Shown piece by piece: positions 1 through 64,000 of a stretch of 64,000 nucleotides of DNA (position 1 is its first letter; each line of letters starts with the position of its first letter). The stretch comes from Neoalteromonas arenosi (GTDB taxonomy: Bacteria > Pseudomonadota > Gammaproteobacteria > Enterobacterales > Alteromonadaceae). The position numbers and the translations under genes were made by a program. The stretch is taken from contig NZ_JAUCBP010000011.1 in assembly GCF_030362855.1 (NCBI RefSeq), positions 62,001 to 126,000 on the forward strand, given 5' to 3'. The notes under the pieces were generated by a model. That model made no database searches. It saw nothing but the letters and a program-made list of their open reading frames with translations, and was not told where the DNA came from.

Positions 1-718
1 GGTTATTAGGTGGCGGCGTAGCAATACGAACGTTAAGCATGATGATGCCTTCCTCTTCAGGATAGTTCGCCATTGAGTATGCACGAATAGTCTCTTCGTC
101 AACTTTAGACTCGATGTCAAAGAAACCGAAGCGTTCCCAGTCACCACGATACTCTTCAGGAATATCGAAGTCTTTGTATTTTACGTGGTGAGGTGGCGCT
201 TCAATCTGGATATAACCACCGGCGCGGAAAGGAACACTTTCCCCGTCGGGAATTGCCAATTTGAGCTCTTTGATGAAGGTCGCTTCGTTATTGTTTGAAA
301 TAACTTCACAATCCCACTTTTTGATGCCGAATACTTCTTCCGGGAGTTCGATTTTCATGTCTTGCTTAATCGCAACCTGACATGACAAACGACAACCTTC
401 ACGTGCTTCACCTTTAGTGATGTGGTCAAGCTCAGTAGGAAGGATTTCACCACCACCGTCTTTAACATCAACGCGACACTGACCACAAGAGCCACCGCCA
501 CCACACGCAGATGATACGAAGATACCGGCGTCTGCTAGTGCGCCGAGAAGCTTACCACCTGGCTCGGCTGTAATGATCTTATCAGGATCATTGTTCACCA
601 TAATTTTTACGTCGCCGCTTGGTACAAGCTTTGATTTGGCGAACATGATAATAAACACCAAGGCGAGAACGATGACAATGAACATGCCAACGCCAAGGTA
701 AATTTCAACTTGATTCAT
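1..718 (-). CDS. nqrF: Na+-NQR subunit F, NADH dehydrogenase (partial, C-terminus beyond window)
   Basis: NADH-oxidising subunit of the Na+-translocating NADH:quinone reductase in the inner membrane; it passes electrons from NADH through FAD and a 2Fe-2S cluster to the rest of the complex. The first 239 residues are in the window. An N-terminal membrane anchor lies at about residues 5-27, followed by a plant-type ferredoxin domain with cysteines at about 72, 78, 81 and 113 (the [10 protein letters not shown] motif plus a later Cys), then the beginning of the FAD-binding domain. The FAD/NADH C-terminal part is cut off by the window edge. The start is the ATG at 716-718. It is the last nqr gene visible, 18 bases after nqrE, in operon order ABCDEF. 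Confidence 0.97.
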
Positions 719-736
719 ACCTGTGACCTGCCCCTA

Positions 737-1345
737 TTAAAGTTGAATACCGGTAAATGATTGGAAACCTAATGCCATTAGACCTGCAATCATAAATACT
801 GAACCTAAACCTCTCACGCCATCAGGCATGTCTGCGTACTTGAGTTTTTCGCGCACAGCTGCAAGCAAAGTTATTGCAATTGCCCAACCGATGCCGCTAC
901 CCAAACCGTAAACTACACTCTCAGACAAGGTGTATTCACGCTGTACCGCAAACGCCACACCACCGAAGATGGCACAGTTCACCGTAATCAACGGCAAGAA
1001 AATACCTAACGCGTTGTACAGCGCTGGGAAGAACTTATCCAAGCTCATTTCCAAAATCTGTACTAATGCAGCAATTACGCCGATAAAGGTCAAAAAGTTC
1101 AAGAAGCTCAAATCAGCCTCAGGGAAACCAGCCCAAGCCAGCGCTCCAGGTGCTAAGATGTTGACGTAGATGATTTGGTTAACGGGTACTGAGATACCCA
1201 ATACCACGATAACAGCTACACCTAGACCCATTGACGTTTTTACTTTCTTTGATACCGCCAAGAAAGTACACATCCCCAAGAAGAGGGCCAACGCCATGTT
1301 CTCAATAAAAATTGAGCGAATTAAAAGCGATAAATAATGTTCCAT
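737..1345 (-). CDS. nqrE: Na+-NQR subunit E
   Basis: Integral membrane subunit of the Na+-translocating NADH:quinone reductase. The 202-residue product has six hydrophobic segments, as in other NqrE proteins, and starts with the typical MEHYLSL N-terminus. NqrE and its paralogue NqrD form the inverted-topology pair that carries a membrane-embedded iron centre in known NQR structures. It lies 2 bases after nqrD and 18 bases before nqrF, so it is translated from the same operon mRNA. The length matches the family, and nothing unusual is seen. Confidence 0.97.
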
Positions 1346-1347
1346 GA

Positions 1348-1980
1348 TTAGTCCTTGGCCTCTACTTGCTCAGGTCTGATAGTTCGGATAAACCAGATCA
1401 TACCGCCGATTAGGAAGAACGAGCTAAATGGTAAAATTAGTAAACCATTACCTTGATACCAACCACCGTTCTGTACCAGTGGTAAGATTTCGAAACCTAG
1501 GATAGTACCGAAACCGAAAAGCTCTTTGATTGTACCAATAACGATAAGGATAAATGAATAACCTAAACCGTTGCCGATACCATCCAAGAAACTCATGGTA
1601 GGCGGACTTTTCATCGCATAGGCTTCAGCACGTCCCATTACGATACAGTTGGTGATGATCAATCCAACGAATACCGAAAGCTGCTTGGAAATTTCGTAGC
1701 TGTATGCCTTTAACACTTGGTCTACCACGATTACCAAAGAAGCGATAATGGTCATCTGGATTATGATCCGCACGCTCGAAGGAATGTGGTTACGTATAAT
1801 TGAGATAAACAAGTTTGAAAACGCACACACCGAGGTGAGTGCTAACGACATAACAAGTGCCGTTTCAAGCTTGGTTGTAATTGCCAATGCTGAACAAATG
1901 CCCAACACGTGCAATGCGATAGGGTTACTATCTAGTATCGGCCCGAACAGGGCTTTTTTCATTTCTTTAGTATCTGCCAT
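1348..1980 (-). CDS. nqrD: Na+-NQR subunit D
   Basis: Membrane subunit of the Na+-NQR complex, homologous to RnfE and paralogous to NqrE. The 210-residue protein begins with a short cytosolic segment (MADTKEMKK) followed by about six transmembrane helices. The conserved [11 protein letters not shown] stretch, near residues 110-125, contains the Cys shared with NqrE/RnfA relatives. It sits between nqrC (12 bases upstream) and nqrE (2 bases downstream). The identification rests on sequence resemblance and strict operon order. Confidence 0.97.
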
Positions 1981-1992
1981 TGTCCTTGCCCC

Positions 1993-2754
1993 TTATGAAC
2001 GCCACGATTGCTGTTTCAAGTAAGGTCCGAAGCCGTTTTCACCTGCCCAGTACTGTAGCGTATTTTGTACACCATTACTGGTTAGGGTAGCACCAGATAA
2101 TGCATCAACCGCATAGGGGTTGTCACGACCGGCCTGCTTCTTCACTTGGATAGCAACTTCGCCATCATCAAATAATTTCTTACCTTCCCAAAGTGCCTGC
2201 CATGCAGGATTTTGGATTTCTCCACCCAATCCTGGTGTTTCTTTGTGTTGATAGTAAATAAGCTCAGCAATCGTGTTGCCGTCAGCATCAACCGCAAGGA
2301 ATCCGTACATAAGATCCCACAAGCCACTGCCGTGAACTGGCAACACAACGCGGGATACATCACCCGCTTCGTTTTTGACGACATAAACGCTCGCGACATC
2401 TGGGCGACGCGTGAAGCCAACGTTACTGCCTTCTACACGAGAGCTCATCTCAGGATCTTTAGCTGCTTTGTACATGTCATAGCCTTCAGGCATTTCAACA
2501 TAAGCACCGGTCTCTAAGTCGACAAAGCGCTCTTGTACAAATTGCTCATAGACTTCAGCAACAGCAGCATTATTCATGCCCGTTTCGTATAAACCGGCAG
2601 CTGTTAGGATATTGGTTTTCTTGTCTAGTGCAGCGTTGGTCTGTTGCATGGTGCGCAAGCCAACCGCTGCGCCAGAAACAACAATTGAACACACTAAACA
2701 AACCGCTACAACGATACCGACGGTTTTTCCAAAAGTTTCTTTTTTAGCCGACAC
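1993..2754 (-). CDS. nqrC: Na+-NQR subunit C, covalent FMN protein
   Basis: Periplasm-facing FMN subunit of Na+-NQR with one N-terminal transmembrane helix. The FMN attachment motif SGATLT is near the C-terminus, with the acceptor Thr at about residue 223 counted from my start. I chose the GTG at 2754 ([10 protein letters not shown]) because a GGAGG ribosome site ends 7 bases upstream and the N-terminus then aligns with known NqrC. An upstream in-frame ATG at 2799 would add 15 residues lying inside nqrB. With the GTG start the gene overlaps the end of nqrB by 11 bases, suggesting translational coupling. The product is 253 residues, normal for the family. Confidence 0.95.
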
Positions 2755-3967
2755 GTGCAAGCCTCCGTTTAATGTTGCTTTGAGCGACAAAGTAATCAAA
2801 TAGCGGCGCCCATAGGTTAGCGAATAAAATCGCTAGCATGATGCCCTCAGGGAATGCAGGGTTAATGACGCGAATCAATACTGTCATAAAGCCAATAAAG
2901 ATACCGTATGCCCATTTGCCTTGATTAGTGAATGACGCTGATACCGGGTCAGTTGCCATGAAGAACATACCGAAGGCTAAGCCGCCAATGACATAGTGCC
3001 AGTAGAACGGCATCGCAAACATCGGGTTAGTGTCACTTTGCACGAAGTTTAAAAGTGAACCGAAGAAAGCAACACCCAATGCTACACCAGCAACGATGCG
3101 CCAGCTGGCAATACGCATGTATATAATAAACAATCCGCCAATCAGAATGGCTAGGGTTGATACCTCACCCACAGAACCTGGGACATTACCCAAGAATGCA
3201 TCCCACCATAGGTCCATATTGGTGAAGTTATTGCTGGTCTCAGCCAACTGACCTGATGCCGCTTGGCTCAACCAAGTTGCACCTGAGTAACCGTCAGCAG
3301 CAACCCAAACTTGGTCACCAGAGATTTGCGCTGGATATGCGAAGTACAAGAATGCGCGGCCAGACAGTGCCGGGTTCAAGAAGTTGCGGCCCGTGCCACC
3401 GAAGATTTCTTTGGCAATTACAACACCAAAAGTAATACCAAGAGCAACTTGCCATAGCGGAATGGTTGCTGGCAACGTCAGTGCGAAAAGTACCGAGGTC
3501 ACGAAGAAACCTTCGTTAACTTCGTGCTTGCGAATAGACGCGAACAAGACTTCCCAGAAACCACCGACGATAAAGGTAACCGCATAAATAGGTAAGAAGA
3601 AACACGCACCGTAGAACATCATACTGCCCCAACCGGTACCTTCTACACCAAGCTGACCACCTAATGCCGTGAATAAACCCGCCTGCCACATATCAGGCAG
3701 CACACCTGCACCTGCAAGTAACGCTTCGTGTGCTTGCGCACCCACGTTATACATGCCGTAGAACATCGCTGGGAAAGTAGCCATCCAGACCATGATCATA
3801 ATGCGCTTCAAGTCGATACTGTCACGTACGTGCGTACCAACTTTATTCACTTTACCTGGCGTGTAAAAAATAGTCGCCGCAGCTTCATAGAGAGCGTAGA
3901 ACTTCTCATGCTTACCGCCTGGTTCAAAATGCGGCTCGATATCTTCTAAAAATGTTTTTAAACCCAT
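2744..3967 (-). CDS. nqrB: Na+-NQR subunit B
   Basis: The large membrane subunit of Na+-NQR, implicated in the Na+ channel and in riboflavin, quinone and covalent FMN binding. The product has 407 residues with about nine to ten hydrophobic segments. The covalent FMN motif SGATWLS is present with the acceptor Thr at about residue 231. The N-terminal amphipathic region ([20 protein letters not shown]) is typical of the family. It begins 3 bases after nqrA ends and overlaps the GTG start of nqrC by 11 bases. Confidence 0.97.
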
Positions 3968-3970
3968 GAC

Positions 3971-5311
3971 TTAGCCCTCTTTCTCGATGGTCGTTAAACA
4001 ATCGCGCAAAATTGGCCCGTAGTTATATTTGCCTGGGCAAACATAAGTACAAAGCGCCAAATCTTCTTCATCAAGCTCTAAACAGCCCAACGTCTGTGCG
4101 CTATCGGTGTCACCGGAAATAATGTCGCGTAATAGCAAGGTTGGAATAATATCAAGCGGCATAATGCGCTCGTAGTTTCCAATCGGCACCATGGAACGAT
4201 CTGAACCATTGGTTGTTGTTGTCATATTGTATTTCTTGCTGCCACTTAAATGACCGAGATATGCTCGTGTCACTGAGTGTTTGTCACTACCTGGTGCTAG
4301 CCAACCGAAGAGCTTCTTCTCGTGACCTTCCATAAGCAGTGAAATCTGAACGTGATAACGACCTAAGTAGCCGTGCACGCCCATAGCGGTAGTGCCCATC
4401 AATACAGAACCGGATACTGCACGCACGTCACCGTCTTTGCGTTCGTTGGCGGTGAGCTCGTCTACAGATGCACCCATTACCGTGCGCACTAAACGCGGGT
4501 TGGTTGCCGCGGGTCCCGCAATCGAAACGACTCGGCGTGTATCGATTTCACCGGTGGTGAACAACGCACCGATAGCCAAAACGTCTTGATAACCAACATG
4601 CCAAACCTGTTTGTTCAAGCCTACTGGATCAAGATAGTGAATGTGGGTACCAACAAGGCCTGCTGGATGAGGGCCGTCAAACTCGTGTACTTCAGCTTGC
4701 GGTGCTGAAACAGAAACATCTGCACCTGCAGCTTTACACACATAAACTTTACCTTCAGTCAAACGGCTCAATACCGTCAAACCGTTAGCGAAGTCTTCTT
4801 TGCGTTCGTTGATGATGAGTGTTGGGTCAGCCGCTAATGGATTGGTATCCATTACTGACACAAAAATTGAATTTGGCGTTGCATCCAAAGCAGGTGTGCG
4901 ACTGAACGGACGCGTGCGGATTGCTACCCACATGCCGGCCTCGTTTAATTGCTCTACCACTTTGGCGCGTTCCAATCCAGCTAAGTCACCAGCAGCAACG
5001 GGTTCAAACGTTACTTGTTCGTCACCACTGACTTCAATAACTACGGATTGCAGAACACGTTTGGCACCGCGATTCACTTCCACGACTTTACCAGCAGCAG
5101 GTGCAGTAAACTTAACGCCAGGGTTCTTTTTGTCTTCAAACAAAACCTGACCTTTAGTGACTGTATCCTCTACTTGGACATGCATGGTAGGACGCATACC
5201 GACGTATTCTTCACCTAAAACAGCGACTTTTGTAATGGCTGGGCCATCACTGATTTGTTGCTGCGGCGCTCCCTCAATAGGAAGATCCAAACCTTTCTTG
5301 ATTTTTATCAT
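3971..5311 (-). CDS. nqrA: Na+-NQR subunit A
   Basis: First gene of the nqr operon, encoding the cytoplasmic quinone-associated subunit of Na+-NQR. The 446-residue length and the N-terminus [18 protein letters not shown] are characteristic. The C-terminal [13 protein letters not shown] region is the degenerate RnfC-like segment. The ATG at 5309-5311 lacks a strong ribosome site (GTAGTGCTATAGCGT lies upstream), so translation may depend on leader structure. The complex couples NADH oxidation to Na+ export and so would supply the sodium gradient used by the Na+-coupled transporters elsewhere in the window. Confidence 0.97.
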
Positions 5312-5418
5312 ACGCTATAGCACTACTCTAATTACAAAACCTGATTTTATTAACCCACTCGGCTGACTGTTCGTCACAGTAAGTTAAATCACTTAATAAA
5401 ATGAGGCTTGATTAACGT

Positions 5419-5446
5419 ATAACGGTGGTTTATTCATTACCGTTAT
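5419..5446. repeat. 8-bp perfect inverted repeat in nqrA leader
   Basis: ataacggt at 5419-5426 is matched by accgttat at 5439-5446 with a 12-base spacer. It lies about 108-135 bases upstream of the nqrA start. It could form an RNA hairpin in the leader or serve as a dimeric regulator site; the sequence alone does not decide. Confidence 0.5.
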
Positions 5447-5479
5447 GGTTATACAACTCAGCCTTTGCATCCAAACACT

Positions 5480-5526
5480 GATGGGCACTCTAATCCTCAC
5501 TGGAGACCCCCATCCTGGGCAGTGCC
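5480..5526 (-). ncRNA. candidate structured RNA element in nqrA leader
   Basis: On the minus strand a 6-bp closing helix GGCACT/AGTGCC (5521-5526 with 5484-5489) encloses a hairpin CCCA-GGA-TGGG with GGA in the loop (5509-5519) and a second GGA further on (GAGGATT). An alternative 6-bp helix GATGGG/CCCATC (5509-5514 with 5480-5485) would exclude the closing helix, so two folds compete. GGA in a hairpin loop is the known CsrA/RsmA recognition feature. I recall that comparative screens have named nqrA-associated RNA motifs, but I cannot confirm that this is one of them. Confidence 0.35.
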
Positions 5527-5767
5527 GATTGTTTTGTGTCTTATGATTATTGTGTCGTCACACGTTTCGCTATTCAGTGTAGTCTCGTTTTACACAAAAC
5601 CACTGAATTTAATTACGAGATTTTAACACTAACCGACCCGCTAGTGCTAATCAAAATCACATAAACTTAGGAATTTTAAACCAATAATTGGCAACTGAAG
5701 ATGCCATTTTCGCTATTCAGGGGGGTTATTCTGCTGGTTATATCCGCACGAATGGTGAATACAGGGC

Positions 5768-5792
5768 AAAAAAAAGCCCCATGGCGGGGCTT
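5768..5792 (-). terminator. intrinsic terminator of fabV
   Basis: On the minus strand, AAGCCCC and GGGGCTT arms (5774-5780 and 5786-5792) close a five-base loop and are followed by a run of eight T. It lies 19 bases after the fabV stop, before the nqr leader. Confidence 0.85.
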
Positions 5793-5810
5793 AATATTCG
5801 AATTATTCGA

Positions 5811-7004
5811 TCATTTCCATTCGCGAATAGGGTCAACATCGGCGTCGTAATCTACGCCATCCATCGCAAAACCAAACAACTGCAAGAAGTCTTGGTGGTA
5901 ACCTTTGTAGTCAGCAAGCTCGTGAAAATTTTCCTGAGTGACTTGATCCCACAGCGCTTTTATTTTTGCTTGTGTGGCATCATTGGTCTCCTTGCCATCC
6001 ATTCGGTAACGACGCGTCTCGTCAGTTTCAGCGTTATCGGCATACAATCGCTCAGCAAACAAACCGGCGATCTGCTCGATACAACCTTCGTGTGTGCCCT
6101 CTTCTTTCATCACTTTGTAAATGAGTGATATATACAAAGGCATCACAGGAATTGCCGAACTCGCCTGTGTAACTAGTGCTTTAAGCGAGGAAACGTGCGC
6201 ATCAACGTTTAACTGGGCATGTTTGGTGCGAATTGCAGCTGCGGCACGATCTAAGTCTTCTTTAGCTTTACCAATTGTCGCCTGACCATAAATAGGCCAC
6301 GTTAGCTCTTTACCGATGTACGTGTACGCTGTTGTTTCACACCCTTCGGCGAGGCAACCAGCATCAGCAAGTGCATCCAACCATAACTCCCAGTCTTCGC
6401 CGCCCATGACTTTTACCGTGTCGTGGATCTCTTGTTCATTAGCAGGCTCTAACTCAACGGTATGAATTAAGTCTTTGTCAGTGTCGTAAGTTTTAGTCGT
6501 ATAAGCCTGTCCCACCGGCTTAAGCGTTGATTTAAATACGGTACCCGATACAGGATCTGCACGGCGTGGTGATGCCAAGCTATAAACCACCAAATCAACT
6601 TTGCCTAGGTCGGCTTTAATTGCCTCGATAGCTTGCGCTTTTAACTCGTTTGAAAAGGCGTCGCCATTGAGTGTTTTTGCATACATCCCATCAGCGTGAG
6701 CGCGCTCATGAAAGGCCGCTGTATTGTACCAACCCGCAGTTCCAGTCTTGCGTTCAGTAGGCGCCTTTTCGAAACAAATACCCAAAGTCTTTGCACCATA
6801 GCCGTATGCGGCGGTAATCCGAGAAGCTAGGCCATAACCAGTGGAGCAACCAATCACCAGTACATTTTTCGGTTGGTTGGCGTTAGCAGCAAAGCGTTCG
6901 CCCTGCGATTGAGTAAAGGCAATTTGATTATCGACTGATGCCGCGCATCCTTCTGGGTGCGCGTTAGTGCAAATGAATCCGCGTACTTTAGGCTGTATTA
7001 CCAT
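5811..7004 (-). CDS. fabV: Enoyl-[acyl-carrier-protein] reductase FabV
   Basis: NADH-dependent enoyl-ACP reductase, the last step of each fatty-acid elongation cycle, of the FabV type found in Vibrio, Pseudomonas and relatives. FabV enzymes are known for low sensitivity to triclosan. The 397-residue length fits. The nucleotide-binding motif GCSTGYG is at about residues 52-58, and the FabV signature Tyr-x8-Lys is at about Y239/K248 (YGQATIGKAK). The ATG at 7004 has an AGGA ribosome site 6-7 bases upstream. It is a single gene followed by its own terminator, 76 bases from the upstream dctP gene. Confidence 0.96.
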   Translation of the reverse strand: MVIQPKVRGFICTNAHPEGCAASVDNQIAFTQSQGERFAANANQPKNVLVIGCSTGYGLASRITAAYGYGAKTLGICFEKAPTERKTGTAGWYNTAAFHERAHADGMYAKTLNGDAFSNELKAQAIEAIKADLGKVDLVVYSLASPRRADPVSGTVFKSTLKPVGQAYTTKTYDTDKDLIHTVELEPANEQEIHDTVKVMGGEDWELWLDALADAGCLAEGCETTAYTYIGKELTWPIYGQATIGKAKEDLDRAAAAIRTKHAQLNVDAHVSSLKALVTQASSAIPVMPLYISLIYKVMKEEGTHEGCIEQIAGLFAERLYADNAETDETRRYRMDGKETNDATQAKIKALWDQVTQENFHELADYKGYHQDFLQLFGFAMDGVDYDADVDPIREWK

Positions 7005-7080
7005 GTGTAATCCTATTTTTTAATTTGGCGCGTATTGTAATCGCCAACGCGACTTAAACAACTCGGAGCAGCACGAACCG

Positions 7081-8184
7081 CTACTGTCGATTCTCGTAGT
7101 AAGCTTGCTCCGAAAGCGCATGATACTCCTTCACTCCCTCATAGAACTCTTTGTATGAAGCATAAATACGCGCAAAGTCAGCATTTTCTGCAGACTTTTC
7201 GGCCAAGACTTCATCCGTTGCACGTTTCAGCGCAGCTAAGACGTCAGCAGGTAGTGGACGTACATCGACATTGTGCTCGTTGATCAATTGTTGCATTGCA
7301 TTGTTATTGCGCGCGGTGTATTCGTCCAACATATCTTGGTTAACTGCGCGAGTTGCAATGCGGACAATGGCTTGCAGGTCTTCTGGTAGGGCTTCAAAGG
7401 CTTCTTGATTAACAATAAACTCAAGTACGGTGCCAGGTTCATGCCAGCCTGAGTGGTAGTAGTAGTTGGCAGCATTGTGCAAACCAAACGCTAAATCGTT
7501 GTAAGGACCAACCCATTCTGTTGCGTCAATCGCCCCCGTTTGCAGTGAAGTGAAAATTTCGCCACCGGTCAAAGTCACTGGAACACCGCCAACGCGTTCA
7601 AAGACCTCACCCCCCAAACCTGGAATGCGCATATTGAGGCCCGAGAAGTCCTCCAGAGAATTAATTTCTTGTTTGAACCAACCCGCCATCTGAACACCAG
7701 AATTTCCACCCGCAAAAGGTATTACACCGAAAGGTGCATATATTTCCTGCCACAGTTCTAGACCGCCGCCATAGTGTAACCATGCATTCATTTCTGTTGC
7801 GTTCATGCCAAACGGAATCGCAGAAAAGATTGGTGCTGCGGGGATTTTCCCCTTCCAATAATAAGCGCCAGCATGCCCCATTTCTGCGGTTCCCGCTGAT
7901 ACCGCATCAAAAACTTCGAATCCAGGCACTATCTCACCCGCACCATACACTCTCACGGTGAGACGTCCGCCCGACATTTCTTTAACTATGCGCGAAAACG
8001 TTTCTGGCCCTCGCCCAAGTCCGGGAAAGTTTTTTGGCCATGCGGTGACCATCTTCCAACGATACTCTTGTAGAACGGGTCCTGATGTATCAGCAGCAGA
8101 TTGGTTTTCTGGGGCTGGGCCACAAGCATTTAGCCAAACAAGGCTGAGGGCAGCCAACACAATATGTGGAATTCGGAGTTTCAT
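7081..8184 (-). CDS. dctP: TRAP transporter solute-binding lipoprotein, DctP family
   Basis: Extracytoplasmic solute receptor of a TRAP transporter. The N-terminus is a lipoprotein signal ending in the lipobox LNAC (Cys at about residue 21), so it is probably membrane-anchored in the periplasm. The mature part follows the DctP fold: the WPKNFPGLG opening, the MRIPGLGGEVFERVGG segment with the conserved Arg that binds the carboxylate, and TEWVGPYND. These features resemble TakP-like 2-oxoacid and lactate receptors rather than C4-dicarboxylate receptors, so I infer an alpha-keto or alpha-hydroxy acid ligand. It is the last gene of dctQ-dctM-dctP, 14 bases after dctM. Confidence 0.88.
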   Translation of the reverse strand: MKLRIPHIVLAALSLVWLNACGPAPENQSAADTSGPVLQEYRWKMVTAWPKNFPGLGRGPETFSRIVKEMSGGRLTVRVYGAGEIVPGFEVFDAVSAGTAEMGHAGAYYWKGKIPAAPIFSAIPFGMNATEMNAWLHYGGGLELWQEIYAPFGVIPFAGGNSGVQMAGWFKQEINSLEDFSGLNMRIPGLGGEVFERVGGVPVTLTGGEIFTSLQTGAIDATEWVGPYNDLAFGLHNAANYYYHSGWHEPGTVLEFIVNQEAFEALPEDLQAIVRIATRAVNQDMLDEYTARNNNAMQQLINEHNVDVRPLPADVLAALKRATDEVLAEKSAENADFARIYASYKEFYEGVKEYHALSEQAYYENRQ

Positions 8185-8198
8185 GGTTTACCTTGTGT

Positions 8199-9566
8199 TT
8201 AATAAATTTTATCGGGTAGATACGTCGCCAATTCAGGCCAAACGAATAAAATTACCAACAGTATCAGTTGAATAATTATAAAGGGTACTACACCGCGATA
8301 GATTTGTGCGGTTTGAATAGTCTTAGCTGCAACACCACGTAAATAGAATAGCGCGAAACCAAAGGGTGGCGTTAAAAAAGAGGTCTGCAAATTTACCGCT
8401 AGCATTATGCCAAGCCATATAGGATCAAGCCCCATCATCAGCAAAACTGGGGCAACAATAGGTACAACTACAAATGTAATCTCGATAAAGTCGAGGATGA
8501 ATCCGAGTAGAAAAACCACAAGCATGACGATTAGCATAGCGCCGACAGCACCGCCGGGTAAGCTTTCGAAAAACGAATGTATTAGCTCTTCACCACCAAA
8601 CCCGCGAAATACCAACGAAAAGATTGATGCGCCGATTAAAATTAAAAATACCATTGAGGTAATTTTGGTTGTTTCAGCTAACACCAGTTTAAATTGCGCC
8701 CATGTAAGAGTACGCTTAACTATCGCCAACATTAATGCACCAAATGCACCAACCCCCGATGCTTCAGTAGGTGTTGCCGAGCCACTAATAATGGCGCCCA
8801 AGACAATAACAATCAGCAGTAAAGGCGGAATTAATGCCGACAACACTGTACCAATAGCGACTTGCTGCTTCTGTTCCTCTACCCGCTGTTCGCCTTGTTG
8901 AGTGAATACCGCGTTTGCTACGACGTAAATCAGATACATGGCAACTAACAACACTCCAGGGATCAATGCACCAACAAACAAATCACCAACCGAAACCGAT
9001 TCAGGCGAAAATATGCCCATATCGAGTTGCGCCTGCTGATATGCGTTAGACAGAACATCGCCGAGCAGCACTAAGGCAATAGAGGGCGGAATAATTTGTC
9101 CAAGAGTGCCGGTTGCACATATGAGGCCGCTGCTCAATTCCGGTGAATAACCCTTTTTCATCATGCTCGGTAGCGACAACAAGCCCATAGTGACAACTGT
9201 TGCCCCAACAATCCCGGTACTGGCAGCCAATAGCATGCCTACTAAAACCACTGACACAGCCATACCCGCGGGAATCCGTCCACTGAGTAAGTGCGCCATG
9301 GAAAGTAATAACTGTTCAGCTATTTTGGACTTTTCCAACAACACGCCCATAAACACAAACAGTGGAACTGCGATAAGGGTCGTATTCGTTAAAATGCCAT
9401 ACATACGACTGGGCATTGCAGATAGGTAGCTGGCGTCAAAGCTACCCGCTAGAATACCAATACCGGCGAACACCAAGGAAGTTCCAGCAAGGCTCAAAGC
9501 GACTGGATAACCGAGCAGAAGCACGCCACACACACAAACAAATAGCAGCAAAGCAATGTATTCCAT
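8199..9566 (-). CDS. dctM: TRAP transporter large permease, DctM family
   Basis: The large membrane subunit that performs Na+-coupled transport in a TRAP system. The 455-residue product is strongly hydrophobic, with about 12 transmembrane segments. It carries family features such as the PVALSLAG opening, the GQIIPPSIALVLLGD loop and the C-terminal FLTPPFGFALFYLRG segment. The start overlaps the dctQ stop by one base, so the subunits are translationally coupled. Its length is slightly above the usual 425-440, which fits the TakP-type branch. Confidence 0.93.
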   Translation of the reverse strand: MEYIALLLFVCVCGVLLLGYPVALSLAGTSLVFAGIGILAGSFDASYLSAMPSRMYGILTNTTLIAVPLFVFMGVLLEKSKIAEQLLLSMAHLLSGRIPAGMAVSVVLVGMLLAASTGIVGATVVTMGLLSLPSMMKKGYSPELSSGLICATGTLGQIIPPSIALVLLGDVLSNAYQQAQLDMGIFSPESVSVGDLFVGALIPGVLLVAMYLIYVVANAVFTQQGEQRVEEQKQQVAIGTVLSALIPPLLLIVIVLGAIISGSATPTEASGVGAFGALMLAIVKRTLTWAQFKLVLAETTKITSMVFLILIGASIFSLVFRGFGGEELIHSFFESLPGGAVGAMLIVMLVVFLLGFILDFIEITFVVVPIVAPVLLMMGLDPIWLGIMLAVNLQTSFLTPPFGFALFYLRGVAAKTIQTAQIYRGVVPFIIIQLILLVILFVWPELATYLPDKIY

Positions 9567-10075
9567 TACATCGAACCTACTTTTCTGATAAGGACAATAT
9601 TCCGCAAAATGTCAGCCAGCCCTTGTAAGAGCATTAAAACGCTGAATGCCGGGATCAGGCTCTTCAAGACGAAAACCAGTGGTAGCCCACCCGCCTCTTT
9701 TGACGCTTCAAGTAGCCGCCAGGAATTACTCACGTAATCCCAACTGATCACCAGTATAAAAATACACACCGGGAATAACAGTAATAGCGTACCGAAAATG
9801 TTGATGAATGCTTGCACACGCAGCGAGAACTTACGGTAGAAGATATCCACTCGCACATGACCGTCTTCGCGCAGAGTATAAGCAGCACCAAGCATAAACA
9901 CTAACGCGTGCAAATACATTACCGACTCTTGTAGTGCTATCCAGCCGGTATCAAAGCCATATCTGAGCACCACAATAGCAAAGGTGATCAGAGTCATCAG
10001 TAGCAAGCCAATACTAGCAAGCTTGGCAATGACTCGATTAAACGTGTCGATCGCATCACTTATGTTTGCTGACAT
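9566..10075 (-). CDS. dctQ: TRAP transporter small permease, DctQ family
   Basis: The four-helix small membrane subunit of the TRAP transporter, first gene of the operon. The protein has about 169 residues with hydrophobic segments starting near residues 15, 55, 90 and 135. The segment with a conserved Trp between helices (DTGWIALQESVMYLHA) is typical. I prefer the ATG at 10075 (MSANISDAID). An in-frame TTG at 10102 would add nine residues, and neither start has a strong ribosome site. It is preceded by the fklB terminator, so it probably has its own promoter in 10076-10146. Confidence 0.9.
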   Translation of the reverse strand: MSANISDAIDTFNRVIAKLASIGLLLMTLITFAIVVLRYGFDTGWIALQESVMYLHALVFMLGAAYTLREDGHVRVDIFYRKFSLRVQAFINIFGTLLLLFPVCIFILVISWDYVSNSWRLLEASKEAGGLPLVFVLKSLIPAFSVLMLLQGLADILRNIVLIRKVGSM

Positions 10076-10146
10076 AAAAGGTTTTGTTCTAATTATTTGC
10101 AATCATTAACGCATAGCTTATGCGTTTCCTACTGCGCAACGCAACC

Positions 10147-10187
10147 GAAAAAAACCCCGCACAACTAAAGTTATACGGGGTTTTTTG
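10147..10187 (-). terminator. intrinsic terminator of fklB
   Basis: A 10-bp stem (10150-10159 paired with 10176-10185) is flanked by an A run on the left and a T run on the right, so it could act in both directions. It lies just after the fklB stop on the minus strand and before dctQ. Confidence 0.8.
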
Positions 10188-10200
10188 GATCCGCACAGTT

Positions 10201-10818
10201 TTACAGGATGTCGAGCAACTCAACATCGAAAACCAAGGTCGCGTATGGACCAATTGCACCGCCAGCACCTTGCTCACCGTAAGCTAGGTTATGTGGTACA
10301 TACAAACGCCATTTGGCGCCCACCTTCATTAGCTGTAACGCTTCGGTCCAGCCTTTGATCACACCACCGACTGGGAATTCTGCTGGCTGGCCGCGATCGT
10401 AACTGCTGTCAAATACAGAACCGTCAATCAGTGTTCCGTGGTAGTGCGTACGCACTGTTGAGCTCGCGTCTGGTGTCGCACCTTCGCCTTCGGTAAGCAC
10501 TTCGTATTGCAAACCAGATGCAGTCACAGTCACTTCATCGCGTTTTGCGTTATCAGCCAAGAATGCTACACCTTCTTCGATTACCGCTTTGTGCTGCTCA
10601 GCTTTAGCTTCCTGCATACGTTGATGAATGGTTTCAAAAGCAGCGCGCAATGCGTCGTCTGCCACTTGTGGTGCAACTTGGTTGAAGGCGTCACGCACGC
10701 CGTCAACTACGGCATCAACTTGCATGCCCTCAAAAGGGTTCTGTGCTAGTTGTTGACCCATGTTATAGCCAATGCCGTAACTAGCTTGTAATTCGATAGT
10801 TGAATACTTTTCGCTCAC
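10201..10818 (-). CDS. fklB: FKBP-type peptidyl-prolyl isomerase, FklB/FkpA type
   Basis: Peptidyl-prolyl cis-trans isomerase. I choose the GTG at 10818 (VSEKYSTIELQASYGIGYNM), which has a GGGA ribosome site 6 bases upstream and gives 205 residues, matching E. coli FklB. An upstream ATG at 10875 would add 19 unmatched residues. The N-terminal dimerisation half (residues 1-95) is helical; the C-terminal FKBP domain (about 100-205) holds the VRTHYHGTLIDGSVFDSS and GWTEALQLMKVG motifs. No signal peptide is seen with this start, so it is probably cytoplasmic. It is divergent from ppc. Confidence 0.92.
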   Translation of the reverse strand: MSEKYSTIELQASYGIGYNMGQQLAQNPFEGMQVDAVVDGVRDAFNQVAPQVADDALRAAFETIHQRMQEAKAEQHKAVIEEGVAFLADNAKRDEVTVTASGLQYEVLTEGEGATPDASSTVRTHYHGTLIDGSVFDSSYDRGQPAEFPVGGVIKGWTEALQLMKVGAKWRLYVPHNLAYGEQGAGGAIGPYATLVFDVELLDIL

Positions 10819-10959
10819 GATTTTTCCCGTTGGTTCAAAAGTGCGCGATGATAACACAACCAGACCTATTCGCACATTCTCTAAGATATAGCCAAAGCTA
10901 TTAGACAGTGCTTAAGTGAATAGAGTATCGTTTATATTCGATTAACTTTGGAGAAGGAC

Positions 10960-13602
10960 ATGACTGAGTTTGACGCACAACTACGTGATACAGTCCGCCA
11001 ATTAGGCGCGACTTTAGGTGCTACCATCAAGCACCAGCTGGGTGAAGAGTGGTTGGAACGCATCGAACACATTCGCAAATCCGGCCGTGCAGCCAACAAA
11101 GGCAACACGGAAAGTAGTGCAGCATTACAACAGCTGTTTAGTGAACTAAGTGACAAAGACTTATTGGTCGTTGGTCGCGCGTTCGCGCAATTTTTGAATC
11201 TGGGGAATATCGCTGAACAAGAATATAATAGTGCGACCCATATCGACGTCTCACTTGATACGTTATTTGAACATATCGAACGAGCCAAACTTAATCAGCA
11301 AAGCGTGCAAAAGGCAGTTAGTGACCTCAATATTGATTTGGTCTTAACAGCACACCCTACCGAAGTTACTCGCCGTACGCTGATCCACAAGCACAGCGAA
11401 CTCGCTAAGTGCTTAACCGAGTTACACCAAGCATCATTAAACGACCATCAGCGCAGCAGCTTGCAAGCGCGCATTGCCGACTTAATCGCCCAAGCTTGGC
11501 ACACCGAAGAAATTAGAACGATTCGTCCAACACCTGTTGATGAAGCGCGTTGGGGCTTTTCAGTGATTGAAAACTCACTATGGGATGCGGTGCCAGAGTT
11601 CTTGAGAGATTTTGCCACACGTCTTGATGCTCACTATGAATTACCCCTGCCGTTAGATGCCAAGCCGGTACAATTTAGCAGTTGGATGGGCGGTGACCGC
11701 GATGGCAACCCATTTGTTACCTCAAAAGTGACCGAACAGGTGTTGCTGTTAGCACGTAAACGCGCGGCAAAATTGTTCGCCATCGATATTGATAAACTCC
11801 AAGTTGAGTTATCGATGAGCGAGTGTAACCCCGCTCTGCGCGACGTTGTTGGCGATGCGCTAGAACCCTATCGTGCGCTGTTGCGACCGCTGGTCAATCA
11901 ATTGCGCTTCACCCGCGACGATATTGACCGTTACCTAAACACGGGAACGGCAACCGACCAGAGCGCCTGGATCGCAACACAGGAAGAGCTCATAGAGCCA
12001 CTGATGCTGTGTTACAACAGCTTGGTTGAGACGGGTTTGCAGATCGTTGCCGATGGTTTATTAACCGATACTATCCGCCGGGCACATTGTTTCGGCGTAC
12101 ACTTGTTGAAGCTTGACGTCAGACAGGATTCACAGCGCCATGCTGACGTATTTAGTGAACTTACCCGCCATTTGGGTTTGGGTGATTACAACCAGTGGAG
12201 TGAAGCTGACAAGCAAGCATTCTTACTCCGCGAATTAAGCTCTAAGCGACCGCTGTTCCCGCGTAAATGGTCACCCAGTGATGATGTACAAGAAGTACTC
12301 GACACCGCGACTACTATTGCTAGTCACTCGCGTCATGGTTTTGGGATTTACATTATTTCAATGGCAAGTGAGCCATCGGACGTATTAGCTGTGCAGCTGT
12401 TGCTACAAGAAATGGGCGTTGATTGGCCAATGCCGGTAGCGCCGCTGTTCGAGACCCTCGACGACTTGAATCAATCGCCGCACGTCATGCGCAATTTACT
12501 TTCGATTGACTGGTACCGGGGCTATATCCAAGGCCGTCAATACGTCATGATTGGCTACTCAGATTCAGCCAAAGACGCGGGCGCATTAGCCGCAGGTTGG
12601 GCTCAATATCAAGCGCAAGAAGCATTGGTTGAGTTGGCGGATGAGTATCAGACACAGTTGACCCTATTCCACGGTCGTGGCGGCACCATAGGGCGCGGAG
12701 GTTTACCGGCACATGCAGCAATTCACTCGCAACCTCCGGGCTCGCTGAGCGGAGGATTCCGTGTCACTGAGCAAGGTGAGACCATTCGCTATAAGTTTGG
12801 TATGCCCAAATTAGCCAAACGCAGTTTGGGTATCTACGCCAGTGCAATTATTGAGGCGATCTTATTTCCACCACCGCAACCCAAGCAAGAGTGGCGTGAA
12901 ACAATTCAAACCATGGCAGACAATGCCCGAGACAATTACCGTAGCATTGTGCGCGAACACCCGGACTTTGTGCCCTACTTCCGTGTGGCGACGCCTGAGC
13001 AAGAGTTGGGCAAGTTACCCTTGGGTTCTCGTCCAGCCAAGCGAAAACCAACTGGCGGCATCGAGAGCTTGCGTGCTATACCTTGGATCTTTGCATGGGC
13101 ACAAACGCGCTTAGTGTTGCCTTCTTGGTTAGGTGTAATGCGTGCTATCGAAGCCCACTATAACGCCGGTGGACAAGCGACCGTTGACGACATGATCGAA
13201 AACTGGCCGTTCTTTGAATCGCGCTTGTCGATGCTTGACATGGTATTCCACAAAGCCGATCCGAAAATTAGCGAATCTTACGACAAACGCTTAGTGCCCG
13301 AAGAGCTGAAACACTTTGGCGAAACCTTGCGCAGTGAGTTGTCTGACAGTATTGCTATGTTACTTAAGCTCACTAAGCAAAACAGCGTTATGGAAGGCGA
13401 CCAACAAGGCAAAGAGTCAATGAACATTCGCGCCGGATACTTGCAGCCTTTGCACTATTTGCAAATTGAGTTGTTAGAACGCATTAGAGCGCAAAATGCG
13501 TTGGCTGAAGAGGCTCAAGATAGTGACAAAGTTGCTGTGCTAGAACGCGCGATGATGGTCGCTATTGCGGGAATTGCGATTGGTATGCGCAATACCGGTT
13601 AA
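10960..13602 (+). CDS. ppc: Phosphoenolpyruvate carboxylase
   Basis: Anaplerotic enzyme making oxaloacetate from phosphoenolpyruvate and bicarbonate. The 880-residue length fits bacterial Ppc. The catalytic His motif LTAHPTEVTRRT is near residue 138, the second signature GYSDSAKDAG near 540 and the glycine-rich FHGRGGTIGRGG loop near 575; the C-terminus MRNTG is the usual allosteric end. The start is the ATG at 10960 after GGAGAAGG; an in-frame TTG lies four codons upstream. It is convergent with mdh, and the two share a terminator. Confidence 0.98.
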   Translation: MTEFDAQLRDTVRQLGATLGATIKHQLGEEWLERIEHIRKSGRAANKGNTESSAALQQLFSELSDKDLLVVGRAFAQFLNLGNIAEQEYNSATHIDVSLDTLFEHIERAKLNQQSVQKAVSDLNIDLVLTAHPTEVTRRTLIHKHSELAKCLTELHQASLNDHQRSSLQARIADLIAQAWHTEEIRTIRPTPVDEARWGFSVIENSLWDAVPEFLRDFATRLDAHYELPLPLDAKPVQFSSWMGGDRDGNPFVTSKVTEQVLLLARKRAAKLFAIDIDKLQVELSMSECNPALRDVVGDALEPYRALLRPLVNQLRFTRDDIDRYLNTGTATDQSAWIATQEELIEPLMLCYNSLVETGLQIVADGLLTDTIRRAHCFGVHLLKLDVRQDSQRHADVFSELTRHLGLGDYNQWSEADKQAFLLRELSSKRPLFPRKWSPSDDVQEVLDTATTIASHSRHGFGIYIISMASEPSDVLAVQLLLQEMGVDWPMPVAPLFETLDDLNQSPHVMRNLLSIDWYRGYIQGRQYVMIGYSDSAKDAGALAAGWAQYQAQEALVELADEYQTQLTLFHGRGGTIGRGGLPAHAAIHSQPPGSLSGGFRVTEQGETIRYKFGMPKLAKRSLGIYASAIIEAILFPPPQPKQEWRETIQTMADNARDNYRSIVREHPDFVPYFRVATPEQELGKLPLGSRPAKRKPTGGIESLRAIPWIFAWAQTRLVLPSWLGVMRAIEAHYNAGGQATVDDMIENWPFFESRLSMLDMVFHKADPKISESYDKRLVPEELKHFGETLRSELSDSIAMLLKLTKQNSVMEGDQQGKESMNIRAGYLQPLHYLQIELLERIRAQNALAEEAQDSDKVAVLERAMMVAIAGIAIGMRNTG

Positions 13603-13620
13603 GCCGCAATGCAGGTAATA

Positions 13621-13648
13621 AAAAGCCGGTCGAATGACCGGCTTTTTT
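13621..13648. terminator. bidirectional terminator between ppc and mdh
   Basis: aaaagccggtc and gaccggctttttt arms around a short loop, with an A run on one side and a T run on the other. It can terminate ppc on the plus strand and mdh on the minus strand. Confidence 0.9.
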
Positions 13649-13662
13649 GTTTTCATTCAAGC

Positions 13663-14601
13663 TTACGCTTTAGTAACGAAATCAACACCCAATTGAATGT
13701 CACCGCGCAAACCGTCTAGCATGTCTGCCTTAGCTTGCTGTTCGAACGCGCTTAGCTCACCGTACGGCAGGATTTCTTCTACACCATTTGCACCCAAGCG
13801 GACAGGATGTGCAAAGAAGGCTGCATCGTCAGAATCCACTTGAACGTAAGTGTACTCAACTACGTTGTCACCTTTCATCGCCGCCACTAGAGACAGACAG
13901 AAACGCGCTGCCGCTTGACCCATAGAAAGCGTTGCAGAGCCACCGCCAGCTTTTGCTTCAACAACTTCAGTACCTGCATTTTGAATACGCTTGGTCAATG
14001 CCGCTACTTCGTCATCGCTGAATGTTGCACCTTCAACTTGTGAAAGTAATGGCAAAATAGTAGTACCAGAGTGACCACCGATAACTGGAACATGCACACC
14101 AGCTACATCCAAGCCTTTTAAGTCAGCAACGAAAGTTTCGGCGCGGATTACGTCAAGCGTAGTTACGCCAAATAATTTGTTCTTGTCATAAACGCCTTTT
14201 GCCTTAAGCGCTTCTGCGGCAATCGCAACAGTAGTGTTAACTGGGTTGGTGATAATACCGATGCACGCTGATGGACAAGTATCAGCAATTGCATCTACTA
14301 GGTTACGTACGATACCCGCATTGATATTGAACAGATCAGAACGGTCCATACCAGGCTTACGTGGCACACCCGCTGGGATCAGGACGATATCGCAACCCGT
14401 TAATGCGTCTGCTAAGTCGTCTTTACCATGACCAGTAACTTTTACATCTGTAGGAATGTGGCTTAGATCAACCGCAACACCTGGAACGACTGGTGCAACG
14501 TCGTACAAAGACAACTCTGAGCCAGCTGGAAGTTGAGTTTTCAATAATAGCGATAGTGCCTGGCCGATTCCGCCAGCGGCTCCTAGGACTGCTACTTTCA
14601 T
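13663..14601 (-). CDS. mdh: Malate dehydrogenase (NAD)
   Basis: TCA-cycle enzyme interconverting malate and oxaloacetate. The 312-residue product is of the E. coli type: the NAD-binding GAAGGIGQ is at residues 7-14, the substrate Arg residues are in [16 protein letters not shown] is near 117 and the catalytic His is in IGGHSGTT near 177. It is divergent from argR across 235 bases, an arrangement also seen in E. coli and Vibrio. I looked for an ARG box in that gap and saw no clear one. Confidence 0.98.
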
Positions 14602-14836
14602 GTTTTTCTCCTACGTGATTCGATCGATATTGAGATCTAGTACGCCTACACGCTGATTCTCAGCGATAGGCTATTAATTGAAACGCCCGACACACTAATG
14701 CAATAAAGGTCAAAACTCAATCACCCGATGGTCTAATACTCACTATTTTATCTATGAACATGGAATAACCGCGAACAAAATTGCCTAACCGATAGTGATC
14801 CGGCAAAATAGAGCAAATTTCTCAATACAAAACTGC

Positions 14837-15301
14837 ATGGCTACGGTAAAGCAAGAGCTACTGATCAAAGCATTTAAAGATCTCTTAAAAGCAGAGAGTT
14901 ACGGATCGCAAGGTGAAATTGTTGATGCCCTTAAGAAATCTGGCTTCGACAGCATCAGTCAATCTAAGATTTCGCGTATGCTCAGTAAGTTTGGTGCGGT
15001 TCGCACGCGGAATGCACGCGGCGATATGGTCTATTGCTTGCCGCCTGAACTGGGAATGCCAACCGCAAAAAGTCCGCTTAAGCAATTAGTCCTCGATATA
15101 GTGCACAATAACGTTATGGTGATTATCCGCACAAGCCCTGGCGCTGCGCAGTTAATTGCCCGTTTATTAGATTCTCTGTCCAAAAAGGACGGGGTACTTG
15201 GCACTATTGCCGGTGATGATACTATCTTCATTGCGCCCGCTGATGTCAGCCAGATTGAAGATTTACGCCAGCGCGTTGAAGCATTATTCGAAAACGTTTA
15301 G
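14837..15301 (+). CDS. argR: Arginine repressor
   Basis: Arginine-responsive hexameric repressor of arginine biosynthesis genes. I choose the ATG at 14837 ([17 protein letters not shown]), giving 154 residues as in other gammaproteobacterial ArgR. The N-terminal winged helix (residues 1-75) includes the [22 protein letters not shown] recognition region, given here only as a landmark. The C-terminal domain (about 80-154) has the [13 protein letters not shown] arginine-binding motif with paired Asp. The ribosome site before this start is weak. It ends at a strong terminator. Confidence 0.95.
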
Positions 15302-15336
15302 TAAATTATAAGCCTTTCCACGTTATTCCCGACCAT

Positions 15337-15368
15337 AAAAAAGCCAGTTGCTAACAACTGGCTTTTTT
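15337..15368. terminator. bidirectional terminator between argR and receptor gene
   Basis: A long perfect stem, aaaaagccagttg paired with caactggctttttt around a four-base loop, has an A run on the left and a T run on the right. It serves the convergent argR and outer-membrane receptor genes. Confidence 0.9.
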
Positions 15369-15412
15369 GTATCTGCGATAAAGCGGCCACGTATGACCGC
15401 TTATCAAACCGC

Positions 15413-18400
15413 TTAGAAGCGGTACTTGATACCTACACGCATTGACCAAGTAGACGCGTCAGCATTAACTGTCTGACCGCGGTCACCGTCAAAGTTAGTG
15501 AATAGGTAAGTACCATCGTCTTGTAGTCTCGCGTCAACAACTGGGTTGTTGTACTCGAAGTTAACCTGACGATATACGCCCCATTGATCGTTGATCAAGT
15601 TACCGATATTGCGGATAGCGAAGTAGATTTCACCGCTGTGGTCATCCATGAAGCCAGGAATTTCCTGAGAAACACGAAGATCCACACGTGACCACCAGTC
15701 ACTGTTTTGCGCATTACGGTCAACGATTGTACCACGCGAACCCTCTAGGCCAGCAGTACGGATGAACGCATTAAACTCATCCAAATCAAAGCCATCTGCA
15801 TACGCTACGATTGGATCATCTTCTAGAGGTACGTAAAGCAATGAACGGTCTTCGAACGGACGCTCGTCACCGAAGCCTGGATCCCAATCGAATGTAAAGC
15901 TATACGGCTTACCTTTAACGCGTTGTGCGAATAGGTTGAAGCGAGTGTCTAAACCGTCAAAGATTTGCGTAGTGTAACCAAGGTTAAGCGTAAAGCGGTG
16001 CTTAACTTCGTAGTTACTGGTAGCAACTTCTGGGTTGTTGTAATCAGCAGTAGACAAGTTACCGTAGTTTGAACTTGCAGTAGAGCTGTTCATTGGGCTG
16101 CCTTCTTCCGCATCCATGTATGCGTATGCAGCGCCCCAACGGAAGCCGTTGTCATAAGACTTACGCGCCCACGCCGACAATACTAATGAATCGCCATCGT
16201 CATCAGCGTTAGTTAGGAAGTAGTCTGTAGTTGAACGCTCAGAGCAACTTGCGCTCGTCGGATCAGCAACACAGTCTGCATCTAACAAATCTACGTTTTG
16301 GTAGATAGGACGACCATCAGCCGCACGACCTACACGTACAGAGTTCAACGCTACAGTCTTAGCTGAGTCTTGTTGACGAGAGAAGATAGCGTCAACACCG
16401 GTTAAGATGCCGTTGGCTAGCTCGTGTTGTACACCCAAGTTCATCTTCCAGATTGAAGGTACGTCGAAATCAGCGTCAAGCGCGTTAACGGCACCGTCAC
16501 CACCAGTCAAGCCGTCGATAGACGCTTGTGGCAAGTTGAACAAGAAGCCAGGAGTGTTAGCAGCAATCAACGCATCGCCAGAGCGAACGTCAGAAGCAAG
16601 GATAGTTACACCGTTGTTAGAGTAGTTGTTAGACAACCAAACATTCGGGTTACCACCAGCGAATAGACCCAAACCACCGTAAACGAAAGTAGAATCGTCA
16701 ACGACCAAGTTAAAGCCCAAACGCGGTTGTAACAATGACATGTCAGGTGCTACAGCGTTTGTGAAGCCGTAACGCGTTTGGAAGCTAGGGTTAGCTGTTG
16801 GGATATCGTCACTTGTCCACTCGTCATAACGAAGACCGAAAGTAACAGTCAAGTCGTCAGTCGCTAACCAGCGGTCTTGTAGGAACAAAGTAGTATTTTC
16901 AAACGTGAATGCGGCTGCGCCGTCGTTTGCGTCAAGTGAACCAGGGATCGCGTAACGGATGCGGCTTGCAATACCGTTGCGGAAATCTTCTAGAGAGTCA
17001 AACTCGAAACGACCTTGGCTACCCGGTACGAACAAGTTGAACACGTCAACTGAACCGTACTCGATACCACCAGTGATTTCGTGATCGCCTGCGAAGTAAG
17101 TACCCGCAAAACGGAAGGTATTTGTATCGTATTCTAGTTTGTTAGCTTGACGGAATTGGTCAGCACCTAGGAATACGTCAACACCGTCAACTACGTCACG
17201 GATAGTTACGTCACCGAAATCAGAGTCAGAAGTGAATGGCGTTTGACCATTTTTAACTTCTTGAACACCTACACGTAGTTCAGTAGAGAAGTTGTCTGTC
17301 CAGTCAGAGAACAACTGCAATGAATAAGACGTTAACTCGTTTGCACGGCGGTAGTAACGGTCATTGAACGCATAACTGCGAGAAGATGCACCCGTTGAGC
17401 TGATGGTGTTACCGTCAGTGTTCTGATAAGTCAATGAAGCACGTTGGCCGTCCATGATTTCCCAATCAAGTTTGATTAGTACTTTCTCTTCTTCTTCGTC
17501 AGCAGCAGTGATGATATCACCTGCTTGATAGCCGTAAGTGTTTAGTGCAATGCTGCGGATATCATCAAGGATACCAACAGTTAAGCCGTCGATAGGCTCA
17601 GCAAAACCAGCACCTTCTGGACCGTCTTCGAACAATTCAGTTGGCTCATGAGTTTCATAAGCAGCAAAGATAAATAGTTTGTCTTTGATGATTGGTGCGC
17701 CAACCGTGAAACCGTAGCGTTTTTCATCGAAATCTGGCACGTCAAACTTGTTACCTTCGATTGAATCGCCTTGCATAGCATCGTTGGTATAGTCAATCCA
17801 TACGCTACCAGAGATTTCGTTGGTACCTGAACGAACAACAGCGTTTACGTTACAGCCAGTGAAACCACCGTAAGTTACGTCGAACGGAGCAAGCTGAACG
17901 TCAACTTGGTCAATTGCGTCGAATGGGAAAGGCAAACGCTCAGTTGGGTAACCGTTGTTGTTAAGACCAAAGTTATCGTTCTGAGAGATACCGTCAACAG
18001 TAATGCTGTTAGAACGGTTGTTTACGCCACCACACTGAATCGCGTCTGAGTTAGACGGGTCGATAGTGATACGCGGGTCATTTTGAATAACGTCTTTAAT
18101 GTCACGAGCAATTGAAGGCTGGTACTGCAAATCTTCGAAGTTGAAGTTTGAAGATGGACCAAGCGCCTCAGTAACAACACCGCCAGCAGTACCAGTTACA
18201 ACGATACGCTCAACGTTTGAAGAAGGCTCTAGAGAAATCGCAACGCTTGCTGGCTCACCTAGGTTTACGTAGATGTCTTCAATTGTACGTGAACCTTGTG
18301 AGTCAACGACGGTTAGTGTGTATGGACCGCCAACACGTAAACCACGCACGCTGAAGTTACCTTCTGCATTGGTTACGAATGTACGAACTGCGCCCGTACG

Positions 18401-18565
18401 CGTGTCAGTTAGTGTCACTGTCGCACCAGCAACCATTTGACCCGCCTGTGTTGCTACCGAACCACGAATGGTTGACGATGTATCTTGCGCCATTGCAGCA
18501 GTTGACAAACCAACTGATAGCGCAACTGCAACCGCAACGCGATTGAGTTTAGATTTGAGTAACAT
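15413..18565 (-). CDS. TonB-dependent receptor, Oar-like, with carboxypeptidase-regulatory-like N-domain
   Basis: Large outer-membrane receptor of 1050 residues. A Sec signal peptide ends near AMA|QD (residue 26). A carboxypeptidase regulatory-like beta domain follows (about 30-112, GATVTLTDTRTGAVR...). A TonB-box-like ERIVVTGT sits near 118-126, then a plug domain (about 130-250), then a long beta-barrel ending in MRVGIKYRF with a terminal aromatic. This domain order is that of Oar-family receptors, some of which handle proteins or peptides rather than siderophores. The substrate is unknown. A ribosome site AGGA is 10 bases before the ATG. It is divergent from a binding protein/membrane protein pair. 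Confidence 0.88.
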   Translation of the reverse strand: MLLKSKLNRVAVAVALSVGLSTAAMAQDTSSTIRGSVATQAGQMVAGATVTLTDTRTGAVRTFVTNAEGNFSVRGLRVGGPYTLTVVDSQGSRTIEDIYVNLGEPASVAISLEPSSNVERIVVTGTAGGVVTEALGPSSNFNFEDLQYQPSIARDIKDVIQNDPRITIDPSNSDAIQCGGVNNRSNSITVDGISQNDNFGLNNNGYPTERLPFPFDAIDQVDVQLAPFDVTYGGFTGCNVNAVVRSGTNEISGSVWIDYTNDAMQGDSIEGNKFDVPDFDEKRYGFTVGAPIIKDKLFIFAAYETHEPTELFEDGPEGAGFAEPIDGLTVGILDDIRSIALNTYGYQAGDIITAADEEEEKVLIKLDWEIMDGQRASLTYQNTDGNTISSTGASSRSYAFNDRYYRRANELTSYSLQLFSDWTDNFSTELRVGVQEVKNGQTPFTSDSDFGDVTIRDVVDGVDVFLGADQFRQANKLEYDTNTFRFAGTYFAGDHEITGGIEYGSVDVFNLFVPGSQGRFEFDSLEDFRNGIASRIRYAIPGSLDANDGAAAFTFENTTLFLQDRWLATDDLTVTFGLRYDEWTSDDIPTANPSFQTRYGFTNAVAPDMSLLQPRLGFNLVVDDSTFVYGGLGLFAGGNPNVWLSNNYSNNGVTILASDVRSGDALIAANTPGFLFNLPQASIDGLTGGDGAVNALDADFDVPSIWKMNLGVQHELANGILTGVDAIFSRQQDSAKTVALNSVRVGRAADGRPIYQNVDLLDADCVADPTSASCSERSTTDYFLTNADDDGDSLVLSAWARKSYDNGFRWGAAYAYMDAEEGSPMNSSTASSNYGNLSTADYNNPEVATSNYEVKHRFTLNLGYTTQIFDGLDTRFNLFAQRVKGKPYSFTFDWDPGFGDERPFEDRSLLYVPLEDDPIVAYADGFDLDEFNAFIRTAGLEGSRGTIVDRNAQNSDWWSRVDLRVSQEIPGFMDDHSGEIYFAIRNIGNLINDQWGVYRQVNFEYNNPVVDARLQDDGTYLFTNFDGDRGQTVNADASTWSMRVGIKYRF

Positions 18566-19012
18566 AGTGTGTGTTTCCTATTTTAGTATCGTAACGATTA
18601 ATTTCGCTTGCCTTCATATTGAGTAATTTTGCATCCAGCAAATAGTCACAAGCGCTTAAAAAAATCCGCTAAATTCTTGGCTAAATATATGTCAAATTTA
18701 TGACAAAACACGTCGTTAGGGCTGATTTAACCGGAACTTCACATTTTTTAAAGCGTCTTACGACTGTACCAAAGTGAATAATACAAGTTTCACGTTTTTT
18801 TATTTTATTCGCTGTGCTTATTACTTCTTTTCAGCAGTCTGAATCATCCCACTCAGCACAAAAATAAACAGCGCTCAATAACATTCAGAATTACTCAAAG
18901 CTTTTGTATATTTATCAGTGCTTTACGGCCTTTGAGTAATATTACCTATTGCAATAACGCCGAATTACTGGTCAAATTCGAACAATAAATAAGAATTGTT
19001 TCAGTTTTCACA
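18566..19012. promoter_or_regulatory. divergent promoter region with GAGTAAT repeats
   Basis: About 450 AT-rich bases between the Oar-like receptor and the PhnD-like gene, with no supported ORF. The motif GAGTAAT/ATTACTC occurs at about 18621, 18890 and 18934, the last two forming an inverted repeat. It probably holds promoters for both divergent units. Confidence 0.5.
18890..18940. repeat. 11-bp perfect inverted repeat
   Basis: attactcaaag at 18890-18900 and ctttgagtaat at 18930-18940 are perfect inverted copies separated by 29 bases. The position, 72 bases before the downstream gene and within a divergent promoter region, suits an operator; alternatively it may form a long hairpin in the leader. 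Confidence 0.55.
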
Positions 19013-19873
19013 TTGCGCTTGTTGATTCATGTAAATCGAAATCTTTTGCTGATATTCGCTGCACTCAGTGTGCTAGCGAGCGCCTTATTGGGTTTGTGGT
19101 TCGGCGAAAAAAAAATTGAGCCGTTAGCGTTAATTGGCGAAAAAACAACCTATTGCGACGCACCTTTTTCCCAAAACCCTCGAAATTTGACGGTGTATGT
19201 CACCGATTTGTGGCTATCTAGAACCGTTTTAGATCTACTCTGCGAAGACCCTGTAGTAAGACGCCAATTCGGTAATGTCACTATGATATTGGGCAGTAAT
19301 GACTTTGATACCTACCGCTACATTAGCTATGGCATCGCTGACTTAGCGCTCGTTAAAGACAATTTAGTATCTGCGTTCGGCAGTGACCAAGCCTATGGTT
19401 ACCGGGCGGTGGCTCAATATCCAGATTATCAAGCGTTTTTCATAGGTAAAACTGAAAAGCCCATCATTACAAAAGAGTATTTTCTCGGTAAGCGCATCGG
19501 ATTATTAGATTATCCTAGCAGCCGCTCTGGTCACGTGGTGCCCAAAAGCCAATTGCAAAAAATCGGCATTAACGAAAGTAATTCAACCATTTTGTATTAC
19601 AACTCCCATCAGGAGTTACGGGATAAGTTACTGGTAGGCGAAGTCGATATTATCGCCAGTTACTGGGATGACGATGATGACCAAACACTGTCAATCACCT
19701 ATCGTACAGAAATCATCTCAGATATCACCGGCTCTAAGTGGTATGTGCGCGGTCAACAGCGCAACACCGATTTAGTCTGTGCATTACAGCGTACCATAAC
19801 AGATATATCGAATGGCCACCCATCCAGCTACTATCACGGCGTGCAGCCATTACTGGAGGAGTGTAATGACTAA
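19013..19873 (+). CDS. PhnD-like periplasmic binding protein with membrane anchor
   Basis: A 286-residue protein with an N-terminal hydrophobic segment (about residues 10-28) and then a periplasmic-binding-protein-like fold of the PhnD/SsuA/thiamine-type superfamily (LTVYVTDLWLSR..., YGIADLALVKDN, GKRIGLLDYPSSRSGHVVPKSQL, VGEVDIIASYWDDDD). The GVADLALVK-like and S-G-x2-V-P-like motifs match PhnD-type domains. No ABC transporter genes are nearby, so a sensory role is more likely than transport. The start is uncertain: I see only a TTG at 19013 and no in-frame ATG before the membrane segment. It overlaps the next gene by 8 bases. Confidence 0.6.
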   Translation: MRLLIHVNRNLLLIFAALSVLASALLGLWFGEKKIEPLALIGEKTTYCDAPFSQNPRNLTVYVTDLWLSRTVLDLLCEDPVVRRQFGNVTMILGSNDFDTYRYISYGIADLALVKDNLVSAFGSDQAYGYRAVAQYPDYQAFFIGKTEKPIITKEYFLGKRIGLLDYPSSRSGHVVPKSQLQKIGINESNSTILYYNSHQELRDKLLVGEVDIIASYWDDDDDQTLSITYRTEIISDITGSKWYVRGQQRNTDLVCALQRTITDISNGHPSSYYHGVQPLLEECND

Positions 19874-20840
19874 ACGCAGCATTATGCTTCGCGCATTGAG
19901 TATCTTTATGGGTCTGTGGATAATCACTCAGCTAGCATTTAGCAGCGCACAGCTGTTGGCGTTTAAGCACGGCCTTAATCACGCAATATTAGAAATCCGC
20001 ACGCGGGTTGCACTCGACGCAGCCCATCTAGATTTAGGTGACCCCAATACCCAGCAATCACTGAATGAAGCCTCCGTAGAAGCCTATTTATCCACCCTTA
20101 ATCAAAAGGTGGCCGAAGAATATGGTATCGCTTTGTTGGAAGTATTGTCCGTCCAATACGAGCCACTGAGCAAGGGCTCATTAAGTGGCGATCTGGATTT
20201 GCCGTTGTTTGGAGTCAGCGCAACCCCGCTGGAGATTCGTCTGCATAGCGGCCATGCAGATCTGGTGATGGCGATTAATGTCCCTTCTATTTTTAGTCAC
20301 TGGCAATTTAACTACTTTGGCTTTTTGTTTGCTTTGGGTATTAGTGCATTTTATGTCAAGCGCAATGAAGCAAAAGAAGTCCGACGCCAGCAGCGTCAAT
20401 CTATGCTGCCGTCAGCCTTACTGCACATTGATTTAAATACCAAGCAGTTAGTAAATGTAGGTACGCAACAACGTTTTGATATGCAGAATAAACCCTTGTG
20501 TTTCTTCGTTGCGCTAGTGCAGTACTGTATCGACAATCCCAACGCAGAGTTGTTGCACCACAAAGACGTCCCTGAATCACTGATAAAAGGCGCCAATAAA
20601 GCATTTGCGCGATTAATCGAACTGGGTCACACCAAGCGTAAACGGCCAGACTTCAATGCAAATTTAGAGAAGACATTGAGTGAAATCCGTGCGGTTTTGG
20701 ATTTGGTATTTGCTCAAAACGAAAAACACAAAGCCATCTTTTACCCACCTCGAGCACAAGGCGAAGGCTCACGCTCGAAACAGCACAGCTATGCGCTGCA
20801 CCACGTAGAAGCCGAAAAAGTCGAAATTATTGGCCTATAG
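19866..20840 (+). CDS. Two-pass membrane protein with C-terminal cytoplasmic domain, possible sensor/regulator
   Basis: Unrecognised 324-residue protein. The start is the ATG at 19866 with GGAGG just upstream, overlapping the preceding gene by 8 bases. A first transmembrane helix is at about 8-30, a periplasmic loop of some 110 residues follows, a second helix is near 150-170, then about 155 cytoplasmic residues beginning with a basic stretch (KRNEAKEVRRQQRQ). The cytoplasmic part (LHIDLNTKQLVNVG..., LCFFVALVQYCIDNP, LLHHKDVPESLI) loosely resembles OmpR/ToxR-type winged-helix domains, but this is inference. Coupling to the binding protein suggests a two-protein signalling unit, possibly for the divergent receptor. 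Confidence 0.45.
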   Translation: MTKRSIMLRALSIFMGLWIITQLAFSSAQLLAFKHGLNHAILEIRTRVALDAAHLDLGDPNTQQSLNEASVEAYLSTLNQKVAEEYGIALLEVLSVQYEPLSKGSLSGDLDLPLFGVSATPLEIRLHSGHADLVMAINVPSIFSHWQFNYFGFLFALGISAFYVKRNEAKEVRRQQRQSMLPSALLHIDLNTKQLVNVGTQQRFDMQNKPLCFFVALVQYCIDNPNAELLHHKDVPESLIKGANKAFARLIELGHTKRKRPDFNANLEKTLSEIRAVLDLVFAQNEKHKAIFYPPRAQGEGSRSKQHSYALHHVEAEKVEIIGL

Positions 20841-20900
20841 ATTTGCCAAAAACGGTGTAAACACGTATCTTTGCCGAAATTAGTTCGAACGTCTACACAC

Positions 20901-21524
20901 ATGCAAACACCGCTCATCATTGCTATTTCTGGAGCTTCAGGTTCTGGTAAATCTTTGTTCACTGAAAACTTACTCAAAGCTTTTTCAGAGCAAGGACGTC
21001 CCGTCCAAATTTTGCGTGAAGATCATTATTACAAAGCGCAAGATCACTTGCCGATGGCGGAGCGTGAAAAGAATAACTACGACCATCCAAACGCGTTTGA
21101 ACATTCACTATTAAAGGAACATTTAGAGCAATTGCGCAGTGGCGACGAGATTGACTATCCACACTACTGCTATAAAACCCATACACGCTTACCGGAAACT
21201 GAGCGCTTAAAACCGGCGCCGGTGATCATACTCGAAGGGATAATGTTGCTCGCTCGTCCTGACTTGTTGCCGCTTTACGATGTGAAAGTCTTTATTGATA
21301 CGCCGCTTGATATTTGTTTAATGCGCCGCATGATGCGCGACGTTAAAGAACGCGGTAGAACCTTAGAGTCTGTTGCCAACCAATACGAGACTACCGTAAA
21401 GCCTATGTATCACCAGTTTATCGAGCCCAGCCGTTTTACCGCAGACGTAGTAGTAACTCAGGGTGGTAAAAACTTTATTGCGCTAGACGTTATTTCTTCG
21501 CATATTAAACAAGCACTTCAATAA
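20901..21524 (+). CDS. udk: Uridine kinase
   Basis: Pyrimidine salvage kinase phosphorylating uridine and cytidine. The P-loop GASGSGKS is at about residues 10-17, followed by REDHYY, the YDHPNAFE substrate motif and [10 protein letters not shown]. The start is the ATG at 20901 ([11 protein letters not shown]), giving 207 residues, close to E. coli Udk; an in-frame TTG ten codons upstream is less likely. It lies 25 bases before a nucleoside transporter gene, consistent with an uptake-plus-phosphorylation operon. Confidence 0.93.
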
Positions 21525-21549
21525 CACTAATAACAAGGAAGACTGCTTA

Positions 21550-22761
21550 ATGACCAGTATCATCGGCATCATTATACTATTGGCTATCGCCTTTCTCTTA
21601 TCCGCTAACCGCAGTGCGATTAATTGGCGCACTGTAGGTGGCGCTTTCGCTATTCAAGCCGGTATTGGTGCGTTTATTTTGTATTTTGAGCCTGGCGTGC
21701 GCATGTTGCTGACCCTGAGTGAGTACGTTAAGCAAGTCATCGATTATTCAAGTGCCGGCATTGAGTTTCTATTCGGCGCAGTTGGTAATATGTCACTGGG
21801 GTTTATCTTTGCCTTTAATGTATTACCCGTCATTATTTTTTTCTCATCATTAATTGCTGTGCTCTATCACCTCGGCATTATGACTTGGATCATCCGTTTA
21901 ATTGGTGGTGCTTTACAGAAGCTACTCAATACCAGTCGCCCGGAATCGATGTCTGCAGCAGCCAATATTTTCGTTGGTCAGACAGAAGCGCCACTGGTTG
22001 TGCGCCCTTTTATTCCAACCATGACACGGTCTGAATTGTTCGCCATTATGGTCGGTGGTTTAGCGTCAATTGCGGGGTCAGTGATGGCCGGCTATGCCGG
22101 TCTTGGTGTAGAAATAAAATACCTTCTTGCCGCTAGCTTTATGGCTGCCCCTGGTGGACTGTTAATGGCCAAAATGATGCAGCCTGAAGTGGACAAAGTA
22201 CACAATGAGCTGTCTGATGTTAAAGAAGAGAAAGCCAGTTATGCGAATATTTTTGACGCGGCCGCCAGCGGTGCCTCATCAGGCCTACAGCTAGCACTAA
22301 ATGTCGGCGCAATGTTACTCGCCTTTGTCGCTCTGATCGCGATGTTAAATGGCCTTATTGGCTGGGTTGGCGCTTTGTTTGGCCAAGAGGAAGTCACCTT
22401 TCAACTTATTCTCGGTTATATCCTGCAACCTCTAGCTTGGGCTATTGGGGTTCCCTGGGAAGAAGCGCGTTTAGCCGGAAGCTTCATCGGACAAAAGATG
22501 GTTGTGAATGAGTTCGTTGCCTATTTAGACTTTATTAAGTACAAAGATGAACTATCCGCAAGCACTCAAGCCATCGTTACTTTCGCGTTGTGCGGTTTCG
22601 CCAACCTTTCATCTATCGCAATCTTGATGGGTGGCATCGGTGCAATGGCACCGTCACGCCGTAAAGAGATTGCCCAGTTAGGCCTAAAAGCGGTATTAGC
22701 AGCGACATTAGCTAACCTAATGAGCGCAGCATTAGCCGGTTTCTTCTTAGCACTGGCATAA
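21550..22761 (+). CDS. nupC: Concentrative nucleoside transporter, NupC family
   Basis: Inner-membrane nucleoside symporter of the CNT family, 403 residues. The conserved CNT features are present: the N-terminal gate region, [14 protein letters not shown] near residue 140, [16 protein letters not shown], and the C-terminal [11 protein letters not shown] followed by [11 protein letters not shown]. It is preceded by AAGGAAG and follows udk by 25 bases, so imported uridine would be phosphorylated at once. Coupling to Na+ or H+ cannot be told from sequence by eye. Confidence 0.94.
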
Positions 22762-22771
22762 ATCCCTGACA

Positions 22772-22799
22772 ACGCGCATCACAGGTTGTTGATGCGCGT
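22772..22799. terminator. hairpin after nupC
   Basis: A perfect 10-bp stem, acgcgcatca with tgatgcgcgt, around an 8-base loop lies 10 bases after nupC. It lacks a T run, so it may be a Rho-independent terminator variant or an mRNA-stabilising hairpin. Confidence 0.45.
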
Positions 22800-22864
22800 C
22801 AATAAATTCCGGTAAAACCGCGCTATAATGCGCGGCACTACTTTCCGTTAGATTAGAGAGTTAT

Positions 22865-23710
22865 ATGACACAAATATTGATTGCCGTTGATTATCAAGCG
22901 GCTGACGCGAAGGAACAATTCGTTCGCTCATTGCGCGAAACGGGCTTTGGCGTATTAAAAAACCATCCGATTCAACAGCAGAGCGTGGCTGACATTTATG
23001 CCACATGGCAAAGTTTCTTTAACAGCGAAGAAAAGCACGATTTTACCTTCAACAAAGATACCCAAGATGGGTTCTTTCCTAGCACGGTTTCTGAAGTTGC
23101 CAAGGGTTTCAAGAAGAAAGATATCAAGGAATACTTCCACTATTACCCTTGGGGACAGTGTCCAGCAGCGCTTAAGCAACAACTGCAAGACTATTATGAG
23201 CAAGCGAATGCTTTGGCTGCAGAGCTTTTGACTTGGGTAGAAGAGTTATCACCAGAAGATGTGAGTAAGCTCTACCGTGAACCATTGTCGAATATGATCA
23301 AGCAAAGTGGTCAAACATTACTTCGCGTTCTTCACTATCCGCCATTAGACGGTTCTGAGGAACCCGATGCGATCCGCGCCGCTGCACATGAAGATATCAA
23401 CCTGTTAACTATCTTACCTGCTGCTAACGAGCCTGGATTACAGGTAAAAGGTAAAGACGGCAATTGGATTGATGTTCCTTGTGACTTTGGCAACCTAATC
23501 GTCAATATTGGTGACATGTTGCAAGAAGCGTCTGGCGGTTACTTCCCGTCAACGACGCACCGCGTGATCAACCCTGAAGGTAGCGACCAAACACGTTCGC
23601 GTATTTCACTGCCGTTGTTCTTGCATCCACGTCCAGACGTTGTGTTATCTGATCGTCATTCTGCCGACAGTTATTTAAAAGAGCGTCTGCGTGAATTAGG
23701 CGTCGCGTAA
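22865..23710 (+). CDS. 2-oxoglutarate/Fe(II)-dependent dioxygenase, isopenicillin N synthase-like
   Basis: Soluble 281-residue oxygenase. The N-terminal DIOX_N-like part (GFGVLKNHPI near residue 30) is followed by the 2OG-Fe(II) double-stranded beta helix. The iron triad is visible: His-x-Asp in AAHEDINLLT (about 176-178) and the distal His in STTHRVINP (about 237). The 2-oxoglutarate-binding Arg-x-Ser is in SRISLPLF. Such proteins are common in proteobacteria with mostly unknown substrates. It stands alone between nupC and a minus-strand peptidase gene. Confidence 0.85.
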   Translation: MTQILIAVDYQAADAKEQFVRSLRETGFGVLKNHPIQQQSVADIYATWQSFFNSEEKHDFTFNKDTQDGFFPSTVSEVAKGFKKKDIKEYFHYYPWGQCPAALKQQLQDYYEQANALAAELLTWVEELSPEDVSKLYREPLSNMIKQSGQTLLRVLHYPPLDGSEEPDAIRAAAHEDINLLTILPAANEPGLQVKGKDGNWIDVPCDFGNLIVNIGDMLQEASGGYFPSTTHRVINPEGSDQTRSRISLPLFLHPRPDVVLSDRHSADSYLKERLRELGVA

Positions 23711-23712
23711 CG

Positions 23713-24651
23713 CTATTCACTTTGCAAGCGCTGGTCGGTGGCGAGCAATAACGCCCACGCCAGCGCTTCAACCTCAATAAATAGATCGACCTCGACCCGC
23801 TCAAAGGTATCTCTTGGCGTGTGGTAATCATTGTGGCCACCAACGCCAAAGAACAAATAAGGAATGCCGTGGTCTGCAAATACAGCATGATCACTGGCGT
23901 TTTTGTAGTTAATTTGTTGCGACACCGAACGCCGTCCACGTGGCTGCCTGTGCTCTTTGATCAAGCGCAGCGCACTGTCTTGTAATAACTGTTCATTGAG
24001 CTGCTCAACGATACCGGTAAAAGCCGTATGGGTATTAATCCCCGTCAAATACAATCGGGCTGGGCGCCCGACTCGGGCTAACATATCGAGATTCAAATTG
24101 TAAACTACCTGCTCAACATCACCGGGGAAGTCAGCTAATAATGCTTTCGCTCCGTGTAGACCCTTCTCTTCTGAATCAGTTGCGACAAACAGTATTTGAT
24201 GACTCAGCGGCGATAGCTGGGTGCGCCGAGCCAATGAGAGCAATACGGCGACACCTGATGCATTATCATCAGCACCCGGGTGAATTCGGCCACTGATTTT
24301 GCCAATGTGATCGTAATGTGCGGTTATAACAATGATCTGCGTAAGCTCAGCCTGTCGATGGCCGATTAAATTAACCCCGAATTGACGCCCTATGGTGCGA
24401 TCATTATCAAAGGCATGACGATAGTCATTGCCGCCGGTTGCCACTAACAAATCCGCTTCTCTGTAACGCTGGGCGATATACTCCTGCGCCGCTAAGCTGC
24501 CGTTAGTACCCGGCTTGCGGCCTTCCAGAGACGCATCGGCTAAATATGCGAAATCCGCAACGAGTTGGTCAGGCAATGATATTTCAGACGCTATTGCAAG
24601 ATTGGTACATAGCGCTGTGACACATAAAAACCTAACGATTAGACACTTCAA
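23713..24651 (-). CDS. Zinc aminopeptidase, M28 family
   Basis: Exported metallopeptidase of 312 residues with a Sec signal peptide (about residues 1-21). The binuclear zinc site of M28 is complete: TAHYDHIG (first His and Asp), GADDNASG (bridging Asp), SEEKGLHGA (catalytic Glu pair), LNLDML (Asp) and the late His in GHNDYHTPRD. It probably acts in the periplasm or outside the cell as an aminopeptidase. The start overlaps the upstream TPR lipoprotein gene by 4 bases (ATGA), so the two are co-translated. Confidence 0.9.
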   Translation of the reverse strand: MKCLIVRFLCVTALCTNLAIASEISLPDQLVADFAYLADASLEGRKPGTNGSLAAQEYIAQRYREADLLVATGGNDYRHAFDNDRTIGRQFGVNLIGHRQAELTQIIVITAHYDHIGKISGRIHPGADDNASGVAVLLSLARRTQLSPLSHQILFVATDSEEKGLHGAKALLADFPGDVEQVVYNLNLDMLARVGRPARLYLTGINTHTAFTGIVEQLNEQLLQDSALRLIKEHRQPRGRRSVSQQINYKNASDHAVFADHGIPYLFFGVGGHNDYHTPRDTFERVEVDLFIEVEALAWALLLATDQRLQSE

Positions 24652-25820
24652 CGGTTTTGTAGCACCGCAAGTTTACCTTGATAACGCTCTTCATCTTGAG
24701 CGTTCGAGGCACGGCGTTTGGCCATAGACAAAAAACGCTGGGCGCGGTCAATATCGCCCAGAGCATAATAGACTTTGCTCAAGCCAAATAAGATCTCGTG
24801 CTTTTGGTTATCTAAACGATATGCCGCGCGATAAAAACCTAGCGCTCGCTCAAGCTCACCCTCTTCTAACGCCTGCTCTCCGAGAATGAAATGATAAAAA
24901 GGATTATCTAGACGCTGTCGTTCAACTCTGGCAAAAATCGCATTTGCAGTCTCTTCTTCGCCATTTAAATGATGAACGTACGCTAAGTTTTCCCACGCAG
25001 TGAGATTATCGTGGTCAGCTTCAATCGCTCTTTGATAACTGGCTTTGGCTAGGTCTATAAAGCCAGCACGGCGGTATAAAATACCGAGGTTTACCCAAGT
25101 TCCGTCAAAATCGGGAGCCACTGTAGCTGCCGCCTTAAAGTACGCATAGGCCTGTGAATAAGAATCCGCAATCAATGCATCTGCACCTTTGTTATTGTAA
25201 AACATCGCCAGCGCTTTATCTGCCGACATTTCAACGACTTCAAAGTGTCTGCGGCTCTCTTGCGGATCAAAATCGATAATAACCTCACGTGAAACGAAGT
25301 GCAGTACACCGCCTTTGTCGCCTGGTTTGACTTTAAGGTTAATGTGACCGTTTAGTAAACTATAACCATCTCTACGGGTCCAGTATTCAGGGATCTGGAT
25401 ATCCTGAAACGTCGCATCAAATCCTGCATAGTTTGCCAGTGCATAGGTCATTATTGACATGGAAATACAGTTTGCTGCGCGAGAGTCGAAGGTTTGACTC
25501 GCGGTCGTGTTTGCATCATTACTGTAGAGTAAGTTCAAACTGGAGCGATCAAAGATTTTATCCACTAAGGCCTTAATTTTTTCATCTGGATCATCATGCT
25601 TCCAAATGACCCGATCCACAAAGGCTTTTGCTTCTGGGCTGAGTGCAAACACTTCTTGCTTGCTTTCTACAGGAAAGAGTTCATAGCCGGGAAAGGCTGC
25701 ATCATTTAACAGCGGCGCGGGCTCTTCAATTACGACATCTGACGTACTACTACACCCTACTACAGCCAACCCCAAAAGTGTTGTTAGTAGCGTGGAAACT
25801 ATATTTTTGCGCACTCGCAT
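24648..25820 (-). CDS. Lipoprotein with transglutaminase-like domain and TPR repeats
   Basis: A 390-residue lipoprotein. The ATG at 25820, preceded by GGGGTGG, gives a signal peptide ending in the lipobox VVGC. An N-terminal transglutaminase-like region (about 60-200) contains the Cys of AANCISMSIM and the His of LLNGHINLKV. About five tetratricopeptide repeats follow (roughly 215-385; AYFKAAATVAPDFDGTWVNL is one unit). An upstream in-frame start at 25847 is less likely. The overlap with the M28 peptidase gene suggests a joint envelope role that I cannot define. Confidence 0.75.
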   Translation of the reverse strand: MRVRKNIVSTLLTTLLGLAVVGCSSTSDVVIEEPAPLLNDAAFPGYELFPVESKQEVFALSPEAKAFVDRVIWKHDDPDEKIKALVDKIFDRSSLNLLYSNDANTTASQTFDSRAANCISMSIMTYALANYAGFDATFQDIQIPEYWTRRDGYSLLNGHINLKVKPGDKGGVLHFVSREVIIDFDPQESRRHFEVVEMSADKALAMFYNNKGADALIADSYSQAYAYFKAAATVAPDFDGTWVNLGILYRRAGFIDLAKASYQRAIEADHDNLTAWENLAYVHHLNGEEETANAIFARVERQRLDNPFYHFILGEQALEEGELERALGFYRAAYRLDNQKHEILFGLSKVYYALGDIDRAQRFLSMAKRRASNAQDEERYQGKLAVLQNR

Positions 25821-26090
25821 ACAGCCACCCCAATTTGTAAACAACATGTTAATTTTAGCTTATAAAGTCTATTGCAACAATGTCACCTATCCCGCTCAGT
25901 TTGTCGCAAAACGTGTCGAAACGTCATTGAACCACGAAAAATCGTAACCCAACCCACATTACAGCATTGTAATCATCTATTTCGCTTTAGCCCTTGTAGC
26001 AAAAGGCATGCATAGCGCTTTTGTGTGTTCGCATGCAGATCAGACGACGCCTCAAAAAGGCATTATTTAGATTAAATGAAGGTTTATATT

Positions 26091-26603
26091 ATGAAAAAAT
26101 TACTCTCTACCCTGTTACTGTCTACCGCTTTATTTGGTGTTTCGACCGCCGTAGTCGCTGGCGGTAATTACAAGCAGAAATCACACCAACAACCCTCTAT
26201 TGTTGCAATCGCTGCAAACAATCCAGACTTCTCTACACTGGTAGCCGCGTTAAAAGCTGCTGATCTAGTTGAAGCTTTGCAAGGTGACGGACCTTTCACC
26301 GTATTTGCGCCGACCAATGCTGCGTTTGCTAAACTGCCCGCAGGCACAGTAGAAAGTTTATTAAAACCTGAAAATAAGCATCAACTCATCGACATCCTTA
26401 CCTATCACGTAGTACCGGGCGCTGTTTACGCAAAAGACGTAGTGAGTATCGATACCGCCAATTCACTGCAAGGTGACTCAATTGATGTGAATGTCACCAT
26501 GGGAAGAGTTACGGTTGATAACGCCAACGTAGTGGCTACCGATATTAAGGGCAGCAACGGGGTTATTCATGTCATTGATAGTGTAATTCTACCAAATTCA
26601 TAG
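26091..26603 (+). CDS. Secreted fasciclin (FAS1) domain protein
   Basis: A small 170-residue exported protein with one FAS1 domain. The start is the ATG at 26091, after AAGG at about 26079-26082; the signal peptide ends near VVAGG. The H1 motif ([15 protein letters not shown]) and the H2 motif ([11 protein letters not shown]) of FAS1 are both clear, with the central YHV motif ([10 protein letters not shown]). FAS1 proteins mediate adhesion or bind surfaces. It is monocistronic, with a hairpin after the stop. Confidence 0.9.
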
Positions 26604-26613
26604 TCCTGTATAG

Positions 26614-26638
26614 CCAGCATCTCTAAACGGGATGCTGG
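26614..26638. terminator. hairpin after fasciclin gene
   Basis: ccagcatc (26614-26621) pairs with gatgctgg (26631-26638). It lies 10 bases after the stop with no T run, so it is a probable but not proven terminator. Confidence 0.4.
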
Positions 26639-26753
26639 TGCCAAACGCAGGTTATTCACCTGGCAAATCATCAACAGCTACGACCAGATATTTCCAAATC
26701 ACCTTGTTTGCCTTATTCTTGAGTGACTGAATCATCAATACAAACGGCAACCG

Positions 26754-27521
26754 ATGAAAAAACGCGTAGTGTTCAATCAAAAAGGTGGAGTTGGAAAGTC
26801 AACTATTAGCACCAACCTTGCTGCTGCAAGTGCCAAGCGCGGACTAAAAACGCTAATAGTCGACCTCGACGCACAATGCAACACCACACATTACGTCGGC
26901 GTTGATAACAGTGACGACATACACACTGTGGCTGATATGTTCAAACAAACAGTAGGCTGGTTTAGCAAGACCTTAACCGCTGAAGATTTTATTCAGCCCA
27001 CGGCGTTTGAAAACTTGATGATCATGCCAGCCGATCCAGCCTTAGGGGAGATTGAACGCGAATTAGAATCACGCTATAAGATGTTTAAGTTGCGAGATAC
27101 GTTGGCCAAGCTCGATGACCAGTTCGATCGTATCTATATCGATACGCCACCTAACTTTAACTTCTACTCAAAAGCGGCTTTAATTGCCGCAGATTCTTTT
27201 ATCGTGCCGTTTGACTGCGATGATTTCTCGGCTCAGGCCATTCACCGCTTGCTCGACAATGTGATGGAACTCAAGAGCGATCACAACCCAGAGTTAGCCT
27301 GTGAGGGTATTATTATTAATCAGTTTAATTCGCAGGCTAACTTGCCCAAGCAATTAGTCGCCTCGCTGATTGAACAGGAATTACCTGTCCTAAACACCCA
27401 TTTAAGTAGCTCGGTAAAGGTGCGTGAGTCACATTCGCAGCGCAGACCACTGCCGTTTCTAGCCCCAAGTCACAAGCTTAGCCAGCAGTTTGAAGCACTT
27501 CTAACAGAGTTGGAGGGTTAG
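26754..27521 (+). CDS. ParA-like P-loop ATPase
   Basis: A 255-residue MinD/ParA-family ATPase. The deviant Walker A motif KGGVGKST is at residues 10-17, the Asp of LIVDLDAQ (switch I region) near 38-45, and YIDTPPNF (Walker B) near 125. No ParB gene or parS-like repeat is adjacent, so this looks like an orphan ParA rather than a partition locus. It is 6 bases upstream of a DUF6671 gene, and the two probably form an operon. Confidence 0.85.
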   Translation: MKKRVVFNQKGGVGKSTISTNLAAASAKRGLKTLIVDLDAQCNTTHYVGVDNSDDIHTVADMFKQTVGWFSKTLTAEDFIQPTAFENLMIMPADPALGEIERELESRYKMFKLRDTLAKLDDQFDRIYIDTPPNFNFYSKAALIAADSFIVPFDCDDFSAQAIHRLLDNVMELKSDHNPELACEGIIINQFNSQANLPKQLVASLIEQELPVLNTHLSSSVKVRESHSQRRPLPFLAPSHKLSQQFEALLTELEG

Positions 27522-27527
27522 CTTCAA

Positions 27528-28373
27528 GTGCCTAATTGCGCGGCTATAGCGACACTGCATCACAAAGATCGATATATTGCCGCGCCACTGCAGAGCGCGT
27601 TGCAGTGGCAAGTCACAGCTTACACAGATTTTGATACTGACGCACTTGGCACATTTAGCGGTGAAATCCAACGGAAGTTAGCACCACTCGATTGCGCCAT
27701 TGAAAAGGCTCGGCAAGCGCTAAATGCAGAATCAGTTGATTTTGGTTTGGGTAATGAAGGTAGTTTTAATGCCGACCCATTTATGTTGTGCACAGTTAAC
27801 CAAGAGCTTGTCGTCGCAGTTGACGAGCAAGGAGAGGTATTAGCTACCGGCAAACATACGGCACCTATCAATATCGATATTATTGAATTAGCAGCGCATG
27901 ATTGGAGTTCTAAATCTACCGAAGTCGACGAATTTATCCAGCGCCTACCAACCAATCAAGCCGCTATTTTAATTGCCAAAGACCAGCAGCAAGCCATCGT
28001 CGAAGTGCACAAACCCTTGCTCGAGCAATCAGCGATCTTTGTGGCACTCGACCAAGCCAGTTCAAATCCCAATGTTTGGTTGTTAGAATTAACGTATGAT
28101 TTACGCGCCATGCACTGTCCACAGCGTCAAGTCAACATTACGCGAGCAGCCGAAGACTTAGCTCGACGGTTAACTCACCATTGTCCAAGTTGCAGTGCAG
28201 TGGATTTTGTTGCTGAAGATAGCATCGCAGGATTACCTTGTGAGCTATGTGGTAGCCCAACGTCCGCAACTAAGGCAATTATTGCGCGGTGCAAACATTG
28301 CGGCTATGAGGAAACGACTGCGGTATCAGCTGCAGTAGCATCTGCCGCCCAGTGCAGTTTATGTAATCCATAA
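27528..28373 (+). CDS. DUF6671 family protein with C-terminal zinc ribbons
   Basis: A 281-residue protein of unknown function. The N-terminus (AAIATLHHKDRYIAAPL) matches what I recall of the DUF6671 family. The C-terminal quarter has four Cys pairs (CPSC, CELC, CKHC, CSLC), consistent with two zinc ribbons. The start is a GTG at 27528 with GGAGGG ten bases upstream, immediately after the ParA-like gene. No catalytic motif is recognised. The position suggests a function linked to the ParA-like ATPase. Confidence 0.6.
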   Translation: MPNCAAIATLHHKDRYIAAPLQSALQWQVTAYTDFDTDALGTFSGEIQRKLAPLDCAIEKARQALNAESVDFGLGNEGSFNADPFMLCTVNQELVVAVDEQGEVLATGKHTAPINIDIIELAAHDWSSKSTEVDEFIQRLPTNQAAILIAKDQQQAIVEVHKPLLEQSAIFVALDQASSNPNVWLLELTYDLRAMHCPQRQVNITRAAEDLARRLTHHCPSCSAVDFVAEDSIAGLPCELCGSPTSATKAIIARCKHCGYEETTAVSAAVASAAQCSLCNP

Positions 28374-28416
28374 CGACTATCTTGAACAGTATGCCAGCCA
28401 ACTGACAAACAGGGCT

Positions 28417-30761
<2,345 letters not shown>

Positions 30762-32816
30762 CTATTGCGCTTCAGTAGCGAGCGTCGTTCTGGGTTGCAG
30801 TTGCATAATTTGTAACTGTTCGAACAGATCACTTTGCTGTCCCAGTTGCAACTGATAAATGTATTTATAGGCTAACACGGCCTTCACATAATTGCGTGTT
30901 TCGCGGTACGGAATTGATTCAATCCAGATATCGGCATCTACCGCTTCCTGCTCAGGTAACCACTCCAGAACTCGCCGCCAACCTGCATTGTAGGACGCAG
31001 TCGCAAGCAACGTGTTGTCATCGACTTTCTCCATTAAGTAACGCAAGTATTGAATCCCCAGCGCCACATTGGCCTGTGGCTCTAGTAAAGTGCTGTAGCG
31101 TACTGGTTGTTGCTGAATAAACCTTGCCGTGGCTGGCATCACCTGCATCAATCCGCGCGCGCCGACTCCTGATACCGCATCGCTCATAAACGAACTTTCA
31201 CGACGTGTAATCGCAAATGCCCAGGCCGGATCGATTTGATATTCCTGTGCCAAAGGCTGAATCGCGGTATTGCTCGCAATCGGGAAACGACGCAACACGT
31301 CATCGAAATAGCCTAATTGGGTAAATAACGCGATAGCTTGATCGTACCACTGCCAATCATGGGCTAGCAGAGCCGCTTGCATCCGAACGTCGTCACTCGC
31401 CTCACGCAGCGCAAATCGCCATTCCCGACGCGCCTCTGCAAAGCGCTGCTGTACAAATAACTCATGTGCCCGACGAATTGCTGGATCTTGAATCAAAGCC
31501 TGTTGCAACACTGAATCAATACGAGGCTCCCGATGATTTAATCTTGGTACCTGCTGTATCTGAGCGCTGGCAAGGAAACCGTAGTAATGTCTTTGAGCTG
31601 CCACGATACTAAAACTATCATGCGCTTTTTCAGGGGCTTCGAGTTGCTGCCAACTGCGTCCTTGCCAATACTGATAAGACAAGTCATTTGCATGACTGGG
31701 TTCAGCGGCGGCTATCATCGCAATCGTTTGTTGCCACTGTTGTTGGCGAATTGCCGTGGCAACCTGCCAGCGCAGAATTTCTGGATCAGCCTGTTGTTGA
31801 TAGGCTTTTTGCAACCACGTTTCGGCATCTGGGTGTTGGTCTACCGCCAGCGACAATGCCACCGTTTGAACAATTTTATTTAGTTGATCATCGCTTAAGG
31901 ATAATCTGTCTGCTGTATTATCAAGTGCGCTAATAACCCTGTGTGGCTCTGACCATGCCAGACGGTTCATTGCGTAAGTGAATACCTCTGCCTCTTCTGC
32001 TACATACTTACCTGGAAACTTATTAGCGGCGGTTAAGCGCAGTGGCCGACGCCGAGCGTCACGCCAGAGGCTTTGCAGATATTTTTGCTCTGGTGCGATA
32101 CTGCGGCCAAGAAACTGCGCTAGGCGCAGGTTACCGGCCCGTGACGCAAGTTTAAAGCGCGCTAACACCCGGTCAGAGGTTTGCAGACCAGACGCTTTCC
32201 AACGTTTAAATATGGGGTCACAAGCTTTAGGTTGGGAATACTCTACAAGCCACAATGGTGCAACAAGCTGATCAAACTCTCTAAGCTCTTGTTCTTCGTT
32301 GTAAGTTAATTGCAAATAGTGACAATCAAGCTCGGCGCTAAGCTGTGGCTGATAGTATTCGACATATAATTCGTCCTGATTTTCATCCTGCAGTAACTGC
32401 AGCCAGCGCTTGCGAACATTCCGCGCTACCGGAGAATTGTCATTCGCAGCGAGAAATGCTTCCATTTGCGCTTCAGATTCAACGCTTAAGCTTAACAACA
32501 GCCAGTACTTTTCGGCATAGCTTCTCAGGGGATATCCGTCGAGTGCCGCTAATTTTTGCACCATATCCTCGGCATCTAAACCGCGTTGCGTTTCGATTAA
32601 TTCAACAAATTCGGCAAATAACTCGCGCTGTTGCAGCTCACGTTCGGTCAACGTAAACGGGACTATACTCGCCATTGACGGATCTTTAGTGACCGGAGCG
32701 GCTACGAGTACAAGCTCATTGGCGTTTGGTTTGGCCGCCAAAATAGCAGGCGCTAACATCGCCATTCCAATAATGAATAACGAATATAAGCATTTGTTGA
32801 TTTTGGGTTTCCGCAT
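30762..32816 (-). CDS. slt: Soluble lytic murein transglycosylase
   Basis: Periplasmic lytic transglycosylase that cleaves MurNAc-GlcNAc bonds to 1,6-anhydroMurNAc products. The 684 residues comprise a signal peptide (about 1-28, ending ILAA), the long superhelical U/L-domain of paired helices (about 40-500), and the C-terminal SLT domain with the catalytic Glu in TRRESSF and the GARGLMQVMPATA and ASYNAGWRRV motifs. It is 24 bases upstream of pepQ on the same strand and divergent from fadB. Its products could feed the distant muropeptide genes in this window, but that is inference. Confidence 0.95.
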   Translation of the reverse strand: MRKPKINKCLYSLFIIGMAMLAPAILAAKPNANELVLVAAPVTKDPSMASIVPFTLTERELQQRELFAEFVELIETQRGLDAEDMVQKLAALDGYPLRSYAEKYWLLLSLSVESEAQMEAFLAANDNSPVARNVRKRWLQLLQDENQDELYVEYYQPQLSAELDCHYLQLTYNEEQELREFDQLVAPLWLVEYSQPKACDPIFKRWKASGLQTSDRVLARFKLASRAGNLRLAQFLGRSIAPEQKYLQSLWRDARRRPLRLTAANKFPGKYVAEEAEVFTYAMNRLAWSEPHRVISALDNTADRLSLSDDQLNKIVQTVALSLAVDQHPDAETWLQKAYQQQADPEILRWQVATAIRQQQWQQTIAMIAAAEPSHANDLSYQYWQGRSWQQLEAPEKAHDSFSIVAAQRHYYGFLASAQIQQVPRLNHREPRIDSVLQQALIQDPAIRRAHELFVQQRFAEARREWRFALREASDDVRMQAALLAHDWQWYDQAIALFTQLGYFDDVLRRFPIASNTAIQPLAQEYQIDPAWAFAITRRESSFMSDAVSGVGARGLMQVMPATARFIQQQPVRYSTLLEPQANVALGIQYLRYLMEKVDDNTLLATASYNAGWRRVLEWLPEQEAVDADIWIESIPYRETRNYVKAVLAYKYIYQLQLGQQSDLFEQLQIMQLQPRTTLATEAQ

Positions 32817-32960
32817 GTAATTGACTCGTTCAACTAAAGCTATATGAACATTTGTTACTCTTTAAGAGTACCAATAAACCCAATAGGTTGCAGTGTGGTT
32901 AAAAAGATTTTATCGACGTTTCAACTTGAAAAAATAAAGTCTATACCTACTTAGTCAGAT

Positions 32961-32976
32961 TAAAACGCGCGTTTTA
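32961..32976. promoter_or_regulatory. 16-bp perfect palindrome upstream of fadB
   Basis: taaaacgcgcgtttta is a perfect palindrome in the divergent slt/fadB gap, about 105 bases before the fadB start. Fatty-acid degradation operons are usually controlled by FadR or PsrA, and PsrA-type sites are also AAAC/GTTT palindromes, so an operator role is plausible but not shown. Confidence 0.4.
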
Positions 32977-33081
32977 TTTTCGTTGTGTTTCTAGCGTTTT
33001 TTGACGAGAATCTCGACACCCTACGTATATAGCGGCAGCAGTCATCTATAATCAACTGCATCGCCATAGGAGAATAAACAT

Positions 33082-36422
<3,341 letters not shown>

Positions 36423-36468
36423 GCCATTGCAAATGACTGGCTAATATCTCGCTTAGCTTTAAATAAAG

Positions 36469-36496
36469 GCCCCAGGTGAATATCTGGGGCTTTTTT
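36469..36496 (+). terminator. intrinsic terminator of fadBA
   Basis: gccccag (36469-36475) pairs with ctggggc (36484-36490), followed by six T. It lies 46 bases after the fadA stop. Confidence 0.9.
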
Positions 36497-36588
36497 ATAC
36501 ACGACATTCACTGCTCAATTTAAATACAATTTGTGTTTATTTAACAACCACGACTACACTTGGATTAGGACACATATGTATTCAGGTT

Positions 36589-37563
36589 ATGCAGACCTCA
36601 CCCAGAACGACCGAAGAGTCGATAATACTAATCATTAGCGGCGCTATCTCTATATGCCTTTTACCATTTGCGGTCATCCGCACCTTAAATGGTGATACCG
36701 CTGTTGCAATACTGAATACCACTGCAGTTGTGGTTACCTTAGCTATTTTTTTTAACGTGTATCTCACGCATAAAATCCACTTTGCGCGCTGGGGACTGTC
36801 GTTACTGAGTGTGCTGGTAATGACAATCACCATAGGGTTAAAAGGCTATGAGCAGGTCGTTTGGGTATATCCAGCGCTGACAACAATATTTTTCTTACTC
36901 ACTCCCACAGTGGCTGCAGCAATAGGGACATTGTTTCTGATTAACGTATTGATCATGATATGGCCGCAAGTAGACAACTTTTTCACGTTAAAATTTTCAG
37001 TTTCGGCTGGTGCGACCCTGTTATTTTGTTACGCGTTTTCCAGCCGTATGCGACGCCAACAACTGTTTTTAGAGCACATGGCCACATCTGACCCATTGAC
37101 TGAAGTGGGCAATCGCAGGGCACTGGAAGAAGTGTTGCTTAAGACCATTGAACGTTTACGTCGCTATCCTGAGCAAACCTGCTCGTTAATCATGCTCGAT
37201 ATTGATCATTTCAAGCGCATCAATGACCAATATGGCCACGGCTGTGGCGATCAGGTACTCAAACTGTTTGCTAAGATCATCACAAGTCGAATCCGACGAA
37301 CGGATGATTTATTCCGTTTCGGAGGTGAAGAGTTTGTTGTAGTACTTGAAAATACGAGCCTGGAAGAAGCCCGCACGCTTGCTGATGTGCTGCGTGAAGC
37401 AGTGGCCTCAGCAGTTTGGCCACAAACAGATTTACAAGTCACGCTTTCAGCTGGCGCGGCAGAATTTAACGGCCATGAAACCGCGTACGAATGGCTGGCA
37501 AGAGCCGATGCAGCGATGTACGGCGCGAAAGAACTTGGCCGTAATCGCTGCCACGTCGCTTAG
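36589..37563 (+). CDS. Membrane diguanylate cyclase
   Basis: Makes the second messenger c-di-GMP from GTP. About six transmembrane helices occupy residues 10-155; the GGDEF domain follows (about 165-324) with the active-site motif GGEEF. An inhibitory I-site RxxD (RRTD) lies exactly five residues before it, so product feedback is expected. The LDIDHFKRINDQYGH motif holds the metal Asp. The ligand for the membrane domain is unknown. It is convergent with the GH17 genes, overlapping the first by 4 bases. Confidence 0.92.
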   Translation: MQTSPRTTEESIILIISGAISICLLPFAVIRTLNGDTAVAILNTTAVVVTLAIFFNVYLTHKIHFARWGLSLLSVLVMTITIGLKGYEQVVWVYPALTTIFFLLTPTVAAAIGTLFLINVLIMIWPQVDNFFTLKFSVSAGATLLFCYAFSSRMRRQQLFLEHMATSDPLTEVGNRRALEEVLLKTIERLRRYPEQTCSLIMLDIDHFKRINDQYGHGCGDQVLKLFAKIITSRIRRTDDLFRFGGEEFVVVLENTSLEEARTLADVLREAVASAVWPQTDLQVTLSAGAAEFNGHETAYEWLARADAAMYGAKELGRNRCHVA

Positions 37564-38558
37564 CCGTTATTACTCAACTTAGCGATTGAAGCTAATTGGG
37601 GTTGTTGAAGTCGAATTACTACCGGTTTAGGTTGGCGGTTTAACCGAAAAATCCCCCAGTGTTTTTCGGGTTCTGCGGGGTCGTCTGAGCCTTTCCATGA
37701 CTCGTCAAATGCTTCAAAGAGAAAGCATAGAATTCCGTCTTTTTCGCACCAATTTAGCAATTGCGCACAATAATCAGATTGCCAGCGCTCATTGGCAAAA
37801 TGGGCCGGAAAAGCGTGACCATTGGCGTTAGTTGTCCAACCAGCTTCGGTAATAACCACAGGTTTATCACTGAACCTATCCGCCACTTCGTAGTAGTTTT
37901 GTTGGGTAAAGTGCAAAGCGTGTTCAATGCTCTGCGACTCCCACAATGGATAGCTATGTATCGATAAAAAATCAACGTGCTTGGCTAATTCATCTAACTG
38001 TCCATTGGCCCAGGGGACGTAATTCTCACAAAAGGTTACTAAAGCTTGAGTTTGGCCTTTGAGTTGCACAGCAAAATGCACCAATCGGTGGGTTTCTACT
38101 TTGTGATCAGTCCAGTCAACGCTTGCTTCGTTACCGATTGAGATAGCCAATACGTGTTCGGAATATTCGTTTGCCAAACGCACAACCCGTTGTAATTCCG
38201 TGTCATTGTGACGTCGGTTGTCGGCCAATTTATGATCAGGGTAATAAGCATCCCAAGGACAATTCGGATTACTTACCTCGGCCGCCAAGTCCATTCCCAA
38301 CAATACTTTAAATGGTAATTGCTCTCGCTCAATGACCTCCAACACTGTATGAGCATGTGGCCCAGCATCATACAAGCGCAAGTATTGCCAATCACCTGCC
38401 AGCAATTGCAAATCTTCTAAGATTTGCGAATAACTTGGAAATATCCCCAATCCAGGATTGTGGCCATCACGGTAGCCTGAGTAGCATATCGCGCGTTGCA
38501 GCAAAATGCCGATGGACTCTACATTATTTGATTGCACTGATTTTTTAATCTCTACCAA
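37560..38558 (-). CDS. Glycoside hydrolase family 17, cytoplasmic type (copy 1)
   Basis: Predicted beta-1,3-glucan hydrolase or transglycosylase of about 332 residues with a (beta/alpha)8 fold. The GH17 acid/base Glu is in SIGNEASVDW and the nucleophile Glu in VVITEAGWTT. No signal peptide is seen, so it should act in the cytoplasm on imported oligosaccharides. The start is unsure: a TTG at 38558 overlaps the previous gene by 7 bases, and a GTG at 38537 is also possible. It is the last of three GH17 genes in a row; the C-terminus has an aromatic-rich FLFEAFDESWKG segment shared with the other copies. Confidence 0.85.
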   Translation of the reverse strand: MVEIKKSVQSNNVESIGILLQRAICYSGYRDGHNPGLGIFPSYSQILEDLQLLAGDWQYLRLYDAGPHAHTVLEVIEREQLPFKVLLGMDLAAEVSNPNCPWDAYYPDHKLADNRRHNDTELQRVVRLANEYSEHVLAISIGNEASVDWTDHKVETHRLVHFAVQLKGQTQALVTFCENYVPWANGQLDELAKHVDFLSIHSYPLWESQSIEHALHFTQQNYYEVADRFSDKPVVITEAGWTTNANGHAFPAHFANERWQSDYCAQLLNWCEKDGILCFLFEAFDESWKGSDDPAEPEKHWGIFRLNRQPKPVVIRLQQPQLASIAKLSNNG

Positions 38559-39439
38559 AACTTCGGTTTCCCATCTTTATCCCACAGTCCCCAATAAGCG
38601 CCAACATCACCTTCCACATCGACTTTCCATGCTTCATCTAACGCCGAGAAATAGAACAGTGGGATCTCCATTTGCTCTGTCCAACGCACGGCATCGATAA
38701 AGTAACGCATTGCATTTTCTTCAGAGGGTTGCGCTTGTCCTTCCAACGTGCCTTTATTTGGCCAGCCAGTTTCACTGATAACGACCGGCTTATCTCCTGC
38801 GACCGCCTTAGCCCGATAGTACATGTCTTTCATATAAACTAACGCGTGATCAATGTGATAGCCTTCCCAGAACGGATAGCAGTTTGCAAACACTACGTCG
38901 CAGGCGTCGGTAACAATCTGATTTTCTTCGAATAAGTAGTACGCATCAACGTAGCCAACCGGCACACCATCCGCTACGCGCTTTGCTCGCTCGATATAAT
39001 CGACCAATTGTTGCGCTGACATTTCTTCGCGCAGCATTACCTCATTGCCCACGGCAAGCATATCAACGACGCCTTGCTCGAGCAGTTCAAAAGCCCCTTT
39101 CAGCTCTCTTTCATTGGCTTCAAAGTCATCGTCCAACCAAACACCTACTAAGGTCTTTAATCCCATTTCTTTCGCGACTACCGGCACCAATTCGTTGCCC
39201 TCTGTGCACGAAAACGAGCGCACCCAGCCTACGCTATCTGCAACCAGCGCTAGGCGCTGCCGTATTTGTTCTTTTGTAATCGTTGTGCCGGGCCCCTGGC
39301 CTTCAATGTAAGGACTGAAACACAAACCGTGCATGCCAGCCTCAATAATGGACCGAATCGCATCACGTTTACTCGCTACTGTCGTGTGCGCTTCACTGTG
39401 ATAACGTCGCCGCAAATAGGGGTTAGTAAATTTCGACAT
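38552..39439 (-). CDS. Glycoside hydrolase family 17, cytoplasmic type (copy 2)
   Basis: A 295-residue GH17 protein clearly diverged from its neighbours. The acid/base Glu is in AVGNEVMLRE and the nucleophile in VVISETGWPN; FYFSALDEAWK and YWGLWDKDGKPKFW close the barrel. No signal peptide, so it is probably cytoplasmic. The ATG at 39439 has AGGA 8 bases upstream. It sits between the other two GH17 genes, 36 bases after copy 3 and overlapping copy 1 by 7 bases. Confidence 0.87.
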   Translation of the reverse strand: MSKFTNPYLRRRYHSEAHTTVASKRDAIRSIIEAGMHGLCFSPYIEGQGPGTTITKEQIRQRLALVADSVGWVRSFSCTEGNELVPVVAKEMGLKTLVGVWLDDDFEANERELKGAFELLEQGVVDMLAVGNEVMLREEMSAQQLVDYIERAKRVADGVPVGYVDAYYLFEENQIVTDACDVVFANCYPFWEGYHIDHALVYMKDMYYRAKAVAGDKPVVISETGWPNKGTLEGQAQPSEENAMRYFIDAVRWTEQMEIPLFYFSALDEAWKVDVEGDVGAYWGLWDKDGKPKFW

Positions 39440-39475
39440 ATTGGTATTCCTCGGTTTCTCTAGCGTTGCACAGGT

Positions 39476-40480
39476 TTACTGCATCACCAATTTGGGTGTG
39501 CGGTCAGAGCGATAAATACCCCAATTTTTTTCTGCAATGCCATCAGGTTTATCGTCACCGCCCTTCCACTTTTCATCGAACGCTTCAAAGTAAAAGGACA
39601 CAATTTGATTGGCCGACAACCACGCGCGATAGTCATCAAAAAAGGCTTTTTGAGCTTCTTCACTCGCTTCTGCAATGATCAATCGTTCATCGCCATTTGT
39701 GCTTATAGAGCTCGTCGCCCAGCCAGACTCTCCGAGCGCAATCTGTTTGGTCGGGAAGCGGGCTTGAATATCATGATAAATTTCTGCTGTCCAAGTCACG
39801 GCTTCTTCAAGCTGCTTTGAATTCCACATAGCGTATGCGTGCAACACGATGTAATCCAATGCTTCAGCCACTTCCGTACTCCAAGGCTTATTCCAGAAGT
39901 TGTAGTCGTCAGCCAAAGTCACCGGTACGTCAGTTGCCGCTTGCACACGTTTAACCCAATCTAGGTAGCTAGGAATAAATTCAGGTGGAAAGCCGTGAGC
40001 AGACCAATCAACAAATATTTCATTGCCTAAGTTAACGCTCACAATAATGTCCGAGTATTCATTCGCAAGACGAATTATTTCGGTGATCTGCAATTCGTTT
40101 TCCGCATCCGTTTGCGTTGACGACAGCCACGCGCCTTGCATAACTTTGACAGGTAACTTGTGCTTACGGATGGTTTTAAGTACTTGTTCGCTTGCGGGAT
40201 CAGCTGCATACATGCGGATTAAATGCCACTGAACTGCACCTTGAGATGTAAGGATTTGCATATCTTCAAGGATGTCAGTTTCAGACGACACACTGCCTTT
40301 ACCCGGGCTTTCACCGTCGCGGTATGAGCCATAGGCTATACCAAGACCAATCCAGCGACCGTCAATCTGCGGAGAAAACACTGTTACGGGTTTCTCTTGG
40401 TCAGTTTTATGCATACTTTTCGCCTCGTTACTGAGTAACAAACCCGAAGCTAACACCCATAAGATCAGCAAAACTTTCAT
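39476..40480 (-). CDS. Glycoside hydrolase family 17, exported type (copy 3)
   Basis: First gene of the GH17 operon. From the ATG at 40480 the product has 334 residues with a signal peptide (MKVLLILWVLASGLLLSNEA), indicating export to the periplasm or beyond. The catalytic Glu pair is in VNLGNEIFVDW and IALGESGWAT, and the end has FYFEAFDEKWKGGDD. The upstream in-frame extension to 40561 would bury the signal and is unlikely. Divergent from the GPH symporter across about 260 bases. Confidence 0.87.
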   Translation of the reverse strand: MKVLLILWVLASGLLLSNEAKSMHKTDQEKPVTVFSPQIDGRWIGLGIAYGSYRDGESPGKGSVSSETDILEDMQILTSQGAVQWHLIRMYAADPASEQVLKTIRKHKLPVKVMQGAWLSSTQTDAENELQITEIIRLANEYSDIIVSVNLGNEIFVDWSAHGFPPEFIPSYLDWVKRVQAATDVPVTLADDYNFWNKPWSTEVAEALDYIVLHAYAMWNSKQLEEAVTWTAEIYHDIQARFPTKQIALGESGWATSSISTNGDERLIIAEASEEAQKAFFDDYRAWLSANQIVSFYFEAFDEKWKGGDDKPDGIAEKNWGIYRSDRTPKLVMQ

Positions 40481-40738
40481 AGTGGTACTTGTCACTGTTG
40501 CCCAATAGTAAGACGCATAAAATGCAACTTGCCGACGATGATCAAGAAATAAACGATACAACGGACTAGCAGCAGGTTAAGAAGGGACATCTTGGCAAAT
40601 TCAATCACTAGCTGGCCCGATAAGAAATCCACCTCACCGCACGACAAGGACGCATCATCTAATTTAACGGTTTTCGATTAACAGGTATGCAACAACTTCG
40701 TTTACATTCCATTAATCAAATTTTTAATCGCGTTGTAG

Positions 40739-42169
40739 ATGGCTCATTACCAAACTGCTGAAAAAGATCGAGTTCCCTTAGGTCAAAAGTCTGCCTACGG
40801 GGCGGGAACCTTTGTCCTTAACTTTTTGCCTTCAGCTCTGAGTGTATTTTCGTTCTTTTTAATTACGGGGTTCGGTGTTGACCCATTGATTGCAGGCATA
40901 CTCGGCGCAATACCTCGATTCTTAGATGCCATCACTGACCCAATCATGGGGTTTATTACCGATAATACCAAATCACGATGGGGGCGGCGTCGCCCATACA
41001 TCGTTGTGGGCGCCATTTTAAGCGGCACTTTGTTTGCAATGTTGTGGCAAATGAATCCCGATTGGAGTGACGACTTTACTTTTTGGTACTTCTTGGGCTT
41101 TTCACTGGCTTTTACTATTGGCAACACCATGTATGCCACGCCTTTTGTGGGCTTGGGTTACGAAATTACTGCCGATTATAACGAACGCACACGCTTAATG
41201 GCGTTTTCTCAATTTATGGGTCAGATTGCGTGGATGATTGTGCCTTGGTTTTGGGTGCTAATCGCGGACCCAACAGTATTTCCAACCCAAGCAGAGGGCG
41301 TGCAAACTCTATCACTGTTCGTAGCAGGCGGATGTATCGTGCTCGGTATCCTGCCGGGTCTCTTTTGTAAAGGGATCGACAGTGACAAAATCGAAGATCG
41401 CGCTGAGATTTCATTTCAAAATCTGTGGAGTAATGTTAAGACAGTCTTCAAAAATATTATTCAAACGTTCAATAATACCGCTTTTGTAAAGCTCTGCGGC
41501 GCTACATTTCTGGTTTTTAATGGTTTCCAGTTAGTCGCATCTTTCAGCTATTTCATCATCGTCTTTCATATGTTCAATGGTGATTATGGTGCAGCTGGCA
41601 CCTGGCCGGCGTGGTTCTCAACGCTCAGTGCAGTGATGACGGCATTCTTTGTTATCCCAATTATTAGCTGGATGGCCAATAGCTGGGGCAAACGCAATGC
41701 ATTTATCATCTCGACCCTGATATCGGTAGTTGGCTATGGCCTCAAGTGGTATGGCTTTAATCCAGATAACCCGTGGTTGATATTTATGCCTATACCGTTG
41801 ATGTCTTTTGGTATCGGTGGATTGTTCACACTGATGATGAGTATGACAGCAGATGTGTGTGACTTGGACGAACTAAACAATGGTATGCCACGCAAAGAGG
41901 GTACTTTTGGTGCTATTTATTGGCTGATGGTGAAACTCGGTCAAGCACTAGCCCTATTCCTCGCTGGTGTAGTGCTGAAAATCGTTGGTTTTGACGCAGG
42001 TGCAGCTGTTCAAACTGTAGAAACAATGACCAAGCTTCGTATCGCTGATATCGTGATACCTGCTGCAACAGCCTTACTCGCGATTGCGGTGATGTGGAAA
42101 TATGACATTACCGAAGAGCGCGCTCACCAAATCAAAGACGAGTTAGAGCAACGCCGCGGTGAGATTTAA
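40739..42169 (+). CDS. Glycoside-pentoside-hexuronide (GPH) cation symporter
   Basis: Inner-membrane sugar symporter of the MFS/GPH (MelB) type, 476 residues and about 12 helices. The N-terminal motif (DAITDPIMGFITDNTKSRWGRRRPYI, quoted partly: DPIMGFITD and GRRRPY) holds the acidic residues that bind Na+ in MelB relatives. The late DVCDLDELNNGMPRKEGTF region is also typical. It is divergent from three GH17 genes, so the likely cargo is beta-1,3-gluco-oligosaccharides such as laminari-oligosaccharides. No strong ribosome site precedes the ATG. Confidence 0.88.
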   Translation: MAHYQTAEKDRVPLGQKSAYGAGTFVLNFLPSALSVFSFFLITGFGVDPLIAGILGAIPRFLDAITDPIMGFITDNTKSRWGRRRPYIVVGAILSGTLFAMLWQMNPDWSDDFTFWYFLGFSLAFTIGNTMYATPFVGLGYEITADYNERTRLMAFSQFMGQIAWMIVPWFWVLIADPTVFPTQAEGVQTLSLFVAGGCIVLGILPGLFCKGIDSDKIEDRAEISFQNLWSNVKTVFKNIIQTFNNTAFVKLCGATFLVFNGFQLVASFSYFIIVFHMFNGDYGAAGTWPAWFSTLSAVMTAFFVIPIISWMANSWGKRNAFIISTLISVVGYGLKWYGFNPDNPWLIFMPIPLMSFGIGGLFTLMMSMTADVCDLDELNNGMPRKEGTFGAIYWLMVKLGQALALFLAGVVLKIVGFDAGAAVQTVETMTKLRIADIVIPAATALLAIAVMWKYDITEERAHQIKDELEQRRGEI

Positions 42170-42193
42170 TTAAGCTCTCCCCCCCCCTCGGCG

Positions 42194-42219
42194 AAAAAAG
42201 CCGGTGAGTCAACACCGGC
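42194..42219 (-). terminator. intrinsic terminator of the YdcH-like gene
   Basis: Minus strand: GCCGGTG and CACCGGC arms (42213-42219 with 42200-42206) followed by six T. It lies 63 bases after the stop of the minus-strand DUF465 gene and is convergent with the GPH gene end. Confidence 0.8.
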
Positions 42220-42281
42220 GGTCCTATTAAGGAGAACGGAAGCAAGATACTTCCTTTGGGTTAGAACTGATTGACTAACGA

Positions 42282-42533
42282 CTATTGAGCAGCTTCCTCG
42301 CGTTGAACCATTTGGAACAGCGCGTCTTTCAGTTGTACCCGTTTCAACTTCTGATTTTCAAGATAGGTGTCATCGGTAGCCTCCTCACCGGTCTCAATAC
42401 GATAAACTTCGTGGTCGAGTTCGTGATACTCGTCAAACAATTTAGCAAAGTGATTATCATTCATCTTCAGGTGACGAATCGTGTGATGATGATCAGGAAA
42501 CTCTTTTAGTAAGCTATGCTTTTCAAGCGCCAT
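42282..42533 (-). CDS. YdcH/DUF465 family small protein
   Basis: An 83-residue charged helical protein of the DUF465 (YdcH) family. The family pattern of two helices is visible: HHHTIRHLKMNDNHFAKLF then DEYHELDHEVYRIE, a short acidic loop, and LENQKLKRVQLKDALFQML-like. Members are widespread in proteobacteria, with no agreed function. The gene is monocistronic, followed by a terminator. Confidence 0.85.
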   Translation of the reverse strand: MALEKHSLLKEFPDHHHTIRHLKMNDNHFAKLFDEYHELDHEVYRIETGEEATDDTYLENQKLKRVQLKDALFQMVQREEAAQ

Positions 42534-42777
42534 TTTTTTACCTTCTGTATTGATTCATTATGGCTACAGTATGAGATGTTTGCCCCTATTGCTTTTTGAT
42601 CTAAGTCAGTGTTTGGGTTTAGGCAAAGGTAAAAGGTGAAAGTTAACTTGGAGACTGATTAAGGGCTATTTTAAGCGCGTGTTTGAGTGCTAGACGCTTA
42701 TTCGATATGGGAAGCAATTCCAATCCAATCGAACCCAATATCTTATGCTGTCAGGGAATACTGACGATTGCCTGAGC

Positions 42778-43344
42778 TCACTGTGCAGCCGGCGGTTTAA
42801 AACTGTCTAGCACACGACGGACCGTTCCTTCAAAATCCTGAGATGTGTCGAAGTAGAGCAAATTATTCCGCGCACATCCTTCTCTTATCATCACGCTATA
42901 TACGACCATATTTTCAATATGATTTTTGATATAGTCGTCTGGCTCATTGACTAACCAATCCCCAACGCCAGAGCTAAATTTTTTTATATCATTAGCTTTT
43001 TCGTCTGAGTTAGCGTCTGCGTAACCCATGAAAGCGACTCTAATCTTGTCAGGGTGTTCATCTAGCAGCTTTCTGACTAACTCGGGAAGAAATGCTTCTC
43101 CTTCCAATACGAAGTCTACTTCTGTCCAAAGCATGCTCTTGCACATAGCTTGAAGAAAAGGCCACAACCTTTCAGCAATCTCATGCGGCCACAACTTGTC
43201 ATGAATGCCATATTCAGGAATGCCATTAGTAAACCCCATCATAATGGCGTCGACTGACATATAAGGAATTCCAGTCTTTTTCAAAAACTCTTTTGCTACG
43301 ATGGTTTTCCCAGACCTTGATGCTCCGCTCAAGATATACAGCAA
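42778..43344 (-). CDS. P-loop kinase-like protein
   Basis: A 188-residue soluble protein of the AAA/adenylate-kinase-like P-loop group. The Walker A motif GASRSGKT is at residues 7-14, an Asp follows in SVDAIMMG, and an acidic FVLEGEAF strand lies near residue 80. The remainder has no motif that I can assign to a substrate. It may phosphorylate a small molecule. It stands alone, with about 240 bases on either side containing no other gene I can support. Confidence 0.6.
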   Translation of the reverse strand: MLYILSGASRSGKTIVAKEFLKKTGIPYMSVDAIMMGFTNGIPEYGIHDKLWPHEIAERLWPFLQAMCKSMLWTEVDFVLEGEAFLPELVRKLLDEHPDKIRVAFMGYADANSDEKANDIKKFSSGVGDWLVNEPDDYIKNHIENMVVYSVMIREGCARNNLLYFDTSQDFEGTVRRVLDSFKPPAAQ

Positions 43345-43596
43345 AGTACGCTCCTTTGTGGCGAAAGCGCCGTGTAAAATCAGAATAACAAACTAGTTGT
43401 ATAATGTCTGCTGGATGGGTTTTGTTGCCAGAAGTCACCGTAATTTATTGATTAAAATTGCAATAAAATCATAGACTGACCGTATAGAGGTTAAATTGGT
43501 AGTAGAGTATTTGTACGTCAATATTGTCGATTCGCAACTAGCGCCACTCTCGTCACGTGGTGTTTCAATATTATTACTCAAGGGAAGAGCATAGAA

Positions 43597-44772
43597 ATGG
43601 AACCCAAAAAGCAATTACCAGCACTAACGGGTATTCGCTTTATTGCCATATTTCATATTTTTCTCCATCACCTGTGGGCATTACATACCTATGTTAGAGA
43701 CACCAAACCAGGTACAGAGGGTCTGCTAAAAGACATGGCGGATCTTCCCGATAGTTTGATGTTGTTTTTCGCTAATGGATGGGTTTCCACCAGTTTGTTT
43801 TTTATGCTGTCAGGTTTTATGCTTGGGCACTTATATTGGCAACGTGATGGGAGTTTCCTTGGGACTCCTCAACGCTTTTTGATATTGCGGTTTTCGCGCC
43901 TTTATCCAGCCCATTTAGTTGTCCTTTCGCTATTAATCGTGAACGCGTTTAACGTGCACATCGAAGATGGTTTCAGTATCGAATTTATTGTAGCTAGCGC
44001 AATTGGAACTGCATTGTTAGTCCAAGCTTGGTTTTCTAGCTGGGTACCTATGTGGAACTGGCCCGCTTGGACAATCTCTGTTTTGGTGTTTTTGTACCTG
44101 GTGATGCCAATCTTGGCAAAGTGGCTAGGACGTTTATCGAGTTCGCATCAGAAATTTTTATTGCTAACATTGCCGTTAATTTCTTTGCTACCGACTGCCG
44201 TATATGCATGGTTGTTGTGGCGAGGTATGCCATGGAATATGAACACCGAAATATTCTTCAACAACTTCCCACTATTTTGGTTGCCGTACTTTGTAGCTGG
44301 CATGCTATTGACACGGCTGATCAACAGCGAAGAACCAGAAAAAACATACAACGTTTATTCAGTGTCAATAGGTGATCTCGCCTTTGTTGCAGCGCTGTCA
44401 TTCACCTTTATTCCAGACTTACTACAACCTTTAACATCTGTTATCCGTTTCGGTGTTCTAATGCCACTCTATATGTTATTCATCATCGACTTGGCAAAGG
44501 GAAAGGGAATTATTGCAAGGTTAATATCAGGACGAGTGCTTAACTATTTGGGCGAAATTAGCTTCTCCATTTTCATCTGGCAGGCCGCCGTAATTGCCGC
44601 GTTAGTAAATTCGGTCTCTGTATATCCCGCGATAGTAGATTATCATTTGCCTGTCGCAATTATCAGTATTTTGTTAGTTTCTATCGCTAGTTTTCATTGG
44701 CTCGAAAGACCTATCTATAACTATGTGAAGCGTAAGCTCAATCGTAATCTCCCACTTAACAACTCGGCATGA
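43597..44772 (+). CDS. Acyltransferase family 3 (OafA/YrhL-like) membrane protein
   Basis: A 391-residue integral membrane O-acyltransferase with about ten helices. Family motifs are the RFIAIFHIFLHH His pair near residue 20, the FFMLSGFMLGHLY stretch near 80, and RFSRLYPAHL near 110. Members acetylate surface polysaccharides, lipid A or peptidoglycan. The target here is unknown. The ATG follows AAGGGAAGAGCATAGAA. It is flanked by small unrelated genes and looks like an accessory insertion. Confidence 0.85.
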   Translation: MEPKKQLPALTGIRFIAIFHIFLHHLWALHTYVRDTKPGTEGLLKDMADLPDSLMLFFANGWVSTSLFFMLSGFMLGHLYWQRDGSFLGTPQRFLILRFSRLYPAHLVVLSLLIVNAFNVHIEDGFSIEFIVASAIGTALLVQAWFSSWVPMWNWPAWTISVLVFLYLVMPILAKWLGRLSSSHQKFLLLTLPLISLLPTAVYAWLLWRGMPWNMNTEIFFNNFPLFWLPYFVAGMLLTRLINSEEPEKTYNVYSVSIGDLAFVAALSFTFIPDLLQPLTSVIRFGVLMPLYMLFIIDLAKGKGIIARLISGRVLNYLGEISFSIFIWQAAVIAALVNSVSVYPAIVDYHLPVAIISILLVSIASFHWLERPIYNYVKRKLNRNLPLNNSA

Positions 44773-45089
44773 TTCGACTTAAATTAGGTACCAGGGGATT
44801 TGTTTACATGTAACTTGTTAAAACTAAAAATATCTTCACTGTGTTGTCACTGAGCAGTGCATCAATGATAAGGATAACTTCTTAATGCCCTTTTTGCCTG
44901 GTGTCGTTGTGAGCGATAAGGCACAGCTTTAAAGCAAACTGATCCGGTGCGTAAGAGCCACCGGATTTTTTTCGAGCACTTGATATCAGAAAAGAGGCCC
45001 CATTGTTCAGGCCCACCTATAAGAAGTCGCACTGTTAACCGTGTGTATGGGTCAACTAACCTTGTGAACACCGACTCAGGACATTGCTG
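44773..45089. other. intergenic stretch with a plus-strand terminator
   Basis: About 317 bases between the acyltransferase and the HTH regulator. I see no supported gene. It contains one intrinsic terminator at 44942-44972 and, before it, a 15-codon ORF (44885-44932) too short to call. Confidence 0.5.
44942..44972 (+). terminator. intrinsic terminator
   Basis: atccggtg (44942-44949) pairs with caccggat (44959-44966), followed by seven T. It lies 170 bases after the acyltransferase stop, leaving an unexplained transcribed tail. Confidence 0.8.
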
Positions 45090-45290
45090 TTACTGTTCCT
45101 GACCATCATCAAAGATTGATTCAATAGGCATATCAAATAGACGTGCAGCTTTGAATGCTAGCGGCAAACTTGGGTCAAATTTGCCTTTTTCTATCGCATT
45201 AATAGTTTGCCGAGATACATCAAGTGCGTTAGCCAAATCAGCTTGTGTCCAGTCGCGCTCAGCACGCAGTACTTTTAGGCGATTTTTCAT
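45090..45290 (-). CDS. Small XRE-family HTH regulator
   Basis: A 66-residue Cro/CI-type DNA-binding protein. The helix-turn-helix is QADLANALDVSRQTINAIEKG. It belongs to the small YgzD-like class often paired with membrane proteins. The start overlaps the upstream membrane-protein gene by 4 bases, so the two are co-translated and the pair may be autoregulated. Confidence 0.88.
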   Translation of the reverse strand: MKNRLKVLRAERDWTQADLANALDVSRQTINAIEKGKFDPSLPLAFKAARLFDMPIESIFDDGQEQ

Positions 45291-45703
45291 AAGTACTTCC
45301 TAAAATTAATGAATACCGCAATCAGGTAGCTGAGTCCCATCACGAATAGTAAATTAGACGGATTCGGATTCTCTTCAAGCAGTCCAGCAGGTTTCAAGGA
45401 ACCATAAATAATCCCCAAAACCATGGTGCAGCCCAGTGAGATAGCCATCGCGTTGTAGTGAATTTTCTGTTGCATGTCATCCATATCATTCAGGTGTTGT
45501 TTATTCACTAATAGCATTTTGATGCCCAAGACCAAATTGATAACTATTGTGATAACCGTTGCTGTATGGTCAAAGTCCCACATAAGTTTCGGCCCAAATA
45601 CTAATCCAGCAACACTTAACATCCAGAGTAATGTCCAAAAGAACAATACGCGGCTACCTTTCTTAAGCCGCTGATCGTGATTATTGACTGTAGCTTTGTT
45701 CAT
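45287..45703 (-). CDS. Four-helix membrane protein paired with HTH regulator
   Basis: A 138-residue protein with about four transmembrane helices (starting near residues 18, 45, 80 and 110). I choose the ATG at 45703 (MNKATVNNHDQRLKKG), preceded by GAGG 8 bases upstream. No enzymatic motif is seen. Membrane proteins of this size are frequently encoded with a small XRE regulator; the role is unknown. Confidence 0.75.
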   Translation of the reverse strand: MNKATVNNHDQRLKKGSRVLFFWTLLWMLSVAGLVFGPKLMWDFDHTATVITIVINLVLGIKMLLVNKQHLNDMDDMQQKIHYNAMAISLGCTMVLGIIYGSLKPAGLLEENPNPSNLLFVMGLSYLIAVFINFRKYL

Positions 45704-45834
45704 ATGTCTAACCTCAATTACAATAAGTAAATAAAACTTTACATAACGAAGATTAAACCCAGCCCGACAATAAGTCAAATAGACTTTACACAAAGTTTGG
45801 TTATATTGTCTTTTTATTGTGGGAGACTGGCGTT

Positions 45835-46077
45835 CTAAACCGATCGAGCGAAGTAAACCACTCTCGTTTTGCCTAGCAGTTTACTGCCAACGTTTGTACA
45901 ACCTCTACGTTCATACATCGCGATATTCTGAGCGCTGTTTTCACCGGTAAAAAGTTCATATCGTTTGGCTTGTGGGAATACTTCTTCCAAGGCTGTCATC
46001 AGTTGCGAGCCATAGCCTTTGCCTTGATATTCAGGCTTCACTGCCATTCGGGCAATGAAAGTATTGATACTCGACAA
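45835..46077 (-). pseudogene. GNAT acetyltransferase C-terminal fragment
   Basis: An 80-residue reading frame holding only the C-terminal half of a GNAT N-acetyltransferase: motif A (MAVKPEYQGKGYGSQLM) and motif B (NIAMYERRGC) are present, but the N-terminal 60-70 residues of a normal GNAT are missing. The upstream sequence is the end of alr. It begins either at a TTG two bases after alr or at an internal ATG at 46047. It is probably a remnant, though expression as a short protein with alr cannot be excluded. Confidence 0.55.
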
Positions 46078-46079
46078 GC

Positions 46080-47135
46080 TTAAATGTAAACCCTAGGAAC
46101 CCGCGCCGACACGCGTGTCATCAACTCATAGTCTATTGTGCCAGCGTTTTGTGCTACTTCGGTAATCGATTGGTTTGCACCCCATAACTCTACGGTATCG
46201 CCGACATCGATTTCAGTTCCAGTAACGTCAAAGGTGAGCATATCCATTGAGACGCGTCCAGCGAGCTCGATTTTCACACCGTTACAAAACGCTGTCGTCC
46301 CCGATGGTGCATGCCGTGGGTATCCATCACCATAGCCAATAGCCACCGTCGCGATTCGGCTCTCTCGGGTTGCTGTCCAAGTTGCGCCATAACCCACAGT
46401 CTCACCTTCGGCAATCGTACGTGTCGCAATCACCGGCGCCGTGAGCGTCATGACCGGTTTCAACGTGGCAACATCGGGGGCTCCTTGTCCGCCATATAGC
46501 GCAATTCCTGCGCGATTCCATGCACCATGTGCTTGAGGTACTTGCACAATTCCTGCAGAGTTCGCTGCACTTATGGGTAACGGATGTGCCGCTAAAAACT
46601 GCTGGAAAATAGTGAGCTGCTTAGCAGTTAAAGAATGTGCTTTATCGTCTGCACATGCAAAATGCGTAACCAGCACCGTGTGTTCATTAAATAACGACGC
46701 ATATTGCTGCCAGATGGCGGCTAATTCAGACGGCTGAAAGCCCAGCCGATGCATTCCGGTATCTATCTTCAACCATACTTCAGGTGGCGGTTGGTCCAGG
46801 GCAGCCAACCATGCAAGCTGTGCCTCTCGGTGAGCAACTACACAACAATTATTGGCCACCGCCCACTGTGCCTCGGTTTTATCATAAACACCTTCAAATA
46901 ATACTAGGCATTCCGTTATCCCCTGTTCACGCAGCAGGCGAGCCTCGTCGACAAAAGCGACACCAAAGCGCTGAGCATGGCCATGTAAGGCTCGCGCTAC
47001 CGCAATCGCTCCATGACCGTAAGCGTCAGCTTTTATCACCGCCAATGTTTGACCTTGCGAGTTGAGTTCTGCAAGTGTGTGGTAGTTACTCACCAATGCA
47101 CTTAAATCGATTGCTGCGCGCGTAGTTCGTGCCAA
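46080..47135 (-). CDS. alr: Alanine racemase
   Basis: PLP enzyme interconverting L- and D-alanine, 351 residues. The PLP lysine is in AVIKADAYGHG (about residue 34) and the catalytic Tyr in GYGDGYPRHAPSG (about 246). The start is a TTG at 47135 (MARTTRAAIDL) with AAGG upstream. Adjacent, divergent symporter and murQ genes suggest that this copy serves catabolism of wall-derived D-alanine rather than, or in addition to, wall synthesis; that is inference. Confidence 0.95.
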   Translation of the reverse strand: MARTTRAAIDLSALVSNYHTLAELNSQGQTLAVIKADAYGHGAIAVARALHGHAQRFGVAFVDEARLLREQGITECLVLFEGVYDKTEAQWAVANNCCVVAHREAQLAWLAALDQPPPEVWLKIDTGMHRLGFQPSELAAIWQQYASLFNEHTVLVTHFACADDKAHSLTAKQLTIFQQFLAAHPLPISAANSAGIVQVPQAHGAWNRAGIALYGGQGAPDVATLKPVMTLTAPVIATRTIAEGETVGYGATWTATRESRIATVAIGYGDGYPRHAPSGTTAFCNGVKIELAGRVSMDMLTFDVTGTEIDVGDTVELWGANQSITEVAQNAGTIDYELMTRVSARVPRVYI

Positions 47136-47190
47136 TTAAAAAGCCTTTTTGTAAACCCGATTGGAAGTTTGTTGGCAATATACATTGTCA

Positions 47191-47204
47191 ATAGAATATT
47201 CTAT
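47191..47204. promoter_or_regulatory. 14-bp perfect palindrome in alr/symporter gap
   Basis: atagaatattctat is a perfect palindrome 49 bases before the symporter start, in the 117-base divergent gap. Such AT-rich GAATATTC cores are common for RpiR/MurR-type and LacI-type repressors. No such regulator gene is in the window. It is a candidate operator for both sides. Confidence 0.5.
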
Positions 47205-47252
47205 GCTGCTGAGTAGCATTGCCTTGCATAAAGAATAACAAAAACGCTGACC

Positions 47253-48824
47253 ATGCTCGACCACTATTCCACTCTCGATGTAATCGTTTTTGGTGGCTAT
47301 ATTTGCCTCCTGATTGTTAGCGGCTTTTATATCAATCGCACAGCGAAGGATGGTAAAGATTTCTTTTTGGCCAGTCAGCGAATGCCGATTTGGGTTGTAG
47401 CCATCTCGGTACTTGCAACGTCGCAGTCTGCAGCCACGTTTTTAGGTGGGCCAGAACAAGGTTATCGCGGCGATCTGACGTACCTTGCCAGCAATATTGG
47501 CGCGGTCATAGCCGCATTTTTTGTCGCTTACATTCTCATCCCACGCTTCTACGCCGCCAACGTTTTTACCGTTTACGAACTGCTACAACAGCGCTTCGGC
47601 GCCCAAGCCAAACAACGAGCGGGGGCAATCTATCTTGCTGGGCGCTTTCTTGCGAGCGGTTCGCGTTTGTATATGGCTGCAATCGCCATTGCTCTAATTC
47701 TATTTGGTGATATCGCTGCATCAAGTGTATTGGCATCAGTATTACTGATTGCAACAGTGGGGCTGTTATATACGGTATATGGCGGTGTTCGCAGTGTGAT
47801 ATACAGCGATGTTTTACAGTGCTTGGTTTACGTCAGTGCAGCAATAGCGGTGGTGATATGGCTATGCTGGCAAATACCGAGCGATTGGCAGGGTGTTTTG
47901 CACGCATTACAGTATCCACTTGATGGCTCCACCAGCAAACTCCGGCTGTTTAATTGGCAGTTGGACTTTGCACCAATAGGCGTTTTTAGCATGGCCTCCG
48001 TACTGACCGGTTTTGTCCTCCTGAACATTGCAGCCTTTGGTCTGGATCAGGATATGACGCAACGCGTCTTAACCTGTAAGACAGCAGCTCACGGGGCCAA
48101 GGCTATGCTTATGTCTGTGGTGTTGGTTATTCCGGTGATGTTGATTTTCTTGTTTATCGGCTTATTACTCTATGTGTTCTATCAACGGCCAGACGTGATG
48201 AGCGCGAGTCACGCGCTCGATGCAACCCCTGCATTTGCAGGAGAAAGTGTTACTGTATTTATGTATTTCGTACTGACTGAGATGCCCGCAGGTCTTAAAG
48301 CATGGGTCACTATCGGTATTATTGCGGCAGCATTATCAACATTAAACTCGGGGCTTAATTCCATGGCATCAGTTATGGTCAAAGACTTTATTGAGCCTTA
48401 TCTGACCCGACGTACCTCGCCATTGAATCCACGACGTGAAGTTCGCCTAGGTCGCGTAATGATGACGGTTACTGCTGTCATACTCGCTGCGGTTGCGGGG
48501 CTGTGTTACTACTGGCAACAATACACGGATATGCCACTGCTACAGTTTGCGCTCAGTGTGATGGTATTTTCTTATAGTGGTCTTTTAGGTGTGTATTTTA
48601 CCCTGCTATTTACTGAGCGCGGCTCACTAATGTCGATGACACTTGCATTGATTGTCGGGTTCTCTGTTCCTCTATTATTACAGCCCTACATGCAAAATCT
48701 CTGGAAAGAATGGCTCCCGCAACTAGCGCTCGGGTTTACCTGGCAACTGTTACTCGGTACTCTATTTTCCATGGCCGTATGTATGTGCGGGAAACCAACG
48801 AATAAGGTTCAACTAGATGTCTAA
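47253..48824 (+). CDS. Sodium:solute symporter, candidate MurNAc/sugar importer
   Basis: A 523-residue SSS-family Na+ symporter with about 13-14 helices. The N-terminal [32 protein letters not shown] (quoted in part: [19 protein letters not shown]) and the later [15 protein letters not shown] segment are typical of SGLT/NanT-like sugar and sialate symporters. It overlaps murQ by 8 bases, so uptake and MurNAc-6P processing are co-translated. I infer MurNAc, GlcNAc-MurNAc or a related wall product as substrate. This replaces the PTS MurP seen next to murQ in E. coli and Bacillus. Confidence 0.8.
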
Positions 48825-49749
48825 TGACACCAGTGCGCTGCTCAAGCAACTCGAGACTATTGCTTCTGAAGCTCGTAACCCTGCCACGATGGATATTGAT
48901 ATTCTGCCAACCAAAGGTATCTTGCAATGCATCAATAGCCAAGATCAATTGGTCGCTTTAGCCATTGAAAAGTGTTTAGACGATATCGCTCTCGCCGTTG
49001 ATGCCATTGTCGATGCAATTCAGACCGGAGGGCGTTTATTTTATATTGGCGCGGGTACCAGTGGGCGTTTAGGCATTTTAGATGCGGTTGAGTGCCGTCC
49101 CACATTTAGCGTTGACGATGAACTAGTACAAGGCATTATCGCCGGTGGCAGCAAAGCCATAGAACACGCGATTGAAGGGGCTGAGGACGACCAGCAAGCA
49201 GCAATAGATGACTTAAAAAAACGCACTTTTAATTCATCTGATGTATTGGTTGGTATCGCTGCCAGCGGACGCACGCCTTATGTGATTAGTGCACTCAACT
49301 ATGCAAGCCAGCTCGGTGCCAAAACTATCGGCATCAGCTGTAGCCCAAATTCAGCGGTCGAACAGGCTGCGAGTATTGGCATTTGTGCCCAAGTAGGACC
49401 TGAATGCCTCACCGGCTCTACGCGAATGAAGTCAGGCACAGCGCAAAAGCTTATTTTAAATATGTTAAGCACTGCCACTATGATCAGGTTAGGAAAGACC
49501 TACCAAAATTTGATGGTCGACGTAAATGCCAGTAATCAAAAACTGCGTGCTCGCGCCCAGCGCATTGTAATGCAAGCAACAGGATGTGATGCATCAACAG
49601 CTGTAGTGCATTTAAACGCAGCTGATCAACAATCCAAATTGGCCATTCTTACTGTGCTGACGGGCTTAGACGTAGACGCTGCCCGAGCACTATTGGCGAC
49701 CAATCAGGGCTTTTTACGCCGTGCAGTGGAACAGCACAATGATGTGTAA
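48817..49749 (+). CDS. murQ: N-acetylmuramic acid 6-phosphate etherase
   Basis: Cleaves the lactyl ether of MurNAc-6-phosphate to GlcNAc-6-phosphate and D-lactate. The 310-residue SIS-domain protein has [20 protein letters not shown] with the catalytic Glu (VECRPTF, about 90), EGAEDD with the second Glu (about 120), and the C-terminal [15 protein letters not shown] signature. It overlaps the symporter by 8 bases and namZ by about 11 bases. No MurNAc kinase gene is in the window, so the phosphorylated substrate must come from elsewhere. Confidence 0.96.
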
Positions 49750-50908
49750 GTCTCTGTATCATTGGCTTTTGATTAGTTGGTTGGTGTTTTTGCCGACCAC
49801 CAGCGATGCGTTAACCGTGGGTGCCGAGCGTCCTGACGCGTATCTCCCTCTTCTTAAGGATAAACGCGTAGGCTTAGTAGTTAATCATTCCTCACGGGCC
49901 TTTGATCAGCATTTAGTTGACTACTTAATAGCCCAAGACGTTAAAGTGACAGCAATTTTTGCACCCGAACACGGATTCCGCGGCAACCGCGGTGCGGGCG
50001 AAGCAATAGCGAATGAACACGATGTTAAAACCGGCCTGCCTATCCACTCACTGTATGGTAAAACGCGAAAACCTACGGCAGCGATGTTAGCTAATGTAGA
50101 TACTTTGGTATTCGATATCCAAGATGTTGGTGTGCGCTTTTACACGTATATTAGTACGATGCATTATGTCATGGAAGCTGCTGCCGAAAATGATAAAAGC
50201 GTCATTGTTTTCGATCGCCCCAACCCTAACATTGCCCATATAGATGGTCCGCTCCTTGAACCCGAACAACAATCATTTGTGGGCATGCATCCTATCCCGC
50301 TACTGCACGGTATGACCGTTGCTGAATTAGCCCAAATGATCGTCGGCGAAAAGTGGTTGGACACGCAGGCATCAATTACCCTTCATACCATTCCTATCTT
50401 GGCGTATAGCCGCAATACGGCGTACAACTTGCCCATTGCACCAAGTCCCAACTTACCCAACGCGCAATCAATTCAGTTGTATCCGTCATTATGCTTGTTC
50501 GAGCCCACGATTATGAGTATCGGTCGCGGTACTGATTTTCCTTTTCAGGTGCTCGGTCACGATCACCTGCAACTAGGCAGTTTCCGTTTCACGCCCCAGA
50601 GTATGCCAGCCAGCGCACCCTATCCTAAATTGCAAGGTGTTGAGCTCACAGGTCTAGATTTACGCAACGACACGCGCAGCGGTTTAACGCTCGATCTGTT
50701 GCTCACTGCCTATCAACAAGCGGTTACGTCAGAGCTTGAATTTTTTACCTCGCCATCATTCTTCGACAAGCTTGCTGGCACTAAAGCACTGCGAGAAGCG
50801 ATAATCGCAGGACAAAATGAAACGCAAATCAAGGCAATGTGGCACGCCGATTTGAGCGCATTTAAGCAACAAAGGCAGCCGTATTTAATTTATCAGGAAC
50901 CCCACTAA
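49739..50908 (+). CDS. namZ: Exo-beta-N-acetylmuramidase NamZ (DUF1343, GH171)
   Basis: Removes non-reducing MurNAc from MurNAc-containing wall fragments. The 389-residue product has a signal peptide ([17 protein letters not shown]..., cleavage near SDA|LT), so it acts outside the cytoplasm. DUF1343 landmarks: [45 protein letters not shown] and DGPLLE. The family was assigned as exo-muramidases in Bacillus subtilis and Tannerella. I take the first of two adjacent ATGs, overlapping murQ by 11 bases. An earlier ATG at 49721 is unlikely. Confidence 0.9.
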
Positions 50909-50920
50909 CAGGGCTTGTCA

Positions 50921-52228
50921 ATGGATTGGATTGTGCATCACTACTGGCCAGAACTGGATCGCAAACATGTGCGCAGGGCTGATATTGAGCCGATACTCGA
51001 ACATTTTCGCTCCCGCCCAGAAATAAACATTCAGTTGCTTGGCCATTCGGTGCAACAGCGTCCGATTGAACTTGTATCTATTGGCCGTGGTAAGCAAGTG
51101 GTCCTCGCTTGGACCCAAATGCACGGTGACGAGCCTACAGCAACGGCTGCGGTATTTGATATCATCGAGCAGCTACTGAGCGATAATCGTTCTTTGGTTA
51201 CACAGGTCTTGAACCATTTTACGCTACACTTTATTCCAATGCTCAATCCCGATGGTGCCGAACGCAAAACGCGCGAAAATGCACAAGGAATCGATATTAA
51301 TCGCGATGCCAGAAAACGTTGTTCACCGGAGGCGCAGATACTGCACAATGCTGTGAGTAAATTGCGACCAGATATCGCCTTTAACTTACATGACCAAAAC
51401 CGCTATTACGGTGTAGGCAATACTGATGAGCTATCAACTATTGCCTTCTTAGCACCGCCATTTGACCAGGAGCAAAGCGTTAACCATGCGCGTGGCCGCG
51501 CCATGTCACTCATCGCTGTTATGCGGCAAGTATTGGAAGCTCGAATCAACGGTCATGTGGCCCGCTATATGGATGAATACTCACCGCGCTGTTTTGGTGA
51601 CACGATTGCAGCTATGGGGGCTAGCACCCTATTAATAGAATCAGGTGAATTCCCGAACGACCCCAACCGCCAAACTGCCCGAGCAATGAATCGACTGGCG
51701 ATTTTTACTGCTTTGGATGCTGTCAGCCAAAACACATGGCAGGATGTAGGAGAAGCGGACTACTTTGCTATTCCGGCTAATAATGAAAACCATTGGGGCG
51801 ATATTGTACTTCGTAATGTTACATTTGCTGGGAACGCCAATTCAGTCGAATTTCAAACCGACATGCTGATTCGAAAAGTCGAAGGAGAGTACCAAGTTGC
51901 TGAAATTGGTGATTTAGCTGACCAACGTGGAATCACTGAATTAGGATGTGACCAACTGACGCTCAGCAGAGGTGAACCCTACAGAGTGTCTGAGCCCCTT
52001 ACCTTGGACGACCTTGCTTACAGAGCTATACTCAAAAACGGATATAGCCATTTTATTGATACAAATGACAATTTAGCTGTGCGAACCGAGTTACCTGTCT
52101 TTAGCACAACACAGCCACTACCCACCACGTTTCATAAGTTGCCCGCAATTGGGATATTGAGTACTGCAGGCTCTCCTCGATATGCAGTACTTGGACGTAA
52201 AGTAGTCGAGCTGGAAGGGGAGCCCTAA
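50921..52228 (+). CDS. M14 family metallocarboxypeptidase, probable muropeptide amidase
   Basis: A zinc peptidase of 435 residues without a signal peptide, so cytoplasmic. Zn ligands are His68 and Glu71 (MHGDEPTA), and a later His in NLHDQ (about 152); the catalytic Glu is in LIESGEFPND (about 231). The NRDARKR motif holds the substrate-carboxylate Arg. The C-terminal 180 residues form an additional, unrecognised domain. The location suggests it cleaves wall peptides in the way that MpaA does with gamma-D-Glu-mDAP, but specificity is inferred. The ATG at 50921 follows AGGG. Confidence 0.75.
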   Translation: MDWIVHHYWPELDRKHVRRADIEPILEHFRSRPEINIQLLGHSVQQRPIELVSIGRGKQVVLAWTQMHGDEPTATAAVFDIIEQLLSDNRSLVTQVLNHFTLHFIPMLNPDGAERKTRENAQGIDINRDARKRCSPEAQILHNAVSKLRPDIAFNLHDQNRYYGVGNTDELSTIAFLAPPFDQEQSVNHARGRAMSLIAVMRQVLEARINGHVARYMDEYSPRCFGDTIAAMGASTLLIESGEFPNDPNRQTARAMNRLAIFTALDAVSQNTWQDVGEADYFAIPANNENHWGDIVLRNVTFAGNANSVEFQTDMLIRKVEGEYQVAEIGDLADQRGITELGCDQLTLSRGEPYRVSEPLTLDDLAYRAILKNGYSHFIDTNDNLAVRTELPVFSTTQPLPTTFHKLPAIGILSTAGSPRYAVLGRKVVELEGEP

Positions 52229-52231
52229 CCG

Positions 52232-52885
52232 ATGGCGGCTATTCCCTATGAGGACAATATTGCCAAACCCTTATGGCTACCGCGGCATCAGGAAAAGTTA
52301 GCCGAAGTAGCAAAGCGCGGTGATGAGATCCGCTTGGTATTTATTGGCGATTCAATCATTCACGCTTGGGAGGACTTTGGTGAGTCAGCATGGCATGCAC
52401 ATTTTGCTATGTACGGTGCACTTAACTTAGGCTTTGGCGGCGACCGCACCGAACACGCGCTCTGGCGGGTAGCTAACGGTGAACTAGACGGTTTAAACTC
52501 TCAGGTAGTTGTTTTGATGATAGGCACCAACAATACCGGACATCGAAAAGATCCAGCTGACTACACGGCACGAGCTATTACGCTGCTGGTTGATGAGATA
52601 CACCAGAGATTACCAAACGCACATATTCTATTACATGCAATTTTTCCACGAGGGAAAACCGCTTCAGACCCTTTGCGCTCACTAAATAATGAGATTAATC
52701 GGCAAATTCAACACCTAGAGCAGCGTGTGTATGTAACCTGGCTGGATTTCACTCATCTGTTTCTGCAGAGCGACGGTAGTTTAAGCCGTGAGATCATGGA
52801 CGACTATCTTCACCCCAACGCTAATCAATATCCGCGTTGGGCTGCAGCATTACAACCGCATATTAAACAGTATTTAAAAAAGTAA
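52232..52885 (+). CDS. SGNH/GDSL hydrolase, possible sugar O-acetylesterase
   Basis: A 217-residue hydrolase with all SGNH blocks: the nucleophilic Ser in FIGDSIIH (about 41), Gly in NLGFGGDRT, Asn in MIGTNNTGH, and the Asp-x2-His pair in MDDYLHPN. No signal peptide. It follows the M14 gene by 3 bases and is the last gene of the symporter-murQ-namZ run. The family includes PAF-acetylhydrolase-like and carbohydrate esterases; removal of O-acetyl groups from MurNAc would fit the context but is not demonstrated. Confidence 0.8.
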   Translation: MAAIPYEDNIAKPLWLPRHQEKLAEVAKRGDEIRLVFIGDSIIHAWEDFGESAWHAHFAMYGALNLGFGGDRTEHALWRVANGELDGLNSQVVVLMIGTNNTGHRKDPADYTARAITLLVDEIHQRLPNAHILLHAIFPRGKTASDPLRSLNNEINRQIQHLEQRVYVTWLDFTHLFLQSDGSLSREIMDDYLHPNANQYPRWAAALQPHIKQYLKK

Positions 52886-52943
52886 TTTAATGCTAACCCC
52901 TTTCTTCGCTGTTCGGCGTTAGTCGAGTAAAGAGGAGAGAAAT

Positions 52944-53588
52944 ATGCAAAACGCAACGCAAATACATCAAACCAGTCATCTTCAAGCGGCGACCAAAGCG
53001 TTAACCGCAAGCTTGATTGGCGGTGCAGTAACTTTTGGTCTGTTTGCTTTAATGCACGGCTTGATTGACCAAGAAGCCGTTGGTGTAAGCACTCTGCCGG
53101 AGCCTGTCATTATCGATGCAATATTTAAAGCTGAAGAAGAAACCATCGTCGAGCGAGAGAAACTGCCAGAGCCACCACAAATCAAAGAAATCCCTGACCG
53201 GCCTATTGAAAATCCTGTGGATATTGACGAGCCTGATACCCAGTGGACGTATGCACCAACAATTGACACAGGCACGACATTGACGGATATTTTGAGTTTC
53301 GGAATGCAAGACAGTGAACTAAGACCGTTGGTAAGAGTAGACCCGCGCTACCCTATCGACGCGGCAAGAGATGGTATCGAAGGCTGGGTCCAAATGACGT
53401 TTAATGTCAATGAGTTAGGTGGCGTTACTGACATTCAGGTCATTAATGCCGAACCCAAACGCGTATTCAATCAAGAAGCTAAACGAGCATTGGCAAAGTG
53501 GAAGTATCAACCTAAATCCGTTAATGGCAAAGCGGTTGCACAACAAGGCCTGAGCGTTGTGTTAGAATTTACATTAGCAGATAACTAA
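52944..53588 (+). CDS. tonB: TonB energy transducer
   Basis: A 214-residue TonB-family protein that conveys proton-motive force to outer-membrane receptors. A transmembrane helix is at about residues 22-42, a Glu/Pro-rich periplasmic linker at 55-105 (EREKLPEPPQIKEIPDRP), and the C-terminal TonB domain at about 125-214 (RVDPRYPIDAARDGIEGWVQ). No exbB/exbD accompanies it. The ribosome site is AGAGGAGAG. It is 58 bases after the esterase gene and leads a three-gene group with a sigma factor and a membrane protein. Confidence 0.9.
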   Translation: MQNATQIHQTSHLQAATKALTASLIGGAVTFGLFALMHGLIDQEAVGVSTLPEPVIIDAIFKAEEETIVEREKLPEPPQIKEIPDRPIENPVDIDEPDTQWTYAPTIDTGTTLTDILSFGMQDSELRPLVRVDPRYPIDAARDGIEGWVQMTFNVNELGGVTDIQVINAEPKRVFNQEAKRALAKWKYQPKSVNGKAVAQQGLSVVLEFTLADN

Positions 53589-53597
53589 GGAGTTTGG

Positions 53598-54176
53598 GTG
53601 AGCATTACTGTCGCAATCAAAGGCTGGTTTACACGCGAAACATCAAATGAACAATTGATGCTACGCTACACCAAGCTGCGTCAACGGCAAGTTTTGGCGC
53701 AGCTGTACGAAAATTGCGGTGACGACTTATATCACTTTTTGCTCACCCTCTCTGATCCTGAATTGGCCTCGGATATTGCTCAACAGGCATGGATAAAAGT
53801 CATTGAAAAGTCACACTTATATCGTCCTGACGGCCAGTTTAAGTCGTGGCTCTTCACCATAGGCAGAAGATTATTGATTGATGAATTACGTCGCCAAGCC
53901 CGCTATCAATACGATGAATTCGACGAGCAGCATCACGCGTCGCCAGTATTCGATAATGATGATCGGCTTGTTCGGTTTAATCAAATTCTGGATGACTTGC
54001 CTTTCCATCAACGTGAGGCTTTCTGTTTACAACAGGAGGGCTTTTCACTGGCAGAGATCAGTAGTATTTGCGCTGCCGAACAAGAAACGATTAAGAGTCG
54101 CTTGCGCTATGCAAAACGCAAGTTAAACAAAGCGCTGAGAACCAGCCAAGCAAGCGAGGATTTCCGTTATGACTGA
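53598..54176 (+). CDS. ECF-type sigma-70 factor
   Basis: A 192-residue ECF sigma factor. Region 2 spans about 20-100 (DPELASDIAQQAWIKVIE and FKSWLFTIGRRLLIDELRR) and region 4 about 130-185 (LPFHQREAFCLQQEGFSLAEIS with the recognition helix ESIK-like ETIKSRLRYAKRKL). The start is a GTG at 53598 with AAGGAG upstream, 9 bases after tonB. It overlaps the next gene, a one-helix membrane protein, by 8 bases, the usual arrangement with an anti-sigma factor. The target genes are unknown; envelope or TonB-linked uptake is plausible. Confidence 0.88.
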   Translation: MSITVAIKGWFTRETSNEQLMLRYTKLRQRQVLAQLYENCGDDLYHFLLTLSDPELASDIAQQAWIKVIEKSHLYRPDGQFKSWLFTIGRRLLIDELRRQARYQYDEFDEQHHASPVFDNDDRLVRFNQILDDLPFHQREAFCLQQEGFSLAEISSICAAEQETIKSRLRYAKRKLNKALRTSQASEDFRYD

Positions 54177-54750
54177 GCAAGACAAACAATTACAGCAGTT
54201 GTATCAGCAACGCAAGTCCGCCGTTAAAACGCCGACAGAGATAAAACAAGTCGCGCTCGGTCAATCCAAACAGTCTGCGACTGTGTCTCCTCACAGCTGG
54301 CCTGTTTTTGGTCGCCAAATGGGTATGGTAACGGCCTGTGTTGGCCTGCTGGCACTTGGTTTATTAGTACGCCACACAATAACAGGCTATCAAGAGCCAG
54401 AATACGTGCATGCCAATATTGAATATCACGCATTGAGTGACGAGGCCGTCAGCGTTAACACCGCTAGACGAATAGATTATGAAAATGCGACTCAGGCGTT
54501 CCAAGAGAGCCAGTTACGAATAGCTATCCATCACAAAAAACTGGCGCAAATTGCCAGTATCGGTGACGGTTGGGAATTGAAAATGTGCGATAACAGTGCT
54601 CTGAGTATCAGCCCAATGTTGCTTGCTGAGCTTGCCGCTAACAACGCCCTGAAAATTGACATCGAACGCGGCGACTTCGTCCAAATTGCTTTTTCAGATG
54701 CAGGACGGATCCTGGCAATTGAAAAACAGCCCACAACTAGGCATTGCTAG
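54169..54750 (+). CDS. Single-pass membrane protein, probable anti-sigma factor
   Basis: A 193-residue protein with a cytoplasmic N-terminus of about 45 residues (MTEQDKQLQQLYQQRKS), one transmembrane helix near 48-68, and a periplasmic C-terminal domain. The topology and the 8-base overlap with the sigma gene suggest an anti-sigma regulator, but no ZAS/HxxxCxxC motif is seen, so the assignment rests on context. The 3' end overlaps the convergent mscS gene by 14 bases. Confidence 0.55.
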   Translation: MTEQDKQLQQLYQQRKSAVKTPTEIKQVALGQSKQSATVSPHSWPVFGRQMGMVTACVGLLALGLLVRHTITGYQEPEYVHANIEYHALSDEAVSVNTARRIDYENATQAFQESQLRIAIHHKKLAQIASIGDGWELKMCDNSALSISPMLLAELAANNALKIDIERGDFVQIAFSDAGRILAIEKQPTTRHC

Positions 54751-55780
54751 GATCTGCTGATCTTTGTTGATGTTGTTCTTGGAGCGCAACAATATTTTGT
54801 TGGCAGCGCTCTATTTTATCTGTGAGACGTTGCTTTTCTTCGCTGTCGATAGCTACCGCAAGCGCTTCCTTGTAGCTGACTACTTGCTCCTGCAATTCTT
54901 GAATGGATAGCTCATGTTGCTCGGCTTTTTCGGCCTTATCAAAGGCAATATCCTCATGCTTGTCGCCTTTCTCAACACTTTGCTTTTGTGCTGTCGGCTT
55001 GGCAATAACACTGTGATTTGGGTCCATCGGTCTGGAGGCAATGATATTGGGCGACATGATCTCAATTCCACTTTCATGAAGTTCATCGAGCATGGCTCTG
55101 TGTAATTTCGACTTGGCTGTTAAAAGACTTTTAATTTCGGTCAATAAACCCGCCACACGATAACTGACACTGAAATTACCTAACTCTGTAATTTGAACAA
55201 AACCGTCAGTTAACCCGGCTTTCTGCGTCGCGCGCTCTAACAACTCGGTTACCGTTGCGTGGTGAACATCGAATCCAATTGATACATTTGCTGTTACTAA
55301 GGTGCCGGATGCTCTGATCACTGAAACGGGGTTATTAACTAAATAGCTGTTGGCAATAGAGACTAAATCACGGTATTCGGTCTGGATCTCAGTATCGAGT
55401 AATCCCTTTTCTGATACTCGACCAAAGTACTCATTACACCGAATAAAGTCCCCCGTACGAAACGGGCGATTGAAGCGCAAAACTAAGCCTGCAATAAGGT
55501 TTGACACAAGCGTTGTAGAAGAGAATGCAATTACCCCTGAAACTAAGACCCCCACCAGAGCCAGTACCTGATTCCGAGAGCTTTCACTGACGGGTAAGGT
55601 TAAGGTAATGGCAACCACACCTACGAGCGTAATTACGATTAACAATAGTTGTCGCGGTAAGCGCTGATCAGCATTAAGCACTACACCTTTGCCCAAAAGT
55701 AAGCGCTGACTAACTGCCAAAACTAACCCCACAATAGTAATCGCAATAACAAGTGGTATCCAAGCTGAAATGAAATTCAT
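54737..55780 (-). CDS. MscS-family mechanosensitive channel
   Basis: A 347-residue membrane channel. About three helices fill residues 5-115; the pore-lining segment is ALVGVLVSGVIAFSSTTLVSNLIAG (a modified MscS TM3), followed by the beta domain (FRTGDFIRCNEYFGRVSEKGLLDTEIQ). A long charged C-terminal tail (about 260-347) with coiled-coil character (ELQEQVVSYKEALAVAIDSEEKQRL...) extends beyond the standard MscS. It could relieve turgor during osmotic change. It lies 10 bases downstream of nagZ on the same strand. Confidence 0.88.
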   Translation of the reverse strand: MNFISAWIPLVIAITIVGLVLAVSQRLLLGKGVVLNADQRLPRQLLLIVITLVGVVAITLTLPVSESSRNQVLALVGVLVSGVIAFSSTTLVSNLIAGLVLRFNRPFRTGDFIRCNEYFGRVSEKGLLDTEIQTEYRDLVSIANSYLVNNPVSVIRASGTLVTANVSIGFDVHHATVTELLERATQKAGLTDGFVQITELGNFSVSYRVAGLLTEIKSLLTAKSKLHRAMLDELHESGIEIMSPNIIASRPMDPNHSVIAKPTAQKQSVEKGDKHEDIAFDKAEKAEQHELSIQELQEQVVSYKEALAVAIDSEEKQRLTDKIERCQQNIVALQEQHQQRSADPSNA

Positions 55781-55790
55781 CGTGATTGTC

Positions 55791-57659
55791 CTATTCAGGT
55801 GATTTGGCCGGCGCTAATGTTACGGGCAGTGTGCCAGGAGCTCTAATATCACCTTGTAAAAACTCAGCGATCACATCAAACACTATACCTCCCGGCCTGC
55901 CGGCCTCGGTCTGTAACACGCGATAATCATAAGTGACTATAGCCAGATCAACATACTCAGCAAACTGTTCGATAACATAAGGCGCTCTTAATGCCACAAA
56001 AATACGCGTTTTATTTTCTTTAGTAGCCGCGGCAAGCGCGTAATTAGTCCACGCGAGCTGCTCGTTTTTGTCGATCCGGTTTTGCCACACAATCAAATCA
56101 TCCATACCCCCCATTTCGGCAAGGCTATGCGACGGTGAGATATCACCGATCATAACCGCATCGGCGCTTGCAATAAGGTCATCTAAGGTAGACTTAACAA
56201 CTTGGTTGGCTAAGCTAATGCAGCCTAAAACCTGATACTCGCGACTTACCAGTGCATCAGTTTGCGCCTGGCAACGAGCCTCGTCGGGCATTATAAGCAT
56301 CAGTGCCTCGCGTTTTGCCAATGTAAATTGAGGATCGCCTACTACTAAGGTTAATGACGCTTGGGCCAATTGCTCCGCAAGTCGACTAAATTTTGGCATT
56401 TCTATAGTAGCGCTACTCGCAATCGATACCTGCTGCAAAAAGCATTGTTTTAGTCTCTCGATCCGCTGTGCTGACTGGCGCATTTGTTTTGATGTCGGAA
56501 CACCGGAAACGGCGCTTTTGTCATTCGCGCTAATTGCAGAATTTATGTGTGCAAGCATTTCATCAAATTCAGCGATAGCATTTGCATTGCGCAGTGGCAT
56601 TGGCATCAAGGCAATATCAGCGCCCGCGTAAAAGGTGTGCAAAAGTGCATCTTTCGGTGTCAAATAGGCTGAAATTCCAGCCATATCCAACGCATCAGTG
56701 ACTACTACACCTTGGTACTTCAATTCCTCACGCAATAGCCCTGTGAGGATACGGCGAGATAACGTCGCTGGCACTATGGTGGCCTCACCATTTACACTAG
56801 TAAACACACTATTGTCGAGCGCGGGATATTGAATATGGGCTGTCATGATCATCCCTGGTGCAGCTTGATCTCCTGCGGCTATGGCCATAGCGAAAGGATA
56901 CAAATCGACGCGTTCAACCACATCGCGACTGTGCTCAACTACCGGTAATCCAGTATGGCTGTCAACATGAGTGTCGCCATGACCGGGAAAGTGTTTCATT
57001 GCCGAGATAATTCCGTTACTTTGCAGCGCCGAAACTGCGGCTTGACTAAGCTGCGCGACCACCTCAGGTGATTCGGAATAAGACCGAACATTTATAACCG
57101 GGTTAAGAGGATTTACATTAACATCTACAGCAGGCGCGAAATTAACGTTTATCCCAACCGCATTAAGCTGTTGTGCAATCGCAGTATTTACCGCTGTGGC
57201 GTAATGGGTTTGATGCTTTTCATAAGTGGCTCCAATCGCCATATTACCGCTAAAAGCACTGGTGGCGGTAACGGGCAAACGCGCAACGCGACCGCCTTCT
57301 TGATCAACCGCAATCAACAAAGGTGGCAAACCTGCTGCTGCCGCAGCTGTTTGTAACTGCTCAATAAGACTCCGAACCTGTTCAACTGATTGAATATTTT
57401 CAGCAAACAGTATGACGCCGCCGATATTATGGCGCTGAATGACCTTTGCAAGCGGCTCAGGCAAACGGGTTACAGGTGTTCGACAGTTATCAGCGGGCGT
57501 TCCATCAGCACAAAAGTAGCGAATATCCAACATCAACTTTTGCCCGATATCTGCGCCCAGTTGGTTTGCCACGGCCGAGAATGTGCAACAGTACATCGCT
57601 ACCACCCCAAGCATCCCCAATAGCGTTTGTTTACTCACACTTTTCGCCCCTAGCATCAT
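55791..57659 (-). CDS. nagZ: Exported GH3 beta-N-acetylglucosaminidase, NagZ-like, two-domain
   Basis: Releases GlcNAc from wall fragments. The 622-residue protein has a signal peptide (cleavage near AVA|NQ, about residue 32), then the GH3 barrel with KHFPGHGDTHVDSHTGLP holding the Asp-His acid/base dyad (about residues 225-242) and VVVTDALDMAG with the nucleophilic Asp (about 320). A second GH3 C-terminal alpha/beta domain occupies about 410-615. Typical gammaproteobacterial NagZ is about 340 residues, single-domain and cytoplasmic, so this one resembles secreted Bacillus NagZ. The ATG pair at 57659 has only a weak AGG upstream. Confidence 0.9.
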   Translation of the reverse strand: MMLGAKSVSKQTLLGMLGVVAMYCCTFSAVANQLGADIGQKLMLDIRYFCADGTPADNCRTPVTRLPEPLAKVIQRHNIGGVILFAENIQSVEQVRSLIEQLQTAAAAAGLPPLLIAVDQEGGRVARLPVTATSAFSGNMAIGATYEKHQTHYATAVNTAIAQQLNAVGINVNFAPAVDVNVNPLNPVINVRSYSESPEVVAQLSQAAVSALQSNGIISAMKHFPGHGDTHVDSHTGLPVVEHSRDVVERVDLYPFAMAIAAGDQAAPGMIMTAHIQYPALDNSVFTSVNGEATIVPATLSRRILTGLLREELKYQGVVVTDALDMAGISAYLTPKDALLHTFYAGADIALMPMPLRNANAIAEFDEMLAHINSAISANDKSAVSGVPTSKQMRQSAQRIERLKQCFLQQVSIASSATIEMPKFSRLAEQLAQASLTLVVGDPQFTLAKREALMLIMPDEARCQAQTDALVSREYQVLGCISLANQVVKSTLDDLIASADAVMIGDISPSHSLAEMGGMDDLIVWQNRIDKNEQLAWTNYALAAATKENKTRIFVALRAPYVIEQFAEYVDLAIVTYDYRVLQTEAGRPGGIVFDVIAEFLQGDIRAPGTLPVTLAPAKSPE

Positions 57660-57722
57660 CGATTGAACCTATTGGCTAGAACATCTATTATCTAGCGAAT
57701 ATTTTTTAATGGAACGGAGTCC

Positions 57723-58604
57723 ATGACCTCGAAAATTGTACTCTTATTAGTTGGCACTCTCTGCATTTCTGCATGCAAATCAACCAAACAATCTGTTGTT
57801 AGTCATGCTAACAAGCCTTTGGCGATGCCAGAAACTGTTTATATTGTTCCCCAAGAGTCAAATATTAATGTCCTGCTGACCGAGTTAGGTTATGACGGTA
57901 ATGATATTGCTGCAACTATGTATCAAGCGAATTTAAATGCCTCGATGCAAAGTGTAAATTACGATCCTTTGGCGGGACTTGCTGGAGCACTGATCGGCGG
58001 AGCAATTTTGAAGAACTCAGCCGAAAATTCCGCGATCAGGGAGAAAAACTCTCCCGTTCAACAGTTTTTAACAGTAGCTGAGCAAATTCAGTGGCAAGAG
58101 GTGTGGCACCCTGATTGGCAAGCCGATTTAGCACCGTCAAAACCACAGACCACACATTTACAGATCACGCCTGAAACATCACTCAGCAGCGATTACCGGT
58201 CGTTAATCTCAGTGTTTTTTGTCGAGGTATACGCTGACCGAAAAGAGTTGCTGTATCGCAACTACTTTCATTTAGAATCTGCCCCTTTATTGGATCTGAA
58301 TACTTCACTGCACCAGCTTAACAACATTGACTCCGGAGAAATAGTGAATGACTTCACCGCCGTCAGTGAGCGCTTATTATTGCTGGTTGAACAAGCATTG
58401 GAGACTTGGTCTAAACGTTCTCGGTTTGCGAATCATTCTATTCGGTACAAAAACAAACGTGGGGAGTTTTACTCTCGAGGCGAAGTGTTACAGCCGTGTG
58501 ATGGTTTTATCACTTTTCGCACGCTGCGTGGTGAAATAAAACAAGCGCCGTGTATTGTAGCGCCGATACCTGCCGAGCAAGTATCGGCATCGAGTCACTA
58601 CTGA
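57723..58604 (+). CDS. Uncharacterised lipoprotein
   Basis: A 293-residue protein with a lipoprotein signal ending in CISAC (Cys near 18). A glycine-rich hydrophobic GLAGALIGGAIL segment lies near residue 85, and the rest is mixed alpha/beta without recognised motifs. It is divergent from nagZ and converges with the next lipoprotein, overlapping by 7 bases. The function is unknown; its position inside the wall-recycling island suggests envelope work. Confidence 0.6.
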   Translation: MTSKIVLLLVGTLCISACKSTKQSVVSHANKPLAMPETVYIVPQESNINVLLTELGYDGNDIAATMYQANLNASMQSVNYDPLAGLAGALIGGAILKNSAENSAIREKNSPVQQFLTVAEQIQWQEVWHPDWQADLAPSKPQTTHLQITPETSLSSDYRSLISVFFVEVYADRKELLYRNYFHLESAPLLDLNTSLHQLNNIDSGEIVNDFTAVSERLLLLVEQALETWSKRSRFANHSIRYKNKRGEFYSRGEVLQPCDGFITFRTLRGEIKQAPCIVAPIPAEQVSASSHY

Positions 58605-59335
58605 CCAGAAGCGACTTGTTGTGCGGCCACCTTATTCTTGGGGTTACCCTCTAAACTACCCACCAGTTCACGAGTAGAAGTCTCTAGCGCTTGATAAATA
58701 GCAGTTGTAAGGTTAGGAAATTGAACTTCACTCTCGTCCCATGGCGTCTCAATCACTTGCTGCGAAGAAGCGTCGTAGAACCATTTAAGATCATGGGTGG
58801 CTAAATCAATAATTTGACCACTCATTGCTACCGTCGCGACGGGCTCTGATGTAGGTACGGGGCCATAATAACTTCGAGTAGTACCGACCTGTTGGAGGTG
58901 AACTAACAGCAAATAATCAATGTTGTACTTTTCTTGGTAACCGACAAAACTGGTTTTCGATTTGCCTTTAGATGGGCGCTTAAGTTTTTCCGCCTCTTTT
59001 AGGGCTATAGGCGTTTCGATCAGTAGAGTATTCACCCCTTTGTTGTGTAATACCGTTTGCAATTGCTGGGCAATTTTTGGGTAATCATCAAATACTAGCG
59101 AATTTAAATGTTTGTCTAATGTTGAGTTGACGCCGGCGATGATTGCATAATCCAACAAACCTATACTGCCGGTGTAAAACGTCTCTGCTAGGGGGGCTTC
59201 AGTAAGAATAATGCCAACCACAACCTCGTTATTCGACAATGAGGCTTCATCAACAGTGATCATTTCTTGGGTTGACACACAACCGCTGAGTACAACGATT
59301 GCTACTAAAAGTGTAAAAATACGCGTTTTAAACAT
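58598..59335 (-). CDS. Uncharacterised lipoprotein
   Basis: A 245-residue lipoprotein (lipobox VLSGC, Cys near 19). The body has a repeated alternation of beta strands (VVVGIILTEAPL, NTLLIETPIAL, DYLLLVHLQQVG) and an acidic/polar C-terminus, but I do not recognise a family. Divergent from the amidase fusion across 197 bases, so a shared control region is possible. Confidence 0.6.
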   Translation of the reverse strand: MFKTRIFTLLVAIVVLSGCVSTQEMITVDEASLSNNEVVVGIILTEAPLAETFYTGSIGLLDYAIIAGVNSTLDKHLNSLVFDDYPKIAQQLQTVLHNKGVNTLLIETPIALKEAEKLKRPSKGKSKTSFVGYQEKYNIDYLLLVHLQQVGTTRSYYGPVPTSEPVATVAMSGQIIDLATHDLKWFYDASSQQVIETPWDESEVQFPNLTTAIYQALETSTRELVGSLEGNPKNKVAAQQVASGQ

Positions 59336-59532
59336 ATTACTTCCTTTATTTTTTTAATAATTTCCATCAGTCATACAACATGCTTGAAGAGCACATTGAA
59401 CGCGGCGAGTTTATGAGAAAACACCGTCTTGTTCAATGGCTATATCCGTCTCCTTCGTGCTCTCTATGCAGGGTTTGACAGCTATCTCGACATGAGGCCA
59501 AATAAACCTATCTGAATAGAGATGGATTTATC

Positions 59533-61995
59533 TTGCCTGTGCGCTTCAAAATTTGCACCTTACTGCTGACACTACTGCTTTTTAACTGCTCACACCTTCC
59601 CATTGAACACGTGCCATCAGCCAATCAAAATTCTCGTATTAAAGCTATCGTGCTGCATTACACCGGAGCAAGTTATGCCCAATCTATTGAGGGGTTAGTG
59701 GATGAAGGCGGCGTTAGTGCGCACTACCTAATTCCCGAGTCAGGCGATTCATCTTATCGTCATGATAGGCTCAAAATTTTTCAGTTGGTGGAAGAGCAAT
59801 CGCGTGCTTGGCATGCTGGTTTAAGTACGTGGCAAAACATGACCGGCCTAAACGACCAGTCAATTGGTATCGAGATAGTGAATCGCGCACATTGTCCGAA
59901 CGATAACAACTCCGGCAAACACCGAACGGTAAATAGCCAACGCTTACAATGTAATTATCCTAACTATGATCCTGAGCAGATCGCGTTATTAATCGCTTTG
60001 CTAAAAGACATCTTGCAGCGCAACCCCGATATTCACCCCACAGCCATTGTTGGCCACGCTGATATTGCACCGCTGCGTAAACACGATCCCGGTCCGCGCT
60101 TTCCCTGGTATGAACTACATATGGCAGGTATTGGGGCGTGGTATACCACCGATACTAAAGAAAAATACACGCGAATATTTCAGCGGCAATTACCGTCGAT
60201 GGGGCTGACACAAGCGGCCCTGAATGCTTACGGTTACCCAGCAATAGAAACCGGCATAGCTGATGAACGCACCTTAGCCACCATCGCTGCTTTTCAAATG
60301 CATTTTACTCCCGAAAATCTCAACGGCTACAGCGACATCGCCACAAATGCAGCGTTGTTTGCATTGCTCGAACGGTATTTCCCTGAGCAAGTTGTTGAGT
60401 TAATGACGCGCTTTGAAAGTGAACGTGAAGCATCAACTCAACCCTCACTGGTTAACAAGACTACCCAACTACAAATGCAGTTTCCTGATGCTGAGTTATC
60501 GTCGCGCGAGTACGTTAATCATCGCCGTCGATTTATGGCCTATCAAGGCCGTGGCGAAATAAAAATAGCAAACCCAGGGCTCGTTCCCATTTCTGCTGAT
60601 ATTTGGATTAATGGCCAACAACTTAACTTACCCGACGTTTTTCTGCCTGATACCGACTACCAATACTCGCTTCACCGTCGCACGGTCACTGGCTCCAATA
60701 CGATTCGCGTCGACAATATTCAACCCGCTGATGCACAAATAATGGTGTCTATCCCCTATCCGCAAGTAATGGATACTCGCGACAGTGACTATGAATTTGC
60801 AGCGGTTGATGCATTGATAGAACAAGACATAAATGAGGGCTTCCCCGGCGCAGTGCTGTTGGTTACCCATCGCGGCCAGGTTGTGCATCACAAAGCGTAC
60901 GGATATGCCCACCGCTATGCTCCCGATGGCAGTGAATTAGAAAACCCCGTCCCCATGACGACTGATACCCTGTTTGATCTGGCCTCAAATACCAAAGTAT
61001 TCGCTACCACCTTGGCGATCATGCACCTTGTTGAACAGCAAAAATTGGCCTTGGATATACCACTGTATGAGTATCTACCAGAGTTTCGCGGTGATGGTCG
61101 CGATGCTTTAACTGCGCGTCATCTGCTGACTCACAGTGCGGGTTTGGCGCCAGAAGTCCACTTTTTCACACCGGAGAATCATCTAGGCCCGGAGTTTTAC
61201 TCCCAATCTGCTCCTTTGACCAAAGAGCTCCTGCTTACTCAAGTACCTTTGGAGGAGCGTTATCAAGTTGCCATGCGCTACAGTGACAGCAGCTTTATGC
61301 TGTTGGGTATTTTAGTCGAACGCATCACTGGGTTCCCACTTGATGAATACGTTGAGCAGAATATTTACGCGCCACTGGGTTTAAGCCAAAGTGTATTTAA
61401 TCCGCGCAAAAAACTGCCAGAAACAACGCGTTACGCTGCGACAGAATTACAGGGCAATACCCGCGACGGGCGGGTGAACTTTGACAACGTCCGCAATTAT
61501 ACACTTAGCGGAGAAGTCCATGACGAAAAAGCCTTTTACAGCATGCAAGGGGTTGCAGGTCATGCCGGTTTATTTTCTACCGCAGAAGAGCTCGCGCGTC
61601 TGACCCAACTCTTGTTAAATGGCGGCGGACTAGGTGAACACTACTTATTTTCAGAGACTGTGTTAAATCAGTTTATTCTGCCAAGCTCAATTAGTGATAC
61701 GACTGGGCTGGGCTTTCGGCGCGCTGCAAATGGCGAACGGCGCTGGCAGTTTGGCCCTTATGCCAGTGAACGTACCTTCGGCCATACTGGCTGGACGGGG
61801 ACATTAAGCGTTATCGATCCTGAGCATGATTTAGTGATCATCCTACTGACCAATAAACGCCACACCCCCATTCAACAAAGTTTGGATCCCAACGGTAATG
61901 AAACGCTTAACTTTGCCGGTCAGAATTATGAAACAGGTCAATATGGCAGTATCGTCAGCTTAGTATACGAAGCGGTATTACATCGACGCTTTTAA
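59533..61995 (+). CDS. Fusion of AmiD-like zinc amidase and AmiE/beta-lactamase-like serine hydrolase
   Basis: An 820-residue exported two-enzyme protein. An N-terminal lipoprotein-like signal has Cys19 in the non-canonical LFNC. An Amidase_2 domain (about 35-200) has the AmpD/AmiD zinc ligands His42, His175 and Asp185, catalytic Glu114 and Lys183. A peptidoglycan-binding-like helical region follows (about 222-290), then a beta linker (about 325-415). A serine beta-lactamase-like domain (about 425-815) has SxxK at 485-488 (SNTK), Tyr583-Ser-Asp585 and HTG at 751-753. Bacillus YbbE/AmiE is of the latter type and acts as MurNAc-L-alanine amidase. The start is a TTG at 59533, or a GTG two codons later. 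Confidence 0.85.
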   Translation: MPVRFKICTLLLTLLLFNCSHLPIEHVPSANQNSRIKAIVLHYTGASYAQSIEGLVDEGGVSAHYLIPESGDSSYRHDRLKIFQLVEEQSRAWHAGLSTWQNMTGLNDQSIGIEIVNRAHCPNDNNSGKHRTVNSQRLQCNYPNYDPEQIALLIALLKDILQRNPDIHPTAIVGHADIAPLRKHDPGPRFPWYELHMAGIGAWYTTDTKEKYTRIFQRQLPSMGLTQAALNAYGYPAIETGIADERTLATIAAFQMHFTPENLNGYSDIATNAALFALLERYFPEQVVELMTRFESEREASTQPSLVNKTTQLQMQFPDAELSSREYVNHRRRFMAYQGRGEIKIANPGLVPISADIWINGQQLNLPDVFLPDTDYQYSLHRRTVTGSNTIRVDNIQPADAQIMVSIPYPQVMDTRDSDYEFAAVDALIEQDINEGFPGAVLLVTHRGQVVHHKAYGYAHRYAPDGSELENPVPMTTDTLFDLASNTKVFATTLAIMHLVEQQKLALDIPLYEYLPEFRGDGRDALTARHLLTHSAGLAPEVHFFTPENHLGPEFYSQSAPLTKELLLTQVPLEERYQVAMRYSDSSFMLLGILVERITGFPLDEYVEQNIYAPLGLSQSVFNPRKKLPETTRYAATELQGNTRDGRVNFDNVRNYTLSGEVHDEKAFYSMQGVAGHAGLFSTAEELARLTQLLLNGGGLGEHYLFSETVLNQFILPSSISDTTGLGFRRAANGERRWQFGPYASERTFGHTGWTGTLSVIDPEHDLVIILLTNKRHTPIQQSLDPNGNETLNFAGQNYETGQYGSIVSLVYEAVLHRRF

Positions 61996-62065
61996 GCAGT
62001 TGCGCATCGTCCAACACTGTGCAAAGCTGCGCTTGTCCGCAAAATTAGAACAATAAGGAACCGCA

Positions 62066-63439
62066 ATGGGTTGGTACTCGATCATTCCACCGCTAATTGC
62101 TATTGCCATCGTCTTTTGGAAAAAAGAAGTCATTATGGCTCTTCTTTTCGCAGTGCTTAGTGCGGAAGCTTTACTTCTTTTCGGTGCGGCGGATGGCTCA
62201 GTGTGGCTTAGCCCTATCAACAGCGTTGAGCGAGTTATTGAGATCATAAACAGTCCCGGCAACTCCCGCATTTTATTATTTAGTGTTCTTATTGGCGCCC
62301 TTTTAGCCTATATCCGCGACTCCGGTGGCGTTGCAGCAACGGTTAATTTTTTGGTTAATCGCGGCATTGCCAAAGGCCGTAAGCAAGTCGGCAGTTTGAC
62401 TTTTTTTACTGGTGTGGCGGTGTTTATTGAGTCTAATTTGAGCGTGCTCACGTCCGGCATTCTAGCGCGCGGTTTGTTCGATAAATTCAAAATGAGCCGA
62501 GCGCGCTTGGCCTATATTATCGATAGTACCTGTGCGCCGATTTGCATTCTTATTTTACTCAATGGCTGGGGCGCTTTCGTGTTGGGCTTACTGAGTAACT
62601 ACGAGCTCAGTATGTCACCGGCTGAAATTCTATGGGGCAGCGTACCACTTAATTTCTATGCGCTATTCACCTTAGGCATCGTGCTCTACACCATTCTTGC
62701 TGACAAAGTACACGGCCCAATGAAAGAAGAAGAGGCTGTTCTGTCAAGTACTGATACGGAATTGCAAACAGCGCCAGCCACTAAAGTGCGCTTTATGTTA
62801 GTCCCGCTGTTAGTGATGGTGGGCACTATGCCGCTGTTCATGCTGTGGACTGGCGACGGAGTATTGTCTCAGGGCAGCGGCAGTAAATCAGTACTCTACG
62901 CCACAATGTTAGGTTGTATTGCCGCGTATTTACTTCTGCTCGTGCACCGCCGCTTTACGCATCAAGAATTGGTAAAAACCGGTTTCAAAGGTATGGGGGA
63001 ACTACTACCTTTAGTGACGATTTTGTTGCTCTCACTGACACTTGGAGCAAGCCTAAAAGCCTTAGGTACCGGTGTATTTGTCGCCAGTATAGTGGGAGAA
63101 TATCTACCGCTAGTGTTGATTGTTCCGCTATTGTTTTTGGCCGGTGCAGTTATGTCGTTTACTACGGGAACCAGTTGGGGCACATTTGCTATATTAGTGC
63201 CTATTGGTGTTCCGCTGATTCAGACCTTTGGCTTGCCGCCACAGCTCGTATTAGCGGCAATTCTAGGTGGTGGTATTTTTGGTGATCACTGCTCACCCAT
63301 ATCGGATTCAACAGCAGTATCGTCGATTGCTGCTGGCTGTGATTTACTCACCCACGTGAAGACCCAACTGCCCTACGCACTGGTTGCCGGCGGCTTGAGC
63401 TTAGTGGCATTTACCATTGCCAGTGCGGTAATGATATAG
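62066..63439 (+). CDS. NhaC-family Na+-coupled transporter
   Basis: A 457-residue inner-membrane transporter with about 11-12 helices of the NhaC/Na+:H+ antiporter superfamily. The GTSWGTFAILVPIG and GDHCSPISDSTAVSS motifs near the C-terminus are family signatures. The ATG follows AAGGAAC by 6 bases, 70 bases after the amidase fusion. Relatives include Na+/H+ antiporters and the malate/lactate antiporter MleN. Since MurQ makes D-lactate, a lactate-exchange role is conceivable here; this is inference only. Confidence 0.85.
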   Translation: MGWYSIIPPLIAIAIVFWKKEVIMALLFAVLSAEALLLFGAADGSVWLSPINSVERVIEIINSPGNSRILLFSVLIGALLAYIRDSGGVAATVNFLVNRGIAKGRKQVGSLTFFTGVAVFIESNLSVLTSGILARGLFDKFKMSRARLAYIIDSTCAPICILILLNGWGAFVLGLLSNYELSMSPAEILWGSVPLNFYALFTLGIVLYTILADKVHGPMKEEEAVLSSTDTELQTAPATKVRFMLVPLLVMVGTMPLFMLWTGDGVLSQGSGSKSVLYATMLGCIAAYLLLLVHRRFTHQELVKTGFKGMGELLPLVTILLLSLTLGASLKALGTGVFVASIVGEYLPLVLIVPLLFLAGAVMSFTTGTSWGTFAILVPIGVPLIQTFGLPPQLVLAAILGGGIFGDHCSPISDSTAVSSIAAGCDLLTHVKTQLPYALVAGGLSLVAFTIASAVMI

Positions 63440-63445
63440 TTGGGT

Positions 63446-63880
63446 TTAGTGCGCAAAGAGCTGGTCGATATTGGCAAACGCTTTAAATTCTAAGGCATTG
63501 CCGCAAGGGTCGAGCAAGAACATTGTAGCTTGCTCACCGGTTTGCCCGCGGAAACGAATATAGGGCTCAATCACGAATTCTACGTCGTTGTCACGCAAGC
63601 GATTCGCAAGCGCGTGCCAGTCAGACATGCTTAGCACTACACCAAAATGCGGTACCGGCACAGCTTTACTGTCGACCGAGTTGTGGCCGCCAATCGCTGG
63701 CATTTGCTCAACTTTGTGGGTAACCAATTGATGCCCGAAGAAATTCCAATCAATCCAATGATCACTGTGTCTACCTTGTGAACAGCCTAACAATTTACCG
63801 TAAAACTGGCGACTCGCCTGTAAATCCAAAACCGGAATGGCTAGATGAAAAGGTGCAAGGGACTGTTCGGGCTTATTCAT
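63446..63880 (-). CDS. VOC-superfamily (glyoxalase-like) protein
   Basis: A 144-residue vicinal-oxygen-chelate fold protein. The N-terminal [21 protein letters not shown] (quoted as HLAIPVLD and RQFYGKLLG) and the C-terminal [12 protein letters not shown] are typical, with His12 and the terminal Glu as likely metal ligands. The substrate is not predictable. The gene is convergent with the NhaC-like gene, 6 bases apart. Confidence 0.85.
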
Positions 63881-63892
63881 GGCACATATTCG

Positions 63893-64000
63893 CTACTGTA
63901 AGAATTTTAAGAACTTCAGTTTCGACGCATTAAACGGTGCGTAGCGCACGTCTAGGTCAAACATAAAGCTGCGTTTCATTACTGATTTTAAATGACTGAA
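63893..64000 (-). CDS. C-terminal end of an unidentified protein (partial)
   Basis: An open frame enters from the window edge and ends with TAG at 63893-63895, giving 35 residues (…MFDLDVRYAPFNASKLKF…). It lies 12 bases before the VOC gene on the same strand, so the two may be co-transcribed. I do not recognise the family from this fragment. Confidence 0.4.
   Translation of the reverse strand, partial: FSHLKSVMKRSFMFDLDVRYAPFNASKLKFLKFLQ

Follow-up and report, generated by a model that had tools for sequence, protein, structure and literature searches.

A likely accessory MurNAc-utilization locus with a sodium-symporter-family gene beside murQ in Neoalteromonas arenosi

N-acetylmuramic acid (MurNAc) is a sugar characteristic of the bacterial cell wall, and a stretch of the Neoalteromonas arenosi genome in which genes for its release and breakdown lie together raises the question of whether they serve feeding on wall fragments or only the recycling of the cell's own wall, and by which route the sugar enters the cell. 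The window analyzed is the whole 64,000-nt stretch (NZ_JAUCBP010000011.1, 62,001-126,000), to which all positions refer; gene families were assigned with Pfam and NCBIfam profiles, and comparisons were made with 80 close orthologs of the symporter in their named loci and with 35 genomes of the window's family. A sequence-only reading had described positions 46080-63439 as a 17-kb island for peptidoglycan and MurNAc catabolism, and each gene named there is present and confirmed by its Pfam or NCBIfam profile (Table 1). We consider it likely that this is an accessory MurNAc-utilization locus, in which import by a sodium symporter would be followed by catabolism, with a presumed benefit for growth. 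The gene families, the retained catalytic motifs, the operon layout and its conserved linkage are read from the sequence itself.

Table 1. Genes of the MurNAc locus and its neighbors, in window coordinates
Feature	Position	Strand	Profile and remarks
alr, alanine racemase	46080..47135	-	TIGR00492
SSS-family sodium symporter	47253..48824	+	PF00474; proposed importer of MurNAc (perhaps also anhydroMurNAc)
murQ, MurNAc-6-phosphate etherase	48817..49749	+	TIGR00274, 404.6 bits (cut-off 302); overlaps SSS by 8 nt
namZ, exported exo-beta-N-acetylmuramidase	49721..50908	+	NamZ_N, 257.9 bits; NamZ_C, 98.4 bits
M14 metallo-carboxypeptidase-fold enzyme	50915..52228	+	PF00246; motifs HGDE, NLHD, IESG
SGNH/GDSL hydrolase	52232..52885	+	PF13472; last gene of operon
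NagZ2, exported two-domain GH3 beta-N-acetylglucosaminidase, NagZ/YbbD type	55791..57659	-	PF00933
Fusion of Amidase_2 (AmiD/AmpDh3), PG_binding_1 and PBP4B/AmiE-type serine hydrolase	59533..61995	+	Pfam/NCBIfam
NhaC-family antiporter	62066..63439	+	PF03553

The core is a tight operon on the forward strand (47253-52885) in the order SSS symporter-murQ-namZ-M14-SGNH, with overlaps of 8 nt (SSS/murQ) and 29 nt (murQ/namZ) followed by gaps of 6 and 3 nt, while NagZ2 and the AmiD-PBP4B (AmiE-type) fusion lie near the operon and outside it. An in-frame ATG at 49739 may be the true start of namZ, and with it the overlap of the murQ stop is 11 nt. MurQ is the only protein of the genome over the TIGR00274 cut-off and contains a 15-residue motif. 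NamZ has a hydrophobic N-terminus by crude hydropathy, has a solved relative in 4jja (E = 3.1e-105) and possesses both domains, as in the B. subtilis-type set, whose ybbC we take to be namZ. A promoter scan returned 26 sites against 27.0 expected and a terminator scan 33 against 18.7, a count to which we attach no interpretation.

The PF00474 gene beside murQ bears out the earlier statement that a sodium-symporter-family protein stands in place of a PTS at a catabolic locus for MurNAc or peptidoglycan sugars. Its best solved relative is the sodium:solute symporter 5nv9 (E = 1.9e-49), presumably the sialic-acid carrier SiaT, and the next best match to the symporter within the same genome has an E-value of 9e-30. 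In the alignment with 5nv9, S362/T363, S366 and D186 stand opposite S342/S343, S346 and D182, and N365 opposite S345; we take these residues of 5nv9 to form its sodium sites. The invariant R131 and R138 flank the column of what is presumably the carboxylate arginine of SiaT, and were set aside since the alignment is uncertain at that place. MurNAc is the probable substrate of this symporter, and coupling to sodium is likewise probable.

A scatter of these genes over the genomes of relatives had been proposed as the finding that would speak against the cluster, and the check was run. Linkage held, with murQ directly downstream of the SSS gene in 76 of the 80 orthologous loci; namZ is present in 68 of them and murR in 60. 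Because this core recurs in other genera, the clustering goes beyond chance. A PF01869 kinase lies between SSS and murQ in 34/80 loci, four of which carry kinase-murQ fusions, and the operon of Vibrio sinaloensis reads SSS-MurK-AnmK-MurQ. Labeling a tree of the SSS proteins by kinase type gave eight label changes, which serve as background only, the method being quick and long branches, including that of the window's protein, being flagged.

In the operons of the window and its three genus mates the PF01869 kinase is absent. Two PF01869 proteins are encoded elsewhere in the genome, one in a nag operon on C1 and one as an orphan on C12, and the possibility that either is a displaced operon-type MurK was rejected: in the tree both fall outside the clade of operon-linked MurK, and both match the NagK (GlcNAc kinase) model best, with 287 and 247 bits against a cut-off of 370. 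No MurNAc kinase is thereby pinned down. The C1 operon also encodes NagB-II and NagA, both over their cut-offs, a NagP-like carrier that like the NagK-type kinase stays under its cut-off, and a GH20 enzyme. A MurR ortholog was found neither in the window's operon nor in the genome, where the best match to the MurR of a genus mate is 27% identical and corresponds to HexR. The lack of a MurNAc kinase and of MurR in the operon had not been mentioned in the sequence-only reading. A search for AmgK-MurU was also negative, in that the ORFs adjoining any of the eight PF01636 matches contain no nucleotidyltransferase motif (a crude adjacency test).

Two further enzymes would act on wall fragments outside the cytoplasm. 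NagZ2 scores just below the NCBIfam cut-off for beta-N-acetylhexosaminidase (190.6 bits, cut-off 207), aligns best among solved structures with YbbD (3bmx, E = 2.7e-84, residues 34-618 of 622), and contains the motifs KHFPGHGDTHVDSH and VTDAL. Its N-terminus is hydrophobic by crude hydropathy, without a lipobox by eye; nagZ2 occurs in 48/80 loci, and a separate NagZ-type enzyme of 336 aa is encoded on contig C7. The fusion keeps the motifs of both halves, with SNTK, YSD and HTG in the PBP4B/AmiE-type domain; its C-terminal half passes the NCBIfam PBP4B cut-off (412.4 bits, cut-off 385), with PG_binding_1 just under its own, and the amidase half has a solved relative. By family and motifs the PBP4B/AmiE-type domain is a predicted MurNAc-L-Ala amidase. 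The protein would be exported and is perhaps a lipoprotein; its lipobox is off-consensus (LFNC), and clear lipoboxes are seen by eye in several orthologs of NagZ2 and the fusion. All six complete AmiD ORFs among the 80 loci show the same fusion, whose two halves are open to separate assay. The PBP4B of E. coli is not known to be a fusion.

The roles of the last two operon genes are suggested by family and position. The M14 enzyme, whose motifs are largely invariant among 19 sequences, is present in 31/80 loci, and its structure model (pLDDT 90.5) finds its nearest folds in 4b6z and 3k2k with a TM-score of 0.48 of the query. Identity with MpaA was rejected on sequence (E = 0.16), on the NCBIfam MpaA model (23.9 bits against a cut-off of 157) and on its absence from the 50 folds listed. 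By crude hydropathy neither it nor the SGNH hydrolase has a signal sequence in the window, and the probable role of M14 is to trim peptides from the wall once they have entered the cytoplasm. Among the loci compared, an SGNH gene at the operon end is confined to the window's genus; two of the three genus mates have it, and one of these (A. flava) accounts for its single occurrence among the 80 loci; the SGNH protein of the genus mate L022 starts with a hydrophobic stretch. The third mate, A. facilis, gave no match to M14 or to SGNH, though ~3.6 kb lie 3' of namZ.

Comparison with characterized systems places the locus among known plans. The murT-murK-murQ genes of T. forsythia encode a member of the sodium symporter superfamily (MurT) and a PF01869 kinase (MurK), and a reference title names NamZ1 and NamZ2 for Tannerella forsythia (PMC5790795, PMC10465942, PMC7670621). 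The window shares with murTKQ, at superfamily level, a putative importer in one operon with murQ and a presumed PTS-independent entry of MurNAc, and the full SSS-PF01869 kinase-murQ order is found in the 34 relatives noted above; unlike murTKQ, the window's operon lacks a kinase and carries namZ, M14 and SGNH downstream of murQ. The replacement of the PTS by a symporter is therefore no novelty, as Tannerella MurT already follows such a plan. The match that had been drawn to the B. subtilis operon, given as murQ-murR-murP-amiE-nagZ-ybbC in a source in which YbbD is the former name of NagZ (PMC5061867), holds for linked MurQ, the AmiE/PBP4B-type hydrolase, the two-domain NagZ and NamZ. In contrast to B. 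subtilis, an SSS protein replaces the PTS protein MurP, no MurR was found in the window's genome, the AmiE-type domain is fused to an AmiD-type amidase, and the genes do not all form one operon. In E. coli the order is murQ-murP-yfeW with murR divergent (PMC5061867); murQ is thus also linked to an importer and to PBP4B, but the importer is a PTS, and the control genomes in which NamZ_N was matched do not include E. coli. Beta- and gammaproteobacteria are reported to have either MurQ or AmgK-MurU (PMC5371407). The anabolic AmgK-MurU-MupP recycling of Pseudomonas has AnmK in common with the window's genome, which has MurQ and no visible AmgK-MurU pair.

The proposed route would begin with the exported AmiD-PBP4B fusion taking the stem peptide off wall fragments, while NagZ2 and NamZ would remove GlcNAc and MurNAc, respectively, from non-reducing ends outside the cytoplasm. 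The symporter would bring free MurNAc, perhaps also anhydroMurNAc, in with sodium, and a kinase encoded elsewhere, for which we infer a NagK-type PF01869 protein (C1 or C12) in the case of MurNAc and AnmK in that of anhydroMurNAc, would yield MurNAc-6-phosphate. MurQ would convert this to D-lactate and GlcNAc-6-phosphate, the latter entering the NagA/NagB route on C1.

The same genes and steps could draw on another source of sugar, the locus recovering only those products of the cell's own wall turnover that AmpG fails to capture, a reading that we regard as rather unlikely. B. subtilis recycles with a like set (PMC5061867), and an AmpG-type permease, AnmK and the 336-aa NagZ are encoded elsewhere in the N. 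arenosi genome. The sole MurQ over the cut-off is encoded here and the crude adjacency test showed no AmgK-MurU pair, so that what AnmK makes in ordinary recycling probably takes the route through this MurQ as well. However, AnmK is matched in 35/35 genomes of the family, yet MurQ passes its cut-off in just 18, 17 of them with NamZ. Of the 35 genomes, 17 encode both NamZ and MurQ, one NamZ only, one MurQ only and 16 neither (Fisher p = 7e-8); with one genome per genus the counts are 14/1/1/16 (p = 7e-7), kinship beyond the genus being ignored by the test. Two family members (G009 and G026) have MurQ-NamZ without the symporter, and one (G020) has NamZ with neither MurQ nor the symporter. This patchiness, set against AnmK in all 35 genomes, marks the locus as accessory. 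In addition, a minority of relatives' loci contain genes for peptide, D-glutamate and D-lactate catabolism, and the D-lactate dehydrogenase-like (21/80), TonB receptor-like (25/80), D-glutamate cyclase (4/80) and PxpA/B/C-type (2-3/80) extras exceed the needs of self-salvage. The earlier suggestion of feeding rather than only self-recycling thus gains indirect support from the patchy spread, the exported hydrolases and these catabolic genes.

It is quite unlikely that, in loci without a linked MurK, the cargo is 1,6-anhydroMurNAc rather than MurNAc, with AnmK as the kinase. The window's genus does lack a linked kinase while having AnmK, the searches brought up no MurNAc kinase, AmiD and exported NagZ would free anhydroMurNAc from lytic-transglycosylase products, and AnmK is part of the V. 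sinaloensis operon; but the adjoining NamZ frees MurNAc, not the anhydro form, and 24 of the 44 loci without a MurK-clade kinase hold another PF01869 kinase, 10 of these 24 in a neighboring nag operon. Being near-universal, AnmK does not discriminate on the cargo. That the cargo of the SSS protein is a peptide or an acidic sugar other than MurNAc, its adjacency to murQ reflecting co-regulation, is very improbable: SSS substrates are not readable from sequence and the closest solved relative, 5nv9 (SiaT), carries a different acidic sugar, but 76/80 orthologs stand beside murQ and 34/80 in the order of the proven MurTKQ operon.

Returning to MurNAc utilization, a tentative and on balance unlikely extension is that in the window's genus the AmpG-AmpD-NagZ salvage logic has shifted to the periplasmic side of the inner membrane. 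Free anhydroMurNAc and MurNAc would arise there through lytic transglycosylase, the AmiD-PBP4B fusion and exported NagZ, one symporter would import both, and the kinase step (operon MurK, MurK-MurQ fusion, NagK-type nearby or unlinked, AnmK) would have been swapped repeatedly while symporter and etherase stayed. No description of the Alteromonadales locus was found in titles and abstract starts of the open-licence literature. If the preferred reading is true, sodium-driven MurNAc catabolism would extend beyond oral Bacteroidetes, being an accessory trait common among marine Alteromonadales, and would give a genetic handle on consumers of bacterial cell walls in the sea. The loci would also allow one importer and one etherase to be compared across naturally differing states of the kinase, which may be separate, fused, replaced or absent.

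The 17 kb originally delimited exceed the conserved unit. The alr gene had been counted as a dedicated part, but it is the genome's single Ala_racemase_C match and must also serve as the biosynthetic enzyme; it adjoins SSS in 24/80 loci (21 divergent, 3 co-oriented) and, as a neighbor, may in addition act on D-Ala derived from wall peptides. NhaC is a recurrent neighbor (12/80). The region further contains tonB, an ECF sigma factor, a putative anti-sigma without a Pfam or NCBIfam match, MscS and two lipoproteins, all of which look like passengers: tonB, ECF, lipo293 and lipo245 are each found in 0/80 loci and MscS, like SGNH, in 1/80, the anti-sigma not being among the queries. A foreign genomic island was rejected on the even GC content over the window (0.437-0.485 in 4-kb steps). 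In one relative (L020), ECF and tonB lie close to namZ.

Every gene that the sequence-only reading had placed in a peptidoglycan and MurNAc catabolism island was confirmed in the window by family matches; the genome holding it is 3.74 Mb. Gene coordinates show that the Na+ symporter (SSS, the proposed MurNAc importer), murQ, namZ, the M14 peptidase and the SGNH esterase form a single unit: SSS and murQ share an 8 nt overlap, murQ and namZ one of 29 nt (11 nt if namZ starts at the in-frame ATG 49739), and gaps of 6 nt and 3 nt separate namZ, M14, and SGNH. The alr gene is divergent from SSS, with 117 nt between them, while NagZ2, the exported two-domain GH3 enzyme, lies on the opposite strand 2.9 kb beyond the operon and the AmiD-PBP4B fusion 1.9 kb farther. 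Immediately downstream of the operon is a trio of tonB, which begins 58 nt past its SGNH end, an ECF sigma factor and a putative anti-sigma factor. An ECF gene and tonB are also near namZ and nhaC in the relative G020; tblastn found neither in the 80 named loci (best 80 of 352 SSS relatives).

Across 59 genomes, the window's own counted in, NamZ is present in 19, MurQ above cut-off in 27, and AnmK in 54. Among the 35 genomes of the window's family, 17 have both NamZ and MurQ, 16 have neither, G020 has NamZ only, and G005 (SSS-murQ-M14) MurQ only; this co-occurrence gives a Fisher p of 7e-8 with phylogeny ignored, and 7e-7 with one genome per genus (G001-G003 dropped) and phylogeny beyond genus ignored. 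In all 17 genomes with both, murQ immediately precedes namZ, and SSS lies upstream of the pair in 15 (G009 and G026 are without it). AnmK matches all 35, the G031 copy being a fragment at a contig end.

Fourteen SSS queries gave 352 relatives. Gene content was determined by tblastn for the best 80, so the counts describe close orthologues rather than SSS proteins at large. These loci are from Alteromonadaceae (36), Pseudoalteromonadaceae (16), Idiomarinaceae (10), Colwelliaceae (4), Chromatiaceae (2), and Vibrionaceae (1), with 11 lacking a family name; L084, L085, L087, L093, L114, and L118 share contigs with relatives counted above, and the two sets are therefore not independent. In this best-80 set, murQ is on the same strand within 3.5 kb downstream of SSS in 76 loci and anywhere in the locus in 78. 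The other counts, in which absences are uncertain because contig ends truncate part of the loci, are namZ 68, murR 60, nagZ2 48, M14 31, alr 25, TonB receptor-like 25, epimerase 21-22, NlpC/P60 21, D-lactate dehydrogenase-like 21, AmiD 18, PBP4B 18, SGNH 1, and MscS 1; the window lipoproteins lipo293 and lipo245 were found in none of the 80.

The kinase step is variable. Among the genes queried, a PF01869 kinase stands between SSS and murQ in 34 of the best 80 loci, in four as a kinase-murQ fusion (representatives were checked by Pfam). A tree of 87 kinases, their genomic context labelled by hand, groups operon-linked and fused kinases in a MurK clade of 43 rows (100/100) that includes one unlinked row, L162, and five kinase-etherase fusions in one clade (100/97); these fusion proteins, of ~615 aa, are from L026, L094, L119, L132, and L158. 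By locus, 36 of the best 80 have a MurK-clade kinase, 24 another PF01869 kinase, and 20 none seen. Two PF01869 proteins are encoded in the genome of the window, one on contig C1 adjoining NagB-II, NagA, a NagP-like carrier and GH20, the other an orphan on C12. Both fall outside the MurK clade, and the best NCBIfam match of each is NagK, at 287 and 247 bits, below the cut-off of 370. The kinase step in the window may thus fall either to a NagK-type kinase that accepts MurNAc or to AnmK acting on the anhydro sugar. Orphan copies occur in all three genus mates, two grouping with the window's (95/76) and the third unplaced, and A. flava has one PF01869 protein, not in any nag operon. In G005 and L139, a kinase of the second, non-MurK group overlaps alr, divergent from SSS-murQ, and ten Pseudidiomarina loci have the nag operon, kinase included, next to the MurNAc locus. 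In Vibrio sinaloensis, SSS, MurK, AnmK, and MurQ are consecutive, which suggests that MurNAc and anhydroMurNAc both enter this pathway.

Every enzyme of the locus looks intact. MurQ retains its 15-residue motif, NagZ2 KHFPGHGDTHVDSH and VTDAL, the fusion its amidase histidines plus SNTK/YSD/HTG, and M14 HGDE/NLHD/IESG, all read as catalytic motifs. The top solved relatives are YbbD (B. subtilis NagZ) for NagZ2, spanning residues 34-618 of 622, 4jja for NamZ, AmpDh3 and AmiD for the amidase half of the fusion, and 5nv9 (SiaT) for SSS. The M14 model, from 19 sequences (pLDDT 90.5), is closest to the bacterial M14 carboxypeptidases 4b6z, 3k2k, 4a37, and 3l2n, with partial cover and TM 0.46-0.48 of query. 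A crude hydropathy check gave a hydrophobic N-terminus for NamZ, NagZ2, and the fusion, but not for MurQ, M14, or SGNH.

The PBP4B half is present in all six complete AmiD-containing ORFs of the best 80 loci; of the incomplete ones, 2 extend into it and 18 end before. Four further relatives (L025, L027, L029, L035), two sharing contigs with named loci, match both halves, and six Alkalimonas loci, two cut at the contig start, have a separate PBP4B ORF immediately upstream of SSS. The fusion in relatives and the Alkalimonas arrangement link MurNAc use with the PBP4B/AmiE family on grounds separate from those given by E. coli yfeW and B. subtilis amiE.

The sequence-only reading had suggested feeding on wall fragments, possibly from other bacteria, rather than self-recycling alone; the accessory distribution and the export of the enzymes are in keeping with dissimilation of wall material. 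Genes found in a minority of the best 80 loci fit it too: the epimerase and D-lactate dehydrogenase-like genes, LD-carboxypeptidase (4), D-glutamate cyclase (4), and PxpA/B/C-type (3/3/2), families being checked in representatives and LamB_YcsF and CT domains taken by us as 5-oxoprolinase. The cell's own recycling very likely passes through this MurQ as well, because it is the genome's only one, with AnmK elsewhere; sequence cannot discriminate foreign from own wall.

The plan of the locus is already known from Tannerella work. One report covers the T. forsythia murT-murK-murQ operon, whose importer belongs to the sodium symporter superfamily, and involves an E. coli murP mutant on MurNAc (PMC5790795); another describes MurT as a new family of transporters that is conserved in Bacteroidetes (PMC7670621). 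The gammaproteobacterial form differs in having namZ in the operon, the kinase lost or replaced, and the kinase-etherase and AmiD-PBP4B fusions. No description of this form was found among the open-licence papers listed for MurNAc, MurQ, NamZ, MurT, AmiE/NagZ, and YfeW.

An exported protein of ~430 aa, not in the window's locus, is encoded in L084 (A. flava) and 26 others of the best 80 loci. Sixteen of 17 members scanned have no Pfam match and the remaining one a weak DUF236 match; no convincing PDB sequence match was found. Its model (pLDDT 88.3) loosely resembles class A beta-lactamases (best E 1.3e-6, TM 0.35 of query), and S129, S131, K132 (an SxxK), and S179-N180 are invariant. It is possibly an undescribed family of wall-acting serine hydrolases tied to MurNAc loci.

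The NhaC-type antiporter gene is present in 12 of the best 80 loci, in differing arrangements; the NhaC family includes organic-acid exchangers, hence the thought that it might export D-lactate. Three metagenome-assembled genomes of Glaciecola have, inserted between SSS and murQ, a gene for a DUF885 protein whose start resembles that of a lipoprotein. A soluble lytic transglycosylase of the Slt type, encoded 14 kb upstream of the operon, could supply anhydroMurNAc ends. Three GH17-like proteins (one above the Pfam cut-off, two slightly below) adjoin a sugar symporter of the GPH type, and the group may serve a beta-1,3-glucan, laminarin for example.

Coordinates of features in the window and in related loci
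Feature	Source	Position	Strand
Slt-type transglycosylase	window	30762-32816	-
GH17-like proteins and GPH-type symporter	window	37560-42169	
tonB, ECF sigma, putative anti-sigma	window	52944-54750	
NhaC-type antiporter	window	62066-63439	
~430-aa exported protein	L084	5449-6729	
PF01869-MurQ fusion	L026	10793-12637	-
SSS, MurK, AnmK, MurQ	L163 (V. sinaloensis)	8989-13502	
DUF885 protein	L145	10560-12431	
DUF885 protein	L150	9213-11165	
DUF885 protein	L153	10574-12445
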